Shown here piece by piece: positions 1 through 64,000 of a stretch of DNA of 64,000 bases. The stretch spans positions 7,452,501 to 7,516,500 of the forward strand of contig CM075770.1 of the NCBI GenBank assembly GCA_037974665.1, written 5' to 3'. Position numbers and translations under genes: made by a program. The stretch is from Ehretia macrophylla. Its lineage: Eukaryota > Streptophyta > Magnoliopsida > Boraginales > Ehretiaceae. How positions within the stretch are numbered: the first letter of the stretch is position 1; the number at the start of each line of letters is the position of its first letter. The notes beneath the pieces are model-generated. The model did not search any database. It was not told the DNA's origin and was given only the letters and a program-made list of their open reading frames with translations.

Positions 1-1120
1 CCTTTCTGTGCAACTGTCCACCAGTAGCGGAAGAGAGGGTTACCATACATACAAGAGTCTTCCAGTTCTTATGAAAGCTCTTTCTTACCAATCAAGTAGT
101 ACAACAGTTGTATCTTATCTTATAGCCTGGCGGGTCGCCTTTTGAATTCAGTAGATATAAGTTTCTATTAAATAGATACGGAGTAGGTGAGTGACTGAGT
201 CCTCACTGACCTGAGTAATTTCGATCACCTAGCAAGCCTTTTATTTGGTAGTTAATATTGCTAAAGCGTATCATCATATTTGACTACGAAGGAAGGAACT
301 CGAAGTGGAACGGGGCCATGATTCTGATCAGGAAGAGACAAGATGGACAAGAAGAAACCAAACAAAGAAAGCCAATCAAAAATGAGTTTATCACTACCCG
401 AATCAAAAATCAAACTCAGAGAGAGAATCGACATCCTTACTTAGAGCTAGGCTAGGTCGCTTGGGGCTTATTGCGCTTCCTCTGCGGCTTTTCCCGCTTG
501 GCTGCTTTACACGCTTAAAGAGGGCAAAAAGCTATCAATAGGTGCAGTGCCAGGGGGGAAGGAAGCAGATGAAATCCAGCCGAAGAAGCACTGGCTTTCG
601 GCAGACTAGCTCGCTGCCCCAAATAACTAATACAAAGAAATAAGGATATGAATGAATGTCATGTACGGCGCCGCCGAATGAGCTCCTGAAAGAGCCCATC
701 TTGGATACTAAAGAAATGAGTGGCTAGACAGGCAACCAAAGGATGAGGAGGGAAGTAGGTAAAAGAAAAAAAGAAAGTCACATTTGCCCTTCAACCGAGC
801 TAACAGTCCTTGTTCTGCTTGTCCAGCAGCTTCTTGATATGAGTCTTTTACCTTCATTTTTAAATTCACTCAAGTCAAGTAAGCGTTACATCATTTTCTT
901 CCTTTTCGGGCTTACTGTAGGTCTTGTTGTTCTAGAATAATTGACTTTCAACTCAAAGCATTCATGCAAGAAGAAATCCACCTGAACTGACCATTCAAGT
1001 TGTCTTTATCAATAAGGCCTTACATCTTATTCATCTCTGCTTGTTCTTCCAAGTTTTCTACTCCTTCCTCCGATTACCACCAACCACATCAGGTCATTTT
1101 AGGGCAAGCAGATCATTTAT
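1..1120. other. Mitochondrial-type intergenic DNA, no gene recognised
   Basis: No protein or RNA gene could be recognised in this stretch. It has the mixed composition and small scattered open frames (longest about 65 codons) usual for plant mitochondrial spacer. It runs directly into the ycf2 scrap that follows. Confidence 0.5.
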
Positions 1121-1248
1121 GATGAAAAGGATAGGCTTCAAGAGAATGATTTAGAGTTCTTGCAGAGTGGAACCATGCAGTACCAGACATGAGATAGATC
1201 TTCCAAAGAACAAGGCATTTTTCGAATAAGCCAGTTCATTTGGGATCC
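1121..1248 (+). pseudogene. ycf2: Chloroplast ycf2 fragment (plastid DNA carried in mitochondrial-type sequence)
   Basis: Read in one frame, this stretch gives DEKDRLQENDLEFLQSG, then TMQYQT, a stop, DRSSKEQG and IFRISQFIWDP. This is how I remember an internal part of the plastid ycf2 protein, a very large inner-envelope ATPase-like protein. Only about 43 of more than 2,000 codons are present, so it is a fossil scrap. The in-frame TGA stands where ycf2 has an arginine CGA, a C-to-T change at a CpG. Fragments like this are common in plant mitochondrial genomes, but the same could reach the nucleus directly from the plastid. I identified it by memory of the protein, not by a search. Confidence 0.75.
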
Positions 1249-1409
1249 ACATACATGCTCATGGACTTGGGGATAGACATCATTCGAGCCTTCACGCTAC
1301 CGTCGTCTGCAGGGCAGAAGTCTTTATTGGCCCAACCATGGGAATGAATCTACAAGGCTATCACTGTTTTTGGCCAGATCTTCTAATCTTTTCACAATTA
1401 CACAAGACT
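1249..1409. other. Left flank of E1, unassigned mitochondrial-type DNA
   Basis: Short unassigned stretch between the ycf2 scrap and the E1 target site. It is continuous with the sequence right of the element: the 5-bp ACCCC at 1410-1414 is repeated at 12641-12645. Confidence 0.5.
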
Positions 1410-1847
1410 ACCCCTGTAACGCCCCATTCCCTCACGAAAATAGGAGCTATATATTCCCACTAAGCACAACCCGATCCAAAACCCAAGTCACGAAATACGA
1501 GGAGAAACGGACAGAGTTTCTCCTGTTTATAGGACAAACAGTTTACCTGCACACAACAAATAAATGGACCAGTACCGTGTCCAAACATACATAACTCCAT
1601 ACATGCATTGAACTCAAACCACATTAAGCTATTACATAGACTAGGTTATCAAAGAACTCTATGACCTGGTTAAGCTTAAATACATTTATCTCCTACATTG
1701 AGCATATACAATTCATGAAAGTAAAACTTTACAACTTTTATAGCTGAAACCACATAACACGTAAGGCCACTCTTCAAGCACGAACTATCACGTGATCACG
1801 AACTACACTTCCTTTGGCTATAACCTGAAAGATTTATGATGAGGAGT

Positions 1848-1870
1848 GAGTATACCAATAATGTATACTC
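1848..1870 (-). other. LTR hairpin, E1 copy 1
   Basis: Perfect 8-bp stem GAGTATAC/GTATACTC with a 7-base loop. On the element strand it follows CCCTCACT and precedes CACTCCTCA, then TTTCAGG. The stem pairing is matched in E2, E3 and E4 with different bases. Confidence 0.8.
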
Positions 1871-2022
1871 AGTGAGGGAGGGGGAAACGGGGACAGTATA
1901 CCGGGTTCGTGCAATGCTGCAATTTAACACAATTAACACAATAAATAAACAATGAATAACAATTCTAATACCATACTTTAAAAGGATACGATCGATAACC
2001 CTTATCACTCCAACTTTTGAAC

Positions 2023-2049
2023 CACGATCACGATCACGATCACGATCAC
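2023..2049. repeat. Hexanucleotide microsatellite in E1 LTR copy 1
   Basis: About four and a half units of CACGAT. The same array with the same unit number is at 6131-6157 and 10239-10265 in the other two LTRs, so it predates the array's expansion. Confidence 0.9.
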
Positions 2050-4423
2050 AATCAATGTGCCGGCATAATCCCCAAACACTCCAGTGGGTGTACTCCGGAT
2101 GTACCCCGAATATCCTACGACCCAACACCCCCTGGCAATCTCCGGACCAGGCGAGTGAGGGAATAGGGTACAGAGCTAGAGCACCAACCCTGGCAAGCCC
2201 GCTGCCGCCCAGAGAGGCCCATCGCATCCGTCCCGACTATATGGTTGCGCAACCAAAGACTCGATAACACAAGAAACAATAATAATAATAACAATATAAC
2301 AAAATAAGCCGATATACACACAAGAAGGACAACAAAAGAGGTTGTCCTCACACATTAACTAGTTGACCACAATAGAAGCGAAATAACAAGCATTAACCAT
2401 TAACTCATTCTATTAACTATAAAATTGACAAATCTTGTTAGAATAAACTAAATCACATTAATAGCATGAAAACTATTTAACATATTCGATATACAATAGA
2501 GAAATGCAAATAAGATGCAACTCCCTCACCTTGCAAGCCAATCCTGTAAGAATTTAGTTAAGAACCCTTTCCATATTCTCCGAATGCACCAAATCCTTCC
2601 ATTCTACTACATAATACAATCAACTAACTATATAAGAAATTATACATTCATTCTCGGGTATTCCACTTAGCATGCATGGGGTTCTAAATCACATAGACTA
2701 ACTAGACATTTAACATGCTAGAATTACCAAGTTAATACATGTAGAACACTTAAAACACTTAACTAGAATATTTTCAAACTTCTACCATAAAATACTTCAT
2801 TCAAGCATAAACTCAAACACTTAGTTTTCAATATATACATTATTAACTAATCCTTGATCTAACATGAAAATAACCATAAAAACCTTCTAAACTATCAAAA
2901 GAGTGCTCTTACTCACTTATGAACTCTAAAATACAAGATAGATATGGAATACAACACATAGCAAGTAGATCTTCATGAAAACATGCCCATTTACAAAACT
3001 TCTAACAGAACCTTAAATTTATCAAATTCATTACCTATGTTCTTGGACTCCAAATTCTCTGGTTTTTACATATAAATGTAGATCTTCGAGTGTAGTTGAT
3101 TTTAGAATCAAACAGAGCTTAATTCCAGTTTAAAATCAACAAGTTATGACCTTTCCCGTGCAACTACACAAACTGTCCAGTAGCAGCGATTTTCAGGACA
3201 CATTTTGAAAATGGCTAAATCGGAGGCCTAAAACGTTAGAATTAGCCTTAGCTCTAGAAATCAACATTTGTTCTAAACTGCCTAATCTAGCTGCTATGTA
3301 AATTTCGTTAATTTTCGAGTACGTTTGCTATGTCAAAATAGCTTCGAAAGACAGGGGCAGTGCACTATTTCGAAATTCAGATTTTGCATACTTGAATTCT
3401 CTTGATGTTTTCTTGCATTTGAGCTATCTATGGGCATTAATCTAGCATGTAACACATCCCTATACTTCACTTAGAACATTAAACAAACACATTGTCTACA
3501 TTTATATTCATATCTAGCAAAGTATCAACTACAACTAAAATCAACTATACACAAGCTATAAAACAAGAAATGTGTTCTCTAGCATCTAAATAACAAGTAT
3601 TAAGCATAGATTTAACAATATCTAACATAAATAATGACTTTTGAAAAATGGGTTAGAAAATGTCCTCACCTTTTTTCTGCAAAATAAATGAAAAATAAAC
3701 CGCTAGAAAGATGCTACACGTCACCACGAACTCAAAAATGCTGGAATTGCGCCTTGGTTCCACTCCAAACTCAAGATATAAGCAAAAATGTGCAAGGGGT
3801 TACTATTCATGGTCTTAGCTTGGTCACGGGTGGAAGGGAAGGAGAAAAGCTGATTTTGAGATTTGTTTTGGATTATTTAGTATTTAAGAGGAAAGTAAAA
3901 GGACAAAGCTTCGGTCAACTCTCGCGTGGAAAAATCAGCTCTGCGCCACCTTACGAAAACAGCCATAACTTCTTCTAGAAAACTCCAATTCACGAACGAT
4001 TTGAACCTATAGAAACTAGACTCGTAGAGCTTTCCAACCATATATAATTTGCTACCTAACTCTTCTCCAATTGGTTCAGATTTAATTCCAAAGTTGACCC
4101 AAAATTTGACTAACTTAACATTGTATTTTTATTTTTAATCCCAAGTTTACCCTTCATTAAACATTTCAAAAAAATGTCCACCTTGTCCTAGTTGGTCAAT
4201 GAAGGTGAAAAGTAGATAAGATGCAATTTAAATGAACTTTAAATGCAATTTTAAATTTTAAAACACTAAATAAGTCATGTAAATGCACATATTATTTTTC
4301 AAATAATTATTAAAATAAATGAATGCACATGTAATGAACGTTCGGGTCCTCGCAGCTAGCATTTAAGATAACATGTAATTAAATGCAATACTATTAAATA
4401 CATGCCGAGTTCGGGGTATCACA

Positions 4424-4436
4424 TCCTTCCCCCCTT
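4424..4436 (-). other. Polypurine tract, E1 interior copy 1
   Basis: On the element strand this is AAGGGGGGAAGGA directly before the LTR start TGTGATACC, the usual position for the plus-strand DNA primer. Confidence 0.85.
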
Positions 4437-5508
4437 AAAACAATTGCGTCCTCGCAATTCTTCTTCTGATAGAACTCGACATCAACTGAAGTCCAACTCT
4501 GGTTACTCTTCATCGATTGCTACAGTAAGAACACTAAATAAGAATGCCTATAGGAAGACCCAAGAAGAAATCCCAATAGTACTGCTTAAGAGCGCCTAAG
4601 TAATAAGGCCAAATAAAGGCTCGAATGAGAATGTCAAAGAAAATACTGTGCATCTAATAAGATAGTCAAGTAGAATACCAAATGTAGAATCCCGACCGGG
4701 CGAGAACTAAATGAGAATCTCAAGCGGATGCACCATATATAAAACCAACCTTCGAGGCCCCATCACTGTTTGCTGAGTAAGAATTTTGTACAACAAGAAG
4801 CACCAATAAGGAAATATCAGAAGAATGCCCAATAAGAAAATACCAAGGGAATGCTTCAGAGAACAGCCATGCAGAAACCCCAGAGAATCCATTCATCTTG
4901 GACTGCTGAGTATAGAAGAATGTCTTAGAGGAAATCCCAATAACCAAGCTCCAACTATAAACACCAACTCCCAAATAAAGGGATGATCAAATGCTTCTCA
5001 TTCCAGCTAATTCACATAACTTGAAGAGCCTACTACTAATCACTTCTCTTCAGGGGAAAGAATAAATCTTTCTTACTATTTCAACGGGACATGTATGAAT
5101 GCCAAGATATCACATTTACACATATATGCTTTAAACTATTATGCAAGCATGTTTATAAAAGAGTTTATAAAACAGTTTATTCATCAAAGTCATTCAAGTA
5201 CGACAATCATAACACAACTTAATCCAAGACATTCAAATACACATATTACAAGTAACAATTCAAGTAATTAACAATTCACGAGGTAGATTCGATTCACAAG
5301 GTCAATTCAATGCACAACTAGCCACTCCACTTAACTTAGCACACATTTAGCATATAACACATAACTATATCACATAGGTGCACACATTCTAGTCAAGGCA
5401 CACAATCTCACATACAGGCACACACTTTCGAGACACACTTAACGAGCATACAATCAAGGTTTACTACCCAACAGACCGAGGATCCTATCCCGGCTGAGAG
5501 CTAACTAA

Positions 5509-5520
5509 GCTCTGATACCA
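5509..5520 (-). other. Primer-binding site, E1 copy 1
   Basis: Element strand TGGTATCAGAGC, complementary to the 3' end of plant initiator-Met tRNA, two bases from the LTR. This site fixes the element's orientation as minus. Confidence 0.9.
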
Positions 5521-5522
5521 CT

Positions 5523-8500
5523 TGTAACGCCCCATTCCCTCACGAAAATAGGAGCTATATATTCCCACTAAACACAACCCGATCCAAAACCCAAGTCACG
5601 AAATACGAGGAGAAACGGACAGAGTTTTCCCTGTTTATAGGACAAACAGTTTACCTGCACACAACAAATAAATGGACCAGTACCGTGTCCAAACATACAT
5701 AACTCCATACATGCATTGAACTCAAACCACATTAAGCTATTACATAGACTAGGTTATCAAAGAACTCTATGACCTGGTTAAGCTTAAATACATTTATCTC
5801 CTACATTGAGCATATACAATTCATGAAAGTAAAACTTTACAACTTTTACAGCTCAAACCACATAACACGTAAGGCCACTCTTCAAGCACGAACTATCACG
5901 TGATCACGAACTACACTTCCTTTGGCTATAACCTGAAAGATTTATGATGAGGAGTGAGTATACCAATAATGTATACTCAGTGAGGGAGGGGGAAACGGGG
6001 ACAGTATACCGGGTTCGTGCAATGCTGCAATTTAACACAATTAACACAATAAATAAACAATGAATAACAATTCTAATACCATACTTTAAAAGGATACGAT
6101 CGATAACCCTTATCACTCCAACTTTTGAACCACGATCACGATCACGATCACGATCACAATCAATGTGCCGGCATAATCCCCAAACACTCCAGTGGGTGTA
6201 CTCCGGATGTACCCCGAATATCCTACGACCCAACACCCCCTGGCAATCTCCGGACCAGGCGAGTGAGGGAATAGGGTACAGAGCTAGAGCACCAACCCTG
6301 GCAAGCCCGCTGCCGCCCAGAGAGGCCCATCGCATCCGTCCCGACTATATGGTTGCGCAACCAAAGACTCGATAACACAAGAAACAATAATAATAATAAC
6401 AATTTAAAAAAATAAGCCGATATACACACAAGAAGGACAACAAAAGAGGTTGTCCTCACACATTAACTAGTTGACCACAATAGAAGCGAAATAACAAGCA
6501 TTAACCATTAACTCATTCTATTAACTATAAAACTGACAAATCTTGTTAGAATACGCTAAATCACATTAATAGCATGAAAACTATTTAACATATTCGATAT
6601 ACAATAAAGAAATGCAAATAAAATGCAACTCCCTCACCTTGCAAGCCAATCCTGTAAGAATTTAGTTAAGAACCCTTTTCATATTCTCCGAATGCACCAA
6701 ATCCTTCCATTCTACTACATAATACAATCAACTAACTATATAAGAAATTATACATTCATTCTCGGGTATTCCACTTAGCATGCATGGGGTTCTAAATCAC
6801 ATAGACTAACTAGACATTTAACATGCTAGAATTACCAAGTTAATACATGTAGAACACTTAAAACACTTAACTAGAATATTTTCAAACTTCTACCATAAAA
6901 TACTTCATTCAAGCATAAACTCAAACACTTAGTTTTCAATATATACATTATTAACTAATCCTTGATCTAACATGAAAATAACCATAAAAACCTTCTAAAC
7001 TATCAAAAGAGTGCTCTTACTCACTTATGAACTCTAAAATACAAGATAGATATGGAATACAACACATAGCAAGTAGATCTTCATGAAAACATGCCCATTT
7101 ACAAAACTTCTAACAGAACCTTAAATTTATCAAATTCATTACCTATGTTCTTGGACTCCAAATTCTCTGGTTTTTACATATAAATGTAGATCTTCGAGTG
7201 TAGTTGATTTTAGAATCAAACAGAGCTTAATTCCAGTTTAAAATCAACAAGTTATGACCTTTCCCGTGCAACTACACAAACTGTCCAGTAGCAGCGATTT
7301 TCAGGACACATTTTGAAAATGGCTAAATCGGAGGCCTAAAACGTTAGAATTAGCCTTAGCTCTATAAATCAACATTTGTTCTAAACTGCCTAATCTAGCT
7401 GCTATGTAAATTTCGTTAATTTTCGAGTACGTTTGCTATGTCAAAATAGCTTCGAAAGACAGGGGCAGTGCACTATTTCGAAATTCAGATTTTGCATACT
7501 TGAATTCTCTTGATGTTTTCTTGCATTTGAGCTATCTATGGGCATTAATCTAGCATGTAACACATCCCTATACTTCACTTAGAACATTAAACAAACACAT
7601 TGTCTACATTTATATTCATATCTAGCAAAGTATCAACTACAACTAAAATCAACTATACACAAGCTATAAAACAAGAAATGTGTTCTCTAGCATCTAAATA
7701 ACAAGTATTAAGCATAGATTTAACAATATCTAACATAAATAATGACTTTTGAAAAATGGGTTAGAAAATGTCCTCACCTTTTTTCTGCAAAATAAATGAA
7801 AAATAAACCGCTAGAAAGATGCTACACGTCACCACGAACTCAAAAATGCTGGAATTGCGCCTTGGTTCCACTCCAAACTCAAGATATAAGCAAAAATGTG
7901 CAAGGGTTTACTATTCATGGTCTTAGCTTGGTCACGGGTGGAAGGGAAGGAGAAAAGCTGATTTTGTGTTTTGTTTTGGCTTATTTAGTATTTAAGTGGA
8001 AAGTCAAAGGTCAATGCTTCGGTCAACTCTCGCGTAGAAAAATCAGTTCTGCGCCACCTTACGAAAACAGCCATAACTTCTTTTAGAAAACTCCAATTCA
8101 CGAACGGTTTGAACCTATAGAAACTAGACTCGTAGAGCTTTCCAACCATATATAATTTGCTACCTAACTCTTCTTCAATTGGTTCAGATTTAATTCCAAA
8201 GTTGACCCAAAATTTGACTAACTTAACATTGCATTTTTATTTTTAATCCCAAGTTTACCCTTCATTAAACATTTCAAAAAAATTCCCACCTTGTCCTAGT
8301 TGGTCAATGAAGGTGAAAAGTAGATAAGATGCAATTTAAATGAACTTTAAATGCAATTTTAAATTTTAAAACACTAAATAAGTCATGTAAATGCACATAT
8401 TATTTTTCAAATAATTATTAAAATAAATGAATGCACATGTAATGAACGTTCGGGTCCTCGCAGCTAGCATTTAAGATAACACGTAATTAAATGCAATACT

Positions 8501-8531
8501 ATTAAATACATGCCGAGTTCGGGGTATCACA
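5523..8531 (-). repeat. E1 LTR, copy 2 (central LTR shared by two units)
   Basis: 3,009 bp. It serves both interiors, as expected after recombination between LTRs. It differs from copies 1 and 3 at scattered single positions only. Confidence 0.92.
5956..5978 (-). other. LTR hairpin, E1 copy 2
   Basis: Same perfect 8-bp stem and 7-base loop as at 1848-1870, exactly 4,108 bp further on. Confidence 0.8.
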
Positions 8532-9630
8532 TCCTTCCCCCCTTAAAACAATTGCGTCCTCGCAATTCTTCTTCTGATAGAACTCGACATCAACTGAAGT
8601 CCAACTCTGGTTACTCTTCATCGATTGCTACAGTAAGAACACTAAATAAGAATGCCTATAGGAAGACCCAAGAAGAAATCCCAATAGTACTGCTTAAGAG
8701 CGCCTAAGTAATAAGGCCAAATAAAGGCTCGAATGAGAATGTCAAAGAAAATACTGTGCATCTAATAAGATAGTCAAGTAGAATACCAAATGTAGAATCC
8801 CGACCGGGCGAGAACTAAATGAGAATCTCAAGCGGATGCACCATATATAAAACCAACCTTCGAGGCCCCATCACTGTTTGCTGAGTAAGAATTTTGTACA
8901 ACAAGAAGCACCAATAAGGAAATATCAGAAGAATGCCCAATAAGAAAATACCAAGGGAATGCTTCAGAGAACAGCCATGCAGAAACCCCAGAGAATCCAT
9001 TCATCTTGGACTGCTGAGTATAGAAGAATGTCTTAGAGGAAATCCCAATAACCAAGCTCCAACTATAAACACCAACTCCCAAATAAAGGGATGATCAAAT
9101 GCTTTTCATTCCAGCTAATTCACATAACTTGAAGAGCCTACTACTAATCACTTCTCTTCAGGGGAAAGAATAAATCTTTCTTACTATTTCAACGGGACAT
9201 GTATGAATGCCAAGATATCACATTTACACATATATGCTTTAAACTATTATGCAAGCATGTTTATAAAAGAGTTTATAAAACAATTTATTCATCAAAGTCA
9301 TTCAAGCACGACAATCATAACACAACTTAATCCAAGACATTCAAATACACATATTACAAGTAACAATTCAAGTAAATAACAATTCACGAGGTAGATTCGA
9401 TTCACAAGGTCAATTCAATGCACAACTAGCCACTCCACTTAACTTAGCACACATTTAGCATATAACACATAACTATATCACATAGGTGCACACATTCTAG
9501 TCAAGGCACACAATCTCACATACAGGCACACACTTTCGAGACACACTTAACGAGCATACAATCAAGGTTTACTACCCAACAGACCGAGGATCCTATCCCG
9601 GCTGAGAGCTAACTAAGCTCTGATACCACT
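8532..9630 (-). mobile_element. E1 interior, copy 2, non-coding
   Basis: 1,099 bp, almost identical to copy 1. Purine tract at 8532-8544 and initiator-Met primer site at 9617-9628 on the element strand. No coding domain is recognisable. Confidence 0.85.
9617..9628 (-). other. Primer-binding site, E1 copy 2
   Basis: TGGTATCAGAGC on the element strand, two bases from the third LTR. This is the outer 5' side of the array in element orientation. Confidence 0.9.
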
Positions 9631-12600
9631 TGTAACGCCCCATTCCCTCACGAAAATAGGAGCTATATATTCCCACTAAACACAACCCGATCCAAAACCC
9701 AAGTCACGAAATACGAGGAAAAACGGACAGAGTTTTCCCTGTTTATAGGACAAACAGTTTACCTGCACACAACAAATAAATGGACCAGTACCGTGTCCAA
9801 ACATACATAACTCCATACATGCATTGAACTCAAACCACATTAAGCTATTACATAGACTAGGTTATCAAAGAACTCTATGACCTGGTTAAGCTTAAATACA
9901 TTTATCTCCTACATTGAGCATATACAATTCATGAAAGTAAAACTTTACAACTTTTACAGCTCAAACCACATAACACGTAAGGCCACTCTTCAAGCACGAA
10001 CTATCACGTGATCACGAACTACACTTCCTTTGGCTATAACCTGAAAGATTTATGATGAGGAGTGAGTATACCAATAATGTATACTCAGTGAGGGAGGGGG
10101 AAACGGGGACAGTATACCGGGTTCGTGCAATGCTGCAATTTAACACAATTAACACAATAAATAAACAATGAATAACAATTCTAATACCATACTTTAAAAG
10201 GATACGATCGATAACCCTTATCACTCCAACTTTTGAACCACGATCACGATCACGATCACGATCACAATCAATGTGCCGGCATAATCCCCAAACACTCCAG
10301 TGGGTGTACTCCGGATGTACCCCGAATATCCTACGACCCAACACCCCCTGGCAATCTCCGGACCAGGCGAGTGAGGGAATAGGGTACAGAGCTAGAGCAC
10401 CAACCCTGGCAAGCCCGCTGCCGCCCAGAGAGGCCCATCGCATCCGTCCCGACTATATGGTTGCGCAACCAAAGACTCGATAACACAAGAAACAATAATA
10501 ATAATAACACTATAAAAAAATAAGACGATATACACACAAGAAGGACAACAAAAGAGGTTGTCCTCACACATTAACTAGTTGACCACAATAGAAGCGAAAT
10601 AACAAGCATTAACCATTAACTCATTCTATTAACTATAAAACTGACAAATCTTGTTAGAATACGCTAAATCACATTAATAGCATGAAAACTATTTAACATA
10701 TTCGATATACAATAGAGAAATGCAAATAAGATGCAACTCCCTCACCTTGCAAGCCAATCCTGTAAGAATTTAGTTAAGAACCCTTTCCATATTCTCCGAA
10801 TGCACCAAATCCTTCCATTCTACTACATAATACAATCAACTAACTATATAAGAAATTATACATTCATTCTCGGGTATTCCACTTAGCATGCATGGGGTTC
10901 TAAATCACATAGACTAACTAGACATTTAACATGCTAGAATTACCAAGTTAATACATGTAGAACACTTAAAACACTTAACTAGAATATTTTCAAACTTCTA
11001 CCATAAAATACTTCATTCAAGCATAAACTCAAACACTTAGTTTTCAATATATACATTATTAACTAATCCTTGATCTAACATGAAAATAACCATAAAAACC
11101 TTCTAAACTATCAAAAGAGTGCTCTTACTCACTTATGAACTCTAAAATACAAGATAGATATGGAATACAACACATAGCAAGTAGATCTTCATGAAAACAT
11201 GCCCATTTACAAAACTTCTAACAGAACCTTAAATTTATCAAATTCATTACCTATGTTCTTGGACTCCAAATTCTCTGGTTTTTTACATATAAATGTAGAT
11301 CTTCGAGTGTAGTTGATTTTAGAATCAAACAGAGCTTAATTCCAGTTTAAAATCAACAAGTTATGACCTTTCCCGTGCAACTACACAAACTGTCCAGTAG
11401 CAGCGATTTTCAGGACACATTTTGAAAATGGCTAAATCGGAGGCCTAAAATGTTAGAATTAGCCTTAGCTCTATAAATCAACATTTGTTCTAAACTGCCT
11501 AATCTAGCTGCTATGTAAATTTCGTTAATTTTTGAGTACGTTTGCTATGTCAAAATAGCTTCGAAAGACAGGGGCAGTGCACTATTTCGAAATTCAGATT
11601 TTGCATACTTGAATTCTCTTGATGTTTTCTTGCATTTGAGCTATCTATGGGCATTAATCTAGCATGTAACACATCCCTATACTTCACTTAGAACATTAAA
11701 CAAACACATTGTCTACATTTATATTCATATCTAGCAAAGTATCAACTACAACTAAAATCAACTATACACAAGCTATAAAACAAGAAATGTGTTCTCTAGC
11801 ATCTAAATAACAAGTATTAAGCATAGATTTAACAATATCTAACATAAATAATGACTTTTGAAAAATGGGTTAGAAAATGTCCTCACCCTTTTTCTGCAAA
11901 ATAAATGAAAAATAACCCGCTAGGAAGCTGCTACACGTCACCAGGAGCTCAAAAATGCTGGAATTGCGCCTTGGTTCCCCTCCAAACTCAAGATATAAGC
12001 AAAAATGTGCAAGGGCTTACTATTCATCGTCTTAGCTTGGTCACGGGTGGAAGGGAAGGAGAAAAGCTGATTTTGTGTTTTGTTTTGGCTTATTTAGTAT
12101 TTAAGTGGAAAGTCAAAGGTCAAAGCTTCGGTCAACTCTCGCGTGGAAAAATCAGCTCTGCGCCACCTTACGAAAACAGCCATAACTTCTTCTAGAAAAC
12201 TCCAATTCACGAACGGTTTGAACCTATAGAAACTAGACTCGTAGAGCTTTCCAACCATATATAATTTGCTGCCTAACTCTTCCCCAATTGATTCAGATTT
12301 AATTCCAAAGTTGACCCAAAATTTGACTAACTTAACATTGTATTTTTATTTTTAATCCCAAGTTTACCCTTCATTAAACATTTCAAAAAAATTTCCACCT
12401 TGTCCTAGTTGGTCAATGAAGGTGAAAAGTAGATAAGATGCAATTTAAATGAACTTTAAATGCAATTTTAAATTTTAAAACACTAAATAAGTCATGTAAA
12501 TGCACATATTAATTTTCAAATAATTATTAAAATAAATGAATGCACATGTAATGAACGTTCGGGTCCTCGCAGCTAGCATTTAAGATAACATGTAATTAAA

Positions 12601-12640
12601 TGCAATACTATTAAATACATCCCGAGTTCGGGGTTTCACA
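9631..12640 (-). repeat. E1 LTR, copy 3 (outer 5' LTR in element orientation)
   Basis: 3,010 bp. It starts TGTGAAACC on the element strand, next to target duplication ACCCC at 12641-12645, which matches 1410-1414. Confidence 0.92.
10064..10086 (-). other. LTR hairpin, E1 copy 3
   Basis: Same 8-bp stem and 7-base loop as in copies 1 and 2. Confidence 0.8.
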
Positions 12641-12645
12641 ACCCC

Positions 12646-14084
12646 TCTTCCCGAAAGCTTTGCGGGGACTACTTTACGAACGACTACCCGTAGGGGGTTT
12701 ATTGCACAAGGCCCTTGCATAGGAAAAGCTTTATCCCAGTGAATAGAAGATGCTCAGCTCTGCACAACATAGGGATTGACACATTTTCGGGAAGAACATA
12801 GAATAGTAGAAGATCCAGCACGTAGAAGACAGCGATCATTAGAAATTCACGAATTAAAGATGTTGTAATATACTATTTCCCTACCTCGGCTCTGACGCAT
12901 CCCTGTGTACTTCAAATGTCTTAGATAATGGGTCCCCACTTGTGTATGGGCATTTCGATTTTCATTCTATTTCCTTTTCTTTACTATAGATTCGATTTGA
13001 CGGTATCTCGATAGGATCTTATCTTCACCGAGAAAAGCGCTTTCTATGGTTGCAAGGTGGCCTTCTCATAAACATCCTTTCTTAGCCCATTTTCCTTATC
13101 CTTTTCGATCAAATAGCATGTCCGTTTGTCCTTGATTGACTAGTTGGGAATAGGTCCTTAACGACTAATAGGATCTCACAGGGCTGCCTCCGTCAGTCTT
13201 ACCCCAAGGCTATTTTCCATGCTAATAGATGTAAAGTTTTGAAAGAAAAGAGGAAGCAAACAAGGCTAGCTCATGAAAGAATACCTTGCAACTATGCTAT
13301 ATATTGATGTTGCAACTGCACTAATAAGGGCACAACAGCTTTCTCTGTATGTGGATTTTAGAGTCGCACTGATCGATAGGAAGAGCTCAAATTAGTAGAC
13401 AAAAAAACGAACAGAACCTTGCCTATTCCGTTAGACCAATTTAAGTGAGTGGAAGTGAAGCAAAGACAAAGGGCGCTGAGGAAGATAAGTGCGAAAAGCA
13501 AGTGAGCCTTTACAATAAAGGGGCTTCCCACATAATGGGAACTCACAAATGTATAAGATCTTTCTAGTGCTTTTGAAATAGCTGCTTATATACTACAAAT
13601 GATTTAACAAGTGCTACTTTCAATCAAACAACCTCCCTTTAGTGGGTGAAATGGAGGGAAATGGGGTTGTGTAAAAAGTAAGGCCCACAAATGGATAGAT
13701 TTCCAATCCCTATTCGACTATGAATTCCTGAATCTTCAATTGCTAAGCCCAAATTCTCAGCTTCCCTATAGAATGTTGAAATCAGATTGAGGTATCCGCT
13801 TGGCTAAAGTTGAAAACCATGGTGATTTCAAGCCTCAACTTAGTTCAAAAGTCCTTCTCCTGGGCATTCTCTTAAGCTTAAAATCAAATTCACCGCTTAG
13901 CCCCCAAAATTCTCTTGTTAACTGGCCTAAAAAGGCCTCGAAATGGCCATAGGAAGAACACATTCATTTGGCAGTGGGGCTAAAGAGATAGGGAGAATTG
14001 GTGAAAAGGGCGGGCGTGAGAGAAAGAGTGATGATAAGGACATCTAGTCTAAGTGTTTATGCTTCTACCAAAAAGGTCCATACC
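12646..14084. other. Mitochondrial-type DNA between E1 and E2, no gene recognised
   Basis: No gene family was recognised on either strand. Open frames are short (up to about 62 codons). The left edge continues the sequence interrupted at 1410-1414. The right edge is the E2 target site. Confidence 0.5.
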
Positions 14085-15940
14085 CTTCATGTGACGCCGG
14101 AGATTTTTCCTATACATTCACTTACTATTGCATCCATTAGTTGCGCATTTCCTCTGTGCTTTATTTACTATCTTCTTTAAGTTATTATTCATTTGTTTTC
14201 AACTGCCTAATATTAATGAATTAGCATTTTTATTAAATCATATTAATTATAATATGAGTGAGAAAAATGTGCGATTGAGCTAGGATTGATGGGAGCCTTC
14301 GTTTGAAAATTGTTTTAGTGATTTAATGAATAGTGTTACGTAACTAACTTAGAGTTTTAATTAGTTAGCACTCATATGTGGCCTTAGGCTCGTTTTAAAG
14401 GTAGCTACATTCATTTATAAGACCACTTAAGCACCCAATTTGACCCCACCTAACATATGCTCAATATATAAAAAAACTTAGCTTATAACATAACAAAGAA
14501 AAATAAAATAAAAGCTGAAAAAACAGCTGTGGAACCCGACAGCAGCAAACAAGAAGAAGAAAGGAGTTTTGTTTCACCAGTCACCAATCCAAGCCTAGAT
14601 CAAGTAGTTAGGGTGTGTGCAAGCCTTTTAGGTGCTCCTACGCGCTTTAGGTGAGGGATTTCATGACTATTTTCACATATTAAATATGTTGCATTTTTCT
14701 TGATTTGTTAGAAATGCTATCAAATGTTAATGCAAAGATTATTTATGCTATTATACATTGAATATAGGTGCTAGAGAACACATTAAGCCATTACTTCGCA
14801 TTTTAAACGGTTGGAATCGCTATTTTAATTTTATGAGGTGAATAGTGATGAATTTTTAGGATTTTGTGTAATTGTGCGCATTGGATTGATTCATTGCTTC
14901 TAATAGATGCCTTAGGTGCTAATGATAGTAGTCTAATAGCCCCGTGCCCTCGAATCACTCTAAACTTGCATAAAACGTGAAATAGCTGACTTTTTAAAAG
15001 GGGTTTCGAAGTTAATGTTAATCCAGGTGGATTTGAGCTTCACATTTGGTATTCTTAGGCTACTTACGTGCTATAAAAGCTTTGCTAACCCCTATTTGAA
15101 GCCCGAATAAGGTATGTGTAGTTCAAAGCTATAAGAAGAAAATTAGGGCTTTTGGGGTAATTACGGGTAATTGAACGTGTTTGAGGGTTGTAAGGGTGCC
15201 TTAAGGGTTAAGTAGAAGATTGGTATAGCTTCCCCTTGAATTTGAAACATTAACTATGATTTGGAAGGAAAATGGCTTAAGTTAAAAAGGGGATTAATGG
15301 AGAAATGGATGATTTCTCACTTCTACAACCTTGTAAGTGTTTATTAAGTGTTTAATTACAATTATAAGATGTTTATGAGCTTTTGGTATTGGTTTATTGG
15401 TAAATGTGCAATGTCTCCCTTTATGATCATTTAATTAGTTTGTATTATTACTTGTATTGTGAACTGTCTTGGGGGCAACCTCTTTTGTTGACCCTCCTAA
15501 GTGTTGTTGTTCTTATTTGGTTATCTTATTGTCAAGTGTTAATGTGCATTACATAGTGGTTGGGCAACCATAATGTCAGGGACAGATGTGTTGAATATCG
15601 GCTGGGCGGCAGAGGGCTTGCCAGTAGATATTCAAACTCCGTGCCCTAGTCCCTCATTCGCCTGGTCTGGAGATTGCCAGGGGATGTTGGGTCATAGGAT
15701 TATCGGGGTACATCCGGAGTACACCCACTGGAGTGATTGGGATTATGTCGGCACAGTGATCGTGGTTCGTGGATCGTGAATGAAGATCAAGTGAAGATTG
15801 GAATGTTGGGGTTAAGTGAAATGTATCCTTTTTAATGTGTGGTACTTGATCTGTTGTCATTCTTGAATGGTTTTAATTGTTATTAATGCTTAACTGTATT
15901 ACTTGTTGCATTGCACGCCCCAGGAGACTTTATCCCTCAC

Positions 15941-15960
15941 TGGGCAACAATGGTTGCTCA
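15941..15960 (+). other. LTR hairpin, E2 5' LTR
   Basis: Stem TGGGCAAC/GTTGCTCA (8 pairs including one G-T) around a 4-base loop. It follows CCCTCAC and precedes a TATCAGG, the same setting as the E1 hairpin but with different stem bases. Confidence 0.78.
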
Positions 15961-16401
15961 TACCTCGATATCATGTATCAGGAAGTGCTGAGGGTGATCC
16001 CCAGCTAGTTGAGGTGGTAGTGGAACAGGAAGAGGTACCGGCAGAGCCTTTGCCCTAATAGCTATGTGATTGTTGTCTGAGGTGGATGTGTTTTTTTGTT
16101 GCTATATGGCGCACTTGTTATTCTATATTGTAATCTATTTTGTGGCCTAAGAGCTATGTATATGCTTTGTAGTTGCAAGTTGGAGAATAGTTGGTTGTAG
16201 TGAAAGATTTGGGAAACTGTAGCTTGTAATAACTTATGCTCTACTTTTAGCTACTTGCATGCTTGGGTGTGTATGTTATGATGTATGGTTGGTTACAACT
16301 TCTAGGAATGTTCCAACGTTATCATAAAATGACATGTTAAGTGGTTTTACGAAGAAGTCAAATTGGTTGCATGCTTGTGTGAATTTGAATTACTGTATGC
16401 C

Positions 16402-16422
16402 TCAAGGCTCGGATGGCCTTGA
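16402..16422 (+). other. Second hairpin near the end of the E2 5' LTR
   Basis: Perfect 7-bp stem TCAAGGC/GCCTTGA with 7-base loop TCGGATG. The loop and right arm recur in E4 at 46451-46464. Confidence 0.65.
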
Positions 16423-16582
16423 ACTTTTGAACTTTAGTTATAAAAACTTATCTTGTTGTGTTGTGGCTTTTCTGAGCATTTACAGGTTTTCAGAATGTCC
16501 ACAATACAGAGAAGACTTTGTCCGTTTTTCGGGTCCAGATTTAACCTTTAGCATGGGGTTGGGTCGAGGGGTTACTTTTAGG

Positions 16583-16594
16583 TGGTACCAGAGC
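16583..16594 (+). other. Primer-binding site of E2
   Basis: TGGTACCAGAGC, one base different from the initiator-Met primer site in E1, E3 and E5, a few bases after the LTR. Confidence 0.85.
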
Positions 16595-16950
16595 TTATAG
16601 ATTGCATGAAGCCGGGTTAATTTTCTCAGTCTGTGGGTAGGAGTCTATTAAGTTAAAGAGTGATTGCATGAATAAATGTTTCTTTGATTGGCTAAGGGAA
16701 GGATTGAATGGTTAAAGCACATGTTAGCATGAAAACAAAAATGTGAAAGGTCTGTATGAGTTATTGAGTAAAAGTGAAAAGTTAATAATGAAAAGTATGA
16801 TTAATTGTTTTACTCGTGTTCTTAGTATGTAAAATGTTTGTATGACCCTATATGTGACCTTATGTTAACCTATTTGAACTTATTCTTATGCGATATAATT
16901 GTGAATTATACATATGCTTGTCATAATACTTTACATTCTAGTTGTCTGGA

Positions 16951-18120
16951 ATGGGTCCCCGTTGTCGTACTGGGAATCAGAATGTTGATAGAGAACCAGA
17001 GGAGGCACCTGGGCAAGCAGTCGGTATGGCAGGAAATGCACCACAAATTCAGGAACCGAGCAACGCGCAAATCTTGGCCACAATGGCCAATGCTATGAAT
17101 ACCATTACCTAGTTCGTAACTCAGCAGGGTCAGACAGGGGCCGCCGGAGGTAATCAGGCTGCCAGAGCCGAGGGTAGTGGTACTACCAGAGGTAATTTGT
17201 ATGACAGGTTTTTACATCATGGGGCCTACAGCTTCTTTGGAGAACCTGATGATATGAAGGCTGAATTGTGGTTGTGAAAGTTTGAAAGGGTGGCTGCAAT
17301 ACTCGAGTGCAGTGATGAGAGGAAAATTACCTATGACACATTTCTTCTGGAGAGTGACGCCGAGGAGTGGTGGCATACTATCAGTGAGAAATGGGAAGCT
17401 GAGAGGGTTCAACATTCGTGGACTGACTTCGTCCGTGAATTCCGAGATAAATATATATCAGTGGTTATGCATGAGAGACGTCAAGTAGAGTTCATAGCTT
17501 TGAAGCAGGGGAATATGACAGTAGATCAATATGAGGCTACTTTTATTAGGCTTTCTTGTTATGTGTCGGCTTTGGTACAGCCAGAGGACATGAAAATGCA
17601 GAGATTCATCGTGGGGTTGAGAAATGATATTATGCTTAATCTATCTGTGAATGATTACCCTAATTATGCTGCAGTGGTCAGAGCCGCCTCGAGGTATGAA
17701 AAACGCAAGGCAAACGTGTTGGCAGAGACTAGTCAATCGAGTAAGCGGCAGTTTCAGTCTTAGAGTCAGGGTACCAGAGACAGACTATTCCAGTTGGGCA
17801 GAGTCCACAGCCGAGGCAGACACAGAGTTATGTAGGGCCTGTTCAGACTCAGTCGCGACTAGCTCAGAGCCAGAGTCAAGGGCAGACTCGATCAACAGCA
17901 GTTCATTCGCAGCAGGGCAATTCAGCTACCCCTACTTACAGAGCTCCTTCGGGAGGCACTGTTGCAAGACGTCACCAGCAGTATAGCTTCTATCAACGCC
18001 AAGGTCATACTAAGGAAAATTGTTGGAAGAGATTGGGCCGATGTACCAGATGTGGCAGTGATCAACACAGGGTTAGAGACTTCTTGAAATTCAAGAATAC
18101 TAGGGGTCAGACATCTGGTC
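16951..18120 (+). pseudogene. E2 gag region (fossil)
   Basis: Begins at an ATG followed by a basic, Arg-rich start typical of plant chromovirus gag. A capsid-like region near 17290-17763 includes FLLESDAEEWW and VIGLRN-type motifs. A CCHC-knuckle-like CTRCGSDQH lies near 18040. Gag forms the cytoplasmic particle of the family. The region is broken. Confidence 0.8.
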
Positions 18121-18179
18121 AAGGCAATCAGACCAGAGCGTCAGCTACAACACCAATACCTCGGGGTCAGGCTCGAGTA

Positions 18180-21100
18180 TTTGCCTTAGATACAGAGGAG
18201 CTTTCGGACACGACTGCTGTAGTAGAAGGTACTTTTCTTCTTAATGATCAATCGGTTAAAGTTTTAATTGATTCCGGGGCTTCGCATTCATTTATTACTC
18301 CTACTTGTGCACAAAATGCTAAACTGAATCATGATAAACTGTTGCATAAGATTGTGGTTTGTACACCTATGGGGCCGAAGTTTGTTGCTAGATCTATTTG
18401 CAGGGCATGTAATATCTTTATTCAAGGTTGTGTTTTTCCTGCCGATTTAATTATTCTACCTTTTCACGACTTTGAAATTATATTGGGGATAGACTGGTTA
18501 GGTAGATATTATGCGCAACTTGATTGTAGAAAGAAGATTGTAAAACTAGAAATGTCCGACTAGCCCGTACTTGAAATAGTAGGAAGTAGAAAATCTACGG
18601 GAACTCCTATCATATCTTCTATTAAAGCATTAAAAATGTTAGGTAGGGGTTGTGAGGCTTACTTTGCTTATTTGATTAATCAACCTGGTGATCAATTGAA
18701 ACTGAATGATGTGCCTATCATGAGAGAGTTTCCGGGGGTGTTTCCTAAGGAATTACCTGGTTTACCACCTGACAGAGAGATAGAGTTTGTGATTGACTTA
18801 TTACTAGGGGTTACGCCTATCTCTAGGACTCCGTACAGAATGGCTCCACCTGAGTTGTAAGAATTGAAAATTCAATTGCAGGGTTTACTTGAAAAGGGAT
18901 TCATTCAGCCAAGTTCTTCACCTTGGGGTGCATCGGTCTTGTTTGTTAAAAAGAAAGACGGATCTCTTCTTTTATGCGTTGATTAACGGGGTCTTAATCA
19001 GGTAACTTTCAAAAACAAATATCCATTGCCTTTGATTGAGGAGTTATTTGATCTGCTGCAAGGTACTAGGGTATTTTCTAAATTCGATCTGAGGCAGGGC
19101 TATTATCAGTTAAGGATTAAGTCTGATGATGTTCCCAAAACTGCTTTCAGAACTTGGTATGGTCATTATGAGTTTGTTGTTCTGCCATTTGGGTCAACTA
19201 ATGCTCCTACCGCATTTATGGATTTAATGCAGAGAGTATTCCGCCTATATCTGGATTAGTTTGTGGTTATTTTCATTGATGATATCCTTGTATATTCTAA
19301 ATCTGAGGTCGATCATGAACAACACCTCAAGATTGTACTGTAGACTCTTCAAGAGCATAAATTGTTCACGAAGTTCAGTAAGTGTGAGTTCTGGTTAAGG
19401 CAAGTTACTTTTCTGGGCCATATTATTCTCAGGATAGAATTTCTTTGGATTTAGCGAAGATTGAGGTTGTCATGGCATGGAAACGGCCAAAGACTGTTAC
19501 AGAAATTTGCAGTTTTCTGGGCTTAGCGGGTTATTACAGAGGGTTTGTCAAGGATTTCTCTAAAATAGCTGGACCATTGACTCAACTCACTCGGAAGAAG
19601 ATTGTATTTGACTGGAATGAGAAGTGTGAGGCTAGCTTCCAAGAATTGAAGAAAAGATTAACCACAGCTCCTATTCTTACTCTACCTGCGGGTACCGATA
19701 ATCTGGTAATCTATAGTGGTGCTTCTAAGGAAGGTTTGGGTTGTGTATTGATGCAAAAAGGAAAATTTATTGCCTATGCTTCCAGAAAATTGAAACCTTA
19801 TGAACTTAATTACCCGATGCATGATCTGGAGCTTGCAGCTACCATCTTTGCATTAAAGAAATGGCGTCACTATCTTTGGGGTAATAACTTTGAAATCTTT
19901 ACTGACCACAAAAGTCTGAAATATCTTTTTTCTCAAAAAGAGTTGAATATGAGGCAGAGGCGTTGGTTGGAGTTGCTTGAGGATTATATTTGTACTATCA
20001 ATTATCTGACAGGTAAGGTTAATATTGTTGCTGATGCTTTAAGTCGAAAGGCTACAGTTGCCAGTTTAATCATAAAAAATTAGGAGTTCATGGAGGAATT
20101 ATGTTTATGGAAGCCCAATACTTCAGATTCTAGTATTCAATTTGTAAGTTTACATATTCAATCTCTTTTATTATCCAGGATTAGAGAGGCTCTGCAGGCT
20201 GATCTTCAATTGATGGAAATCTTAGAAAAGTCAAAAGGGGGAGAGTCGGAGTTCAAATTGCATGATGATGGTTTTCTTAAATTCAAAGACAGAATTTGCA
20301 CTCCTTCCGAGCCAGCTTTAAAGAAAGAAATTCTTGCAGAGGCTCATAATTCTAAGTATAATATCCATCTAGGCAATACTAAGATTTACAGGGATCTAAA
20401 ACAGAACTACTGGTGGAACAACATGAAGAGAGAGATTGCTCATTATGTTACTAAATGTCTTGCATGTCAGAAAGTTAAAGCTGAACATTAGAGACCGGCA
20501 GGGTTGTTGCAGTCGTTGGGTATTCCTGTTTGGAAATAGGACCACATTACCATGGATTTCGTGTCAGATTTACTGCGGTCTTCGAGAGGTCATGATTCAG
20601 TCAGGGTTGTTGTAGATAGATTGACCAAAACCTCTCATTTTATTGCTACAAAGAAAACTGAATCTCTTGACAAGTTGGCTGAAATTTATGTTGAGAATAT
20701 TGTTAGACTTCATGGGATTACCAAGAGTATTGTGTCAAACATAGATCCCAGATTCACATCTCAGTTCTAGCAGAAGATTCAAAAAGCCTTGGGCACAACA
20801 TTGACTTTCAGTACTTCTTATCATCCTCAAACTGATGGACAATCTGAAAGAACTATCCTAATACTTGAGGATATGCATTGAGCGTGCATTCTGGACTTCG
20901 GTAAGAGTTGGGAGAAATACTTACCTCTTGCCTAATTTGCTTATAACAACAGTTATCAAGCTACTATCAGTATGGCACTGTATGAAGCTTTGTATGGGTA
21001 TAAATGCAGATCTCCTTTATATTGGGATGAAGTTGGAGAGTTGAAATCTATTGATCCTAGTCTATTGCCAGAAATAAACATAATGATTGATAATGTTCAG

Positions 21101-21634
21101 CTTATCAGAAAAAGAATGCGTACAGCACAGAGTCAGCAAAAGAGTTACGCAGATAGATGCCATCGTGATCTGAAATTTGCCGTAGGTGATCGGGTATTTC
21201 TGAAAATCTCTCCTCGCAAGGGTTTGATTCGGCATGGTAAGGGAGGTAAACTTAGTCCTTGTTATGTGGGACCGTTTGAAGTAACTGAAACCATTGGTGA
21301 ATTGGCTTACCGATTAGCTCTGCCTCCTAGCCTGGGCAGAATTCATGATGTCTTCCATGTTTCTATGCTTCGGAAGTATCAGCCAGATCCTTCTCATGTT
21401 CTTGAGCCCGAGCCATTAGAGATCAGTGAAACTTTGACCTACACGGAGAAATCTCTCAGATTGTTGATTGAAAAGTTTAGGAGCTCAAAACTAAAAGCAT
21501 CCCGATGGTTAAAGTTATGTGGGATCATCATGGGTTGGAGGATGCCACCTGGGAAAGAGAGGATCAGATGCGAAAGAAATATCCAGAGCTATTCGCCGAA
21601 TCATGTAAGAATTGCGTGGACGCAATTAGTTTAA
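18180..21634 (+). pseudogene. E2 pol region: protease, RT, RNase H, integrase, chromodomain-like tail (fossil)
   Basis: Parts in order: protease with VLIDSGASHSFI near 18258; reverse transcriptase about 18850-19400, with [11 protein letters not shown] and an [12 protein letters not shown] catalytic block near 19270; RNase H about 19640-20060; integrase zinc region about 20330-20490 (CLACQKVKAEH); integrase core about 20550-20990; chromodomain-like tail WDHHGLEDATWE near 21515. The order with integrase after RNase H defines Ty3/gypsy. The region is broken in many places and I do not describe the breaks. Confidence 0.9.
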
Positions 21635-21645
21635 GGGGGAGAGAG
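21633..21645 (+). other. Polypurine tract of E2
   Basis: AAGGGGGAGAGAG directly before the 3' LTR. It overlaps the end of the pol tail (SLRGRE), as in E3. Confidence 0.88.
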
Positions 21646-23498
21646 TATGACGCCCTAGATTTTTGCTATACATTCACTTACTGTTGTATCCATTAGTTGT
21701 GTATTTCTTCGGTGTTTTATTTACTATCTTCTTTAAGTTACTATTCCTTCTGTTTTCAACTGCCTAATATTAATGAATTAGCATTTTTATTAAATCATAT
21801 TAATTATAATATGAGTGAGAAAAATGTGCGATTGAGCTAGGATTGATGGGAGCCTTCGTTTGAAAATTGTTTTAGTGATTTAATGAATAGTGTTACGTAA
21901 CTAACTTAGAGTTTTAATTAGTTAGCACTTATTTGTGGCCTTAGGCTCGTTTTAAAGCTAGATATATTCATTTATAAGACCACTTAAGCACCCAATTTGA
22001 CCCCACCTAACATATGCTCAATATATAAAACAACTTAGCTCATAACATAACAAAGAAAAATAAAATAAAAGCTAAAAAAACAGCTGTGGAACCCGACAGC
22101 AGCAAACAAGAAGAAGAAAGGAGTTTTGTTTCACCAGTCACCAATCCAAGCCTAGATCAAGTAGTTAGGGTGTGTGCAAGCCTTTTAGGTGCTCCTACGC
22201 GCTTTAGGTGAGGGATTTCATGACTATTTTCACATATTAAATATGTTGCATTTTTCTTGATTTGTTAGAAATGCTATCAAATGTTAATGCAAAGCTTATC
22301 TATGCTATTATACATTGTATATAGGTGCTAGAGAACACATTTAAGCCATTACTTCGCATTTTAAATGGTTGGAATCGCTATTTTAATTTTATGAGGTGAA
22401 TAGTGATGAATTTTTAGGATTTTGTGTAATTGTGCGCATTGGATTGATTCATTGCTTCTAATAGATGCCTTAGGTGCTAATGATAGTAGTCTAATAGCCC
22501 CGTGCCCTCGAATCGTTCTAAACTTGCATAAAACGTGAAATAATTGACTTTTTAAAAGGGGTTTCGGGGTTAATGTTAATCCGGGTGGATTTGAGCTTCA
22601 CATTTGGTATTCCTAGGCTACTTAGGTGCTATAGAAGCTTTGCTAACCCTCGTTTGAAGCCCGAATAAGGTATGTGTAGTTCAAAGCTATAAGAGGGAAT
22701 TTAGGGCTTTTGGGGTAATTGCGGGTAATTGAACGTGTTTGAGGATTGTAAGGGTGCCTTAATGGTTAAGTAGAAGATTGGTATAGCTTCCCCTTGAATT
22801 TGAAACATTAACTTTGATTTGGAAGGAAAATGGCTTAAGTTAAAAAGGGGGTTAATGGAAAAATGGATGATTTCTCACTTCTACAACCTTGTAAGTGTTT
22901 ATTAAGTGTTTAAGTGTAATTATAAGATGTTTATGAGCTTTTGATATTGGTTTATTGGTAAATGTGCAATGTCTCCATTTATGCTTATTTAATTAGTTTG
23001 TATTATTACTTGTATTGTGAACTGTCTCGGGAGCAACCTCTTTTGTTGACCCTCCTAAGTGTTGTTGTTCTTATTTGATTATCTTATTGTCAAGTGTTAA
23101 CGTGCCTTGCATATTGGTTGCACAACCATAGTGTTAGGGGCGGATGTGTTGAATATCGGCTGGGCGGCAAAAGGCTTGCCAGTGGATATTCAAACTTCGT
23201 GCCTTAGTCCCTCATTCGCATGGTCCAGAGATTGCCAGGGGATGTTGGGTCGTAGGATTATCGGGGTAAATCCTCAGTATACCCACTGGAGTGATTGGGG
23301 TTATGCCGGCACAATGATGGTGGTTCGTGGATCGTGAATGAAGATCAAGTGAAGATTGGAATGTTGGGGTTAAGTGAAATGTATCCTTTTTACTGTGTGG
23401 TACTTGATCTGTTGTCATTCTTGAATGGTTCTAATTGTTATTAATGCTTAACTGTATTACTTGTTGCATTGCACGCCCCGGGAGACTTTATCCCTCAC

Positions 23499-23518
23499 TG
23501 GGCAACAGTGGTTGCTCA
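23499..23518 (+). other. LTR hairpin, E2 3' LTR
   Basis: Same 8-pair stem as at 15941-15960. The only change is in the 4-base loop. Confidence 0.78.
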
Positions 23519-23964
23519 TACATCAATATCATGTTTCAGGAAGTATTGAGGGTGATCCCCAGCTAGTTGAGGTGGTAGTGGTAGTGGAAGAGGAAGAGGT
23601 GCAGGCAGAGCCTTTACCCTAGTAATTGTGTGATTGTTGTCTGAGGTGGATGTGTTTTCTTGTTGCTATGTGGCGCACTTGTTATTCTATATTGTAATCT
23701 ATTTTGTGGCCTTAGGCAATGTATACGCTTTGTAGTTGCAAGTTGAAGAATAGTTGTTTGTAGTGAAAGATTTGGGAAATTGTAGCTTGTAATAACTTAT
23801 GTTCTACCTTTAGCTACTTGCATGCTTGGGTGTGTATGTTATGATGTATGGTTGGTTACAACTTCTAGGAATGTTCCAACGTTATCATAGAATGACATGT
23901 TAAGCGGTTTTACGAAGAAGTCAAGTTGGTTGCATGCTTGTGTGAATTTGAATTACTGCATGCC

Positions 23965-23985
23965 TCAAGGCTCGGATGGCCTTGA
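23965..23985 (+). other. Second hairpin near the end of the E2 3' LTR
   Basis: Same TCAAGGC/GCCTTGA stem and TCGGATG loop as at 16402-16422, unchanged between LTRs. Confidence 0.65.
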
Positions 23986-24144
23986 ACTTTTGAACTTTAG
24001 TTATAAAAACTTATCTTGTTGTGTTGTGGCTTTTCTGAGCGTTTACAGGTTTTCAGAATGTCCACAATACAGAAGAGACTCTGTCCGTTTTTCGAGTCCA
24101 GATTTAACCTTTAGCATGGGGTTAGGTTGGGGCGTTATACTTGA

Positions 24145-24495
24145 ATCGAATCTTTAGGGAAATAAACTATTCCCCAGCTAAGACTAAAAGGATGAAAGTC
24201 ATGATAGAAGAGCCAGGGAAAATTCAACTACTTCTATTAGCTCGAAGACGAACCTTAGTCCTTTACCCTTAGGGGTTTGAAGCTTGGTTCATTCCCCTTA
24301 TTTATGAAGGCTGGGAGCAGAAAACACGTGATAGCGATTCAGTTCCCTCAATCCAATCTTGTGAGAAAGGACCTACGCTCATGATTTTCATCAAATGGGA
24401 ATAGCTTTTACGTGTCCAAAGTCAATAGAAGTCTAAACGACAGCCCTAAACATGTTGTTACAGGACATCCGAGGCCCATAGTTTTCCAGTTGGGG
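24145..24495. other. Mitochondrial-type DNA right of E2
   Basis: Nothing recognised on either strand between the E2 target site and the LINE scrap. Confidence 0.45.
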
Positions 24496-24915
24496 ACCTA
24501 CCTCATCTTAAATATACCAACATTAACAATGAGTCTGATATTGGTAGCATAAGGGGTAGGATTAGGAGTCCTAGGAGGATCATTACAGGTTTGAATGCAA
24601 GAAACTTAGGTGAAAATGAGGTTAATGATGCCACCTGTGCTGGGTTGATGAATTGAGATAGTGTTTAATTTATCTTTAATCCTTTGATCACGATTAATCA
24701 ATTCTCTTTGTTGGCATGCCATATTAGAGGTGCAAGCAATGATGAGGCCAAAAGAAATGTAGGAGATTTGTGCCGTGAGCATAGACCTGATGTTTTCTTT
24801 GTATTGGAAACGCATGTACCTTTTGAGAGTGTACGGTGTTCTTGGGAGTGGGGTACGACTCTGCCAAGATTATGGATCCTAATGGCCCTGGAGGGCCGGA
24901 GGGAGCTTGCAACTA
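24496..24915 (+). pseudogene. LINE (L1-type) 5' fragment, copy A, with endonuclease start
   Basis: A plant L1-like endonuclease begins near 24700: LLACHIRGA, then RPDVFFVLETHVPF, with the catalytic-type Glu in LETH. Where L1 endonucleases have WN in the first motif this copy has CH, so an active-site residue is lost. After VRCSWEWG the frame changes, and the next frame reads YDSAKIMDPNG, the expected continuation, so there is a frameshift near 24850. No reverse transcriptase follows. The first 230 bp match copy B at 40291, which establishes these as one repeat family. L1 elements move in the nucleus, so their presence is more natural in nuclear DNA. Confidence 0.7.
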
Positions 24916-25058
24916 GAAAGAAGATAGGCCGGTCTAAGAAAAACAAGGCGTAATGAGCTCTCCGCTCCAAGTCACTATGTAGTGCTATTCTATCCTCTGG
25001 GGGACTAGACTACACCAAGAGGTTCTTTCTCTCACGTCCGCCCCTCTTATTTCCGTGC

Positions 25059-25146
25059 CGGAGGAAATGGGTTTCGAACCCATGATACAATCTTCTTGTA
25101 TGTCGATTTAGCAAACCAATGCCTTAAGCCACTCAGCCATCCCTCA
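25059..25146 (-). tRNA. trnS-GCU: tRNA-Ser(GCU), mitochondrial type
   Basis: 88-nt class II tRNA with D-arm GGCTGAGTGGCTTAAGGC, anticodon loop TTGCTAA (anticodon GCU), a long variable arm and T-arm GGGTTCGAAACCC. The body matches the native plant mitochondrial trnS as I remember it. The acceptor stem looks weakened: the first base is T opposite C, where the family has a G-C pair. It decodes AGC/AGU in mitochondria. Because of the acceptor mismatch and the decayed neighbours I suspect it is no longer used, but the core fold is sound. Confidence 0.88.
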
Positions 25147-26491
25147 TACTGGATTAGTCAGAACTTCTCTGTCTTAACTCGTGGACCTATTTATCATCTT
25201 CTTTTTAAGAGATAAGGGCTACATTTTCTATTACCATCTCTTAATTTTGTGTAAATAAAAAAAATGTCAAAGCTTGAAAACTAAACTTGTCCTAGTTTGC
25301 TACGTAAGGCACCTAAGCTTGATAACATATCTCGCAAAGAGGTGCTTTCGGTCAGTCAAGTATAAGTATATTATAGCGTAAACTACTCTTGTTATCTTGC
25401 ATTCCTCATTCGCATTAGAGATCGACAAGCTTTCTTATTCAAAAAAGAGCTGAGGAAGTTCAGTCGTTGTTATCTCATCTCTTAATTAAGATATTTCAAA
25501 ATCGAGAATCGTGAGACTAGCCCAACCTAGTAAAGGGGCTTGAATTGGTATTTTGTTTAGGGATAACCCCTACTAAGAAAAGGATGAGATATAGCGTTAT
25601 CTCATTCTATTTTGCAGAAAGTAAGTCCTCGTTCATGCTTTTCCTCATTGGGAATGATTTGCAAGATCTAAAAAAAAATATCAATCATAAGAGTATCTCG
25701 TCTTTTGACTCGGAGTGGAAATGGCGGGGAGCTCCAAGTTAACCTTAGTTACGCTCGGGTCCCATCCATGTGGGTCAACTCACTGCTTTCAGTGAAATAA
25801 GGGAGATGAATTCACCTTCTTACAATGGCAATAGCCGAAGGAAGTTGTTCTTGTAGTTAAGAAAAAACCTAGGGCTGAGGGCAATAGCCCGAAGGATGGG
25901 GTTGAAGTAGCGACGGTCAAGGGCGATAGCCCGAGACAAGGAGTTCTAGTTCTAAACCTAACTGACGGACGTTTGTTTTCTACCATAAACAAAGGGTTGC
26001 ATTTACTAGGAGAAATCTTTCTCTCAATCACAGGCAGTTGGACAAGAAAAGGCAAGAGCAAGCAGCCACACATGAACTGCGATACACGATGTCATGATAG
26101 GCTTTCCATAACCATCTTTCCCGACGTTGGTAATCAAATCCTTCTGTCAGTCTCACGGGCAAACACTCAATCAAGTACGTGTGCCACACCATTGACACTT
26201 GATTATAGCAAAACCTTGTGAATGGGTTTTTGTGCTATATACCACGTTGAGAAAGAGCAACTTTCCTCTAGTCTGATGGATCGCTTTCTCTTGCGCATTA
26301 ATGAATGGATCGAGGAATTGTGTATGAAAGGTTTATGGTCTATCTTATACTATCTAGTACGATCGATCAAGTCATTCAGTACAGTATCTTCGTCCGTGTC
26401 GGTCTCGATCGTTGTAGTTGATATTGATTCTGATTAATTCGTTGTTATTTGGAAAACAAACGAATCGAGGGCCTAGAGGAGAATTAGCCAT
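25147..26491. other. Mitochondrial-type spacer between trnS and ccmB
   Basis: Nothing recognised. A 71-codon open frame at 26222-26437 (plus) and a 94-codon frame at 25789-26073 (minus) have no family I know. The right end is the 3' flank of ccmB. Confidence 0.45.
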
Positions 26492-27112
26492 TCAATCTTA
26501 TGAACTAATCGAGACCAAAATTGGAAAAAGAGATACGAATGGAGAGGAATAACCAATCGATGAAAGAACATGAAACCATTATGTTTCAATAGAGGTACGA
26601 GAAAGGGTTAGGGGCAATAAAGTAGGTGAAGTGGTTAGATTTTGTGAGTTGTTCCAACCACTGTTGGATATGATTCTAAGAGCCGAACAAGAATGAATAC
26701 CACACAGAAGAGTCATGACCAGGCTTCCTAATGGAATGTTTAACCGTTCCATTCCGGATAGACCGAATTGGTACGGAAGTTGTAACATGGGAAAACCACG
26801 AAAAACATGATTTATTTGAATAACCCGGTGACTTACCAATTGTAGAAGTAGGATTTTTGGCAAGCAATAAGCACTTAAATAATACAATTCAAGTGTACCA
26901 TCTTCTTTCTCATTTCGAGGAAAAGGTGCAGAAGGAAAAGGAAACAATGGAGGGATCCGAATCGGACCAAAATGGGAATGACATGAAAAGTCTTTTTCAA
27001 AACCTAGCATTAACGGCGTTACAACAATATAGGAGAGGAATAGAGAAAAACTCGTGATTGGTATGGAGGGGAAGATCTGTTTATGATATAGTTCAAGAAA
27101 GAGTCGTCTCAT
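26492..27112 (-). pseudogene. ccmB: ccmB, haem transporter subunit for cytochrome c maturation, with nonsense mutations
   Basis: The protein starts MRRLFLELYHK, then ITSFSLFLSYIVVTPLMLGFEK and KEDGTLELYYLSAYCLPKI, the plant mitochondrial CcmB, an inner-membrane permease of the ABC complex that serves cytochrome c assembly. The family's usual length is 206 codons, and 26492-27112 spans exactly that. I chose the ATG at 27110-27112 because family members start there; the open frame runs ten codons further upstream. Codon 178 is TAA (26579-26581) where the family has GAA, so the C-terminal 29 residues including the last membrane segment are cut off. A second TAA at 26498-26500 replaces the CAA two codons before the end. 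Many other differences from the remembered protein (G to S, R to H, G to R, S to N) are G-to-A or C-to-T changes. The unusual load argues for a dead copy. Confidence 0.88.
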
Positions 27113-27183
27113 TTCCTTATTTCTTCGTAGCCCCTGAGCCAAGTAGTTGATGCGCTAAGGCAGCTAGAGAACTAGGAGCAGGC
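27113..27183. other. Remaining 5' flank of ccmB, left of E3
   Basis: 71 bp of mitochondrial-type DNA, then the target duplication ACTGC (27184-27188). The rest of the flank continues at 36844 on the other side of E3. Confidence 0.6.
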
Positions 27184-27188
27184 ACTGC

Positions 27189-29622
27189 TGTCACACCCCA
27201 ACTCGATCCCACCTACAATCAGTCAGGACGCAACGGAATTTCGGCAGTATAACGACAGTAATTAAGACACCGAGGCTCTAAACCAACCTCTCAGAACATC
27301 ATATAATCAAACTCCTCAACCAAACAACAATCAATTCCTCAATTCCATTAATAACATACAACATAACCATATTATACAATAATCATTCTTAGACGATCCA
27401 TTCATAGTTATACGCCTCCATTCTAACATACCTTAACTTTAACATACATATCAAAATTGATTATAAACCAATTTAGTAATCTAAACAAGGTCAAAAGAAG
27501 ACTACTAAACCATTATACAAAAGTCTTTATACTAAGGTAGGATTTACAATACAACATATTACAATAACTATAAATAATCTCATGGCAAAGACTCTTGCAC
27601 AAAAGGCACATTTTTCCCTTCTGGAGGCACGTACCCGAAATCTTGCGAAAGGACACCTGTATGCTTGCAATAATAGAGAGTGAGCTTATATAAAACAAGC
27701 CCAATAAGGATCCGATAGATCTCTAATAGTATTCACAATACTCCTTGGAAATGATCCTTTGAGCAAGTAAACACACAAATAAACATCAATACAATATAAA
27801 CACATAACTATAATGACCAATCAATAAAGGATACTCAATTTGGTGTAGCTCCAAATGCCATCACGATCTCAACCATTCTTCTTGTAACTCCCCATTACTC
27901 ACGCACCCGAGATACCTCACTAGCCCCTCCCGCCATGACACCTCCGTCATGCAAGCTGGGGGTAGTCTTAGGTAGTCATGCCGTTATCAACCCGACAGCC
28001 CGATGCTGCTCAAGAGGTGGCACACACATACCAAGACTCAACAATAATAATAAACAGCATTCACAGGAGGACAATCTAGCAGAATTGCCTATCTCCCAGT
28101 TCATCAATCATCAATGAATAATTATCAATAATCATCAATTTCCATCAATGTAACATCAATAATCATCAATATAACATCAATATAACATCAATATTTAATT
28201 AAACAACAAACAACTAAGTTAGATGACAAAGTAGGCCATCCAACTTAACATGCATGAAACACGTAAACTAACCCTAGTCTAACCATTAACAACTCACAAT
28301 TCAATCACTTAAATACCACCCAATCAACTAAAGGCTCAATTCAACAATTTAAAGAAAGACAACTTAAACTTCAAATAATCATATCTTACATTCTACTAAT
28401 CCAAACAACTCCAAATCAGTTTCAAACACTCACCCATTCAATCAACTACATTAGCCCTCTCGGAAACCAACCAAGACACATCAAAATCAAGCCCAACAAC
28501 CCTAAAACCTCAATGCACCTAGGCTGAAATTTTTGGATTTTCACCCAAACATCGCAATCGAAAATTCGGCATTATAACGGCATTACCACGTAATTAACAA
28601 ACTTTTAGAAATCGACGGCAATCGATTCCAACAACAACAACTCAAGATAATCATCAAAAGGCCAATCTATCAACTTTAAATACCCGAAAATAAATAATTT
28701 TGCTACAATCGTTCAAATATCGTAGTAATACACATAAACAATCCCTAGCATGGGCTGAGCAATAATATAACTTCAAATTAACATTCTAATTGTTCAAAAT
28801 GCAGTTATGAGCAAAAATATAAAAAATGAATTTTGAGATCTAGAATTTTTCTCTCACCTTTGATGCGATATAAGCCTAGATATACGTGCAATGCATGCCC
28901 AACAAGCGAAATTCAACTCGGCACGAAGTTCTACGGACAAAAACTAGGTTTTTTTATGAAAAATTGCTTTGAAAACTTGAAGAAAAGCTTTGTTTTTTTT
29001 CCTCTATGGCTTTCGGCCATGTGTATGAAATTTGAGTGTGTTTTGTGTTGTGTTTTGTGTGTGTTGATGCATATAAGCTAAGGTCAAACTTATTAAAATT
29101 GGTCAATGTTAGTTTATTAGTCCTTTAATTGTTTTTCTAGTCTTTTAATTCATTTCTTAAGTAGTTCTTGCTCAACTATTAATTTAACACTTAAACTAAT
29201 TCTAGTCAATATATTTTAGGTGACAAAGAATGTTGTATTAAAATAGTTTCACCCGAATCGGCTTAAAACTCGTTTTCTTGCAAAAGAAAGTGTAAAAATC
29301 TTTAAAATTCCAAAACCGATTCCAAATCCGTTTTAATCAAACACGGGTCTATTAATACTCGAGAACTAGGTTTTAAGATTTTTAAAACACCCCTGTAAAA
29401 ATTTTAGCAGACAGGTGTTCAAAAACACTATTCACCAAAACCGGCGATAAAATTTCTGATTCCGTTTTTGATGAAAATTTCATGAATGCACACTTAGCAT
29501 GTATTAGGAGTATTAATCACATATTTATTACATTCTAAGTCATATAGCACATAAATAGGTTAATTCACGCAATACGAGGTTAAGTATGCAAATCGAGATA
29601 AAGCAAAATATGGGGTCTTACA
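27189..29622 (-). repeat. E3 3' LTR
   Basis: 2,434 bp. It contains a segment of about 1.33 kb bounded by similar 40-bp direct repeats (about 27226-27262 and 28553-28600) that is reduced to one copy in E5. That segment holds the GC-rich block (about 27885-28030) and the hairpin. Confidence 0.92.
27682..27702 (-). other. LTR hairpin, E3 3' LTR
   Basis: Six pairs GGGCTT/AAGCTC (one G-T) with a 9-base loop on the element strand. Same relative place as the hairpins in E1, E2 and E4. Confidence 0.7.
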
Positions 29623-29637
29623 TTCTCTCCCCCTTAA
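29623..29637 (-). other. Polypurine tract of E3
   Basis: Element strand AAGGGGGAGAGAA directly before the 3' LTR, overlapping the pol tail SLRGRE. Confidence 0.88.
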
Positions 29638-29639
29638 AG

Positions 29640-32600
29640 AAATTTCATCCTCGAAATTCTTACTTGCTAATCGGAAAAGATCTGGGTACTGTTGCTGCAT
29701 CTGATCTCGCCTCTCCCAAGTAGCTTCCTCGATACCGTGATGCTTCCACAATACCTTGACCATCGAAAACTTCTTCGACATCAACTCTCGTTCCATCTGA
29801 TCAAGAATACGAATCGGCCGCTCGTCATAAATCAGATTCTCACGAAGCTGTAGCGGCTCTGGCTCAAGAATATGAGAAGGATCCGGATTATATTTTCGCA
29901 AATTAGACACGTGAAACACATCGTGGACATTATAAAAATTATTCGGTAAATCCAACCGATGCGCCAACTTGCCCACTCTGCCAGTAATCTTAAACGGCCC
30001 CACAAACCTCAGACTCAGCTTACCACCTTTACCATAACGAGCAAACCCCTTACGAGGAGACAATCTCAAGAAAACCCGATCTCCGACTGCAAACTCCAAG
30101 TCCCGACGACGCTTATCAGCATAACTCTTGAATCTGCTGTGCGCTGTAAGCATTCTCTCCCTGATCAACTGAACATTCTCGATTTTCTCTAGAAGTTTTG
30201 GCATAATAGTCAGATCAATAGTCTTCATCTCCCCTACTTCATCCCAATACAAAGGTGAACAGCATTTACGACCGTAAAGAGCTACAGAAGGTGCCATCCC
30301 AATAGCTTGATAACTATTGTTATAGGCAAACTCGGCAAGTGGTAGATGTTTCTCCCAGTTCTTCCCGAAGTCCAGAACACAAGCCCTGAGCATATCTTCC
30401 AGAATCTGAATAGTCCTCTCAGACTGACCGTCGGTCTGGGGATGATACGCTGTACTGAAATTAAGCTAAGTACCCAAAGTCTCCTGAAGTTTCTCCCACA
30501 AACGAGAAGTAAATCGAGGATCTCGATCTGAGACAATACTAGATGGAATCCCGTGAAGTCTAACAATCTGATCCAAATAAAGATCCGTCAACTTTGCAAC
30601 TTCATCTCCCATCCGCATCGAAATAAAGTGTGCTATCTTCGTCAAACGATCCACGACAACCCAAACTTCATCGTTACCTCTGGGAGTTCTAGGCAAACCA
30701 GTGACGAAGTCCATCGTAATATGGTCCCATTTCCACTGTGGTATAGCCAACGACTTAAGCAAACCTGCTGGTCGTTGATGCTCGGCTTTCACTCGCTGGC
30801 AAGTCAAACATCTAGACACGAACTGAGCAACTTCTCTCTTCATATTATTCCACCAGTAATGTTGCTTCAAGTCCCGATACATCTTGTTTCCACCAGGATG
30901 AATAGTGTACTTAGAATTATGAGCCTCCTCCAGAATACCTCGCCTCAAGCCCGGTTTATCGGAAACACAAACCCTGTTGCGAAATAGAAGAATACCATCC
31001 TCATGCACTTTGAAGTCAGACTGATCGTCCGTGATCTGGTGCTTGATCTTCTGAAGTTTAACGTCAAGTTGCTGAGCTTCTCTGATTTGAGACAACAATA
31101 AAGGCTGAATACGGAGATGTGAACACATCATCCCAACCTGAGTCAACTCCGGTCTCCAATAAATGAATTTCTCAAGAACCTCCCATTTCTTGACAGCCAA
31201 ACAAAAAACACTCGCATTACGGCTAAGAGCGTCTACCACAACATTTGCCATGCATAAGAACACATCCTAAGCCCTCCTTGAATGCATCGCTGTAAATTAC
31301 CATATTATCAGTCCCCTCTGGTAGAGCAAGTACTGGAGCAGTAGTCAATCTCTTTTTCAACTCTTGAAACCCACTCTCACATTTCTCATCCCAAACAAAG
31401 CTAGTCTGTTTATGAGTTAACTTAGAAAGTGGCCCGGCAATCTTCGAAAAGTCCTTGACAAACCTACGGTAATAACCCGCCAAGCCAAGAAAGCTACGAA
31501 CCTCATAAACATTCTCCGGACGTTTCCAAGATATCACCGATTCAATCTTAGTGGGATCCATAGAAATACCGCTCTATGTAATAACATGACCAAGAAAAGA
31601 TATACGCTGCATCCAAAATTCACATTTGCTGAATTTCGCAAACAACTGATGCTCCTGCAGCTTTTGTAAGACAAGCCGTAGATGTTGCTCGTGCTCTGAT
31701 TCAGACTTAGAATAAACCAATATATCATCAATAAAGATAACCACGAACTGGTCCAAGTACGGCTGAAAAACACGATGCATAAGATCCATAAATGATGCGG
31801 GTGCATTAGTTAATCCAAAGGACATAACTACAAACTCATAATGCCCGTACCGAGTCCTGAAGGCAGACTTCGGAACATCCTCCGTGCGAATTTGAAGCAG
31901 ATAATACCCCTGCCTCAAGTCAAACTTAGAGTAGACTTTGGCTCCCTGAAGTTGATCAAACAACTCGTCAATCAGTGGCAAAGGATACTTGTTCTTGATG
32001 GTCACCAAATTCAAACCACGATAATCAATACACAATCTCAAGGTACCATCATTCTTCTTCACAAATAAAACAGGAGCTCCCCAAGGTGAAGAACTCTGCT
32101 GAATGAAACCCTTCTCTATTAACTCCTGCAACTGAGTTTTCAGCTCCTTCAACTCAGCTGGTGCCATCCGGTACGCTGATTTAGAAATAGGTTGAGTACC
32201 GGGAACAAGATTAATCACAAACTCCACATCTCTCTCTGGCAGTAACCCTGACAACTCCTCGGGAAATACATTAGGATATTCCCGAATAATAGGAACTTCC
32301 TCCAGCTGTAGCTTATCAGATGGCTTGTTGATCAAATAAGCTAGATAACCCGAACACCCCTTACTCACCAACTTAACGGCTTTAGTTGCTGAGATAACAA
32401 AACTCGTCTTAGCACCCCGGTTTCCTACTACCTCAACTACTGGCTGATCTGGCAAACAAAACTGTACTACATTTGTTCTACAATTCAACTGGGATCATAC
32501 TCAGAAAGCCAATTCATACCCAATATAACATCATACCCCCGGATAGGAAATAAGATAAGGTCCGAAGGAAAATTATACCCCTTAACATGTATTATACAAT

Positions 32601-32814
32601 CCTTACATACTAAGCCAGTAATATACTTATAGCGCAAAGAGGTACTAGTCTCAACCACATAAGGCAGTCTTTCAGGTTGTACATTAACACGTTGCACACA
32701 AACAGGAGTAATGAAAGAATACGTAGCACTAGAATCAATCAACACTTTAACAAGTTGATCAAGTATAAGGAAGTTACCTTCCACAACTGCAGTCTCCTCA
32801 GGCATCTCTTCCAA
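29640..32814 (-). pseudogene. E3 pol region: protease, RT, RNase H, integrase, chromodomain-like tail (fossil)
   Basis: On the minus strand, from right to left: protease-like VLIDSSATYSFI near 32750; reverse transcriptase about 32190-31600, with [11 protein letters not shown] and the catalytic [12 protein letters not shown] block; RNase H start about 31320-31230; integrase zinc region about 30890-30780 (CLTCQRVKAEH); integrase core with WVVVDRLTKIAHF near 30650; tail [12 protein letters not shown] near 29730. The protein is close to that of E2. The region is broken. Confidence 0.92.
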
Positions 32815-32889
32815 GTCAACTGCATAGGCCCAAGCCTAAACCCGCTGCTGCTGAGGTGCACTGCCCGCAGGTCAACCCTGATAACCCTA

Positions 32890-34085
32890 AGTCGCTGCCC
32901 GACCCTCAGTCCTCTGATATCTAGGGCAATCCCTCGCCCTATGCTGATTGCTACCACAACCCAAACAAGCCCCTGACTTCACCCTGCAATCGGCCTCCAC
33001 ATGGCCCTAGCACTTGCAGTAAGTACACTGCGGTGATGATGCATTGACACTGCCCCTGGAAGAACCAGAAGCTGAAGAAGCAGTTGTACCGTCCTGCTGC
33101 TGAGGTCTAACAAAACTAGGCCTGTATTGACCCTGAGACTCGGCTGGCCTATACTGGGACTGAACTTGATAGGACCTCTGCTGAAATTGCGGTCGATAAT
33201 AACTCTGCTGACCTTGCAGTTTGTAAGAACCCTGCTGAGCCGGCGGCCTGTACATACCCTGCTGTACGGGAGGCTATACACTCCCTGCTGACCCTGAGGC
33301 TGAAATGGCCTCTTGCTAGGCTGGCTAGATACAATCTGTTCCCCCTTTCTCTTCCCCAGTCTAGAAGCTGCATCAAAGGCCTCCGTAAGTATATCATACC
33401 GATTCAGGGCCATCGCATCCTGAATCTCGAGCCTCAACCCCAACATGAATCTATGAGTCTTACGTTCCTCGTCAGCCACATACTCTAGTGCATACCGGGA
33501 CAACCTAGTGAAAGTGGTCTCATACTGTGCCACTAAAGCATCTCCCTGCACTAAGGCTAGAAACTTTACCTCTCTCCGCTCCCTCGCGATCCTCGGGACA
33601 TACTTTGCCCGGAAAGCTAACAGAAAGGTACCCTAAACATACGGAATACCCTGAGTCGCCCAGCTAGTTCTCACCTTGCGCCACCATGCTTCTGCCTCAT
33701 CATCCAGCATGTACACGACAAAGGTGACCTTCTGCTCATCGGTATAATCCATAGGGTCAAAGATCTTCTCCACCTTACTAATCCACGCCTCAGCCTTCCG
33801 ATCATCCGGCTCCCCCTGAAACCGCGGTGGATAATACCCTAAAAACTCTTTCAGTGTACCACGCTCGTGGTACCCACCTTGTACGTTCAGTAACTGATTC
33901 TGCAATGCCTGAGTTTGGGTAGCCTACCCTGCCAGTAACTGTGCCTGCCCGGCCATGATCTCGGTTAACCTATCAAAAGTTGCTCCGAAGTGATCATCAT
34001 CCCTAACTTGGCCTAGTGCCACATTTCTTGGAACCTCATCAATCACCTCAGGCCTACCTCTGGTCCTTGGTCTACCAGTTATTCT
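32890..34085 (-). pseudogene. E3 gag region (fossil)
   Basis: Starts with a basic RGRPE stretch near 34080, continues with capsid-like YYPPRFQGEPDDRKAEAW near 33835 and VDADEERKTHRFM-type residues near 33460. A Pro/Gln-rich linker precedes a CCHC knuckle near 32960. Broken. Confidence 0.82.
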
Positions 34086-34358
34086 ACTAATCAAAGAGTT
34101 AGCACAGGTTATAGCACATTAACAAACTATGAACAACTATTAACACATAAACAACAAACTCATATAAAGCACATAAATCACTTAAGTATCAATCACATAA
34201 ACAAATTAGTCACATAATCACATAAGCACTAAATCACATAATCACTTAATCACTTAACCATATTAACACATAGTTCACTTTTCTTTAACTTCATACATAC
34301 TTTCATGCTAAGACCATTACCCACATTCCGAGAATACCCCAATTGGCAGCTAACATAT

Positions 34359-34370
34359 GCTCTGATACCA
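34359..34370 (-). other. Primer-binding site of E3
   Basis: TGGTATCAGAGC on the element strand, six bases from the 5' LTR, complementary to initiator-Met tRNA. Confidence 0.9.
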
Positions 34371-34376
34371 CTTAAA

Positions 34377-36838
34377 TGTCACGCCCCAACTCGACCCCAC
34401 CTACAATCAGTCAGGACGCAACGGAATTTCGGCAGTATAACAACAGTAATTAAGATACCGAGGCTCTAAACCAACCTCTCAGAACATCATACAATCAACT
34501 CCTCAACCAAACAACAATCAATTCCTCAATACCATTAACAACATACAACATAACCATATTATACAATAATCATTTTTAGACAATCCATTCATAATTATAC
34601 GCCTCCGTTCCAACATAATACCTTAACTTTAACATACGTATCAAAATAGACTATAAACCAATTTAGTATTCTAAACAAGGTCAAAAGAAGACTACTAAAC
34701 CATTATACATAAGACTTTCTACTAAGGTAGGTTTTACAATACATAATATTACAATAACTATAAACAATCTCATGGCAAAGACTCTTGCACATAAGACTCA
34801 TCCACGTAAGGCCCATTTTCCTATTCTGAAGGCACGTACCCAAAATCTTGCGAAAGGACACCTATATGCATGCAATAATAGAGAGTGAGCTTATATAAAA
34901 CAAGCTCAGCGAGGATCCGATAGATCTCTAACAGTATTCACTATACTCATTGGAAATGATCCTTTAATCAAGTAAACACACAAATAAACATCAATACAAT
35001 ATAAACACATAACTATAATGACCAATCAATAAAGTATACTCAATTTGGTGTAGCTCCAAACGCCATCACGATCTCAACCATTCTTCTTGTAACTCCCCAC
35101 TACTCACGCACCCGAGGTACCTCACTAGCCCCTCCATCCATGACACCTCCGTCATGCGAGCTGGGGGTAGTCTTAGGTAGTCATGTCGTTATCAACCCGA
35201 CAGCCCGATGCTGCCCGAGAGGTAGCACACACATACCAAGACTCAACAATAATAATAAACATCATTCACAGGAAGACAATCTAGCATAATTTCCTATCTC
35301 CCAGTTCATCAATAATCAATCAATAATCATCAATAATCATCAATAATCATCCATTTCCATCAATGTAACATCAATAATCATCAATATGACATCAATATAA
35401 CATCAATATTTATTTAAACAACAAACAACTAAGTTAGATGACAAAGTAGGCCATCCAACTTAACATGCATGAAACACGTAATCTAACCCTAGTCTAACCG
35501 TTAACAACTCACAATTCAATCACTCAAATACTACCCAATCAACTAAAGGCTCAATTCAACAATTTAAAGAAAGACAACCTAAACTTCAAATAATCATATC
35601 TTACATTCTACTAGTCCAAACAATTCCAAATCAGTTTCAAACACTCACCCATTCAATCAACTATATTAACCCTCTTGAAAACCAACCAAGACACATCAAA
35701 ATCAAGCTCAACAACCCTAAAACCTCAATGCACCTAGGCTGAAATTTCTGGATTTTCACCCAAACATCGCAATCAAAAACTCGGCATTATAACGGTGTTA
35801 CCACGTAATTAACAAACTTTTAGAAATCGACGTCAATTGATTCCAACCTCAACAATTCAAGATAATCATCAAAAGGCCAATCTATCAACTTTTAATACCC
35901 GAAAATAAATAATTTTTCTACAATGGTTCAAATCTCGTAGTAATACACATAAACGATCCCTACCATGCGCTGAGCAATAATATAACTTCAAATTAACATT
36001 CTAACGGTTCAAAATGCAATTATGAGCAAATATATAAAATATGAATTTTAAGATCTAGAATTTTTCTCTCACCTTTGATGTGATATAAGCCTAGATATGC
36101 GTGCAATGCGTGCCCAACAAGTAGAATCCAACTCGGCATGAAGTTCTACGGATAAAAACTAGGTTTTTCTATAAAAAATTGCTTTGAAAACTTGAAGAAA
36201 AGCTTTGTTTTTCTTTCCTCTATGGCTCTCGGCCATATGTGTGAAATTTGAGTGTGTTTTGTGTTGTGTTTTGTGTGTGTTGATGCATATAAGCTAAAAT
36301 CAAACTTATTAAAAATGGTCAATGTTAGTTTATTAGTCCTTTAATTGTTTTTCTAGTCTTTTAATTCATTTCTTGAGTAGTTCTTCCTCAACTATTAATT
36401 TAACACTTAAACTAATTCTAGTCAATATATTTTAGTTGACAAAGAATGTTACGTTAAAATAGTTTCACCCGAATCGGCTGAAAACTCGTTTTCTTGCAAA
36501 AGAAAGTGTAAAAATCTTAAAAATTCCAAAACTGATTCCAAATCCGTTTTAATCAAACACGGGTCTATTAATACTCGAGGACTAGGTTTTAAGACGTTTA
36601 AAACACCCCTGTAAAAATTTTAGCAGACAGGTATTCAAAAATACTATTCACCAAAACGGGCAATAAAATTTCTAATTTCGTTTTTTATGAAAATTTCATG
36701 AATGCACACTTAGCATGTATTAAGAGTATTAATCACATATTTATCACATTCTAAGCCATATAACACATAAACAGGTTAATTCACGCAATACGAGGTTAAG
36801 CATGCAAATCTAGATAAAGCAAAATATGGGGTCTCACA
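34377..36838 (-). repeat. E3 5' LTR
   Basis: 2,462 bp matching the left LTR. AAAGGTGAG lies at 36068-36076 on the element strand, about 762 bases into the LTR, and the hairpin at 34887-34907. Confidence 0.92.
34887..34907 (-). other. LTR hairpin, E3 5' LTR
   Basis: Six perfect pairs GAGCTT/AAGCTC with a 9-base loop, preceded by CCTCGCT and followed by CACTCTCT. Confidence 0.72.
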
Positions 36839-36843
36839 ACTGC

Positions 36844-37107
36844 TATCCAATGACTCCCTTCTTTACGTGCCTTACATCCCTGACTGCGACACTGACTTAG
36901 TTGATTTATTTTTTCAGGTAGGGTAGGCTTGGAGTCAGAGGTCCTATTTTTCCCAACCAAATAAGCACTTTTGCAAAGTTCACCTTCCCGCGGTCAAAAC
37001 ATGACTTACGTATAACAATCTGACCTTACCATGGACAAGGACTAGACTATAGAGCCTAATTAATAAGAATTCGGGCTTGCTTTCTCAATTTTACATCTAT
37101 GAGCGTC
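36844..37107. other. Mitochondrial-type DNA right of E3
   Basis: Continuation of the 5' flank of ccmB. No gene recognised. Confidence 0.5.
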
Positions 37108-37150
37108 CATTCCTCTCCCTATCGGTCGAGCATCTTCAAACCTTTATCTG
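37108..37150 (+). repeat. Short dispersed repeat, copy 1
   Basis: 43 bp around CCCTATCGGTCGAGCATCTT. A copy at 40633-40675 differs at two positions and a more diverged one lies at 39219-39255, all in the same orientation. Confidence 0.8.
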
Positions 37151-37221
37151 TTGCTCACTTCGGTCGGACTCTGACAGCTTAGGGAAGAATGATGGGTCGC
37201 TAACAAGGCCCCTAAATGATT

Positions 37222-37257
37222 GCTCAGAAGGCTCAGAAGGCTCAGAAGGCTCAGAAG
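37222..37257 (+). repeat. 9-bp tandem repeat, four units
   Basis: Four exact copies of GCTCAGAAG. Confidence 0.95.
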
Positions 37258-38998
37258 TAGCTCTAAAGAGAAAATGGGCCAAATTGCCTTCGTCAAAAGA
37301 AAGACATACTTTAGTATTTCAGTCATGGGCGCATACTATATCTTATTACCCTATATTGCTAGTAGGGAGAAATTTATATCTGATGAAGTTAGCTCAAAGC
37401 AAGAACAGCTTCACTTGAGCAAAGGACTCTACCCACCCATTCTAACGAATGAAAGAAGTTTCGTATGGATGATAGGACAAGCGATAGCAGTTCTATTCTT
37501 CCTGTTCCTAATCCATACCATAAACAGACACCTTTGATTCATCGACATTAGAGCGCCAGGCTCTACCCCCACCCACCAGCCCTTTATGGAGTTACCGGAC
37601 CAGGAGAAAAAATTCCCCGATATCATAAAGAAAGTTGGAAGGGGCAAGGCCCCATTGAAAGAGAAAGTACTAAATACTTCCATGACGTGGCAGAAATGAT
37701 TACTGTCACAAGCACAAGATTCAAAGCTGCATACCCAAAAAGATAGAAAGACCGCTTGTTCGAAGAAAACTCTTTTAGAGCCTAGTACCAGCCAAGCCTC
37801 CTCGATTTGGCAACAAGAGTCGGTTATGGAATAGAATAGTCTTTTGGTCATCTTTCTCGTACTTGAGGCTGCTAGGCTTTATATTTATAGCGGACCTATC
37901 TCACAAGGACCGACTCCTTTAGGTTCGAGGTTCGATCAACCGCGAAAAGTCAGTAAAAAAGAATCTGCTCTCCAGTAAGCAAAGGAAATCTATTGCTATT
38001 GATCGGACATTAATAATTGCATTGCCTTAATGGGAACAATCTTATCAGTCTTAGAAGGAAAGATAGTTGGCTAGGGAATGGGCCTATAATTGGATTTATC
38101 ACAGGCGGCACTCCCACTTCTATTGGATCTCAAACAGCTGGGAAAGAAGAAATAAGGAAATCATTTATTCACCTGCAAACTTGTATCTCCTAAGGCTAAA
38201 ACAGAAGTCCCAAACACTACAACTTCCATTAAGCCATCTTCCACTCAATGAATTAAGCTTTCTATCAATGGATGGTAGGGAACTCCCAAGAGATGGAATA
38301 AGATTGTCTTTCTCACTGGATAGACTAAAGGAAGCTAGCTCGGGATATACTTTCAAGTACTGGAAACAAGGCAAGGGAATAGCACTTTCAATCAAATATG
38401 CAAAAATATTCAATATTCATTATTGGAAATAAGGAAACTTGCCTACCATTTTACCTTATTGAAATAGAAGATATTCAAATTCTATAGCATCGTCTTCTTC
38501 CCTCAAACCTAAAAGGGATTGTGAACAAGAAAAGAAGTGAAGGTACCCTATTTATAGATGAATGAGAGGGGCCCTTAACTTAGAATAACAAGAACTTAAA
38601 GGGAATGAAGGAAGCTAAGGCTGGATGGTTTAAAGTTCAACTGAAAGGTTCGGGTGTAAAGATCTCAATCTTAGATGATAAAGGCGATGTTCGCTAACCA
38701 CCTAACCATCAGCAGATCCGCTGTTTTAGAGATTGCCTAAAGACTCAAACTACAACTGCAAGCTCGTTGGCATGTTAGCTCATTAGCCCTAACCCCTTTC
38801 ACCTAGCTGGAACGAGAAAGAGGGCATAGGTACGATAGTTGCGAACCCCAGGTCAGTTGAAGATAGTAGCGAATCAGTAGGTTGGAGTAGCTCACCTGTA
38901 GGGATAACCCTCAAATCCCATTCACTCTGACGGCACTCAAGGCCCACTCAAGGCCGGCATTAGCATTAGATTGAGGCAAGGGTGGCTATCCCTACTAC
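37258..38998. other. Mitochondrial-type DNA, no gene recognised
   Basis: Two longer open frames, 38067-38432 (plus, 121 codons) and 37429-37851 (minus, 140 codons), overlap frames on the other strand and have no family I recognise. I see no promoter or other support for either. Confidence 0.4.
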
Positions 38999-39202
38999 AT
39001 CAAGGGTATCAATCGCTAGATGTGCTTGATGGGAGCATATGTATATGCACTGAGAATCCAGTCCATAACCAAATCACCGAGGATTTCCAACAAAGGAGCT
39101 TAGGGCTCACAAAAGAAGAAAGAACAAAGGCTAGAGCTAATGCTTTTGCGATCGCCCTAGCTTCTGCCCTGATGGGAATTATGCTTAATGCTGTTACCAC
39201 TT
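38999..39202 (+). repeat. 204-bp conserved repeat with an open frame, copy A
   Basis: The frame reads DVLDGSICICTENPVH, then EDFQQRSLGLTKEE and KARANAFAIALASALMGIML, ending in a membrane-like helix. The open frame itself is 38971-39231 (86 codons). Copy B at 58805-59010 has the same frame with about 78 percent identical residues by my count. I do not recognise the family. Conserved reading frames in two diverged copies hint that the parent sequence was coding, possibly a lost mitochondrial ORF. Confidence 0.6.
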
Positions 39203-39218
39203 CTACTGTAGCTTCGTT

Positions 39219-39255
39219 CCTCTCCCATTGATCGAGCGCCTTCAAACCTTGCGCC
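39219..39255 (+). repeat. Short dispersed repeat, copy 2 (diverged)
   Basis: CTCTCCCATTGATCGAGCG and CCTTCAAACCT align with the copies at 37108 and 40633. It follows directly on repeat copy A. Confidence 0.6.
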
Positions 39256-40290
39256 CCTTCCAACAAGTTATAGATTGTCTTAATTCCTATAAACTAGGAC
39301 CAAGCCAAGTAAGTCCGTAGATCATCTATTAATCCTTCTTTGAATCCCAGTTGTTTTAGTATCCGTCATCGTCTGGGGTTTTTTTAAGTGACCAAAGTAT
39401 AGAAAAAAGTCTTCCCCTGGGGAAACAAGAAATATAGTTTTGAAGCCTCGAATGAAGAGTATCTCTATCTGGCTTTGTTATTATTACCGTCTTATCTTCA
39501 CCCAGCCAGTAAGTAGAGATATGAAGAGAGTGGACAGCTTTGTCGCGGACCTTTCTTTGGTTTCTTTTATGAACTCCACTGGTCGTCCATGGATTATAGG
39601 TTTACCAATGATAATTCAAATAGTCAAAGATGTTGTTAGTCACAGAGCCTTAGACCCGATCCGCTGTAACTGACAGCGCTCTTTCTGGAACATGGAACTC
39701 TGCCCCCATTCGATCCAAATTAGCTTACTTGAAATACTATGTGCTCTGATGATTAAGGTATTTTCCTAAATTCTGACATCTAAAAAGATGATTTTGACTC
39801 AAAAAAGCAAGAACTTTGATTCATCATCTAGTTCTAGGTTCAGAGAGAAACCACTTTCCCTATTGACAAACCACTACAAGCCACTCATTTTTTGCTCAGA
39901 GTAGCAAATTGAATAGGGAGATAAATCCCTTTTTCTCCTTAATATTGAATGTAATCTATTACTATGAGGTCATGAGAACCCTGTGATTTGATATAAATTA
40001 TGGCATGTATCTCTGAGGAGAGTGGGGCGGCCAAACATCATCCCAGAAGTGAATCAACTTACCATTGCCCAAGTTCTGCCTGAAAGTCTCTGTATCAAAT
40101 AATACATTTCGTTATGCAGGATATTTAAGAGGTGGGTTGGTTAATCCATTTTTGCCATTGGAGAGGTACTTAGCAGCCAAATATGAGCACCATGGTTTTT
40201 TCTTTTCCTTTGGAAATATCCATAGCCACCTCATAAGAAGCGCTGACTTGGTTGAAGTCCACCTCCTTCGTTAAGGTTTTTGAAAAAAAT
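39256..40290. other. Mitochondrial-type DNA, no gene recognised
   Basis: Short open frames at 39440-39673 and 40065-40274 (plus) match nothing I know. Confidence 0.4.
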
Positions 40291-40632
40291 ACCTACCTCA
40301 TCTTAAAGATACCAACATTAACATTGAGTCTGATATTAATACCATAAGGAGTAGGATTAGGTATCCTAGGGGGATCATTATAAGTTTGATGCAAGAAACT
40401 CAGGTAAAAATGAGGTTAATGAAGCCACCCATGCTGGGTTGATGAATTGAGATAGTGTTTAATTTATCTTTAATCCTTTGATCTTGATTAATCAATTCTC
40501 TTTGTTGGCATGGAATATTAGAGGAACGATGGACCTTCTCCTTCTGGCCATCAAAGACGATCTTGACAAAGCATATGGTAATAGATTGGAAAGGAAATTC
40601 ATTAAACAAAAAGACATGCTCTCTTATCTTAC
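40291..40632 (+). pseudogene. LINE (L1-type) fragment, copy B, internally deleted
   Basis: The first 234 bp match LINE copy A, ending in LLAWNIRG, where the endonuclease's WN motif is retained. At about 40525 the sequence jumps to LLLLAIKDDLDKAYGNRLERKFI, which resembles the motif A region of an L1 reverse transcriptase (family form AIKIDLDKAYDRLEW). The rest of the endonuclease and the N-terminal part of the reverse transcriptase are therefore missing, an internal deletion. The right end abuts the short dispersed repeat at 40633. The reverse transcriptase assignment rests on one motif. Confidence 0.6.
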
Positions 40633-40675
40633 CATTCTTCTCCCTATCGGTCGAGCATCTTCAAACCTCTATCTC
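40633..40675 (+). repeat. Short dispersed repeat, copy 3
   Basis: Nearly identical to 37108-37150 and starts exactly where the LINE scrap ends. Confidence 0.8.
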
Positions 40676-41455
40676 TCATTCTCAATAAAGTCATTATATA
40701 ATGAATTTAGACTCCAAGTCCTATTCTAAGATCAGCACTCAGAAGTCAAACCTCTTATCTGTAACTAGGTCAGTTCGAGCTACGACCCTTCGAGCAAGGT
40801 AGTGCATGAGTTGCTATCTTTGACCAAGGTTAGGTCTTCTTTTGCTCTGCTGCTATTATTCTTCCTCCAACCTATACACAAGCCAAGGCTTCTCAAAGTC
40901 AAGTACATCAAAGGCAGGGGAAGAAATGGTCATCTAAATATTTGACACTGTTCTCATTTTTCTTCTTCCACCATACCAACCCTACACTTAAGAAGGTGGT
41001 GCTCTTCAGTATTGAGTGGGTTGCAAACTCCTTTTCAATCTACCATACGGAGACTGACTTAGACGACTAGCCTAGACTAGCCTTATAGAATCGAAGGGGA
41101 ACTATGTCTGGTCTATCCTTGCCTTCTTTAGAGAAATTCTTAGGCAATTGAAGCAATAAGCTAGTATCTTGTTTTTCTGCTTCTGAAGCTGTATCCTTAT
41201 CAGTTAGTGAGGTAGCTGCTACTATCCTTTTTAAGGCCTTTGTTATAGGCTTGTACTTGTTGAATCAGTGGAGCGTGAACTAACACAAACTATACAGTGA
41301 GTAAAGTGATCCGAGGGTTCAAACCGCTAAAGCCCGATCATTACACATTCATTCTTGGTCTGGCTGCTGGTCTAGCGAGCCTTCCTAGCCGCCTAGAGTT
41401 CTGCATGCCTGCTGAAGACCGTAACATAAGTAACTCTGTGCTCCATACGGGGGAA
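40676..41455. other. Spacer upstream of nad2 exon 1 copy A
   Basis: No gene recognised. The last 160 bp (41297-41455) are open in the frame that leads toward nad2 and probably represent the gene's native 5' flank. Confidence 0.45.
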
Positions 41456-41588
41456 ATGAAAGCAGAATTTGTTCAGATCCTCTCACATGTTCAATCTTTT
41501 TTTAGCGATTTCCCCAGAGATCTTTGTCATTACTGCAACCTTCATTTTTCTCATTCATGGAGTTGTATTTAGTACCTCTAAGAAAGAA
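41456..41588 (+). pseudogene. nad2: nad2 exon 1, copy A (NADH dehydrogenase subunit 2), truncated
   Basis: Reads MKAEFVQILSH then, in the next frame from ATG 41487-41489, MFNLFLAISPEIFVI and TATFIFLIHGVVFSTSKK. This is the start of plant mitochondrial NAD2, a proton-pumping membrane subunit of complex I. One base is missing between the two parts, so the longer leader is out of frame with the core start at 41487. The match ends at KK; the family continues DDYPPLVSNVG, and here unrelated sequence follows, so the exon is cut short. The real gene is split by trans-spliced group II introns; no intron boundary is visible here. Copy B is at 59544. Confidence 0.85.
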
Positions 41589-44046
41589 GAATGGTGATAG
41601 GGAAGGCCAAAAAAGATGATGAAAAAAGGGTAAGGAGAAGGAAAATGGTGAGAAGAAACCCTCCTAAAAAGAGAGGTTGGGTTTTGAATTCCTTGATGAA
41701 ATCGTGAAAGATCTCTTCGAGGAGTTGATGAAGGAAAACCGTATAGGACTACCACAATGGAAGAGGTCAGGTCCAATGAAGAAAGAAAGACCGAGAATCC
41801 GAACTCTTGTGCCTAAGAGGTCCGTCCCATTGAAAACTATTGTGGCTTGAAGGAAGGTATCTAAAGCCTCTTTGAGAATGGGGACATCGGACTGCCCCCT
41901 ATCGAGAAAACCACTGCCACCCCAATCACCTTAGTAAGTAGCGAGTCCCTGCATTCAACCTCTGAAAAGTGGCCTTCCATTAATAGTCTTTCTTTCAAAC
42001 TATTCTGTGGGAAGACTTAAAGTTGTTGGCATTTCCCTATACAAAGACAGTTTTCGCAATAGCTAGATTCTCAAGTTCTGATACATTTGCACCCTTCTTC
42101 TTGAAATAGCATTAGCTGCCCCTTCTATGGCATGGCATCCTCTTAGACTCTTTCTATTCCATCAAAGATCCAAATAGGGGATTCCGTAATTCTCCGACAT
42201 CTTACTGAGTTTCCCCCTCATGCTTTTGTAAAAAGCCAATCCACGGTGGGAAGAGGAAGAAGCTAAGAGTCACCAATATGAATGATCGCCTACTGCACCT
42301 TTCTACAGGCGGGCAAGTTTTCTCTGCCCTGAAGTTCAAGCAACTGGTCATTGATGTTGACAATGTGTGGGAAGGATCCCTTGAGCTTAGTAGCTCTTTT
42401 GTATTCATTCCCATTCCCAGGCGAGCTCCCATAAGTTATCTTCAATTGGAATCAAAGACTCCTATGCTTAAAGACTTAACTTAAAGAGGAGTGAGTGGTG
42501 CCCCTCCATTAGTAATGGAAGTTTCTTTATCTTCGGTTTTCTATTAAGTACCAGTGTCTTGTAGCAGTCCCTATCTCAATTTAAGCCCCTGCCCCTGGAG
42601 TCTAAATGCTAGTTCGTAGGGCTCATCAGTACCAGTTTAAAAGCCAGTTTCAGTAGTGTTATTCTTAGCAGTCTATCTTTATCTGGAAGTCCCGTTATTT
42701 TACACAAAAGAAAAGGAGAGCCTTCTTAATTGATTTCTCTATTTAGGATAAGAGTATGCAAGAGCTAAGTCAAAGGTTAGGCTAACGCTAAGTATCCGCC
42801 CAGAGAGTTAGCATATTTCGTTGGTCCTACGCTCCTCTCCCACTTCACTACTCCGTACCCCAATCCCTTTCTATCCTAATGGTATTGCCCGAGTCCGTTG
42901 GAGTCTTTTTCTCTTCCTTTCCAACCAACTACTACCTAGTTCTATTAAACCAAACACTTTCATTTTACATTAGGCGTGTAGGACGTCTGCCACCTTTGAG
43001 TACTTCTGCCGAGTCATTGTTTCAAGGCCAGAGTCGGGTAACTATATATCGTACTTATTTACTTTACCGGGCCTTTTCTCATTCCATTCAATAGAATAGA
43101 AAGCCAAATGCATTGACTGCGAGGGAAAGGAAAAACTACCCAGTTCTCTTACAAGGCGTGCTATCACCATAGGTGGAGTACTTTAACCTCCCGGTTGGCT
43201 TTATCAATTCCTTGTTTATTTTATAGAAAGGGACGGCTGGAGCTGGTGTGAAAAAAGAAGGAGACCCTTAGGTTAGTCACTTAGTTCAGGATCAGGATCG
43301 CCACCTTCTGATCTTTTGTTGAAAGAGGTTTCATCAACCCAAACTGCTGACCCAACCTTCTTGTCTTAGGCTTCTTTCCACGAATGGAGCAAAGGTTGCT
43401 TGAGAGTGAAAGCCGGATTGATAAAGATCGACCAGTCTCAACTATGTTTCTAGGTACGGAGTAAGTCAACCAAAGGGCGAGGATTAAGAAAGAAGTTCTC
43501 AATGCTGAAATCAAACTCTGCTAGCCATTCAAGGGAAGTAGGAAGAAGAGCGTTCTATTACCCTATTTGTCTAATAATTATTATTAAATTACCCCTATTC
43601 AAGAATTCGTATTCGTAGCCTCTGATTTTATTCCTGACTAGCGGACAAAAAGAAAGCCTTAATTCATCATGCTCTACGATTAACTGAGGCATACTTGATA
43701 ACCTAGTTTTTTTAGGGCTTGGGTACGAGAACATAATTGGATTTCAAAACACTAGTCAAAAGCAACTCACCAGAAGTTTTTCCTCATTTACCTTTAGGGC
43801 ATCTCTAAAAGGCAGCATCTGTCTCATTCTTCTTCCCCCTCGGTCTCGGTAGACTAGGGACGCTTACTGCTCCGACTAAGGAAAGGAAGAGCCTACGAAT
43901 AGCTAGGGAGGGCAACTGAGCAATGTAGCTACAATCCGACTAGTGAGGGCCTTCTCTTTGCTTTTCTTCACCTCCTGGGGTTCTTAGGGGGAAAAAGTGG
44001 CTTTTACGAGTACATTAGATAGACCTTATTGTTATGTGTCAGGAGT
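41589..44046. other. Mitochondrial-type DNA between nad2 exon 1 copy A and E4
   Basis: About 2.4 kb with no recognised gene. Open frames up to about 77 codons lie on both strands without known families. Confidence 0.4.
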
Positions 44047-44051
44047 GCAGT

Positions 44052-46643
44052 TGTGATAATCCGAACCCAGCATGCATTTAATGGCATTTAATTGCATTTA
44101 ACTAAGTGTTATCTTAAATGTTAGCATTGAATTTTGTGTTTATTTTTAGTTAAACATCCATTTCTAGCATTATTTCATATTTCTTTTAGAAGTAATTAAA
44201 TAATACTTGAGTTAATTATTTTAACGGAATAATAACTACTTTCATATTTCTGTTAATCGGTTTCATTTTTCTTGTACCATAATGCTCGGATTTCAATTAA
44301 ATGAAAAGTAGCTCCGAGCCAAAGTAAATTTTCAACCATGATTACTCTTCAAAAATTATATTTTCTTGAATTCTTTGAGATTTAATTGTTATTCTTTTAT
44401 TGTCGCAAAGTGTATTGCATTTCGAGAGCAATAGTTAGAGAGTGATTTCTAGTCCTCAGCAAATAGTGAAAACTAGTATTTAGTGTTTTAATTTTAGTGT
44501 TTTAATTGTTGTTAGCTAGAATTAATATTACATTAGTTATTTTAGCTTTAAAATGCATAAAACAAGCTTATTTGACCAATTTTTATGTGGGTTGACCAAG
44601 CCTTGACCATTTGACCATTGTCAACTTTTTATTTAAGCATGAAATAAGAGAACAAAGAAGCAAAATCAGAAAAAAAAAGGGAGCCATGGCCGAAACCATG
44701 AAGAAAAGAAAAAAAAACATTTCAACATTCAAATCTTCGATTCTTCGCGTGAGCTTGCACGGGGTGGTTTCCGAGGCATCCTACGAGGTTTTCCTAGCGT
44801 CTAGGAGCGTCTAAGGTGAGGGCTTCATGTTTATTTGCTCTTTTGAATATTTTGTGTATTAACTTTGATTTTTGTGTTTTATCCGTATAATGTTATTTTA
44901 ATCATTTTGTGGCTTAAAGAATGTTCCCTATCAATAGTAGAACATGTATTTATAGCTTTGTAACATTTTTTGCGGTTGAATATCGAAATTGAAATATAAA
45001 TTGTTTAATGAAGAGTAAATTATGAATAGTAAAACCCTGTTTCGATGAAGTTGCTCCGTTACGCGTTTTGTTGATGTAAGAAGGTGCTAGATATGCTATA
45101 ATGCCTAAATGTATGGTTTAATTAGATTGTGTAATGGAAAAAACAGAAAAAAGGCTTAGTGAAAGTTGAGGTCGTTTCGGTCAAGTTTGGAATTTTCTCG
45201 ATTTGCGTGAAGGCTTGTCGAGGTACGTCATGGAAGCACTTTTGGTGCAGTTGTGACATTGGTTGGGTAATTGGTTGAAGTAGTTGTAGTTCAAACGAGC
45301 AAAGAGGGAAATCGGGGCTTTGCGTGAATTCTAGGGTCAAGTAGGGTTTTGGGGTCTTTAGACATGCCTTATAGTGACCTAGGAGGATTAGTGAAGTCAG
45401 TTTCCAAAACTCGTGGCTCGTTTGAAAGTAGTAGTGTTTTGAAAGTTGGGGTCATTTTTGTGATTTTGTGTGTTTTCATAGTATATTGCCTATAGAATGC
45501 TTATAATGCCTATAGAATACTTATTATTGCTTGATAATGTTTGTTGGTGTTGTTCTTGTTACTTGTTTGATTGTAAATGCTTGTTATCTTGTTTATTATC
45601 TCTAATCTGTATTGTTGTGCTATCGCTCGTTTATCGCCTTGTATCGTGTCTTGCATTGCATAGTGTCAGGCGCGTGAGTGATGGGCCTCTCTGGGTAGCC
45701 TCGGGTTGCCAGTGTTGGTTGCTCTAGCTCCGTGTCCTATTCCCTTTTCTCGATTGGGTTGCCTCCCAGGGAGATTTGCGTCGTAGAATTGATGGTTACT
45801 CCTGAGGTATTCCAAACTGAAGTTATAAGGTGGTTGCACGCTTCTTGTCATCATTGTCAACATCAAGCTCGAGATTGATGTATCGCTCGTGAAATGGTAC
45901 ATTGCTCGTATGAGTGAACCATAGCCTTCAGAGTGTGGTATAGCTTTGAATGGTTGTGTTAATGCTTTCAGTAATTTCTTATTGTATTGATTGTTTGTCT
46001 TGATTGCTTACTTATCAGTTATATTGTTTAACTGTCTTATTTGCATTGCACGACTTTCTTTCTCTCCAATTCGATATCTGTCTCGCCCTCATTGAGTATA
46101 TGTGTTGTGTATACTCACTCCTCACCACCACATTTCAGGAAATGCCATGTTAGCAAGAAAGTTCGTGATTACGTGAAAGATCATGCTTGAAGAGTTGTCT
46201 TGCGTGCTATGTGGCTTGAGTTGTCAAAGATGCAAAGATGTATGTTTCATGTGTTGATTGTATTTAATGTTGAAAAGGAATGTAATTTAAGTTTTCTAGA
46301 TTATTGAAGTGATTTGGAAAAGCTAGTTTATGTATTAGTTGGTATGGCTTAACTTTAAACCATGTTTGTACTATTTAAAGAAAGAGTTATAATAGTCTAG
46401 TACTTGGAAATGTATGAATAATTGCTGTGTTTAATTGTTGAGAACCGAGACTCGGATGGCCTTGAGGTGGTTGAATGATTAGACATGGTATTGGTCCACT
46501 TATATGCTGTCACAGGTTTCTTTTGCCTAGATACAGGGGAGACTCCATCCATTTTCCTTAAAAATTATGCCCGGGTTTGGAATTGGGTTGTGATTAGATT
46601 GATTGTTAGAACTCCCGGTCTCGAGAGGGATCGGGGTGTTACA
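44052..46643 (+). mobile_element. E4: solo LTR of a Ty3/gypsy-like element
   Basis: 2,592 bp from TGTGATAAT to GTTACA with exact GCAGT target duplications at 44047-44051 and 46644-46648 and no interior. That is the product of recombination between the two LTRs of a full element. It is related to the E1 LTR in its ends and motifs. CTAAGGTGAG lies at 44811-44820, 759 bases in, close to the position in E3. A GC block at about 45660-45830 and a hairpin at 46094-46116 follow. Age cannot be read from a single LTR. Confidence 0.93.
46094..46116 (+). other. LTR hairpin, E4
   Basis: Seven perfect pairs GAGTATA/TATACTC with a 9-base loop, preceded by CCCTCATT and followed by CACTCCTCA, then TTTCAGG 22 bases on. 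Confidence 0.8.
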
Positions 46644-46648
46644 GCAGT

Positions 46649-47969
46649 GACCCTTTATATGGGGCACAAACAGTACTAAGGCCTGTCTGGAGTTCGTGAT
46701 CCGTGGGTATGGAGCGCGTACTCTAGACAGTAATGGGAGCACCGGACTTCCAACCGGTGCATTTGTATGTCCTAGGGGTAATGGCCTAAGCCTCTTAATT
46801 ACTTTAGAAGCCAGAGATACCCTCTAGCTGGCAGAAAAGAGAGGCAAAAGTCTCGAGCTATGCTCTGGCAGGAAAACCCTTTCCCTTATAATACGATACG
46901 AGGCCCTTTTTTTAAAAACTGCTTGGCAAAGAAAAGAACTTAGAGAAGTTTCGAAGTGAGATTGTCGAGACGGTACTCTGACTCTGCTTCCAAATAAACT
47001 AAACAAAACAAAAAGCTTCTACCACGCATGATATTTAAGGCAGTAGAAGCAACCTTCACACCTTACCTAAATTAAATAAACAACAATCAACGCAAGAGTG
47101 CGCCTACTTCTAGGCTCGATATATCTCTAAAACCGTGGACTACGCCCCCGTGAGAGCCCTCTATTTGACTAACATACTCCTTTTTAATCTCCCCCCACAT
47201 CTTCATATCCAAGCTGGGAATGATTGACCTTCGAATTCAAATAATAGCGCATAATGGTAGTACTCCTTCCCATTTCTTCTTTTATGATTTTATCTACTTG
47301 AAATGCTTATAGGTATGTACGGAGAAGGTACCCAGGGGACCAAACAAAAGGGCACTGAAAGGTCTTCAATTAAAGTTTTGCCAGTATTGAAAGACGAGTA
47401 AAGATTGCTAAAACAGACTTAAGGATAATAAATCGAGGAATTAACTAAAACTACATTTGACTGACTATACACTCTTTGTCCTCCGCCGAGTGAACCTAAT
47501 ATTAATAACAACTCTAAAGGAAAGGATGATACACGTCTTGGAGTGAAGGACAGAGCACAAAAATCTTTTTTTTCTGGAGAAAAAGTAAGTGGGGTGCTTT
47601 ATCTATTCCCTTCCGATGTCCCCATTAGTTGATATCTGGAATTGGAAAGGAATTCCAGATCATTCAGATTTAAGGTTCGGGTTCGGGGATATGGATGGAA
47701 TCGAGAGGGAAGAAAGAGTCTGGTTTCAGAGGCTTGATCAATTGTGTAATCATGGATCATCAACAAATCCCTAAATGTTTCTTTATACTGTTGCCATGGA
47801 AAAGGTTCAGGTTGGGAGAACTCTTAGATTATCAAGTTTTAGAAAGCCTTTATGAAAATCCATATCCACCTATGTTGTGCCCTTCTACCCAAAGCATTCT
47901 GACATCTGTTATTCCAGGTCTCACCTTGTAAAGCAAAGTCGGACAATGGGAAAAGACATGGAATTGATA
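46649..47969. other. Mitochondrial-type DNA between E4 and trnC
   Basis: No gene recognised. A perfect 7-bp hairpin at 46739-46760 has an anticodon-like loop but lacks the other arms of a tRNA. Confidence 0.45.
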
Positions 47970-48043
47970 GGGAACCGTAGCCAAGTAGCTAAGGCATGAG
48001 TCTGCAAAACTTCTATTCATCGATTTGAATCTGACCGGTTCCT
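47970..48043 (+). tRNA. trnC-GCA: tRNA-Cys(GCA), mitochondrial type, possibly decayed
   Basis: A 74-nt stretch with acceptor arms GGGAACC and GGTTCCT (one G-T pair at the end), D-arm AGCCAAGTAGCTAAGGC and anticodon loop TCTGCAAAA (anticodon GCA). In the T-loop, GATTTGAATC stands where GGTTCGAATC is usual. The C-to-T and G-to-A differences in the T-arm and anticodon stem suggest a decaying copy. No protein gene is next to it. Confidence 0.75.
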
Positions 48044-49057
48044 ACAGCACCATTCTATTCATCATTTTGTTTACATGGTTAGTGGATAGAACAGGGGTCC
48101 CCAGATCAAAGGTTCAAAGTTGAGAATTCTTGAAGTGAGATTTTCTTTTTGAAAATTCCAGTTTCATTCATTTATACCTACCAGCACAGGAAGGAATAGT
48201 TTTCGTTCCCGCTAACTAAGTAGAAGAAGGTTAGATTTCCTTTCCACGAATAGTTGAAAGACATCGTTTCAGGTCCATAGTTGTATTCAGTAAGTTGGGT
48301 AGCTCAATTCCAATCTTTCAGCCTAGTACTCATTCTTACTGGAAAAGCGATGCCAGAAGTCGTGCTAGCTGGAAACTGAGACTTAGCTTGAGATTGAACT
48401 TGAGCTAGAAGCCGAACCACTTACCAATAGTTCTTTTTTACCGCTTTCTACCCGTAAGAGGAAAGGAAGAGGTTTAGGGGAGAGGGAAGAGGACCGAGAA
48501 GTAGGGATCGGACATTCAATTCAAGGTGGAGACCCTATAGTTACGTTCAACACAACAAACTACTAATCTTTGTGGTTACCTTTCTGTCATTAAAATAGAT
48601 TCAGATACGATTGGAGTCACTTAACAAGGGTATTTAAATTAAAGGGATCCACTAACCCCATTTGAGTTGGACGACAAGAAGGATGTCAGACTCTCCTGTT
48701 GAGCTAGGAAATAGAGTTCCTGAAGAAACTCAAACGAACTAGCCACTCATTCTTTCAATGGCCTTTTAAGCAAGGCATCTCTTTCTGGCTCTCCTCGGGA
48801 AATGAGCTGCCCGGCGAACAAGAGGTCCCAATCACTATTCATGAAAGGAAAAAAAGGGACCACTAGCCTAGAGAATCAAATAGGGAATAGGCCAAGAGTT
48901 CCCCCCTTCCCCGGAGGTGAAGGGGCAGAAAGGGATACCAGGGACAGAGTAATCTTAGGGTTCATTTCATGCATGCGGAAGGAAAGACAGAAGAGCAGCT
49001 TTAAGGGCGAGGAAAGAAGAGGTTATTAGAGAAGGAGCAGCTTCTGAGGAAGCATCC
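48044..49057. other. Mitochondrial-type DNA between trnC and E5
   Basis: No gene recognised. A 75-codon open frame at 48802-49029 has no family I know. Confidence 0.45.
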
Positions 49058-50339
49058 TGTGAGACCCCATATTTTGCTTTGTCTCCATTTGCGTGCTTTA
49101 CCTCCTTTTGCGTGAATTGACCTATTTATGTGCTATATGACTTAGAATGTGTTAAATAGGTGATTAATACTCCTAATACATGCTAAGTGCGCATTCATGA
49201 AATTTTTATCAAAAACAAAATCAAAAATTTTATCGACGATTTTTGTGAATAGTGTTTTGAACACCTGTCATCTAAAATTTTTACAAGGGTGTTTTAAACA
49301 TCTTAAAACCTAGTCCTCTATTATTAATAGACCCATGTTTGATCAAAATTGATTCTGAAACGGAATAGTAATTTAAATGGACTTTTCAGGCGAAAAATAG
49401 CATTTTTGAGCTAAATAGTGATTTTTTCTAAACCCGATTCTTGCATTGACTTTCGTTGACCTAGTATATATTAATATAAATGTATTTATATGTGGTATTA
49501 CATGATTTTAGATTAATTGTGCATTCAAAAGACATTTGAAAACAAATAATATGACTTTTTACCTTCTTTTGCAGAAATCACGTTTTTAGCCGAGTCGGGT
49601 GAAAGCCTTTGCATGAGAAAACTCTTGTCACCTAAAAATAAACTACTTAAAATATTCTAAGTGTTAAATTAATGTTTTGAGCAAGAAATAGTCTAAAATG
49701 GAATTAAAAGACAAGAAAACACTAAAAATAACTAAGTGTCAACTTTGACTTTCTTTTATTTGTTTGACCTTTGCTTAATATATTATCAACACACATTAAA
49801 AACAAAGCAAAACACCTCCAAAAACACACACAAAATCGTGGTTCTTTGTAGGAGAAAGATTATGGCATTTTCAAGGCTTTTCAAAGCATTTTTCACATAG
49901 ATTTTGCAATTCAAGTCCAAATCACTTCATTCAAAGCTTAATTTCACTTGTTGGGCATCCATTCTACACATTTCTTGCATCAAAACACATCAAAGGTGAG
50001 ACAAAAATTCTAGATCACAAAAGTCATATTTTATGTCTTTGCTTATAATTGCATTTTGAACCATTAGAATGTTAATTTGAAGTTATATTATTGCTCAATG
50101 CATGCTAGGGATCGTTTATATGTATTCTTGTGAGATTTGAACCGTTGTAGCATAAATTTTTATTTTCGAGTATTTAAAGTTGATAGATTGGCCATTTGTT
50201 GATTATTTTGAGTTGTAGTGGTTGGAATCGATTGCCGTCGATTTCTAAAAGTTTTTTAATTACTTGGTAGCACCGTTATAATGCCGAAATTCCGTTGCGT
50301 CCTAACTGATCATAGGTGGGGTCGAGTTGGGACGTGACA
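49058..50339 (+). repeat. E5 5' LTR, short form
   Basis: 1,282 bp from TGTGAGACC to GTGACA. AAAGGTGAG is at 49992-50000. It lacks the 1.33-kb segment present in the E3 LTRs, including the GC block and the hairpin. Confidence 0.88.
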
Positions 50340-50345
50340 TTTAAG

Positions 50346-50357
50346 TGGTATCAGAGC
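50346..50357 (+). other. Primer-binding site of E5
   Basis: TGGTATCAGAGC six bases after the LTR, as in E3. Confidence 0.9.
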
Positions 50358-52905
50358 ACATGTTAGCTGTCAGCCGGGGTATCCTCGGAATGTGGGTAGT
50401 GGTCTAAGCATGCAAGTATGTATTAATTGAAAGAAAAGTGAAACATATGTTAATATATTTATGTGATTAATTTACTTATATGTCTAACTTTCTATGTGAT
50501 CAATATGCTTTATGTGTTAAGTGAACTAATGTGGTCAATATGTTTTATATGATAACGTGTCTTACGTACTCAATGTTTTGTAGTTAATATGCATTTTGTG
50601 ATTAATGTGTATGATGTGACAAATGTGTTTTATGTGATTGAAGTGTCTGCGTGAAGTTAGTTGTTTATGTGGTTTTAATTGTTTATAACTAGCTTATGTG
50701 AAACAACGTGCTTTAGGTGCTCAATGTACTTTAAGTGACCAATGTGAGTTACGTGATGAACTTGTCTTATGTGAAGTTTGTTGCTTATAAGCTTTTAATT
50801 AACTTACTTCTGTGATATAACCTATTTATGTGATATTGGCTTCTTATATGTTGAATTGTGTGTTATGTGATAATGTTGTAATATATGATAATCATGTAAT
50901 ATGTTGGTACTTGTTTTCATGAGATATAATTGTATATATACTATAATTGTGGGTGATTCTTTTGGGTGAAGTAAGGATGACTGCAAGAGTTTTCGGAAAT
51001 AGAGGTAGGCCATGATTTTGAATTATTATTATTCTAGTAGTTTATCAGTAAGATTTTAATTGTTATGTTTATGGATTTTAGTCTCAGTTTAATGGATCTG
51101 TTCTTGATGTTCCTTTAGCGAGAATAAAGTTGTTCGAAGAAATAGCAATGTATCTTGATGATTACAATTACTTTTGTTGCCATGTTTAACTTGTCATTAC
51201 TTGGAGATGGATCATAAGTTGAGGTTTCTGTGAGGTTGTGATTAGACACTTTTGGAGTCTCAACTCAGACTATACTTCCTTGAGGTTATTTTAGAATGAA
51301 TTTATTTGAGGAATTAGTGATGTATATATGTGAATGGAATGAAGTGTGGTATAACATGTGAATATTTCTACAATTTGGGATTGTTATATTATTAATGGAT
51401 ATTTTGAAGTTTTGATCTTTAAACCTTAGAGACAATTGGAGTGATTCCTGACTAAAGTTACTTTATTCGAAGATGTAATTGTTGGGAGATAGAATTATTT
51501 GAGGAAATAAGTATGCATTTTGGTAACTGAACATTTATTTACCTACATTGAGCTTTTGAGTTCTAGATGGTATGACTTTCTAAATTGTTGATTGAGGATT
51601 CTCTTGTGTTATAATGGGTTAGTATGAATCTATGTTGTGTTATCAGATTTTGGAGTCTTCACCAGTAAATCTTGTTGGGTAATCAGTAATTTATCTTGTT
51701 TGATGATTGGTCTGGTACGGAATGTAAAATTATGGAGTGATTTATATTGTTTGGTGATTGTTATGACTCCTTAGGTTCTCTAGATCTCCTTAGTGTCTTG
51801 TTTTGGAGGAAGATAGATTGTAGGATTTGACTTGTTGGTATTTAAATGTGTAGGTGGGACACCCCTTTGTGCTTCCTATTCTATTGCTCTTATTATTCTC
51901 TTTTACTCTATTCTCAGTTATTTGAGAGAGAGTTACACTTTTCTAGCTTATCAATTATTTCTTGAAAGTTTTGCTTATTGGATTAATGGATCCTATACCC
52001 ATTTGACATTGTTTCTATTCTTATAGCAATGTCGCTTATTGGAGTTAAGGTTTGAGACTTCTATATTTCATTCTCTATCTCCAGCCATTGGTTTCAATAT
52101 TTCATTTCATCCTATTACTATTCATTTGGAAGTTATTTCACCTTTGGTACACCATTTTACTTATTCGATTTCACTTGTTTGATGTACTCCTTACCTAAGT
52201 ACATCATTGCCAATTTTGTTGATCCTTGTTACTCCTATTGTTTTATTATTAAATCCTGAGCCATTACTATGCTTGTAATTGCTCACTTGAAGTACTCGGT
52301 ACTATCCTGTTACTATCATTTCTTATTCGTACTTCTTTGCTATTGCATGCTGAGATACTCTTGCCACTCATGTTTTCTATTGAATTAATCATCTCTTATT
52401 TCTTAATTTCATTTCGCCTTAAATACAACTTACTTGTTGGTTCCTTGAACAATCATTGAGAATTGAAATGTCTACTTGTTCAAGAATTTTGTTCAACATA
52501 CTCATCATTGTTTTGACTCGTCGTCGTCCTTTGTTCATACTTATTTAACTGATAGGTGTTGAGACATTTCTTATTTAGTTATCATGCATCCCTATTAAAC
52601 TATTAGTCTCTTGATTCTCTAACATGTTTGACCTCTTGTTCACTTGATTGTTGGCTCAAATATGACTTTCCATATTCTTATTTTACTTGTAAATTTTATA
52701 AGAGGCATATTCTGAACAATGTCACTTTTGAGATATTTTCTTGATCAATAATCATTCATGTTATCGTGAATGAGTTTTTAAACCCTCGGGGTGTTCATAA
52801 AGCTCTTTTGTGTAGTAAGGGATGATTGATAAGTAGTGGTGTCATGCTAAGACTTTGGAGTTACGATTTCTTTCATATGCAATATGATATTAGGTGGGAG
52901 AGAAT

Positions 52906-53167
52906 TATGAATTGAAGATTGTCTTGGAATTATGATAACCATCTTGCAGTCAATAGAGTTTGTTCTGACCAAATAGTAGAATCTATCTCTCATCAATGGT
53001 TTTTTTCGCTAATTACCCCTTCCCAACCAGCCCGCCCGATCGATCTTGTAAGATCGGCTAATGAAAGGGGGTTAATTTGGTCCGAAGTTGTCAGAACGAA
53101 TCGTTTGCTTTATCAAAAAAAGCTTTATTAGGGGGTGAAGTTTTCTCCTTTCTACATGCGAAAGAAC
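52906..53167. other. Mitochondrial-type DNA right of E5
   Basis: The exact right border of E5 is uncertain because no LTR or target duplication marks it. No gene recognised. Confidence 0.4.
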
Positions 53168-53227
53168 AAGGACCCTCTTTTCATTGAAAATTAGATTAAG
53201 GACCCTCTTTTCATTGAAAATTAGATT
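53168..53227 (+). repeat. 30-bp direct tandem duplication
   Basis: Two exact units side by side, 53168-53197 and 53198-53227, each starting AAGGACCCTC. An exact duplication implies a recent event. Confidence 0.95.
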
Positions 53228-56200
53228 GACCATTCTAACAAGAGACGTTAGAAGGACTTTTTCCCTGGTGATTTTTCTTTTTTGATTGCTTTGGAGAAGG
53301 GGAGAGAGAGTAGTGAGGTGGCCCACATCCACCAGATTACTTTACAGACTGGAATGAATCCCAGGTACAGGAACTGGTTTAACAAAAGAGGTCGAGAACT
53401 ACATAGATCTAATACATTATTCCCTTGGTCTGGGAGGTAGGTTATGTAGAAAGGTCTTCCCTACTTCTCCATTGTTCCAATCAGATCCGAAAAATGAGAA
53501 ATCAATCAAAAGTTAGTGGACCTGAATTTAATCATGACTATATAAGCTATTCTGATATTAAGAGATTCAATATAGATGAAATCTTGGAAGCGGATCTTTG
53601 ATTTCCTTGGACCACATAAGAATTCGTCGTCCGATTGAATCTGCTTGTTCCTGGACGCTCTATAGGAATCCATCGCTATTCTTTTTCCTCTACTCCCAGC
53701 TCTGGGGCTGATTGAATGATTTTTGTTCACTGCTAAGCTAATCGTTCTATCCTACTTTACTCTATTATGATACCTCACCCTAGGGTTAGGAGCTGGCTTA
53801 AGCCATTCCTTTACTTGACTCCTAATCCTGGATACGCAGCTAAGAAGATAACAAGCGAAGTTAAAGGTTCGATATTTCACTAAAAAGATAGAAAATGAAG
53901 GTGAATCTGGTCCTCAAAGGTATGACCTATAACTCAAGAGCTGCCATTCTCTTTACTCCGACAGGCGAATCACTATTAATGTAGACTACCGTACTTTTCC
54001 AAACCACCGCCCTCAGCTTCAATGCAAATAATTCATTTCCTTTCCTTCTGCTTCTACGTGAGAAGATTCCTTACCCACTGTCCTACCTTCGTAGTCTAGG
54101 TGTGTCTATATGGAGTAATTAAGCCTTAAATGCTATGGCTTATAAGAGGACCCCCTATATCCAGCCCAGCACCAGAAAGCCTCATAGAGGTAGAAGTCTG
54201 GAATGGAAGTAAACTAGCTTTGATTTTTCTCATTCAAGCCCTAGAATCCTATCCTTCTTTTTTCACTGGATGAAGTTACTTGGCGCTGTTATGATAACAC
54301 GAGCTAAGGGAGGTTGGTTTCACTAAAAGGAGAAAGGCGCATGTGCTCATTCCCCGAGAAAGGAAAATGTGAGTGCAACGAAGAGAATCCAAGTTTCATG
54401 GATTATGCCGATACGCGAATAGGGATATCAATGGGAATCTTCTTAGGAAAGAAATATCTTTTTCTATTTTCTTTCCAAGTCCGAATGGGATTGGCTTGCT
54501 TTTTCTGTCCTGTTGGTAGGATACATTGCCTACATCTCAACTAAGACTTTCGCCAAGGACGAGATTTTTTCAAGACTAACTAACTAAAACATGTGTGTCA
54601 AGAATGCGACCGATCAACCTATTAGCAATGGGGGAGAAAAAATAGCATATCGCAATAAAAGCTTGATTCGACCGTATCGCAAAGGCCCCTTAGCACTATG
54701 GGACAAGAGTGGGAGACGGCCCTACACGCAGGCAAGAGCAGCACCGCCTCTACGAAGTCAGAATCGAATCTTTCTATTGGCTTTCCCAATTTTACTTCAC
54801 CCCCTATTTTCAACCATTACAATTGGCGTCGACCAGCTTTGCGATACGGACGGACATGAAGAAGAACGCAGGTAGCAGAAATGCAAAAGAGAAGAGCAAA
54901 GATTCCTGACCCAGAGCATGTTATTGACTCAACCACAAATCTGTTGAATGGAGGTAGCTTGCTTACTCTCAGCCACTAGTTAGGAAATGACTTAACTTAA
55001 AAGACAGATGCTGCCACTGTGAGGCGAGGGAGCAACTTTTCTGGCCTTGCGGTCCACTCATTCCCGTTATGAGATGAGGCCCCAGCTTGACTCAAGACCA
55101 AGACTCCTTACAACTCGCACCAATAGTGGCACTAAGCGGCCGGAGATTGATTGAAAAGGCAGCCCAGCCACCCCTCTCCCCCCCTAGCCACTTGCGCGCC
55201 TCTATCGCTTTACCTTTGAGGTATCTTGTTAGAGATGCTTAGAGAGGCTTTTAAGCCTAAGGAATTGAAGGTATCGCCTCTTCACTTATATTAATCTGAG
55301 GATTGAAGATGCTCGAATGATGGGGTATCGAGTTCCAAAAGTCTCATGTTTGGAACGTGGAAGAGCTCGGCTTGGGGCCTAAGAAATGAATATAATCTTT
55401 GATTAACCAACACGTAGCATGCGTTGGAAAGATGGATAGCGTCAACATACTACGAGTGGCACTTTTCTAATCGAGATTCTCGTGGGCTGGCGGGCTTATG
55501 TACCAGATATTCATCTTAGTCTGTTTGCTTTCTACCTACTACTCCTCCTGTTGCCTTTGATTATGCCGAAAAGGATGCCTCTTGCTTGTGGCGAGCGGGC
55601 TTGCTTTCTTCGGTTACGGGGAGTATAGAAGCCCACGAAGCGGGACAGAGGTCGGAGCCTCAAATATAAAGATTCCTGTCTCCTGCTCCTAAATTCAGGT
55701 AGTGAACTTGGTTTGTGCAAGAATAGGTTGAGAGCTTTAAGCTAAGATAGACACAGGAATAGAACTGAAAGCAAGTAGACAGATAGGTTGTTTTCGAGTC
55801 AAATAGACCTTCTCTCTCATCTCAGGGTGAGGCAAGGAATTCAATCAAATCTTTTACGCTAGCCCAAACTAATTACTATTTTTAAAGGAGTCCATGACCC
55901 CTTTTTAGAGCGTATAAGGGGAGGTTGAACTCCAAACCTTTTCTCTCGAGTATACCCATTACTAGAAAATGGACGTCACTTTGGGACACATGCAGATAGC
56001 CGCCCCGCGTGGCTAAAAGTAAGTCATTTGTTATTTAAATCTCAAAGGTATAGGTGAAATTTTGAACAGTCATTTCAATATTTTTTCTAAGAAAGAGATA
56101 TATTTTACTATCGGGATTATGACCATCTTATGAGATTGGACGATAGGGATTTGTCCTAGCACTCTTAGGCCACTTTACCAAGACAATAGGGTAGGGAGCA

Positions 56201-56991
56201 GGCAACCTCAAATGAGGAAACAACCCAATCTATTACATACGATCGCTGATCGAATCGGGAATCGGGGCTTTTTCCTACTCTTCCAAGTCAGCAACGGGCA
56301 CTACAGGTACTAGTTTCATGGTGATTTGTTTTCACCTCCTTCCCCTACACCTCTATGGTAGACTATAAGCACATAAGCTAAGGGAATGATTACCCTACGA
56401 AAGAATACCCGACTTTCAGAGCGGAGGTGAAGAAGCTTTTATTCGACAAGAGAAAGCATCGTGGGAGGATGGAACTCTACTTTACATAAGCTATTTAGGG
56501 CGATCCCCGTAGATTAGAGAAAAAAAGGGAAATTACAAGGAAAGAGCTGGACTTTGCTTCAGAGACATACCAAGGAAGACTCTGACTACTAGCTGTATGG
56601 ATCCTGTAGGCCTCACATTCGATTAGGGAAGGAAGTCCCGAGACGACAATAATCAGTGGACTGCTCGCCGGATGGATATTGATAGATTCCTAGTACTGAC
56701 GTTTCTTCAGGGTCGGGGTCAGGAAGAAAAAAAAGTCGACCTAGTTCAAGTTCACCTATATACCATTAAGCAAAAATGAAAGCATGTTTAGGGTTAACCT
56801 TTAGCTATTTTCCGATCTGTCTTTTGAAAGGAACCCAACTTAAAGCATTCAGTCTCAAAGGATCTCATCGGGGAAGCACTCTGTCCAGCATCCCATGTTC
56901 TACACTGGCTTAATGGCTTGGTGGATTTCAGAGAGGTTTCGCTCATGATCGGGTCGACCAGGCCAAATCATGGGTGAATAGAAAATCGAAA
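53228..56991. other. Mitochondrial-type DNA upstream of nad1 exon 1
   Basis: About 3.8 kb with no recognised gene. Open frames of up to about 94 codons (for example 54591-54875) overlap frames on the other strand and match no family I know. The last part should be the native 5' flank of nad1. Confidence 0.4.
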
Positions 56992-57336
56992 ATGTACATA
57001 GTTGTTCCAGCAGAAATACTGGGAATAATTCTACCACTTCTACTAGGAGTAGCCTTTTTAGTGCTAGTTGAACGTAAAGTAATGGCTTTTGTGCAGTGTT
57101 GAAAGGGTCCTGATGTAGTGGGATCATTTGGGTTGTTACAACCTCTAGCAGATGGTTTGAAATTGATTCTAAAAGAACCTATTTCACCAAGTAGTACTAA
57201 TTTCTCCCTTTTTAGAATAGCTCTAGTGGTTACATTTATGTTAAGTCTAGTCGCTCGGGCCATTGTACCTTTTGATTATAGTATGGTATTGTCAGATCCG
57301 AACATAGGGCTACCTTATTCTTTTGCCATATCTTCG
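56992..57336 (+). pseudogene. nad1: nad1 exon 1 (NADH dehydrogenase subunit 1), truncated, with nonsense codon
   Basis: Starts [17 protein letters not shown], followed by [27 protein letters not shown] and LSDPNIGL, the N-terminal part of plant mitochondrial NAD1, a membrane subunit of complex I. In plants this exon joins the rest by trans-splicing of a group II intron. Codons 36-37 are TGT TGA where the family has CGT CGA (two arginines), so codon 37 (57100-57102) is a stop; both are C-to-T changes at CpG. Further differences (A to T, V to I, M to I, G to S) are also G-to-A. The match stops after FAISS at codon 115, short of the usual exon end near codon 128, where an unrelated open frame begins. 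Confidence 0.88.
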
Positions 57337-57594
57337 CCTGTTTTGGAACTTCCAGTTCCCATCGAAACATATAGATCCATAAATAGAATTGTATGTATAG
57401 CCACTTCAGTCGTGCTCCTCGTTTCTCGAAAGTATCTTTTTTTTTGGGAACATGGTCAACCAGTAATTATTATGTTTGTGATTCTATTCTTTTCAAATGA
57501 TCTTTTTAGCAAGCATCTGGCTGTAGACATGTCCTCCGCATATGCAGGAGTACCCTGTAGCTTTATTCGCTTCCTTTTATCAAAGATATTTTGA
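57337..57594 (+). other. Unknown open frame continuing in frame from the nad1 fragment
   Basis: 85 codons following the nad1 breakpoint in the same frame, beginning [16 protein letters not shown] and including a membrane-like stretch [15 protein letters not shown]. The open frame 57118-57594 contains nad1 codons 43-115 followed by this sequence. I do not recognise the new part. Chimeric frames like this are common where plant mitochondrial DNA has recombined. The stop at nad1 codon 37 separates it from the nad1 start. Confidence 0.5.
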
Positions 57595-58804
57595 GTTTAA
57601 GTCGACCGATAAGCCCTTCATTATTATTAGTAAGACGGGGCAGAGAAGTATAATGGTGCAAAACTTCTACCTAATGGATTCGAAGACTCGAGCTATCATT
57701 TTTCTCTCAAAATATCCATAACCACTTGCCTAAAAGTGCCTAATCCACTGCCTTGATCCACTTGGTCACATCCCTTTTTCTAACGCTTTTCGTGTTGCTG
57801 CATGTGTCTTACGTAACTAGATCCAATCCTCTCTACTTTTTATGATTGAAGTAAAGCAACCGCTGCAGCTCTCATTTTCATTTTAGTTTTCTGTTATTCA
57901 TTGCCTGAAGGGATTTGCCCTGACCACCTTTCAATCAAGTAGGCTAGATGAAAGGAATTAACTACAACTTGAAATCCTTTTTTCTTACTTGTTTGGGATT
58001 GGGAGATGATGTCGACATCAGAAAACATAGACTCGACTCTCGTTCGAACTACTGAAATGAAGCAAAGGTTGGGGTATTGTGACACAAAATGACCACTCAC
58101 TTCTTCAACTCCTTAACTCGCTTGTTGCCTACGGCTCATTCCCAACGATCCTAGCGAACTAAGCTACTAAACTCAACAACTGTAAGATTTTGTTAGGTTA
58201 GGAAAGGTAAGAAATATTAGCTCTTTAGCTACATTTTGATTGCTAGCTCAGGCCTTTAGCTCCAAAGCAATACTCGTTCACTCCTCCAAGTAGTGTGCTT
58301 GTAAAGGATCCCACTGTTTGAAGTAATACTGGAGCAATCCTTGGTAGTCCGCTCAATAGCTCTCTTGTATTGTTTGAATCAACAAGTGATAACAGCTTCT
58401 TAGGTCAATTTGAAATCAATAGCAAGGGCAGCGGATTCATGAGAATTATGGGACTATAGCTTAGTTAGGACTAAGTATGTTACTCATAAGTAGAGATAGC
58501 TCTAGCGTAAACAAGTAGAGGATCAGATGAAAAATGATTGGGCAGACTTTTTCTATTTGGTTAGAAATGGAGCTGAGCAACCAATGGATATGGACCAAAT
58601 AGAGGACTAGCGTCCCTTCTTGACTTTCGAATGAGAGATCTCATGAACTCAAACAACGAGAAATTGCTCGAACTCATGCTTAGCATTTCTTTCGTGTTAG
58701 ATGTCAATACTTTCTAGAAAATTGTCCTACAGATTCTCCTAGAAGTTGACCCCACTCTGGTCTTACAACCTGAGAAAGTGCAAATCCTCAAGAAGGTAAT
58801 TATG
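57595..58804. other. Mitochondrial-type DNA, no gene recognised
   Basis: Nothing recognised on either strand; open frames below 70 codons. Confidence 0.45.
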
Positions 58805-59010
58805 CATCAAAGGTGTCAATCGCTAGGTGTGCTTGATGGGAGCATATGTACATGTACTGAGAATCCAGTCCATAAGAAAATCGCCGAGGATTTCCAACAA
58901 AGGAGCTTTGGGCTCACAGAAGAAGCAAGAGAAAAGGCTAGAGCTAATGCTTTTGTGATCGCCCTGGCTTTTGCCCTGATAGGAATTATGCTTAATGCTA
59001 TTACAACTTA
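58805..59010 (+). repeat. 206-bp conserved repeat with an open frame, copy B
   Basis: Frame reads GVLDGSICTCTENPVH, then EDFQQRSFGLTEEA and KARANAFVIALAFALIGIML; the open frame is 58778-59026 (82 codons). Matches copy A at 38999-39202. Both copies lie on the plus strand upstream of a nad2 exon 1 piece, 0.5 kb here and 2.3 kb for copy A. Confidence 0.6.
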
Positions 59011-59543
59011 TAATATAACAAATTAAGTTGAATCGGGCATATTATAACAGAAACCTTTTTCATCTCCCCTATATAAGTCGACGTCTTAACCTGACTTCCT
59101 GAGCTCAGTTGATTGTTAAAGCAGTAGCTCTGGCTAGTTCCAAGCCAATATCTAAAGTTAGAAGTTCAGATTGAGCAATTTCATTTTATGGAGCTCCAAG
59201 CTTTTTTCTTCGTTAGTAGCTCAAATCCAAGCCGAGCCTAGCTTCTCTTTCTTGTTGGAATTGTCTCGAATCAAAAGTTCTATCTTCAAAGAGATAAAAA
59301 GACCGGGGTAGGCATTAGATGCTTTAACATTCACTTCGTTCGGTCTTAATATTTAGGCTTCCTGCTTCAATAAAAAATTAAACCTTTCTAACTTAACTTA
59401 ATCAAGATTTAGCTTGAGTAAAGGAAGGTTGAGCTAGTCTTTGTCTTGTCAAAGAACCCCTTCTGATTAACTTGCACAATCCTCCCTAACAGCCTATTCG
59501 ATAGCAGTTCTTTCTGAAACAGATTGGGCCTCCCCCTCACCCC
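59011..59543. other. Spacer between repeat copy B and nad2 copy B
   Basis: No gene. Its end (59515-59544) carries TGAAACAGATTGGGCCTCCC, a motif that recurs at 63423 in the downstream spacer. Confidence 0.45.
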
Positions 59544-59646
59544 CCAGAGATCTTTATCATTAATGCAACCTTCATTTTGCTTATTCATGGAGTTGTATTT
59601 ACTACCTCTAAGAAACATGATTATCCACCGTTAGTCAGTAATGCGG
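59544..59646 (+). pseudogene. nad2: nad2 exon 1, copy B, fragment without start
   Basis: One frame reads PEIFIINATFILLIHGVVF then TTSKKHDYPPLVSN, which extends further 3' than copy A but lacks the start MFNLFLAVF. The match fades after SN (family form SNVGWLGLLS). It begins abruptly after a C-rich stretch unrelated to nad2. The two copies overlap by about 80 bp and differ at scattered positions, so they come from separate or old duplications. Confidence 0.85.
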
Positions 59647-59785
59647 TGATCAGTTAGACCTTTGATTAATTAACATCTTATTTTTATTTACTTCTCCTTT
59701 CTTTAATCCGCAGAAGGTCAAATTAAGGTTGCTCTTCAAGTTAGTGAAGTTATTTCATTGTAATTAGATCTAACAAGAACGAAAT

Positions 59786-59858
59786 CACGCTCTGTAGGAT
59801 TTAAACCTACGACATCGGGTTTTGGAGACCACGTTCTACCGATTTGAACTAAGCCCGC
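59786..59858 (-). pseudogene. trnW-CCA: trnW(CCA), chloroplast-derived tRNA-Trp, damaged
   Basis: 73 nt; the minus strand has TAGTTCA, GGTAGAACGTGG, TCTCCAAAACCCGATG (anticodon CCA) and GTAGGTTTAAATCCTAC, the plastid-type tRNA-Trp that most angiosperm mitochondria use. The 5' acceptor strand GCGGGCT no longer pairs with 3' AGAGCGT in the middle (family GCGCTCT), and one G is missing at the 5' side of the anticodon stem (TGGTCTCC for TGGGTCTCC). With these faults I doubt it is functional. In many mitochondrial genomes trnW and trnP are neighbours, as here. Confidence 0.85.
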
Positions 59859-60015
59859 TTTCTTATCACAGTAGATACGACTGTAAAGAAAAATGATTCT
59901 TTTTCTACCTCCAATACATCTTGCATGCATATAGTCTCATAAAATCAAAATATGTATGTCCAATTTGAATCGATCTCAATGGATCCCTTCTTACTGCCCA
60001 GAGGAGAAGAATAGG

Positions 60016-60089
60016 TAGGGATGACAGGATTGGAACCCGTGACATTTTTTACCCCAAAAAAAGGCGCTACCAAGCTGCGTTCTGGTCAA
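60016..60089 (-). pseudogene. trnP-UGG: trnP(UGG-type), chloroplast-derived tRNA-Pro, damaged
   Basis: The minus strand keeps GCAGCTTGGTAGCGC, AATGTCACGGGTT and CAATCCTGTCATCCCTA of the plastid-type tRNA-Pro. About the first 11 bases, which should read AGGGATGTAGC and pair with the 3' CATCCCT, are unrelated, so there is no acceptor stem. The loop reads TTGGGGT, making the anticodon GGG instead of UGG. A pseudogene. It lies 157 bp from trnW, same strand. Confidence 0.82.
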
Positions 60090-60870
60090 AGAAGAAGCGT
60101 ATGAAGACGAGTTTCTAGGCACTTTCCAAAGGATCTCCTTCTTAGGATGGAAAGAAGCACGCAAAAAAGTCAACTGTCCTTTCAAGGCAACTCGAAAGCA
60201 CTGAATTTGACCAAGGTCAGTGCTTTACCCATAGGGGATTACACATTCAACCCTAGGTAAAGGGCCGTAAGCTCGCTGAAAAGTACTGTTGAAGCTACAT
60301 TTGAGTAGGCGGCATGCCATGAGCTGTTTACTTTACTGTTGTTGACCCACCTAACCCCTAACCCTCATACAAATAGGCCATGTGATCACTAAAAAATTAT
60401 TTATATATCAAAAGCATAGACGATAGATAGAGCTGCAAGGTAAGGCACTATTGAAATCAAGCTATTTATTGCAAACCCTTACTCCTTAGTTACCTTACAA
60501 CAATTGACATAGGGGGAGCATTCCTGCCCACTTGATTCGCCTAAAGACACCCATTTGGCAGGTGGACCTTTGGATAGACAATTAAGGCCTTCTTTTGCCC
60601 TTCCTTAAGACTACCTATACATTCGGATCTTAGTAAAGTTTCCCTAGAACCTCCAGAAAGCTAACTTTCTCATTGAGAGTCGGGAGGGAATTCTTGTTAT
60701 GCTTATCCTTTAAAGAGGTTGGAATCCTATATATAGTATTTCTTCATTTCCTACGTAATCTGATGCTTACTCTTCATTAATTAGAGGGGTGGTCACTTCA
60801 CTTGAGTCAACCGGCCCCATGTAGGAAAGAGATAGAGCTCTAATAAATCTTTATGTCAAGGAGCGGAGCA
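60090..60870. other. Spacer, no gene recognised
   Basis: Nothing recognised on either strand. Confidence 0.45.
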
Positions 60871-60965
60871 GCTCGACCAGAGGGAGAGGCTGGATAGAAT
60901 TCAGTTCGACTGATAGGGAGAGGCTTGATGGAATTCAGCTCGACGACCGATAGGGAGAGGAATGG
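60871..60965 (+). repeat. Imperfect tandem repeat, about three units
   Basis: Units of roughly 33-38 bp share TCGAC, a variable step, GGGAGAGGCT and GGAATTCAG. The third is incomplete. Confidence 0.7.
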
Positions 60966-61992
60966 AGTTGGCTGCATGGCTTGGTCCGATGAATGGAGCC
61001 TTTTGGATATCAAGTGTTGATGGTTCCTGCTGATATGCTTTTGAAAACCTAGTTGAGGTATGAAGTAACTCGACTGATAAGGAGCTTGATATATTTGGTT
61101 TAACCCCTTTTTTTTTTAGAGTCCTTCTTTCATCATTCTAATTTTCAAGAATGAATGAAAGAGATTTTTTATTCACTTCTTTGACTTTGACGCATTCGTA
61201 TTCGAAATCTCGCGCTCTCGTTTTTGTTTAATAATTGCTTCTAGTTAGTTAACATTCGATCTACCCTGGCAACGAGCTTTATCTTGGTAGATAGGGGCAC
61301 TTTTTCTACCTTTCTATGAATGCTAAACCCCATCTGCTTCTATGTCGAGAGTCTGTGATACTCGTCGAGTGCTTGAGAAGAAAGATAGACAACTACATAG
61401 AGGGTCTCTACAAGTCTATATATTCTTTGATTTCGTTCCCTCCATAAGATCAATATCACAACCAATGAGGTCTGCTAGTTTCACATCTATGTGATTCCCT
61501 CCAACATCATTGTGAGCCGAAAACACCGTGGAGACTTTGACCATCCCAACTGAAGAAAAGTATACTTTCTAAGCACTTGTTCTTGAGTTGGCTTTCATCG
61601 ATAGGTAGGGTGACCAAGGCAATCTCGATTTAAGACTAGACTAGGAAATCCTATTAGGTAACATCCCTGCATTCCCTGTCTGTGTATGAGGACTTCCCGG
61701 TCTGTAGATGGGCTTTCGGGAGCAGGTATAGTATAAGGAAACTACTGGGCTATTGTGGAAGGGTAAGCGCCCCTTGTTTTTCTTTCTTTTTTTATGGGTC
61801 AAAGCAGGAAAGACTCAAAGGTTCCAAGCTCTAGTTGAAGTAGGAATTCCTATCTAAAGCCTCTTTCCTCCCTGTAAGGGAAATTCTTCCTTGCTACCTT
61901 TTTTATACCAAAGGAAATAATGCTTGGTCTCATTCGAGCCCTAGAAATCCATCCAAACTCTTTAGGGTTACTTAAGTCGTCCTACCAGCTAA
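60966..61992. other. Spacer, no gene recognised
   Basis: No gene found. Contains a run of ten T at about 61110. Confidence 0.45.
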
Positions 61993-62320
61993 ATGTATGA
62001 TCGTTACCACCTGTTAAGTACCGGTATCATAAATCATTTTAATATAGATATTTTCGGAAAGGGTAATTGCGAGAAACTATGTTGTGTAATGAACACGCTG
62101 CAGCGTCAGGCTTTTAAAATAAACAGTGATTGGTTGAATCAGATTCTAAATAATGAGGATTTATTTGTATCATATGGCTATCTCATGCCTAAATTTCTAT
62201 CCTCTATGAATCTAAAAGATGTATTCCCCTTACTTAGGGAGTTTTACATGAAGGAAGAAAACAACTTTACTTCACCGAAAGGACAGGTCTTTCTTTTTAT
62301 TGTTGATATTCTCAAATGCG
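61993..62320 (+). pseudogene. Phage-type RNA polymerase fragment, mitochondrial linear-plasmid type (fossil)
   Basis: The frame includes MNTLQRQAFKINSDWLNQIL, followed by NNEDLFVSYGYLMPKF. The pattern of a helix with TLQ..FKIN..WL resembles the N-terminal part of single-subunit RNA polymerases coded by plant and fungal mitochondrial linear plasmids. Only about 110 codons match, far short of the full enzyme of about 900. The frame runs on to 62427 with unrelated residues. Fragments of these plasmids are often integrated in plant mitochondrial genomes. The call rests on motif memory only. Confidence 0.5.
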
Positions 62321-62583
62321 GGATTTGCTTCGATGAGCCACCGACCAATAGAGCAACGCCATGTGTAGATCGAAAAGGTCTCGCGAATCCAGTCACCGAT
62401 AGGTCTAAGAATAGATTTCAAGCTTGATAAGCTGCAAACCAAATAATAAATTCCTTCAGTAGGGGGATCCTTGTTCACATGCTTAACAAATGCAAGTAGA
62501 ATCTTCGAACCAAAAAAAAAAAAGGGATAGTCATCCATCTAAGGAAAAAATAGATGCGTTAAGATATTCGATGACTAAGGCCT
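62321..62583. other. Spacer between plasmid fragment and tRNA-like structure
   Basis: Tail of the open frame that started at 61993, then A-rich sequence. Nothing recognised. Confidence 0.4.
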
Positions 62584-62653
62584 TGTCACGAGCTGGGCTA
62601 GAACCAGCGCTTTCCAAATGCAGTCAGGATTTCAACACCTTTCTGATCGTGAC
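62584..62653 (-). ncRNA. tRNA-like structure, no clear identity
   Basis: On the minus strand GTCACGA and TCGTGAC make a perfect 7-bp acceptor stem with a following A, and GCTGG/CCAGC with loop TTCTAGC makes a perfect T-arm. The 38 bases in between do not give a convincing D-arm or 7-base anticodon loop. Total 70 nt. Plant mitochondria use such tRNA-like elements as processing signals next to genes. It could also be a badly decayed tRNA. Confidence 0.45.
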
Positions 62654-64000
62654 TTTAAAAAAAAAAAAGAAGAGAAATTGGGCCAAGGTAGTTGGTGCCT
62701 ACTTTGCTTGCTTACAAAGCGACTCTGGCAAGTTACTCGGCAAAATTGAAATGAACAACGCCAGAGACCCATTGGGGGTCATGGAGCTTTCATCCGACAT
62801 ATCCACCCCAAACGGGTGTGTGAACAAAATGCCCACTCATTCTTCAGCAGGCATTGCAGAATAATTGCAAAAAGGATGAAAAAAGGGTTGTTGCCGGGCT
62901 AGGATTGACGCTTGCTGCCCAACCTGAGCTAGAATTCTAGCGACCGCTAATAGGCTTGATTGCCTTCACTAAAACGAAGCACTATTTCTACCCCCGCTCT
63001 ATATCATGGACTCACAGACTTTTTCCTTTTAGTAGTGAAAGTAGAATGGTTAGGCCAACCAGGTGCCCGAGTTGTAAAATAAGGGAAAGATTGAATCTTC
63101 TCCATATCCTATTCCAAAAAGGGTCAAATCCTTTTTTTGGTTCTGGACCCCAAATCAATAGGCCAGATAAGAGTTCGTATATAAGGAAACTCGCTTTTGC
63201 TGATTGGGACAAGGTAGGCCGAAAGCTCATGTAGAACCAAGATTCTGATAGGTTAGACCTGCCAGAAATCGGTAGTCTGCTAGTCCCTTTGTAAAATGCA
63301 GGAGTCGGCGACTTACAGGGAAACCAATTAAATGAGAAAGCAATCAAGAACAAGGTAGTTAGGGACATGCAGACTAACTGCTCGGACACTCTTGTTTTTT
63401 TTAAATGAATCTCTGGACCTTTTGAAACAGATAGGGCCTCCCCCCACCCCCTTCTCCTAAACTGGGACTCACTCGAATAGCAAACAGGACGGCTTGGAAT
63501 GGGAATTAGGCTTCGATGGGGTTTTTAAAGCTCGGGCAAGGCGGGCGGTGTCCACCTTTTAGGACTAGGGGTGAGAATCGAGCTAAATGCTAACATTGGG
63601 CGGGCCACCAATAGGCTGAGGTGGAAGTTCTTTATGGGAACCTGGCCCTGACTGACTAGCTCAACCTGGGAAGTGCGAATAATCAAGGTAGAAACCTCGC
63701 TATCAATTGGATGTTTGGGACCCATTCACTCTCCATAAAAGAACAGTATAGAACAAATCGAATACAGGGTTCCGTAGGTAGCCGAAGCTCGGACTACCCA
63801 TTTCCATTGTTGTGCTTTCTGAAATTGCATACCTATACAAGGGTCCAAGTTTTGATCGCTATTTGTGGAGTTCATTATCCCTCTTGAAAACAAAGATTTG
63901 AAGTGGTCTATAATTTACTAAGTACTCGGTATAACTCACGCATTCGTGTATAAACCAATGTAGATGAAGTAACACAAATATCTCTAGTAGTCAGTCCATT
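62654..64000. other. Mitochondrial-type DNA to window end, no gene recognised
   Basis: Open frames at 62956-63234 (plus) and 63012-63389 (minus) overlap each other and match nothing I know. The C-rich motif at 63423-63452 repeats that at 59515. Confidence 0.4.

Follow-up and report, generated by a model that had tools for sequence, protein, structure and literature searches.

In many plant genomes the Ty3/gypsy superfamily accounts for a large share of the DNA. In retroviruses, weak or structured 3′ splice sites preserve enough full-length RNA, and the acceptors lie mostly downstream of gag or pol. The LTR hairpin described here would act as those suboptimal acceptors do, in that full-length RNA is kept, but donor and acceptor both lie within the LTR and the motif recurs in many families. 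The Ogre elements of pea and Medicago have a partially spliced intron, whereas the intron predicted here is inside the LTR; the portions of the Ogre descriptions used here mention no masking hairpin. Splicing is inhibited when a branch site is masked in an aptamer stem, according to the part of that report consulted (PMC2275289); the likeness is that a branch site held in an RNA stem represses splicing, although that system is engineered and ligand-dependent, unlike the LTR hairpin. Benachenhou et al. (2013) likewise modelled LTRs in search of conserved structure, and in the sections used here great length variation is said to have prevented model building for the LTRs of plant Metaviridae (PMC3601003). 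In the open-access papers searched we found no published description of the LTR hairpin.

The window, that is, the whole stretch of 64,000 nucleotides that was analysed, holds elements E1 to E4 and a fifth, E3-like LTR. Pieces of E2 match RVP_2, RT_RNaseH and SH3_Tf2-1, and pieces of E3 match Retrotrans_gag, RVT_1, Integrase_H2C2 and SH3_Tf2-1, with rve below the cut-off; the order of domains between the LTRs is that of Ty3/gypsy elements in both, the full gypsy set being present in neither among the seven pieces scanned. The named matches, among 120 listed of 7,989, are mostly to plant reverse transcriptases. The PBS, which we take to be of the tRNA-Met type, adjoins the LTR end in E1, E3 and the fifth LTR, and has one mismatch in E2. 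The LTR end with the PBS TGGTATCAGAGC occurs at 10,527 and 9,870 places.

The initial annotation reported a hairpin at the same place in eight LTRs of E1–E4, and all eight are present where it put them. The sense strand of E1 and E3 is the minus strand. In E1 the hairpin reads TGAGTATAC-ATTATTG-GTATACTCA at 1847–1871 (−), with identical sequences at 5955–5979 (−) and 10063–10087 (−). The E2 hairpins are TGGGCAAC-AATG-GTTGCTCA in the 5′ LTR (15941–15960, +) and TGGGCAAC-AGTG-GTTGCTCA in the 3′ LTR (23499–23518, +). The 5′ LTR of E3 has TGAGCTTGT-TTTAT-ATAAGCTCA with one G-U (34886–34908, −), its 3′ LTR has the stem TGGGCTT/AAGCTCA, also with one G-U (27681–27703, −), and E4 has TGAGTATAT-GTGTTGT-GTATACTCA, again with one G-U (46093–46117, +). 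The stem first proposed for E2, TGGGCAAC/GTTGCTCA, stands with its one G-U, while those for E1, E3 and E4 were too short, each opening on the sense strand with a further T-A pair. CCTCAYT or CCTCGCT had been placed before every hairpin, which needs amending for the E3 copy at 27681–27703, where CCTTAT is found, not CCTCRY; the distance from hairpin to LTR end is about 430–620 bp, against the 430–640 bp given earlier.

These places were recovered by a stem scan and a covariance model, and all except the first and third E1 copies were also folded singly. On either strand of the window, the scan sought perfect stems of 7–10 bp with at most one G-U that end at a CTCAY-like site. It gave 15 matches, eight of them the LTR hairpins; YAGG starts 18–21 nt after all eight and after none of the other matches. 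The covariance model, with four of its 24 training rows from the window, recovered all eight hairpins at E-values of 3e-10 to 1.1e-6 and no further window match below E 1. At the level of gathering scores Rfam has no family at the hairpin, the window yielding three tRNA matches only. Against shuffles, single folds of six window copies range from z = −4.3 (E1) to −0.85 (E4, for which 36 out of 200 shuffled sequences give an equally good fold). Single folds are thus not all exceptional, and the evidence for the hairpin is its recurring position together with covariation.

Given 24 diverse sequences, RNAalifold proposed the same helix unprompted. In a permutation set of 36 strings, 34 of them long enough (27 hairpins chosen by us plus nine previously omitted strings, one near-duplicate of E3 and other decayed strings being excluded), 88 of 102 inner stem cells pair, and none of 20,000 shuffles has more than 75 paired. 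Pairing, both-sided cells and the covariation score come out above the shuffled and slid-pairing controls both in a MAFFT alignment, which was not fitted to the hairpin, and in a fitted one; two of the five covariation measures, both counts, do not rise above shuffles. Related LTRs can be compared directly: E1 and E2 have different stems and yet are 75% identical over 201 upstream columns, and loci L148 and L156, 79% identical across 293 columns once the hairpin is masked, have C-G and U-A respectively at pair 5. The suggestion that selection acts on an RNA fold is borne out in that both arms vary jointly across families, under shuffle and permutation controls that leave the kinship of copies and families in place. 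The accompanying phrase, that the hairpin is conserved by pairing and not by sequence, fits the inner stem, where pairs vary on both sides; the outer part hardly varies, and on its 3′ side it is mostly the sequence that is conserved. The U of pair 3 is invariant: of 56 distinct rows, 32 have A-U and 24 have G-U there. Hairpins with G at pair 5 (43 pattern matches, such counts including some doubles) look as if they had decayed from C or T families. Stems of only 5–6 bp occur in four of the 27 hairpins, and stems below 7 bp in 10 of 36 once the omitted strings are added; among 16 hairpins folded in 200-nt context, pairs 2–5 have a probability of about 0.2–0.5 in E4, L165, L167 and L171.

A protein that reads both halves of a DNA palindrome would also make inverted repeats covary, so the same pattern might mark the site of a dimeric regulator with no RNA structure at all. 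We think this very unlikely, as the inner half differs in sequence between families while complementarity is retained, and as G-U is tolerated at pair 3 to the extent just given.

The hairpin model finds its match at the expected place in 65 of 75 LTRs sampled by LTR end and PBS. This sample is not random: two sets of 30 loci come from the top of the listings, within 6 Mb of the start of contig C1, and 15 (L155–L169) were picked for unusual spacers. Sixteen of the 75 are also in model R1, the E-values of which are rough, and the remaining 59 give 49 in-place matches. The ten sampled LTRs with no significant in-place match include L134, where the stem is kept and the 20 nt after it are missing. 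No hairpin match was obtained in L124, L152, L155, L159, L160 and L163, which look like other lineages, nor in L103 and L122, which keep a donor-like site. Beyond this genome, the hairpin is carried by L004 and L005, contaminant elements in bacterial assemblies and the only ones matched among L001–L008. A contaminant from a separate source, L171, gives a weak match (model E 0.18) 321 nt before a PBS; it has TAAG/CTTA, an outer change on both sides that leaves the branch-site motif yUnAy readable. These two further sources look like other plants. IMG/VR was also tried as a source: two protein scans found no relative, and since none of the 54 loci returned by three PBS patterns encodes one by tblastn, those loci (L009–L062) were dropped. 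Copies in one genome, and the families themselves, are related, so the hairpin could be a relic carried along by ancestry within a real intron. That related LTRs have different stems at homologous places, and that the same design appears in two sources resembling other plants, makes this the least probable of the readings considered here, a shade below even the palindrome.

The hairpin had been thought to lie in the leader or near the RNA 3′ end. Neither describes it simply: the donors and a spliced-form copy place it in the last ~45–50 nt of a predicted intron inside the LTR. A donor, (A/T)AG^GTGAG (splice boundaries are marked ^), is found in E1–E4, 1.2–1.85 kb upstream, and in the fifth LTR, with a changed base in E1 copy 3; donor-like sites occur in L003, L103 and L122. 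Together with YAG acceptors, E1–E4 thus have the U2-type motifs AG^GTRAG and YAG. In E4 the predicted intron, CTAAG^GTGAGG...TTTCAG^GAAATG, spans 1323 nt (44816–46138, +) with the hairpin near its 3′ end, and a putative TATA-like box, TATTTAAG (44630–44637, +), starts 186 nt before the donor. By splice motifs and analogy with E4, introns are predicted in the three E1 copies at 1825–3669 (−, 1845 nt), 5933–7777 (−, 1845 nt) and 10041–11886 (−, 1846 nt, the base before the donor changed to give AGG^GTGAG), and in the 5′ and 3′ LTRs of E2 at 14651–15981 (+, 1331 nt) and 22208–23539 (+, 1332 nt). Splice motifs also predict those of the E3 5′ LTR (34862–36072, −, 1211 nt) and 3′ LTR (27657–28857, −, 1201 nt). 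The fifth LTR has the donor-like AAAG^GTGAGA (49996–50001, +) and no hairpin match, its hairpin region appearing to be deleted.

Exon junctions were predicted from the splice sites of E3 and E4 and then searched for in the genome. The E3 junction gave nothing in a search limited to exact matches. For E4 there is one genomic copy, at 11948459–11948548 of contig C2 (control, 0), contiguous across 91 nt at 92% identity, and the other 39 matches scored, of 40 scored among 917 candidates, break near the junction; the intact E4 donor boundary stands at 6,360 places. A chance deletion with exactly these ends is unlikely but possible, at a rough estimate of about 1% with 4 equivalent placements allowed. 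Because of the upstream donor, and of this one junction copy against 6,360 intact donor boundaries, the hairpin site very probably marks where an intron within the LTR ends on its 3′ side.

The branch-site motif yUnAy closes the 3′ arm in 62 of the 66 matched copies (arm placement in these copies used a small bonus for the motif), a YAG follows 20–27 nt past the arm in 59, and a G follows the AG (YAG^G) in 60. We propose that the hairpin is a splice-control element: by masking the branch site it would leave splicing partial, an interpretation that we consider the likeliest, though at about even odds. In these plant Ty3/gypsy elements the LTR would contain a whole spliceosomal intron with its acceptor some 400–600 bp before the LTR end. 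CUCAY, with which the 3′ arm closes 20–27 nt before YAG^G, would be the branch site; the 5′ arm would pair with it and hide it from U2 snRNA, and the intron would therefore be removed from part of the RNA only. Splicing would yield an mRNA with a short leader. RNA left unspliced would retain the whole R region, and reverse transcription could therefore rebuild an intron-containing LTR. The termini of the RNA and the task of each form are inferred. It is in keeping with masking that single-stranded branch sites accompany splicing in plants, in the portion of the study consulted (PMC7784297).

In the main rival the branch site would directly precede the hairpin, which would then aid splicing, its folding shortening the path to the AG from about 45–50 to about 20–25 nt. 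A second yUnAy stands immediately 5′ of the hairpin in 52 of the 66 copies, and yeast introns are reported to have stem-loops in the stretch from branch site to 3′ splice site (cited in the part of PMC7784297 used here). However, L101, L110, L141, L148 and L157, among others, have CTCGC at that site, without a branch A, whereas the motif in the 3′ arm is nearly always intact; we consider this rival unlikely, though the strongest of its kind. The hairpin may also lie within R, and might serve the unspliced genomic RNA (in dimerisation, packaging, strand transfer or 3′-end formation) with the nearby splice site a coincidence. Retroviral leaders commonly contain hairpins of these kinds. The loops here vary in length and sequence, and neither the YAG spacing nor an arm fixed in sequence as yUnAy would be expected on such an account, so we regard it as improbable. 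A role as RNA 3′-end or poly(A) signal was rejected, as it leaves the spacing to YAG unexplained.

Masking of the branch site leads to a fuller reading, which we offer tentatively and with rather less confidence: plant chromovirus-like elements would carry an intron in each LTR with a hairpin-locked branch site, and the lock, covarying across plant families, would be a switch between messenger and genome. Such a lock would act in cis, whereas retroviruses use export factors and weak splice sites for the same task. With a hairpin at a fixed place, of which a single genome offers natural variants by the thousand, the balance of mRNA and genome is testable. Plant gypsy LTRs would moreover gain a landmark open to modelling, which would help to find solo LTRs and to predict cryptic exons arising from such LTRs inside genes.

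As for the acceptors themselves, pyrimidine tracts before the AG are strong in L166 and L167. With rough weights, the post-hairpin acceptor is the top-scoring AG in none of the LTRs scanned. A second acceptor-like site, CAG^GT near the LTR end, scores above it in E1, E2 and E4, and may also be used as an acceptor.

All eight hairpins that the initial annotation placed in the LTRs of the retrotransposon families E1–E4 are present in the window, on an assembly of 1.58 Gb in 20 contigs. Ty3/gypsy-type elements are found there: E1 on the minus strand, with three LTRs at 4108-bp spacing; E2 (14092 to ~24139, plus); E3 (27189–36838, minus); the E4 LTR (ending at 46643, plus), which is not followed by a primer-binding site (PBS); and another LTR, the fifth, resembling that of E3 (49058 to ~50340). 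In the sense direction all have the same layout: a flank resembling CCTYRY, then TGAG or TGGG, the two arms of the inner stem around a loop, and CTCAY, followed by ~20 nt and YAG|G. Six of the window copies were folded, with a single representative of the three E1 copies, which are identical; each of them, and the sampled locus L004, formed the expected hairpin on its own. Folding energies of single hairpins are not all exceptional, so the case rests on position and covariation.

RNAalifold, given a MAFFT alignment of 24 sequences that was not fitted to structure, proposed exactly this six-pair helix. By statistics that ignore kinship (here and below, the rows are related and carry no tree correction), 97.2% of cells in this alignment were paired, vs 87.4% in shuffles, 15 cells had both-sided changes, vs 6.2, and the covariation score was 0.359, vs 0.198 in shuffles and at most 0.089 in slid versions; none of 500 shuffles reached any of these values. 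The pairs with both-sided change and the further pair types did not exceed the 500 shuffles, and the same was true of 56 distinct fitted rows, in which 96.4% pairing and a covariation score of 0.376 were each reached by none of 500 shuffles. At pairs 5–7, counted inwards, 88 of 102 cells in 34 hairpins were paired; 20,000 permutations averaged 56 and never exceeded 75. Covariation is most directly demonstrated by related LTRs with different stems, E1 vs E2 and the sampled loci L148 vs L156.

A genome search with CCTYACTGAG-x and CTCAC fixed, and the gap and the partner of x free, matched 5,293 times with C as x (control 1), 22,096 with T (control 7), 158 with A (control 10) and 43 with G (control 5), some places being counted double; on reading, 7 of ~100 listed x=C rows had no G opposite. 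Because choice by motif was to be avoided, 75 LTRs were also taken by their end plus PBS: the first 30 of 10,527 TGACA-type and the first 30 of 9,870 TTACA-type, all 60 lying at the beginning of a single contig, plus 15 chosen for their unusual spacers. A covariance model of the 24 sequences matched 66 of these (E 5.5e-4 or better), and in 65 cases the match is in sense orientation 250–750 bp before the PBS; excluding the 16 that were in the model, 49 of 59 match in place. All four outer pairs are formed in 58 of the 66 matched copies, some of which are decayed. One locus, L150, matched only downstream of its PBS, and eight gave no match to the model. Another, L134, matched weakly (E 0.17) with its stem kept; the 20 nt that separate hairpin from exon are missing in this copy, and a short repeat marks the ends of the gap.

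Conservation by pairing and not by sequence, as first claimed, describes the inner pairs, which covary, but not the outer part, where pair 1, the outermost, is U-A in all 56 rows and pair 3 is A-U or G-U, the U always on the 3′ side. The 3′ arm plus the next base reads yUnAy, the branch-site motif, in 62 of 66 copies; a YAG ends 20–27 nt after the hairpin in 59, and G directly follows the YAG in 60. On the 5′ side yUnAy is kept in 52 of the 66, with CTCGC instead in several families. This outer stem is the pattern that a branch site serving as one arm of the hairpin would show. In L171, from a further source, the outer stem is TAAG/CTTA, altered at the position that yUnAy leaves free (n); its hairpin lies 321 nt before the PBS and is followed by TTTTCAG|G, the model score alone being weak (E 0.18). 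Two nearly identical contigs from separate bacterial records, L004 and L005, have TGAGCAA/TTGCTCA 336–337 nt before their PBS. In eight bacterial genome records (L001–L008) there are contigs with coding sequence related to the query reverse transcriptase, and several of these look like plant contamination. In some families (loci L073, L110 and L165) GTRAGG immediately follows the YAG after the hairpin, so that acceptor and donor-like site adjoin in the manner of recursive splicing.

Upstream of the hairpin, (A/T)AG|GTGAG is observed in each full LTR of the window, with a changed base in E1 copy 3, and the predicted LTR introns would span 1201–1846 nt; the E4 donor lies 186 nt after TATTTAAG. 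Scored with approximate weights, and with the full E4 LTR left out, this donor was the best or tied best GT in the LTR copies E1b, E3a and E3b and in the fifth LTR; in E2 it ranked second. The acceptor after the hairpin was middling. By the same weights, a CAG|GT acceptor-like site ~90–135 bp before the LTR end outscores the post-hairpin acceptor in E1, E2 and E4. In one E1 LTR (5523–8534, minus) a second donor-like AAG|GTGAGG stands shortly after an acceptor-like TTACAG|G (LTR position ~1882–1898), which would make a tiny exon.

Exon junctions for E3 and E4 were predicted from donor and acceptor sites and sought in the genome. An exact-match search found no E3 junction; the E4 junction occurs once, with 1 mismatch (control 0). 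The 91-nt E4 query gave 917 candidates in a first look, of which 40 were scored: one aligned end to end at 92% (G000:C2:11948459-11948548), and the other 39 break near the junction. By contrast, the intact boundary between donor exon and intron occurs at 6,360 places (up to 3 mismatches). A chance deletion with these ends could have produced the E4 junction copy, a source that we roughly estimate to be very unlikely.

This single copy suggests that some splicing occurs; if intron-less copies are as scarce in general as in both searches, the RNA that was reverse-transcribed had almost always retained its intron. Masking of the branch site by the hairpin would reconcile intron retention in reverse-transcribed RNA with splicing. 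The structure, its position, the splice-site motifs and one junction copy are observed; in this scheme we infer the branch point, the repression of splicing, the transcript ends and the roles of both RNAs. Two papers report that splicing is accompanied by single-stranded branch sites in Arabidopsis nuclear RNA (PMC7784297) and is inhibited by an engineered RNA stem over the branch site (PMC2275289). Rfam gave no match to the hairpin at gathering score. No description of this hairpin or of an intron within plant gypsy LTRs was found in the literature searched, which was mostly open-access, so that absence is weak; neither appears in the accessible parts of PMC3601003, where plant Metaviridae LTRs are not modelled, PMC7730604, whose expressed set holds no Tekay element, PMC7784297, PMC6317226 or PMC2275289.

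The E1 LTRs stand in tandem (window 1415–12643), one every 4108 bp with ~1.1 kb between them, and six matches in a row with this spacing occur at G000:C2:24469040-24489602; such rows are LTR-plus-short-internal arrays.
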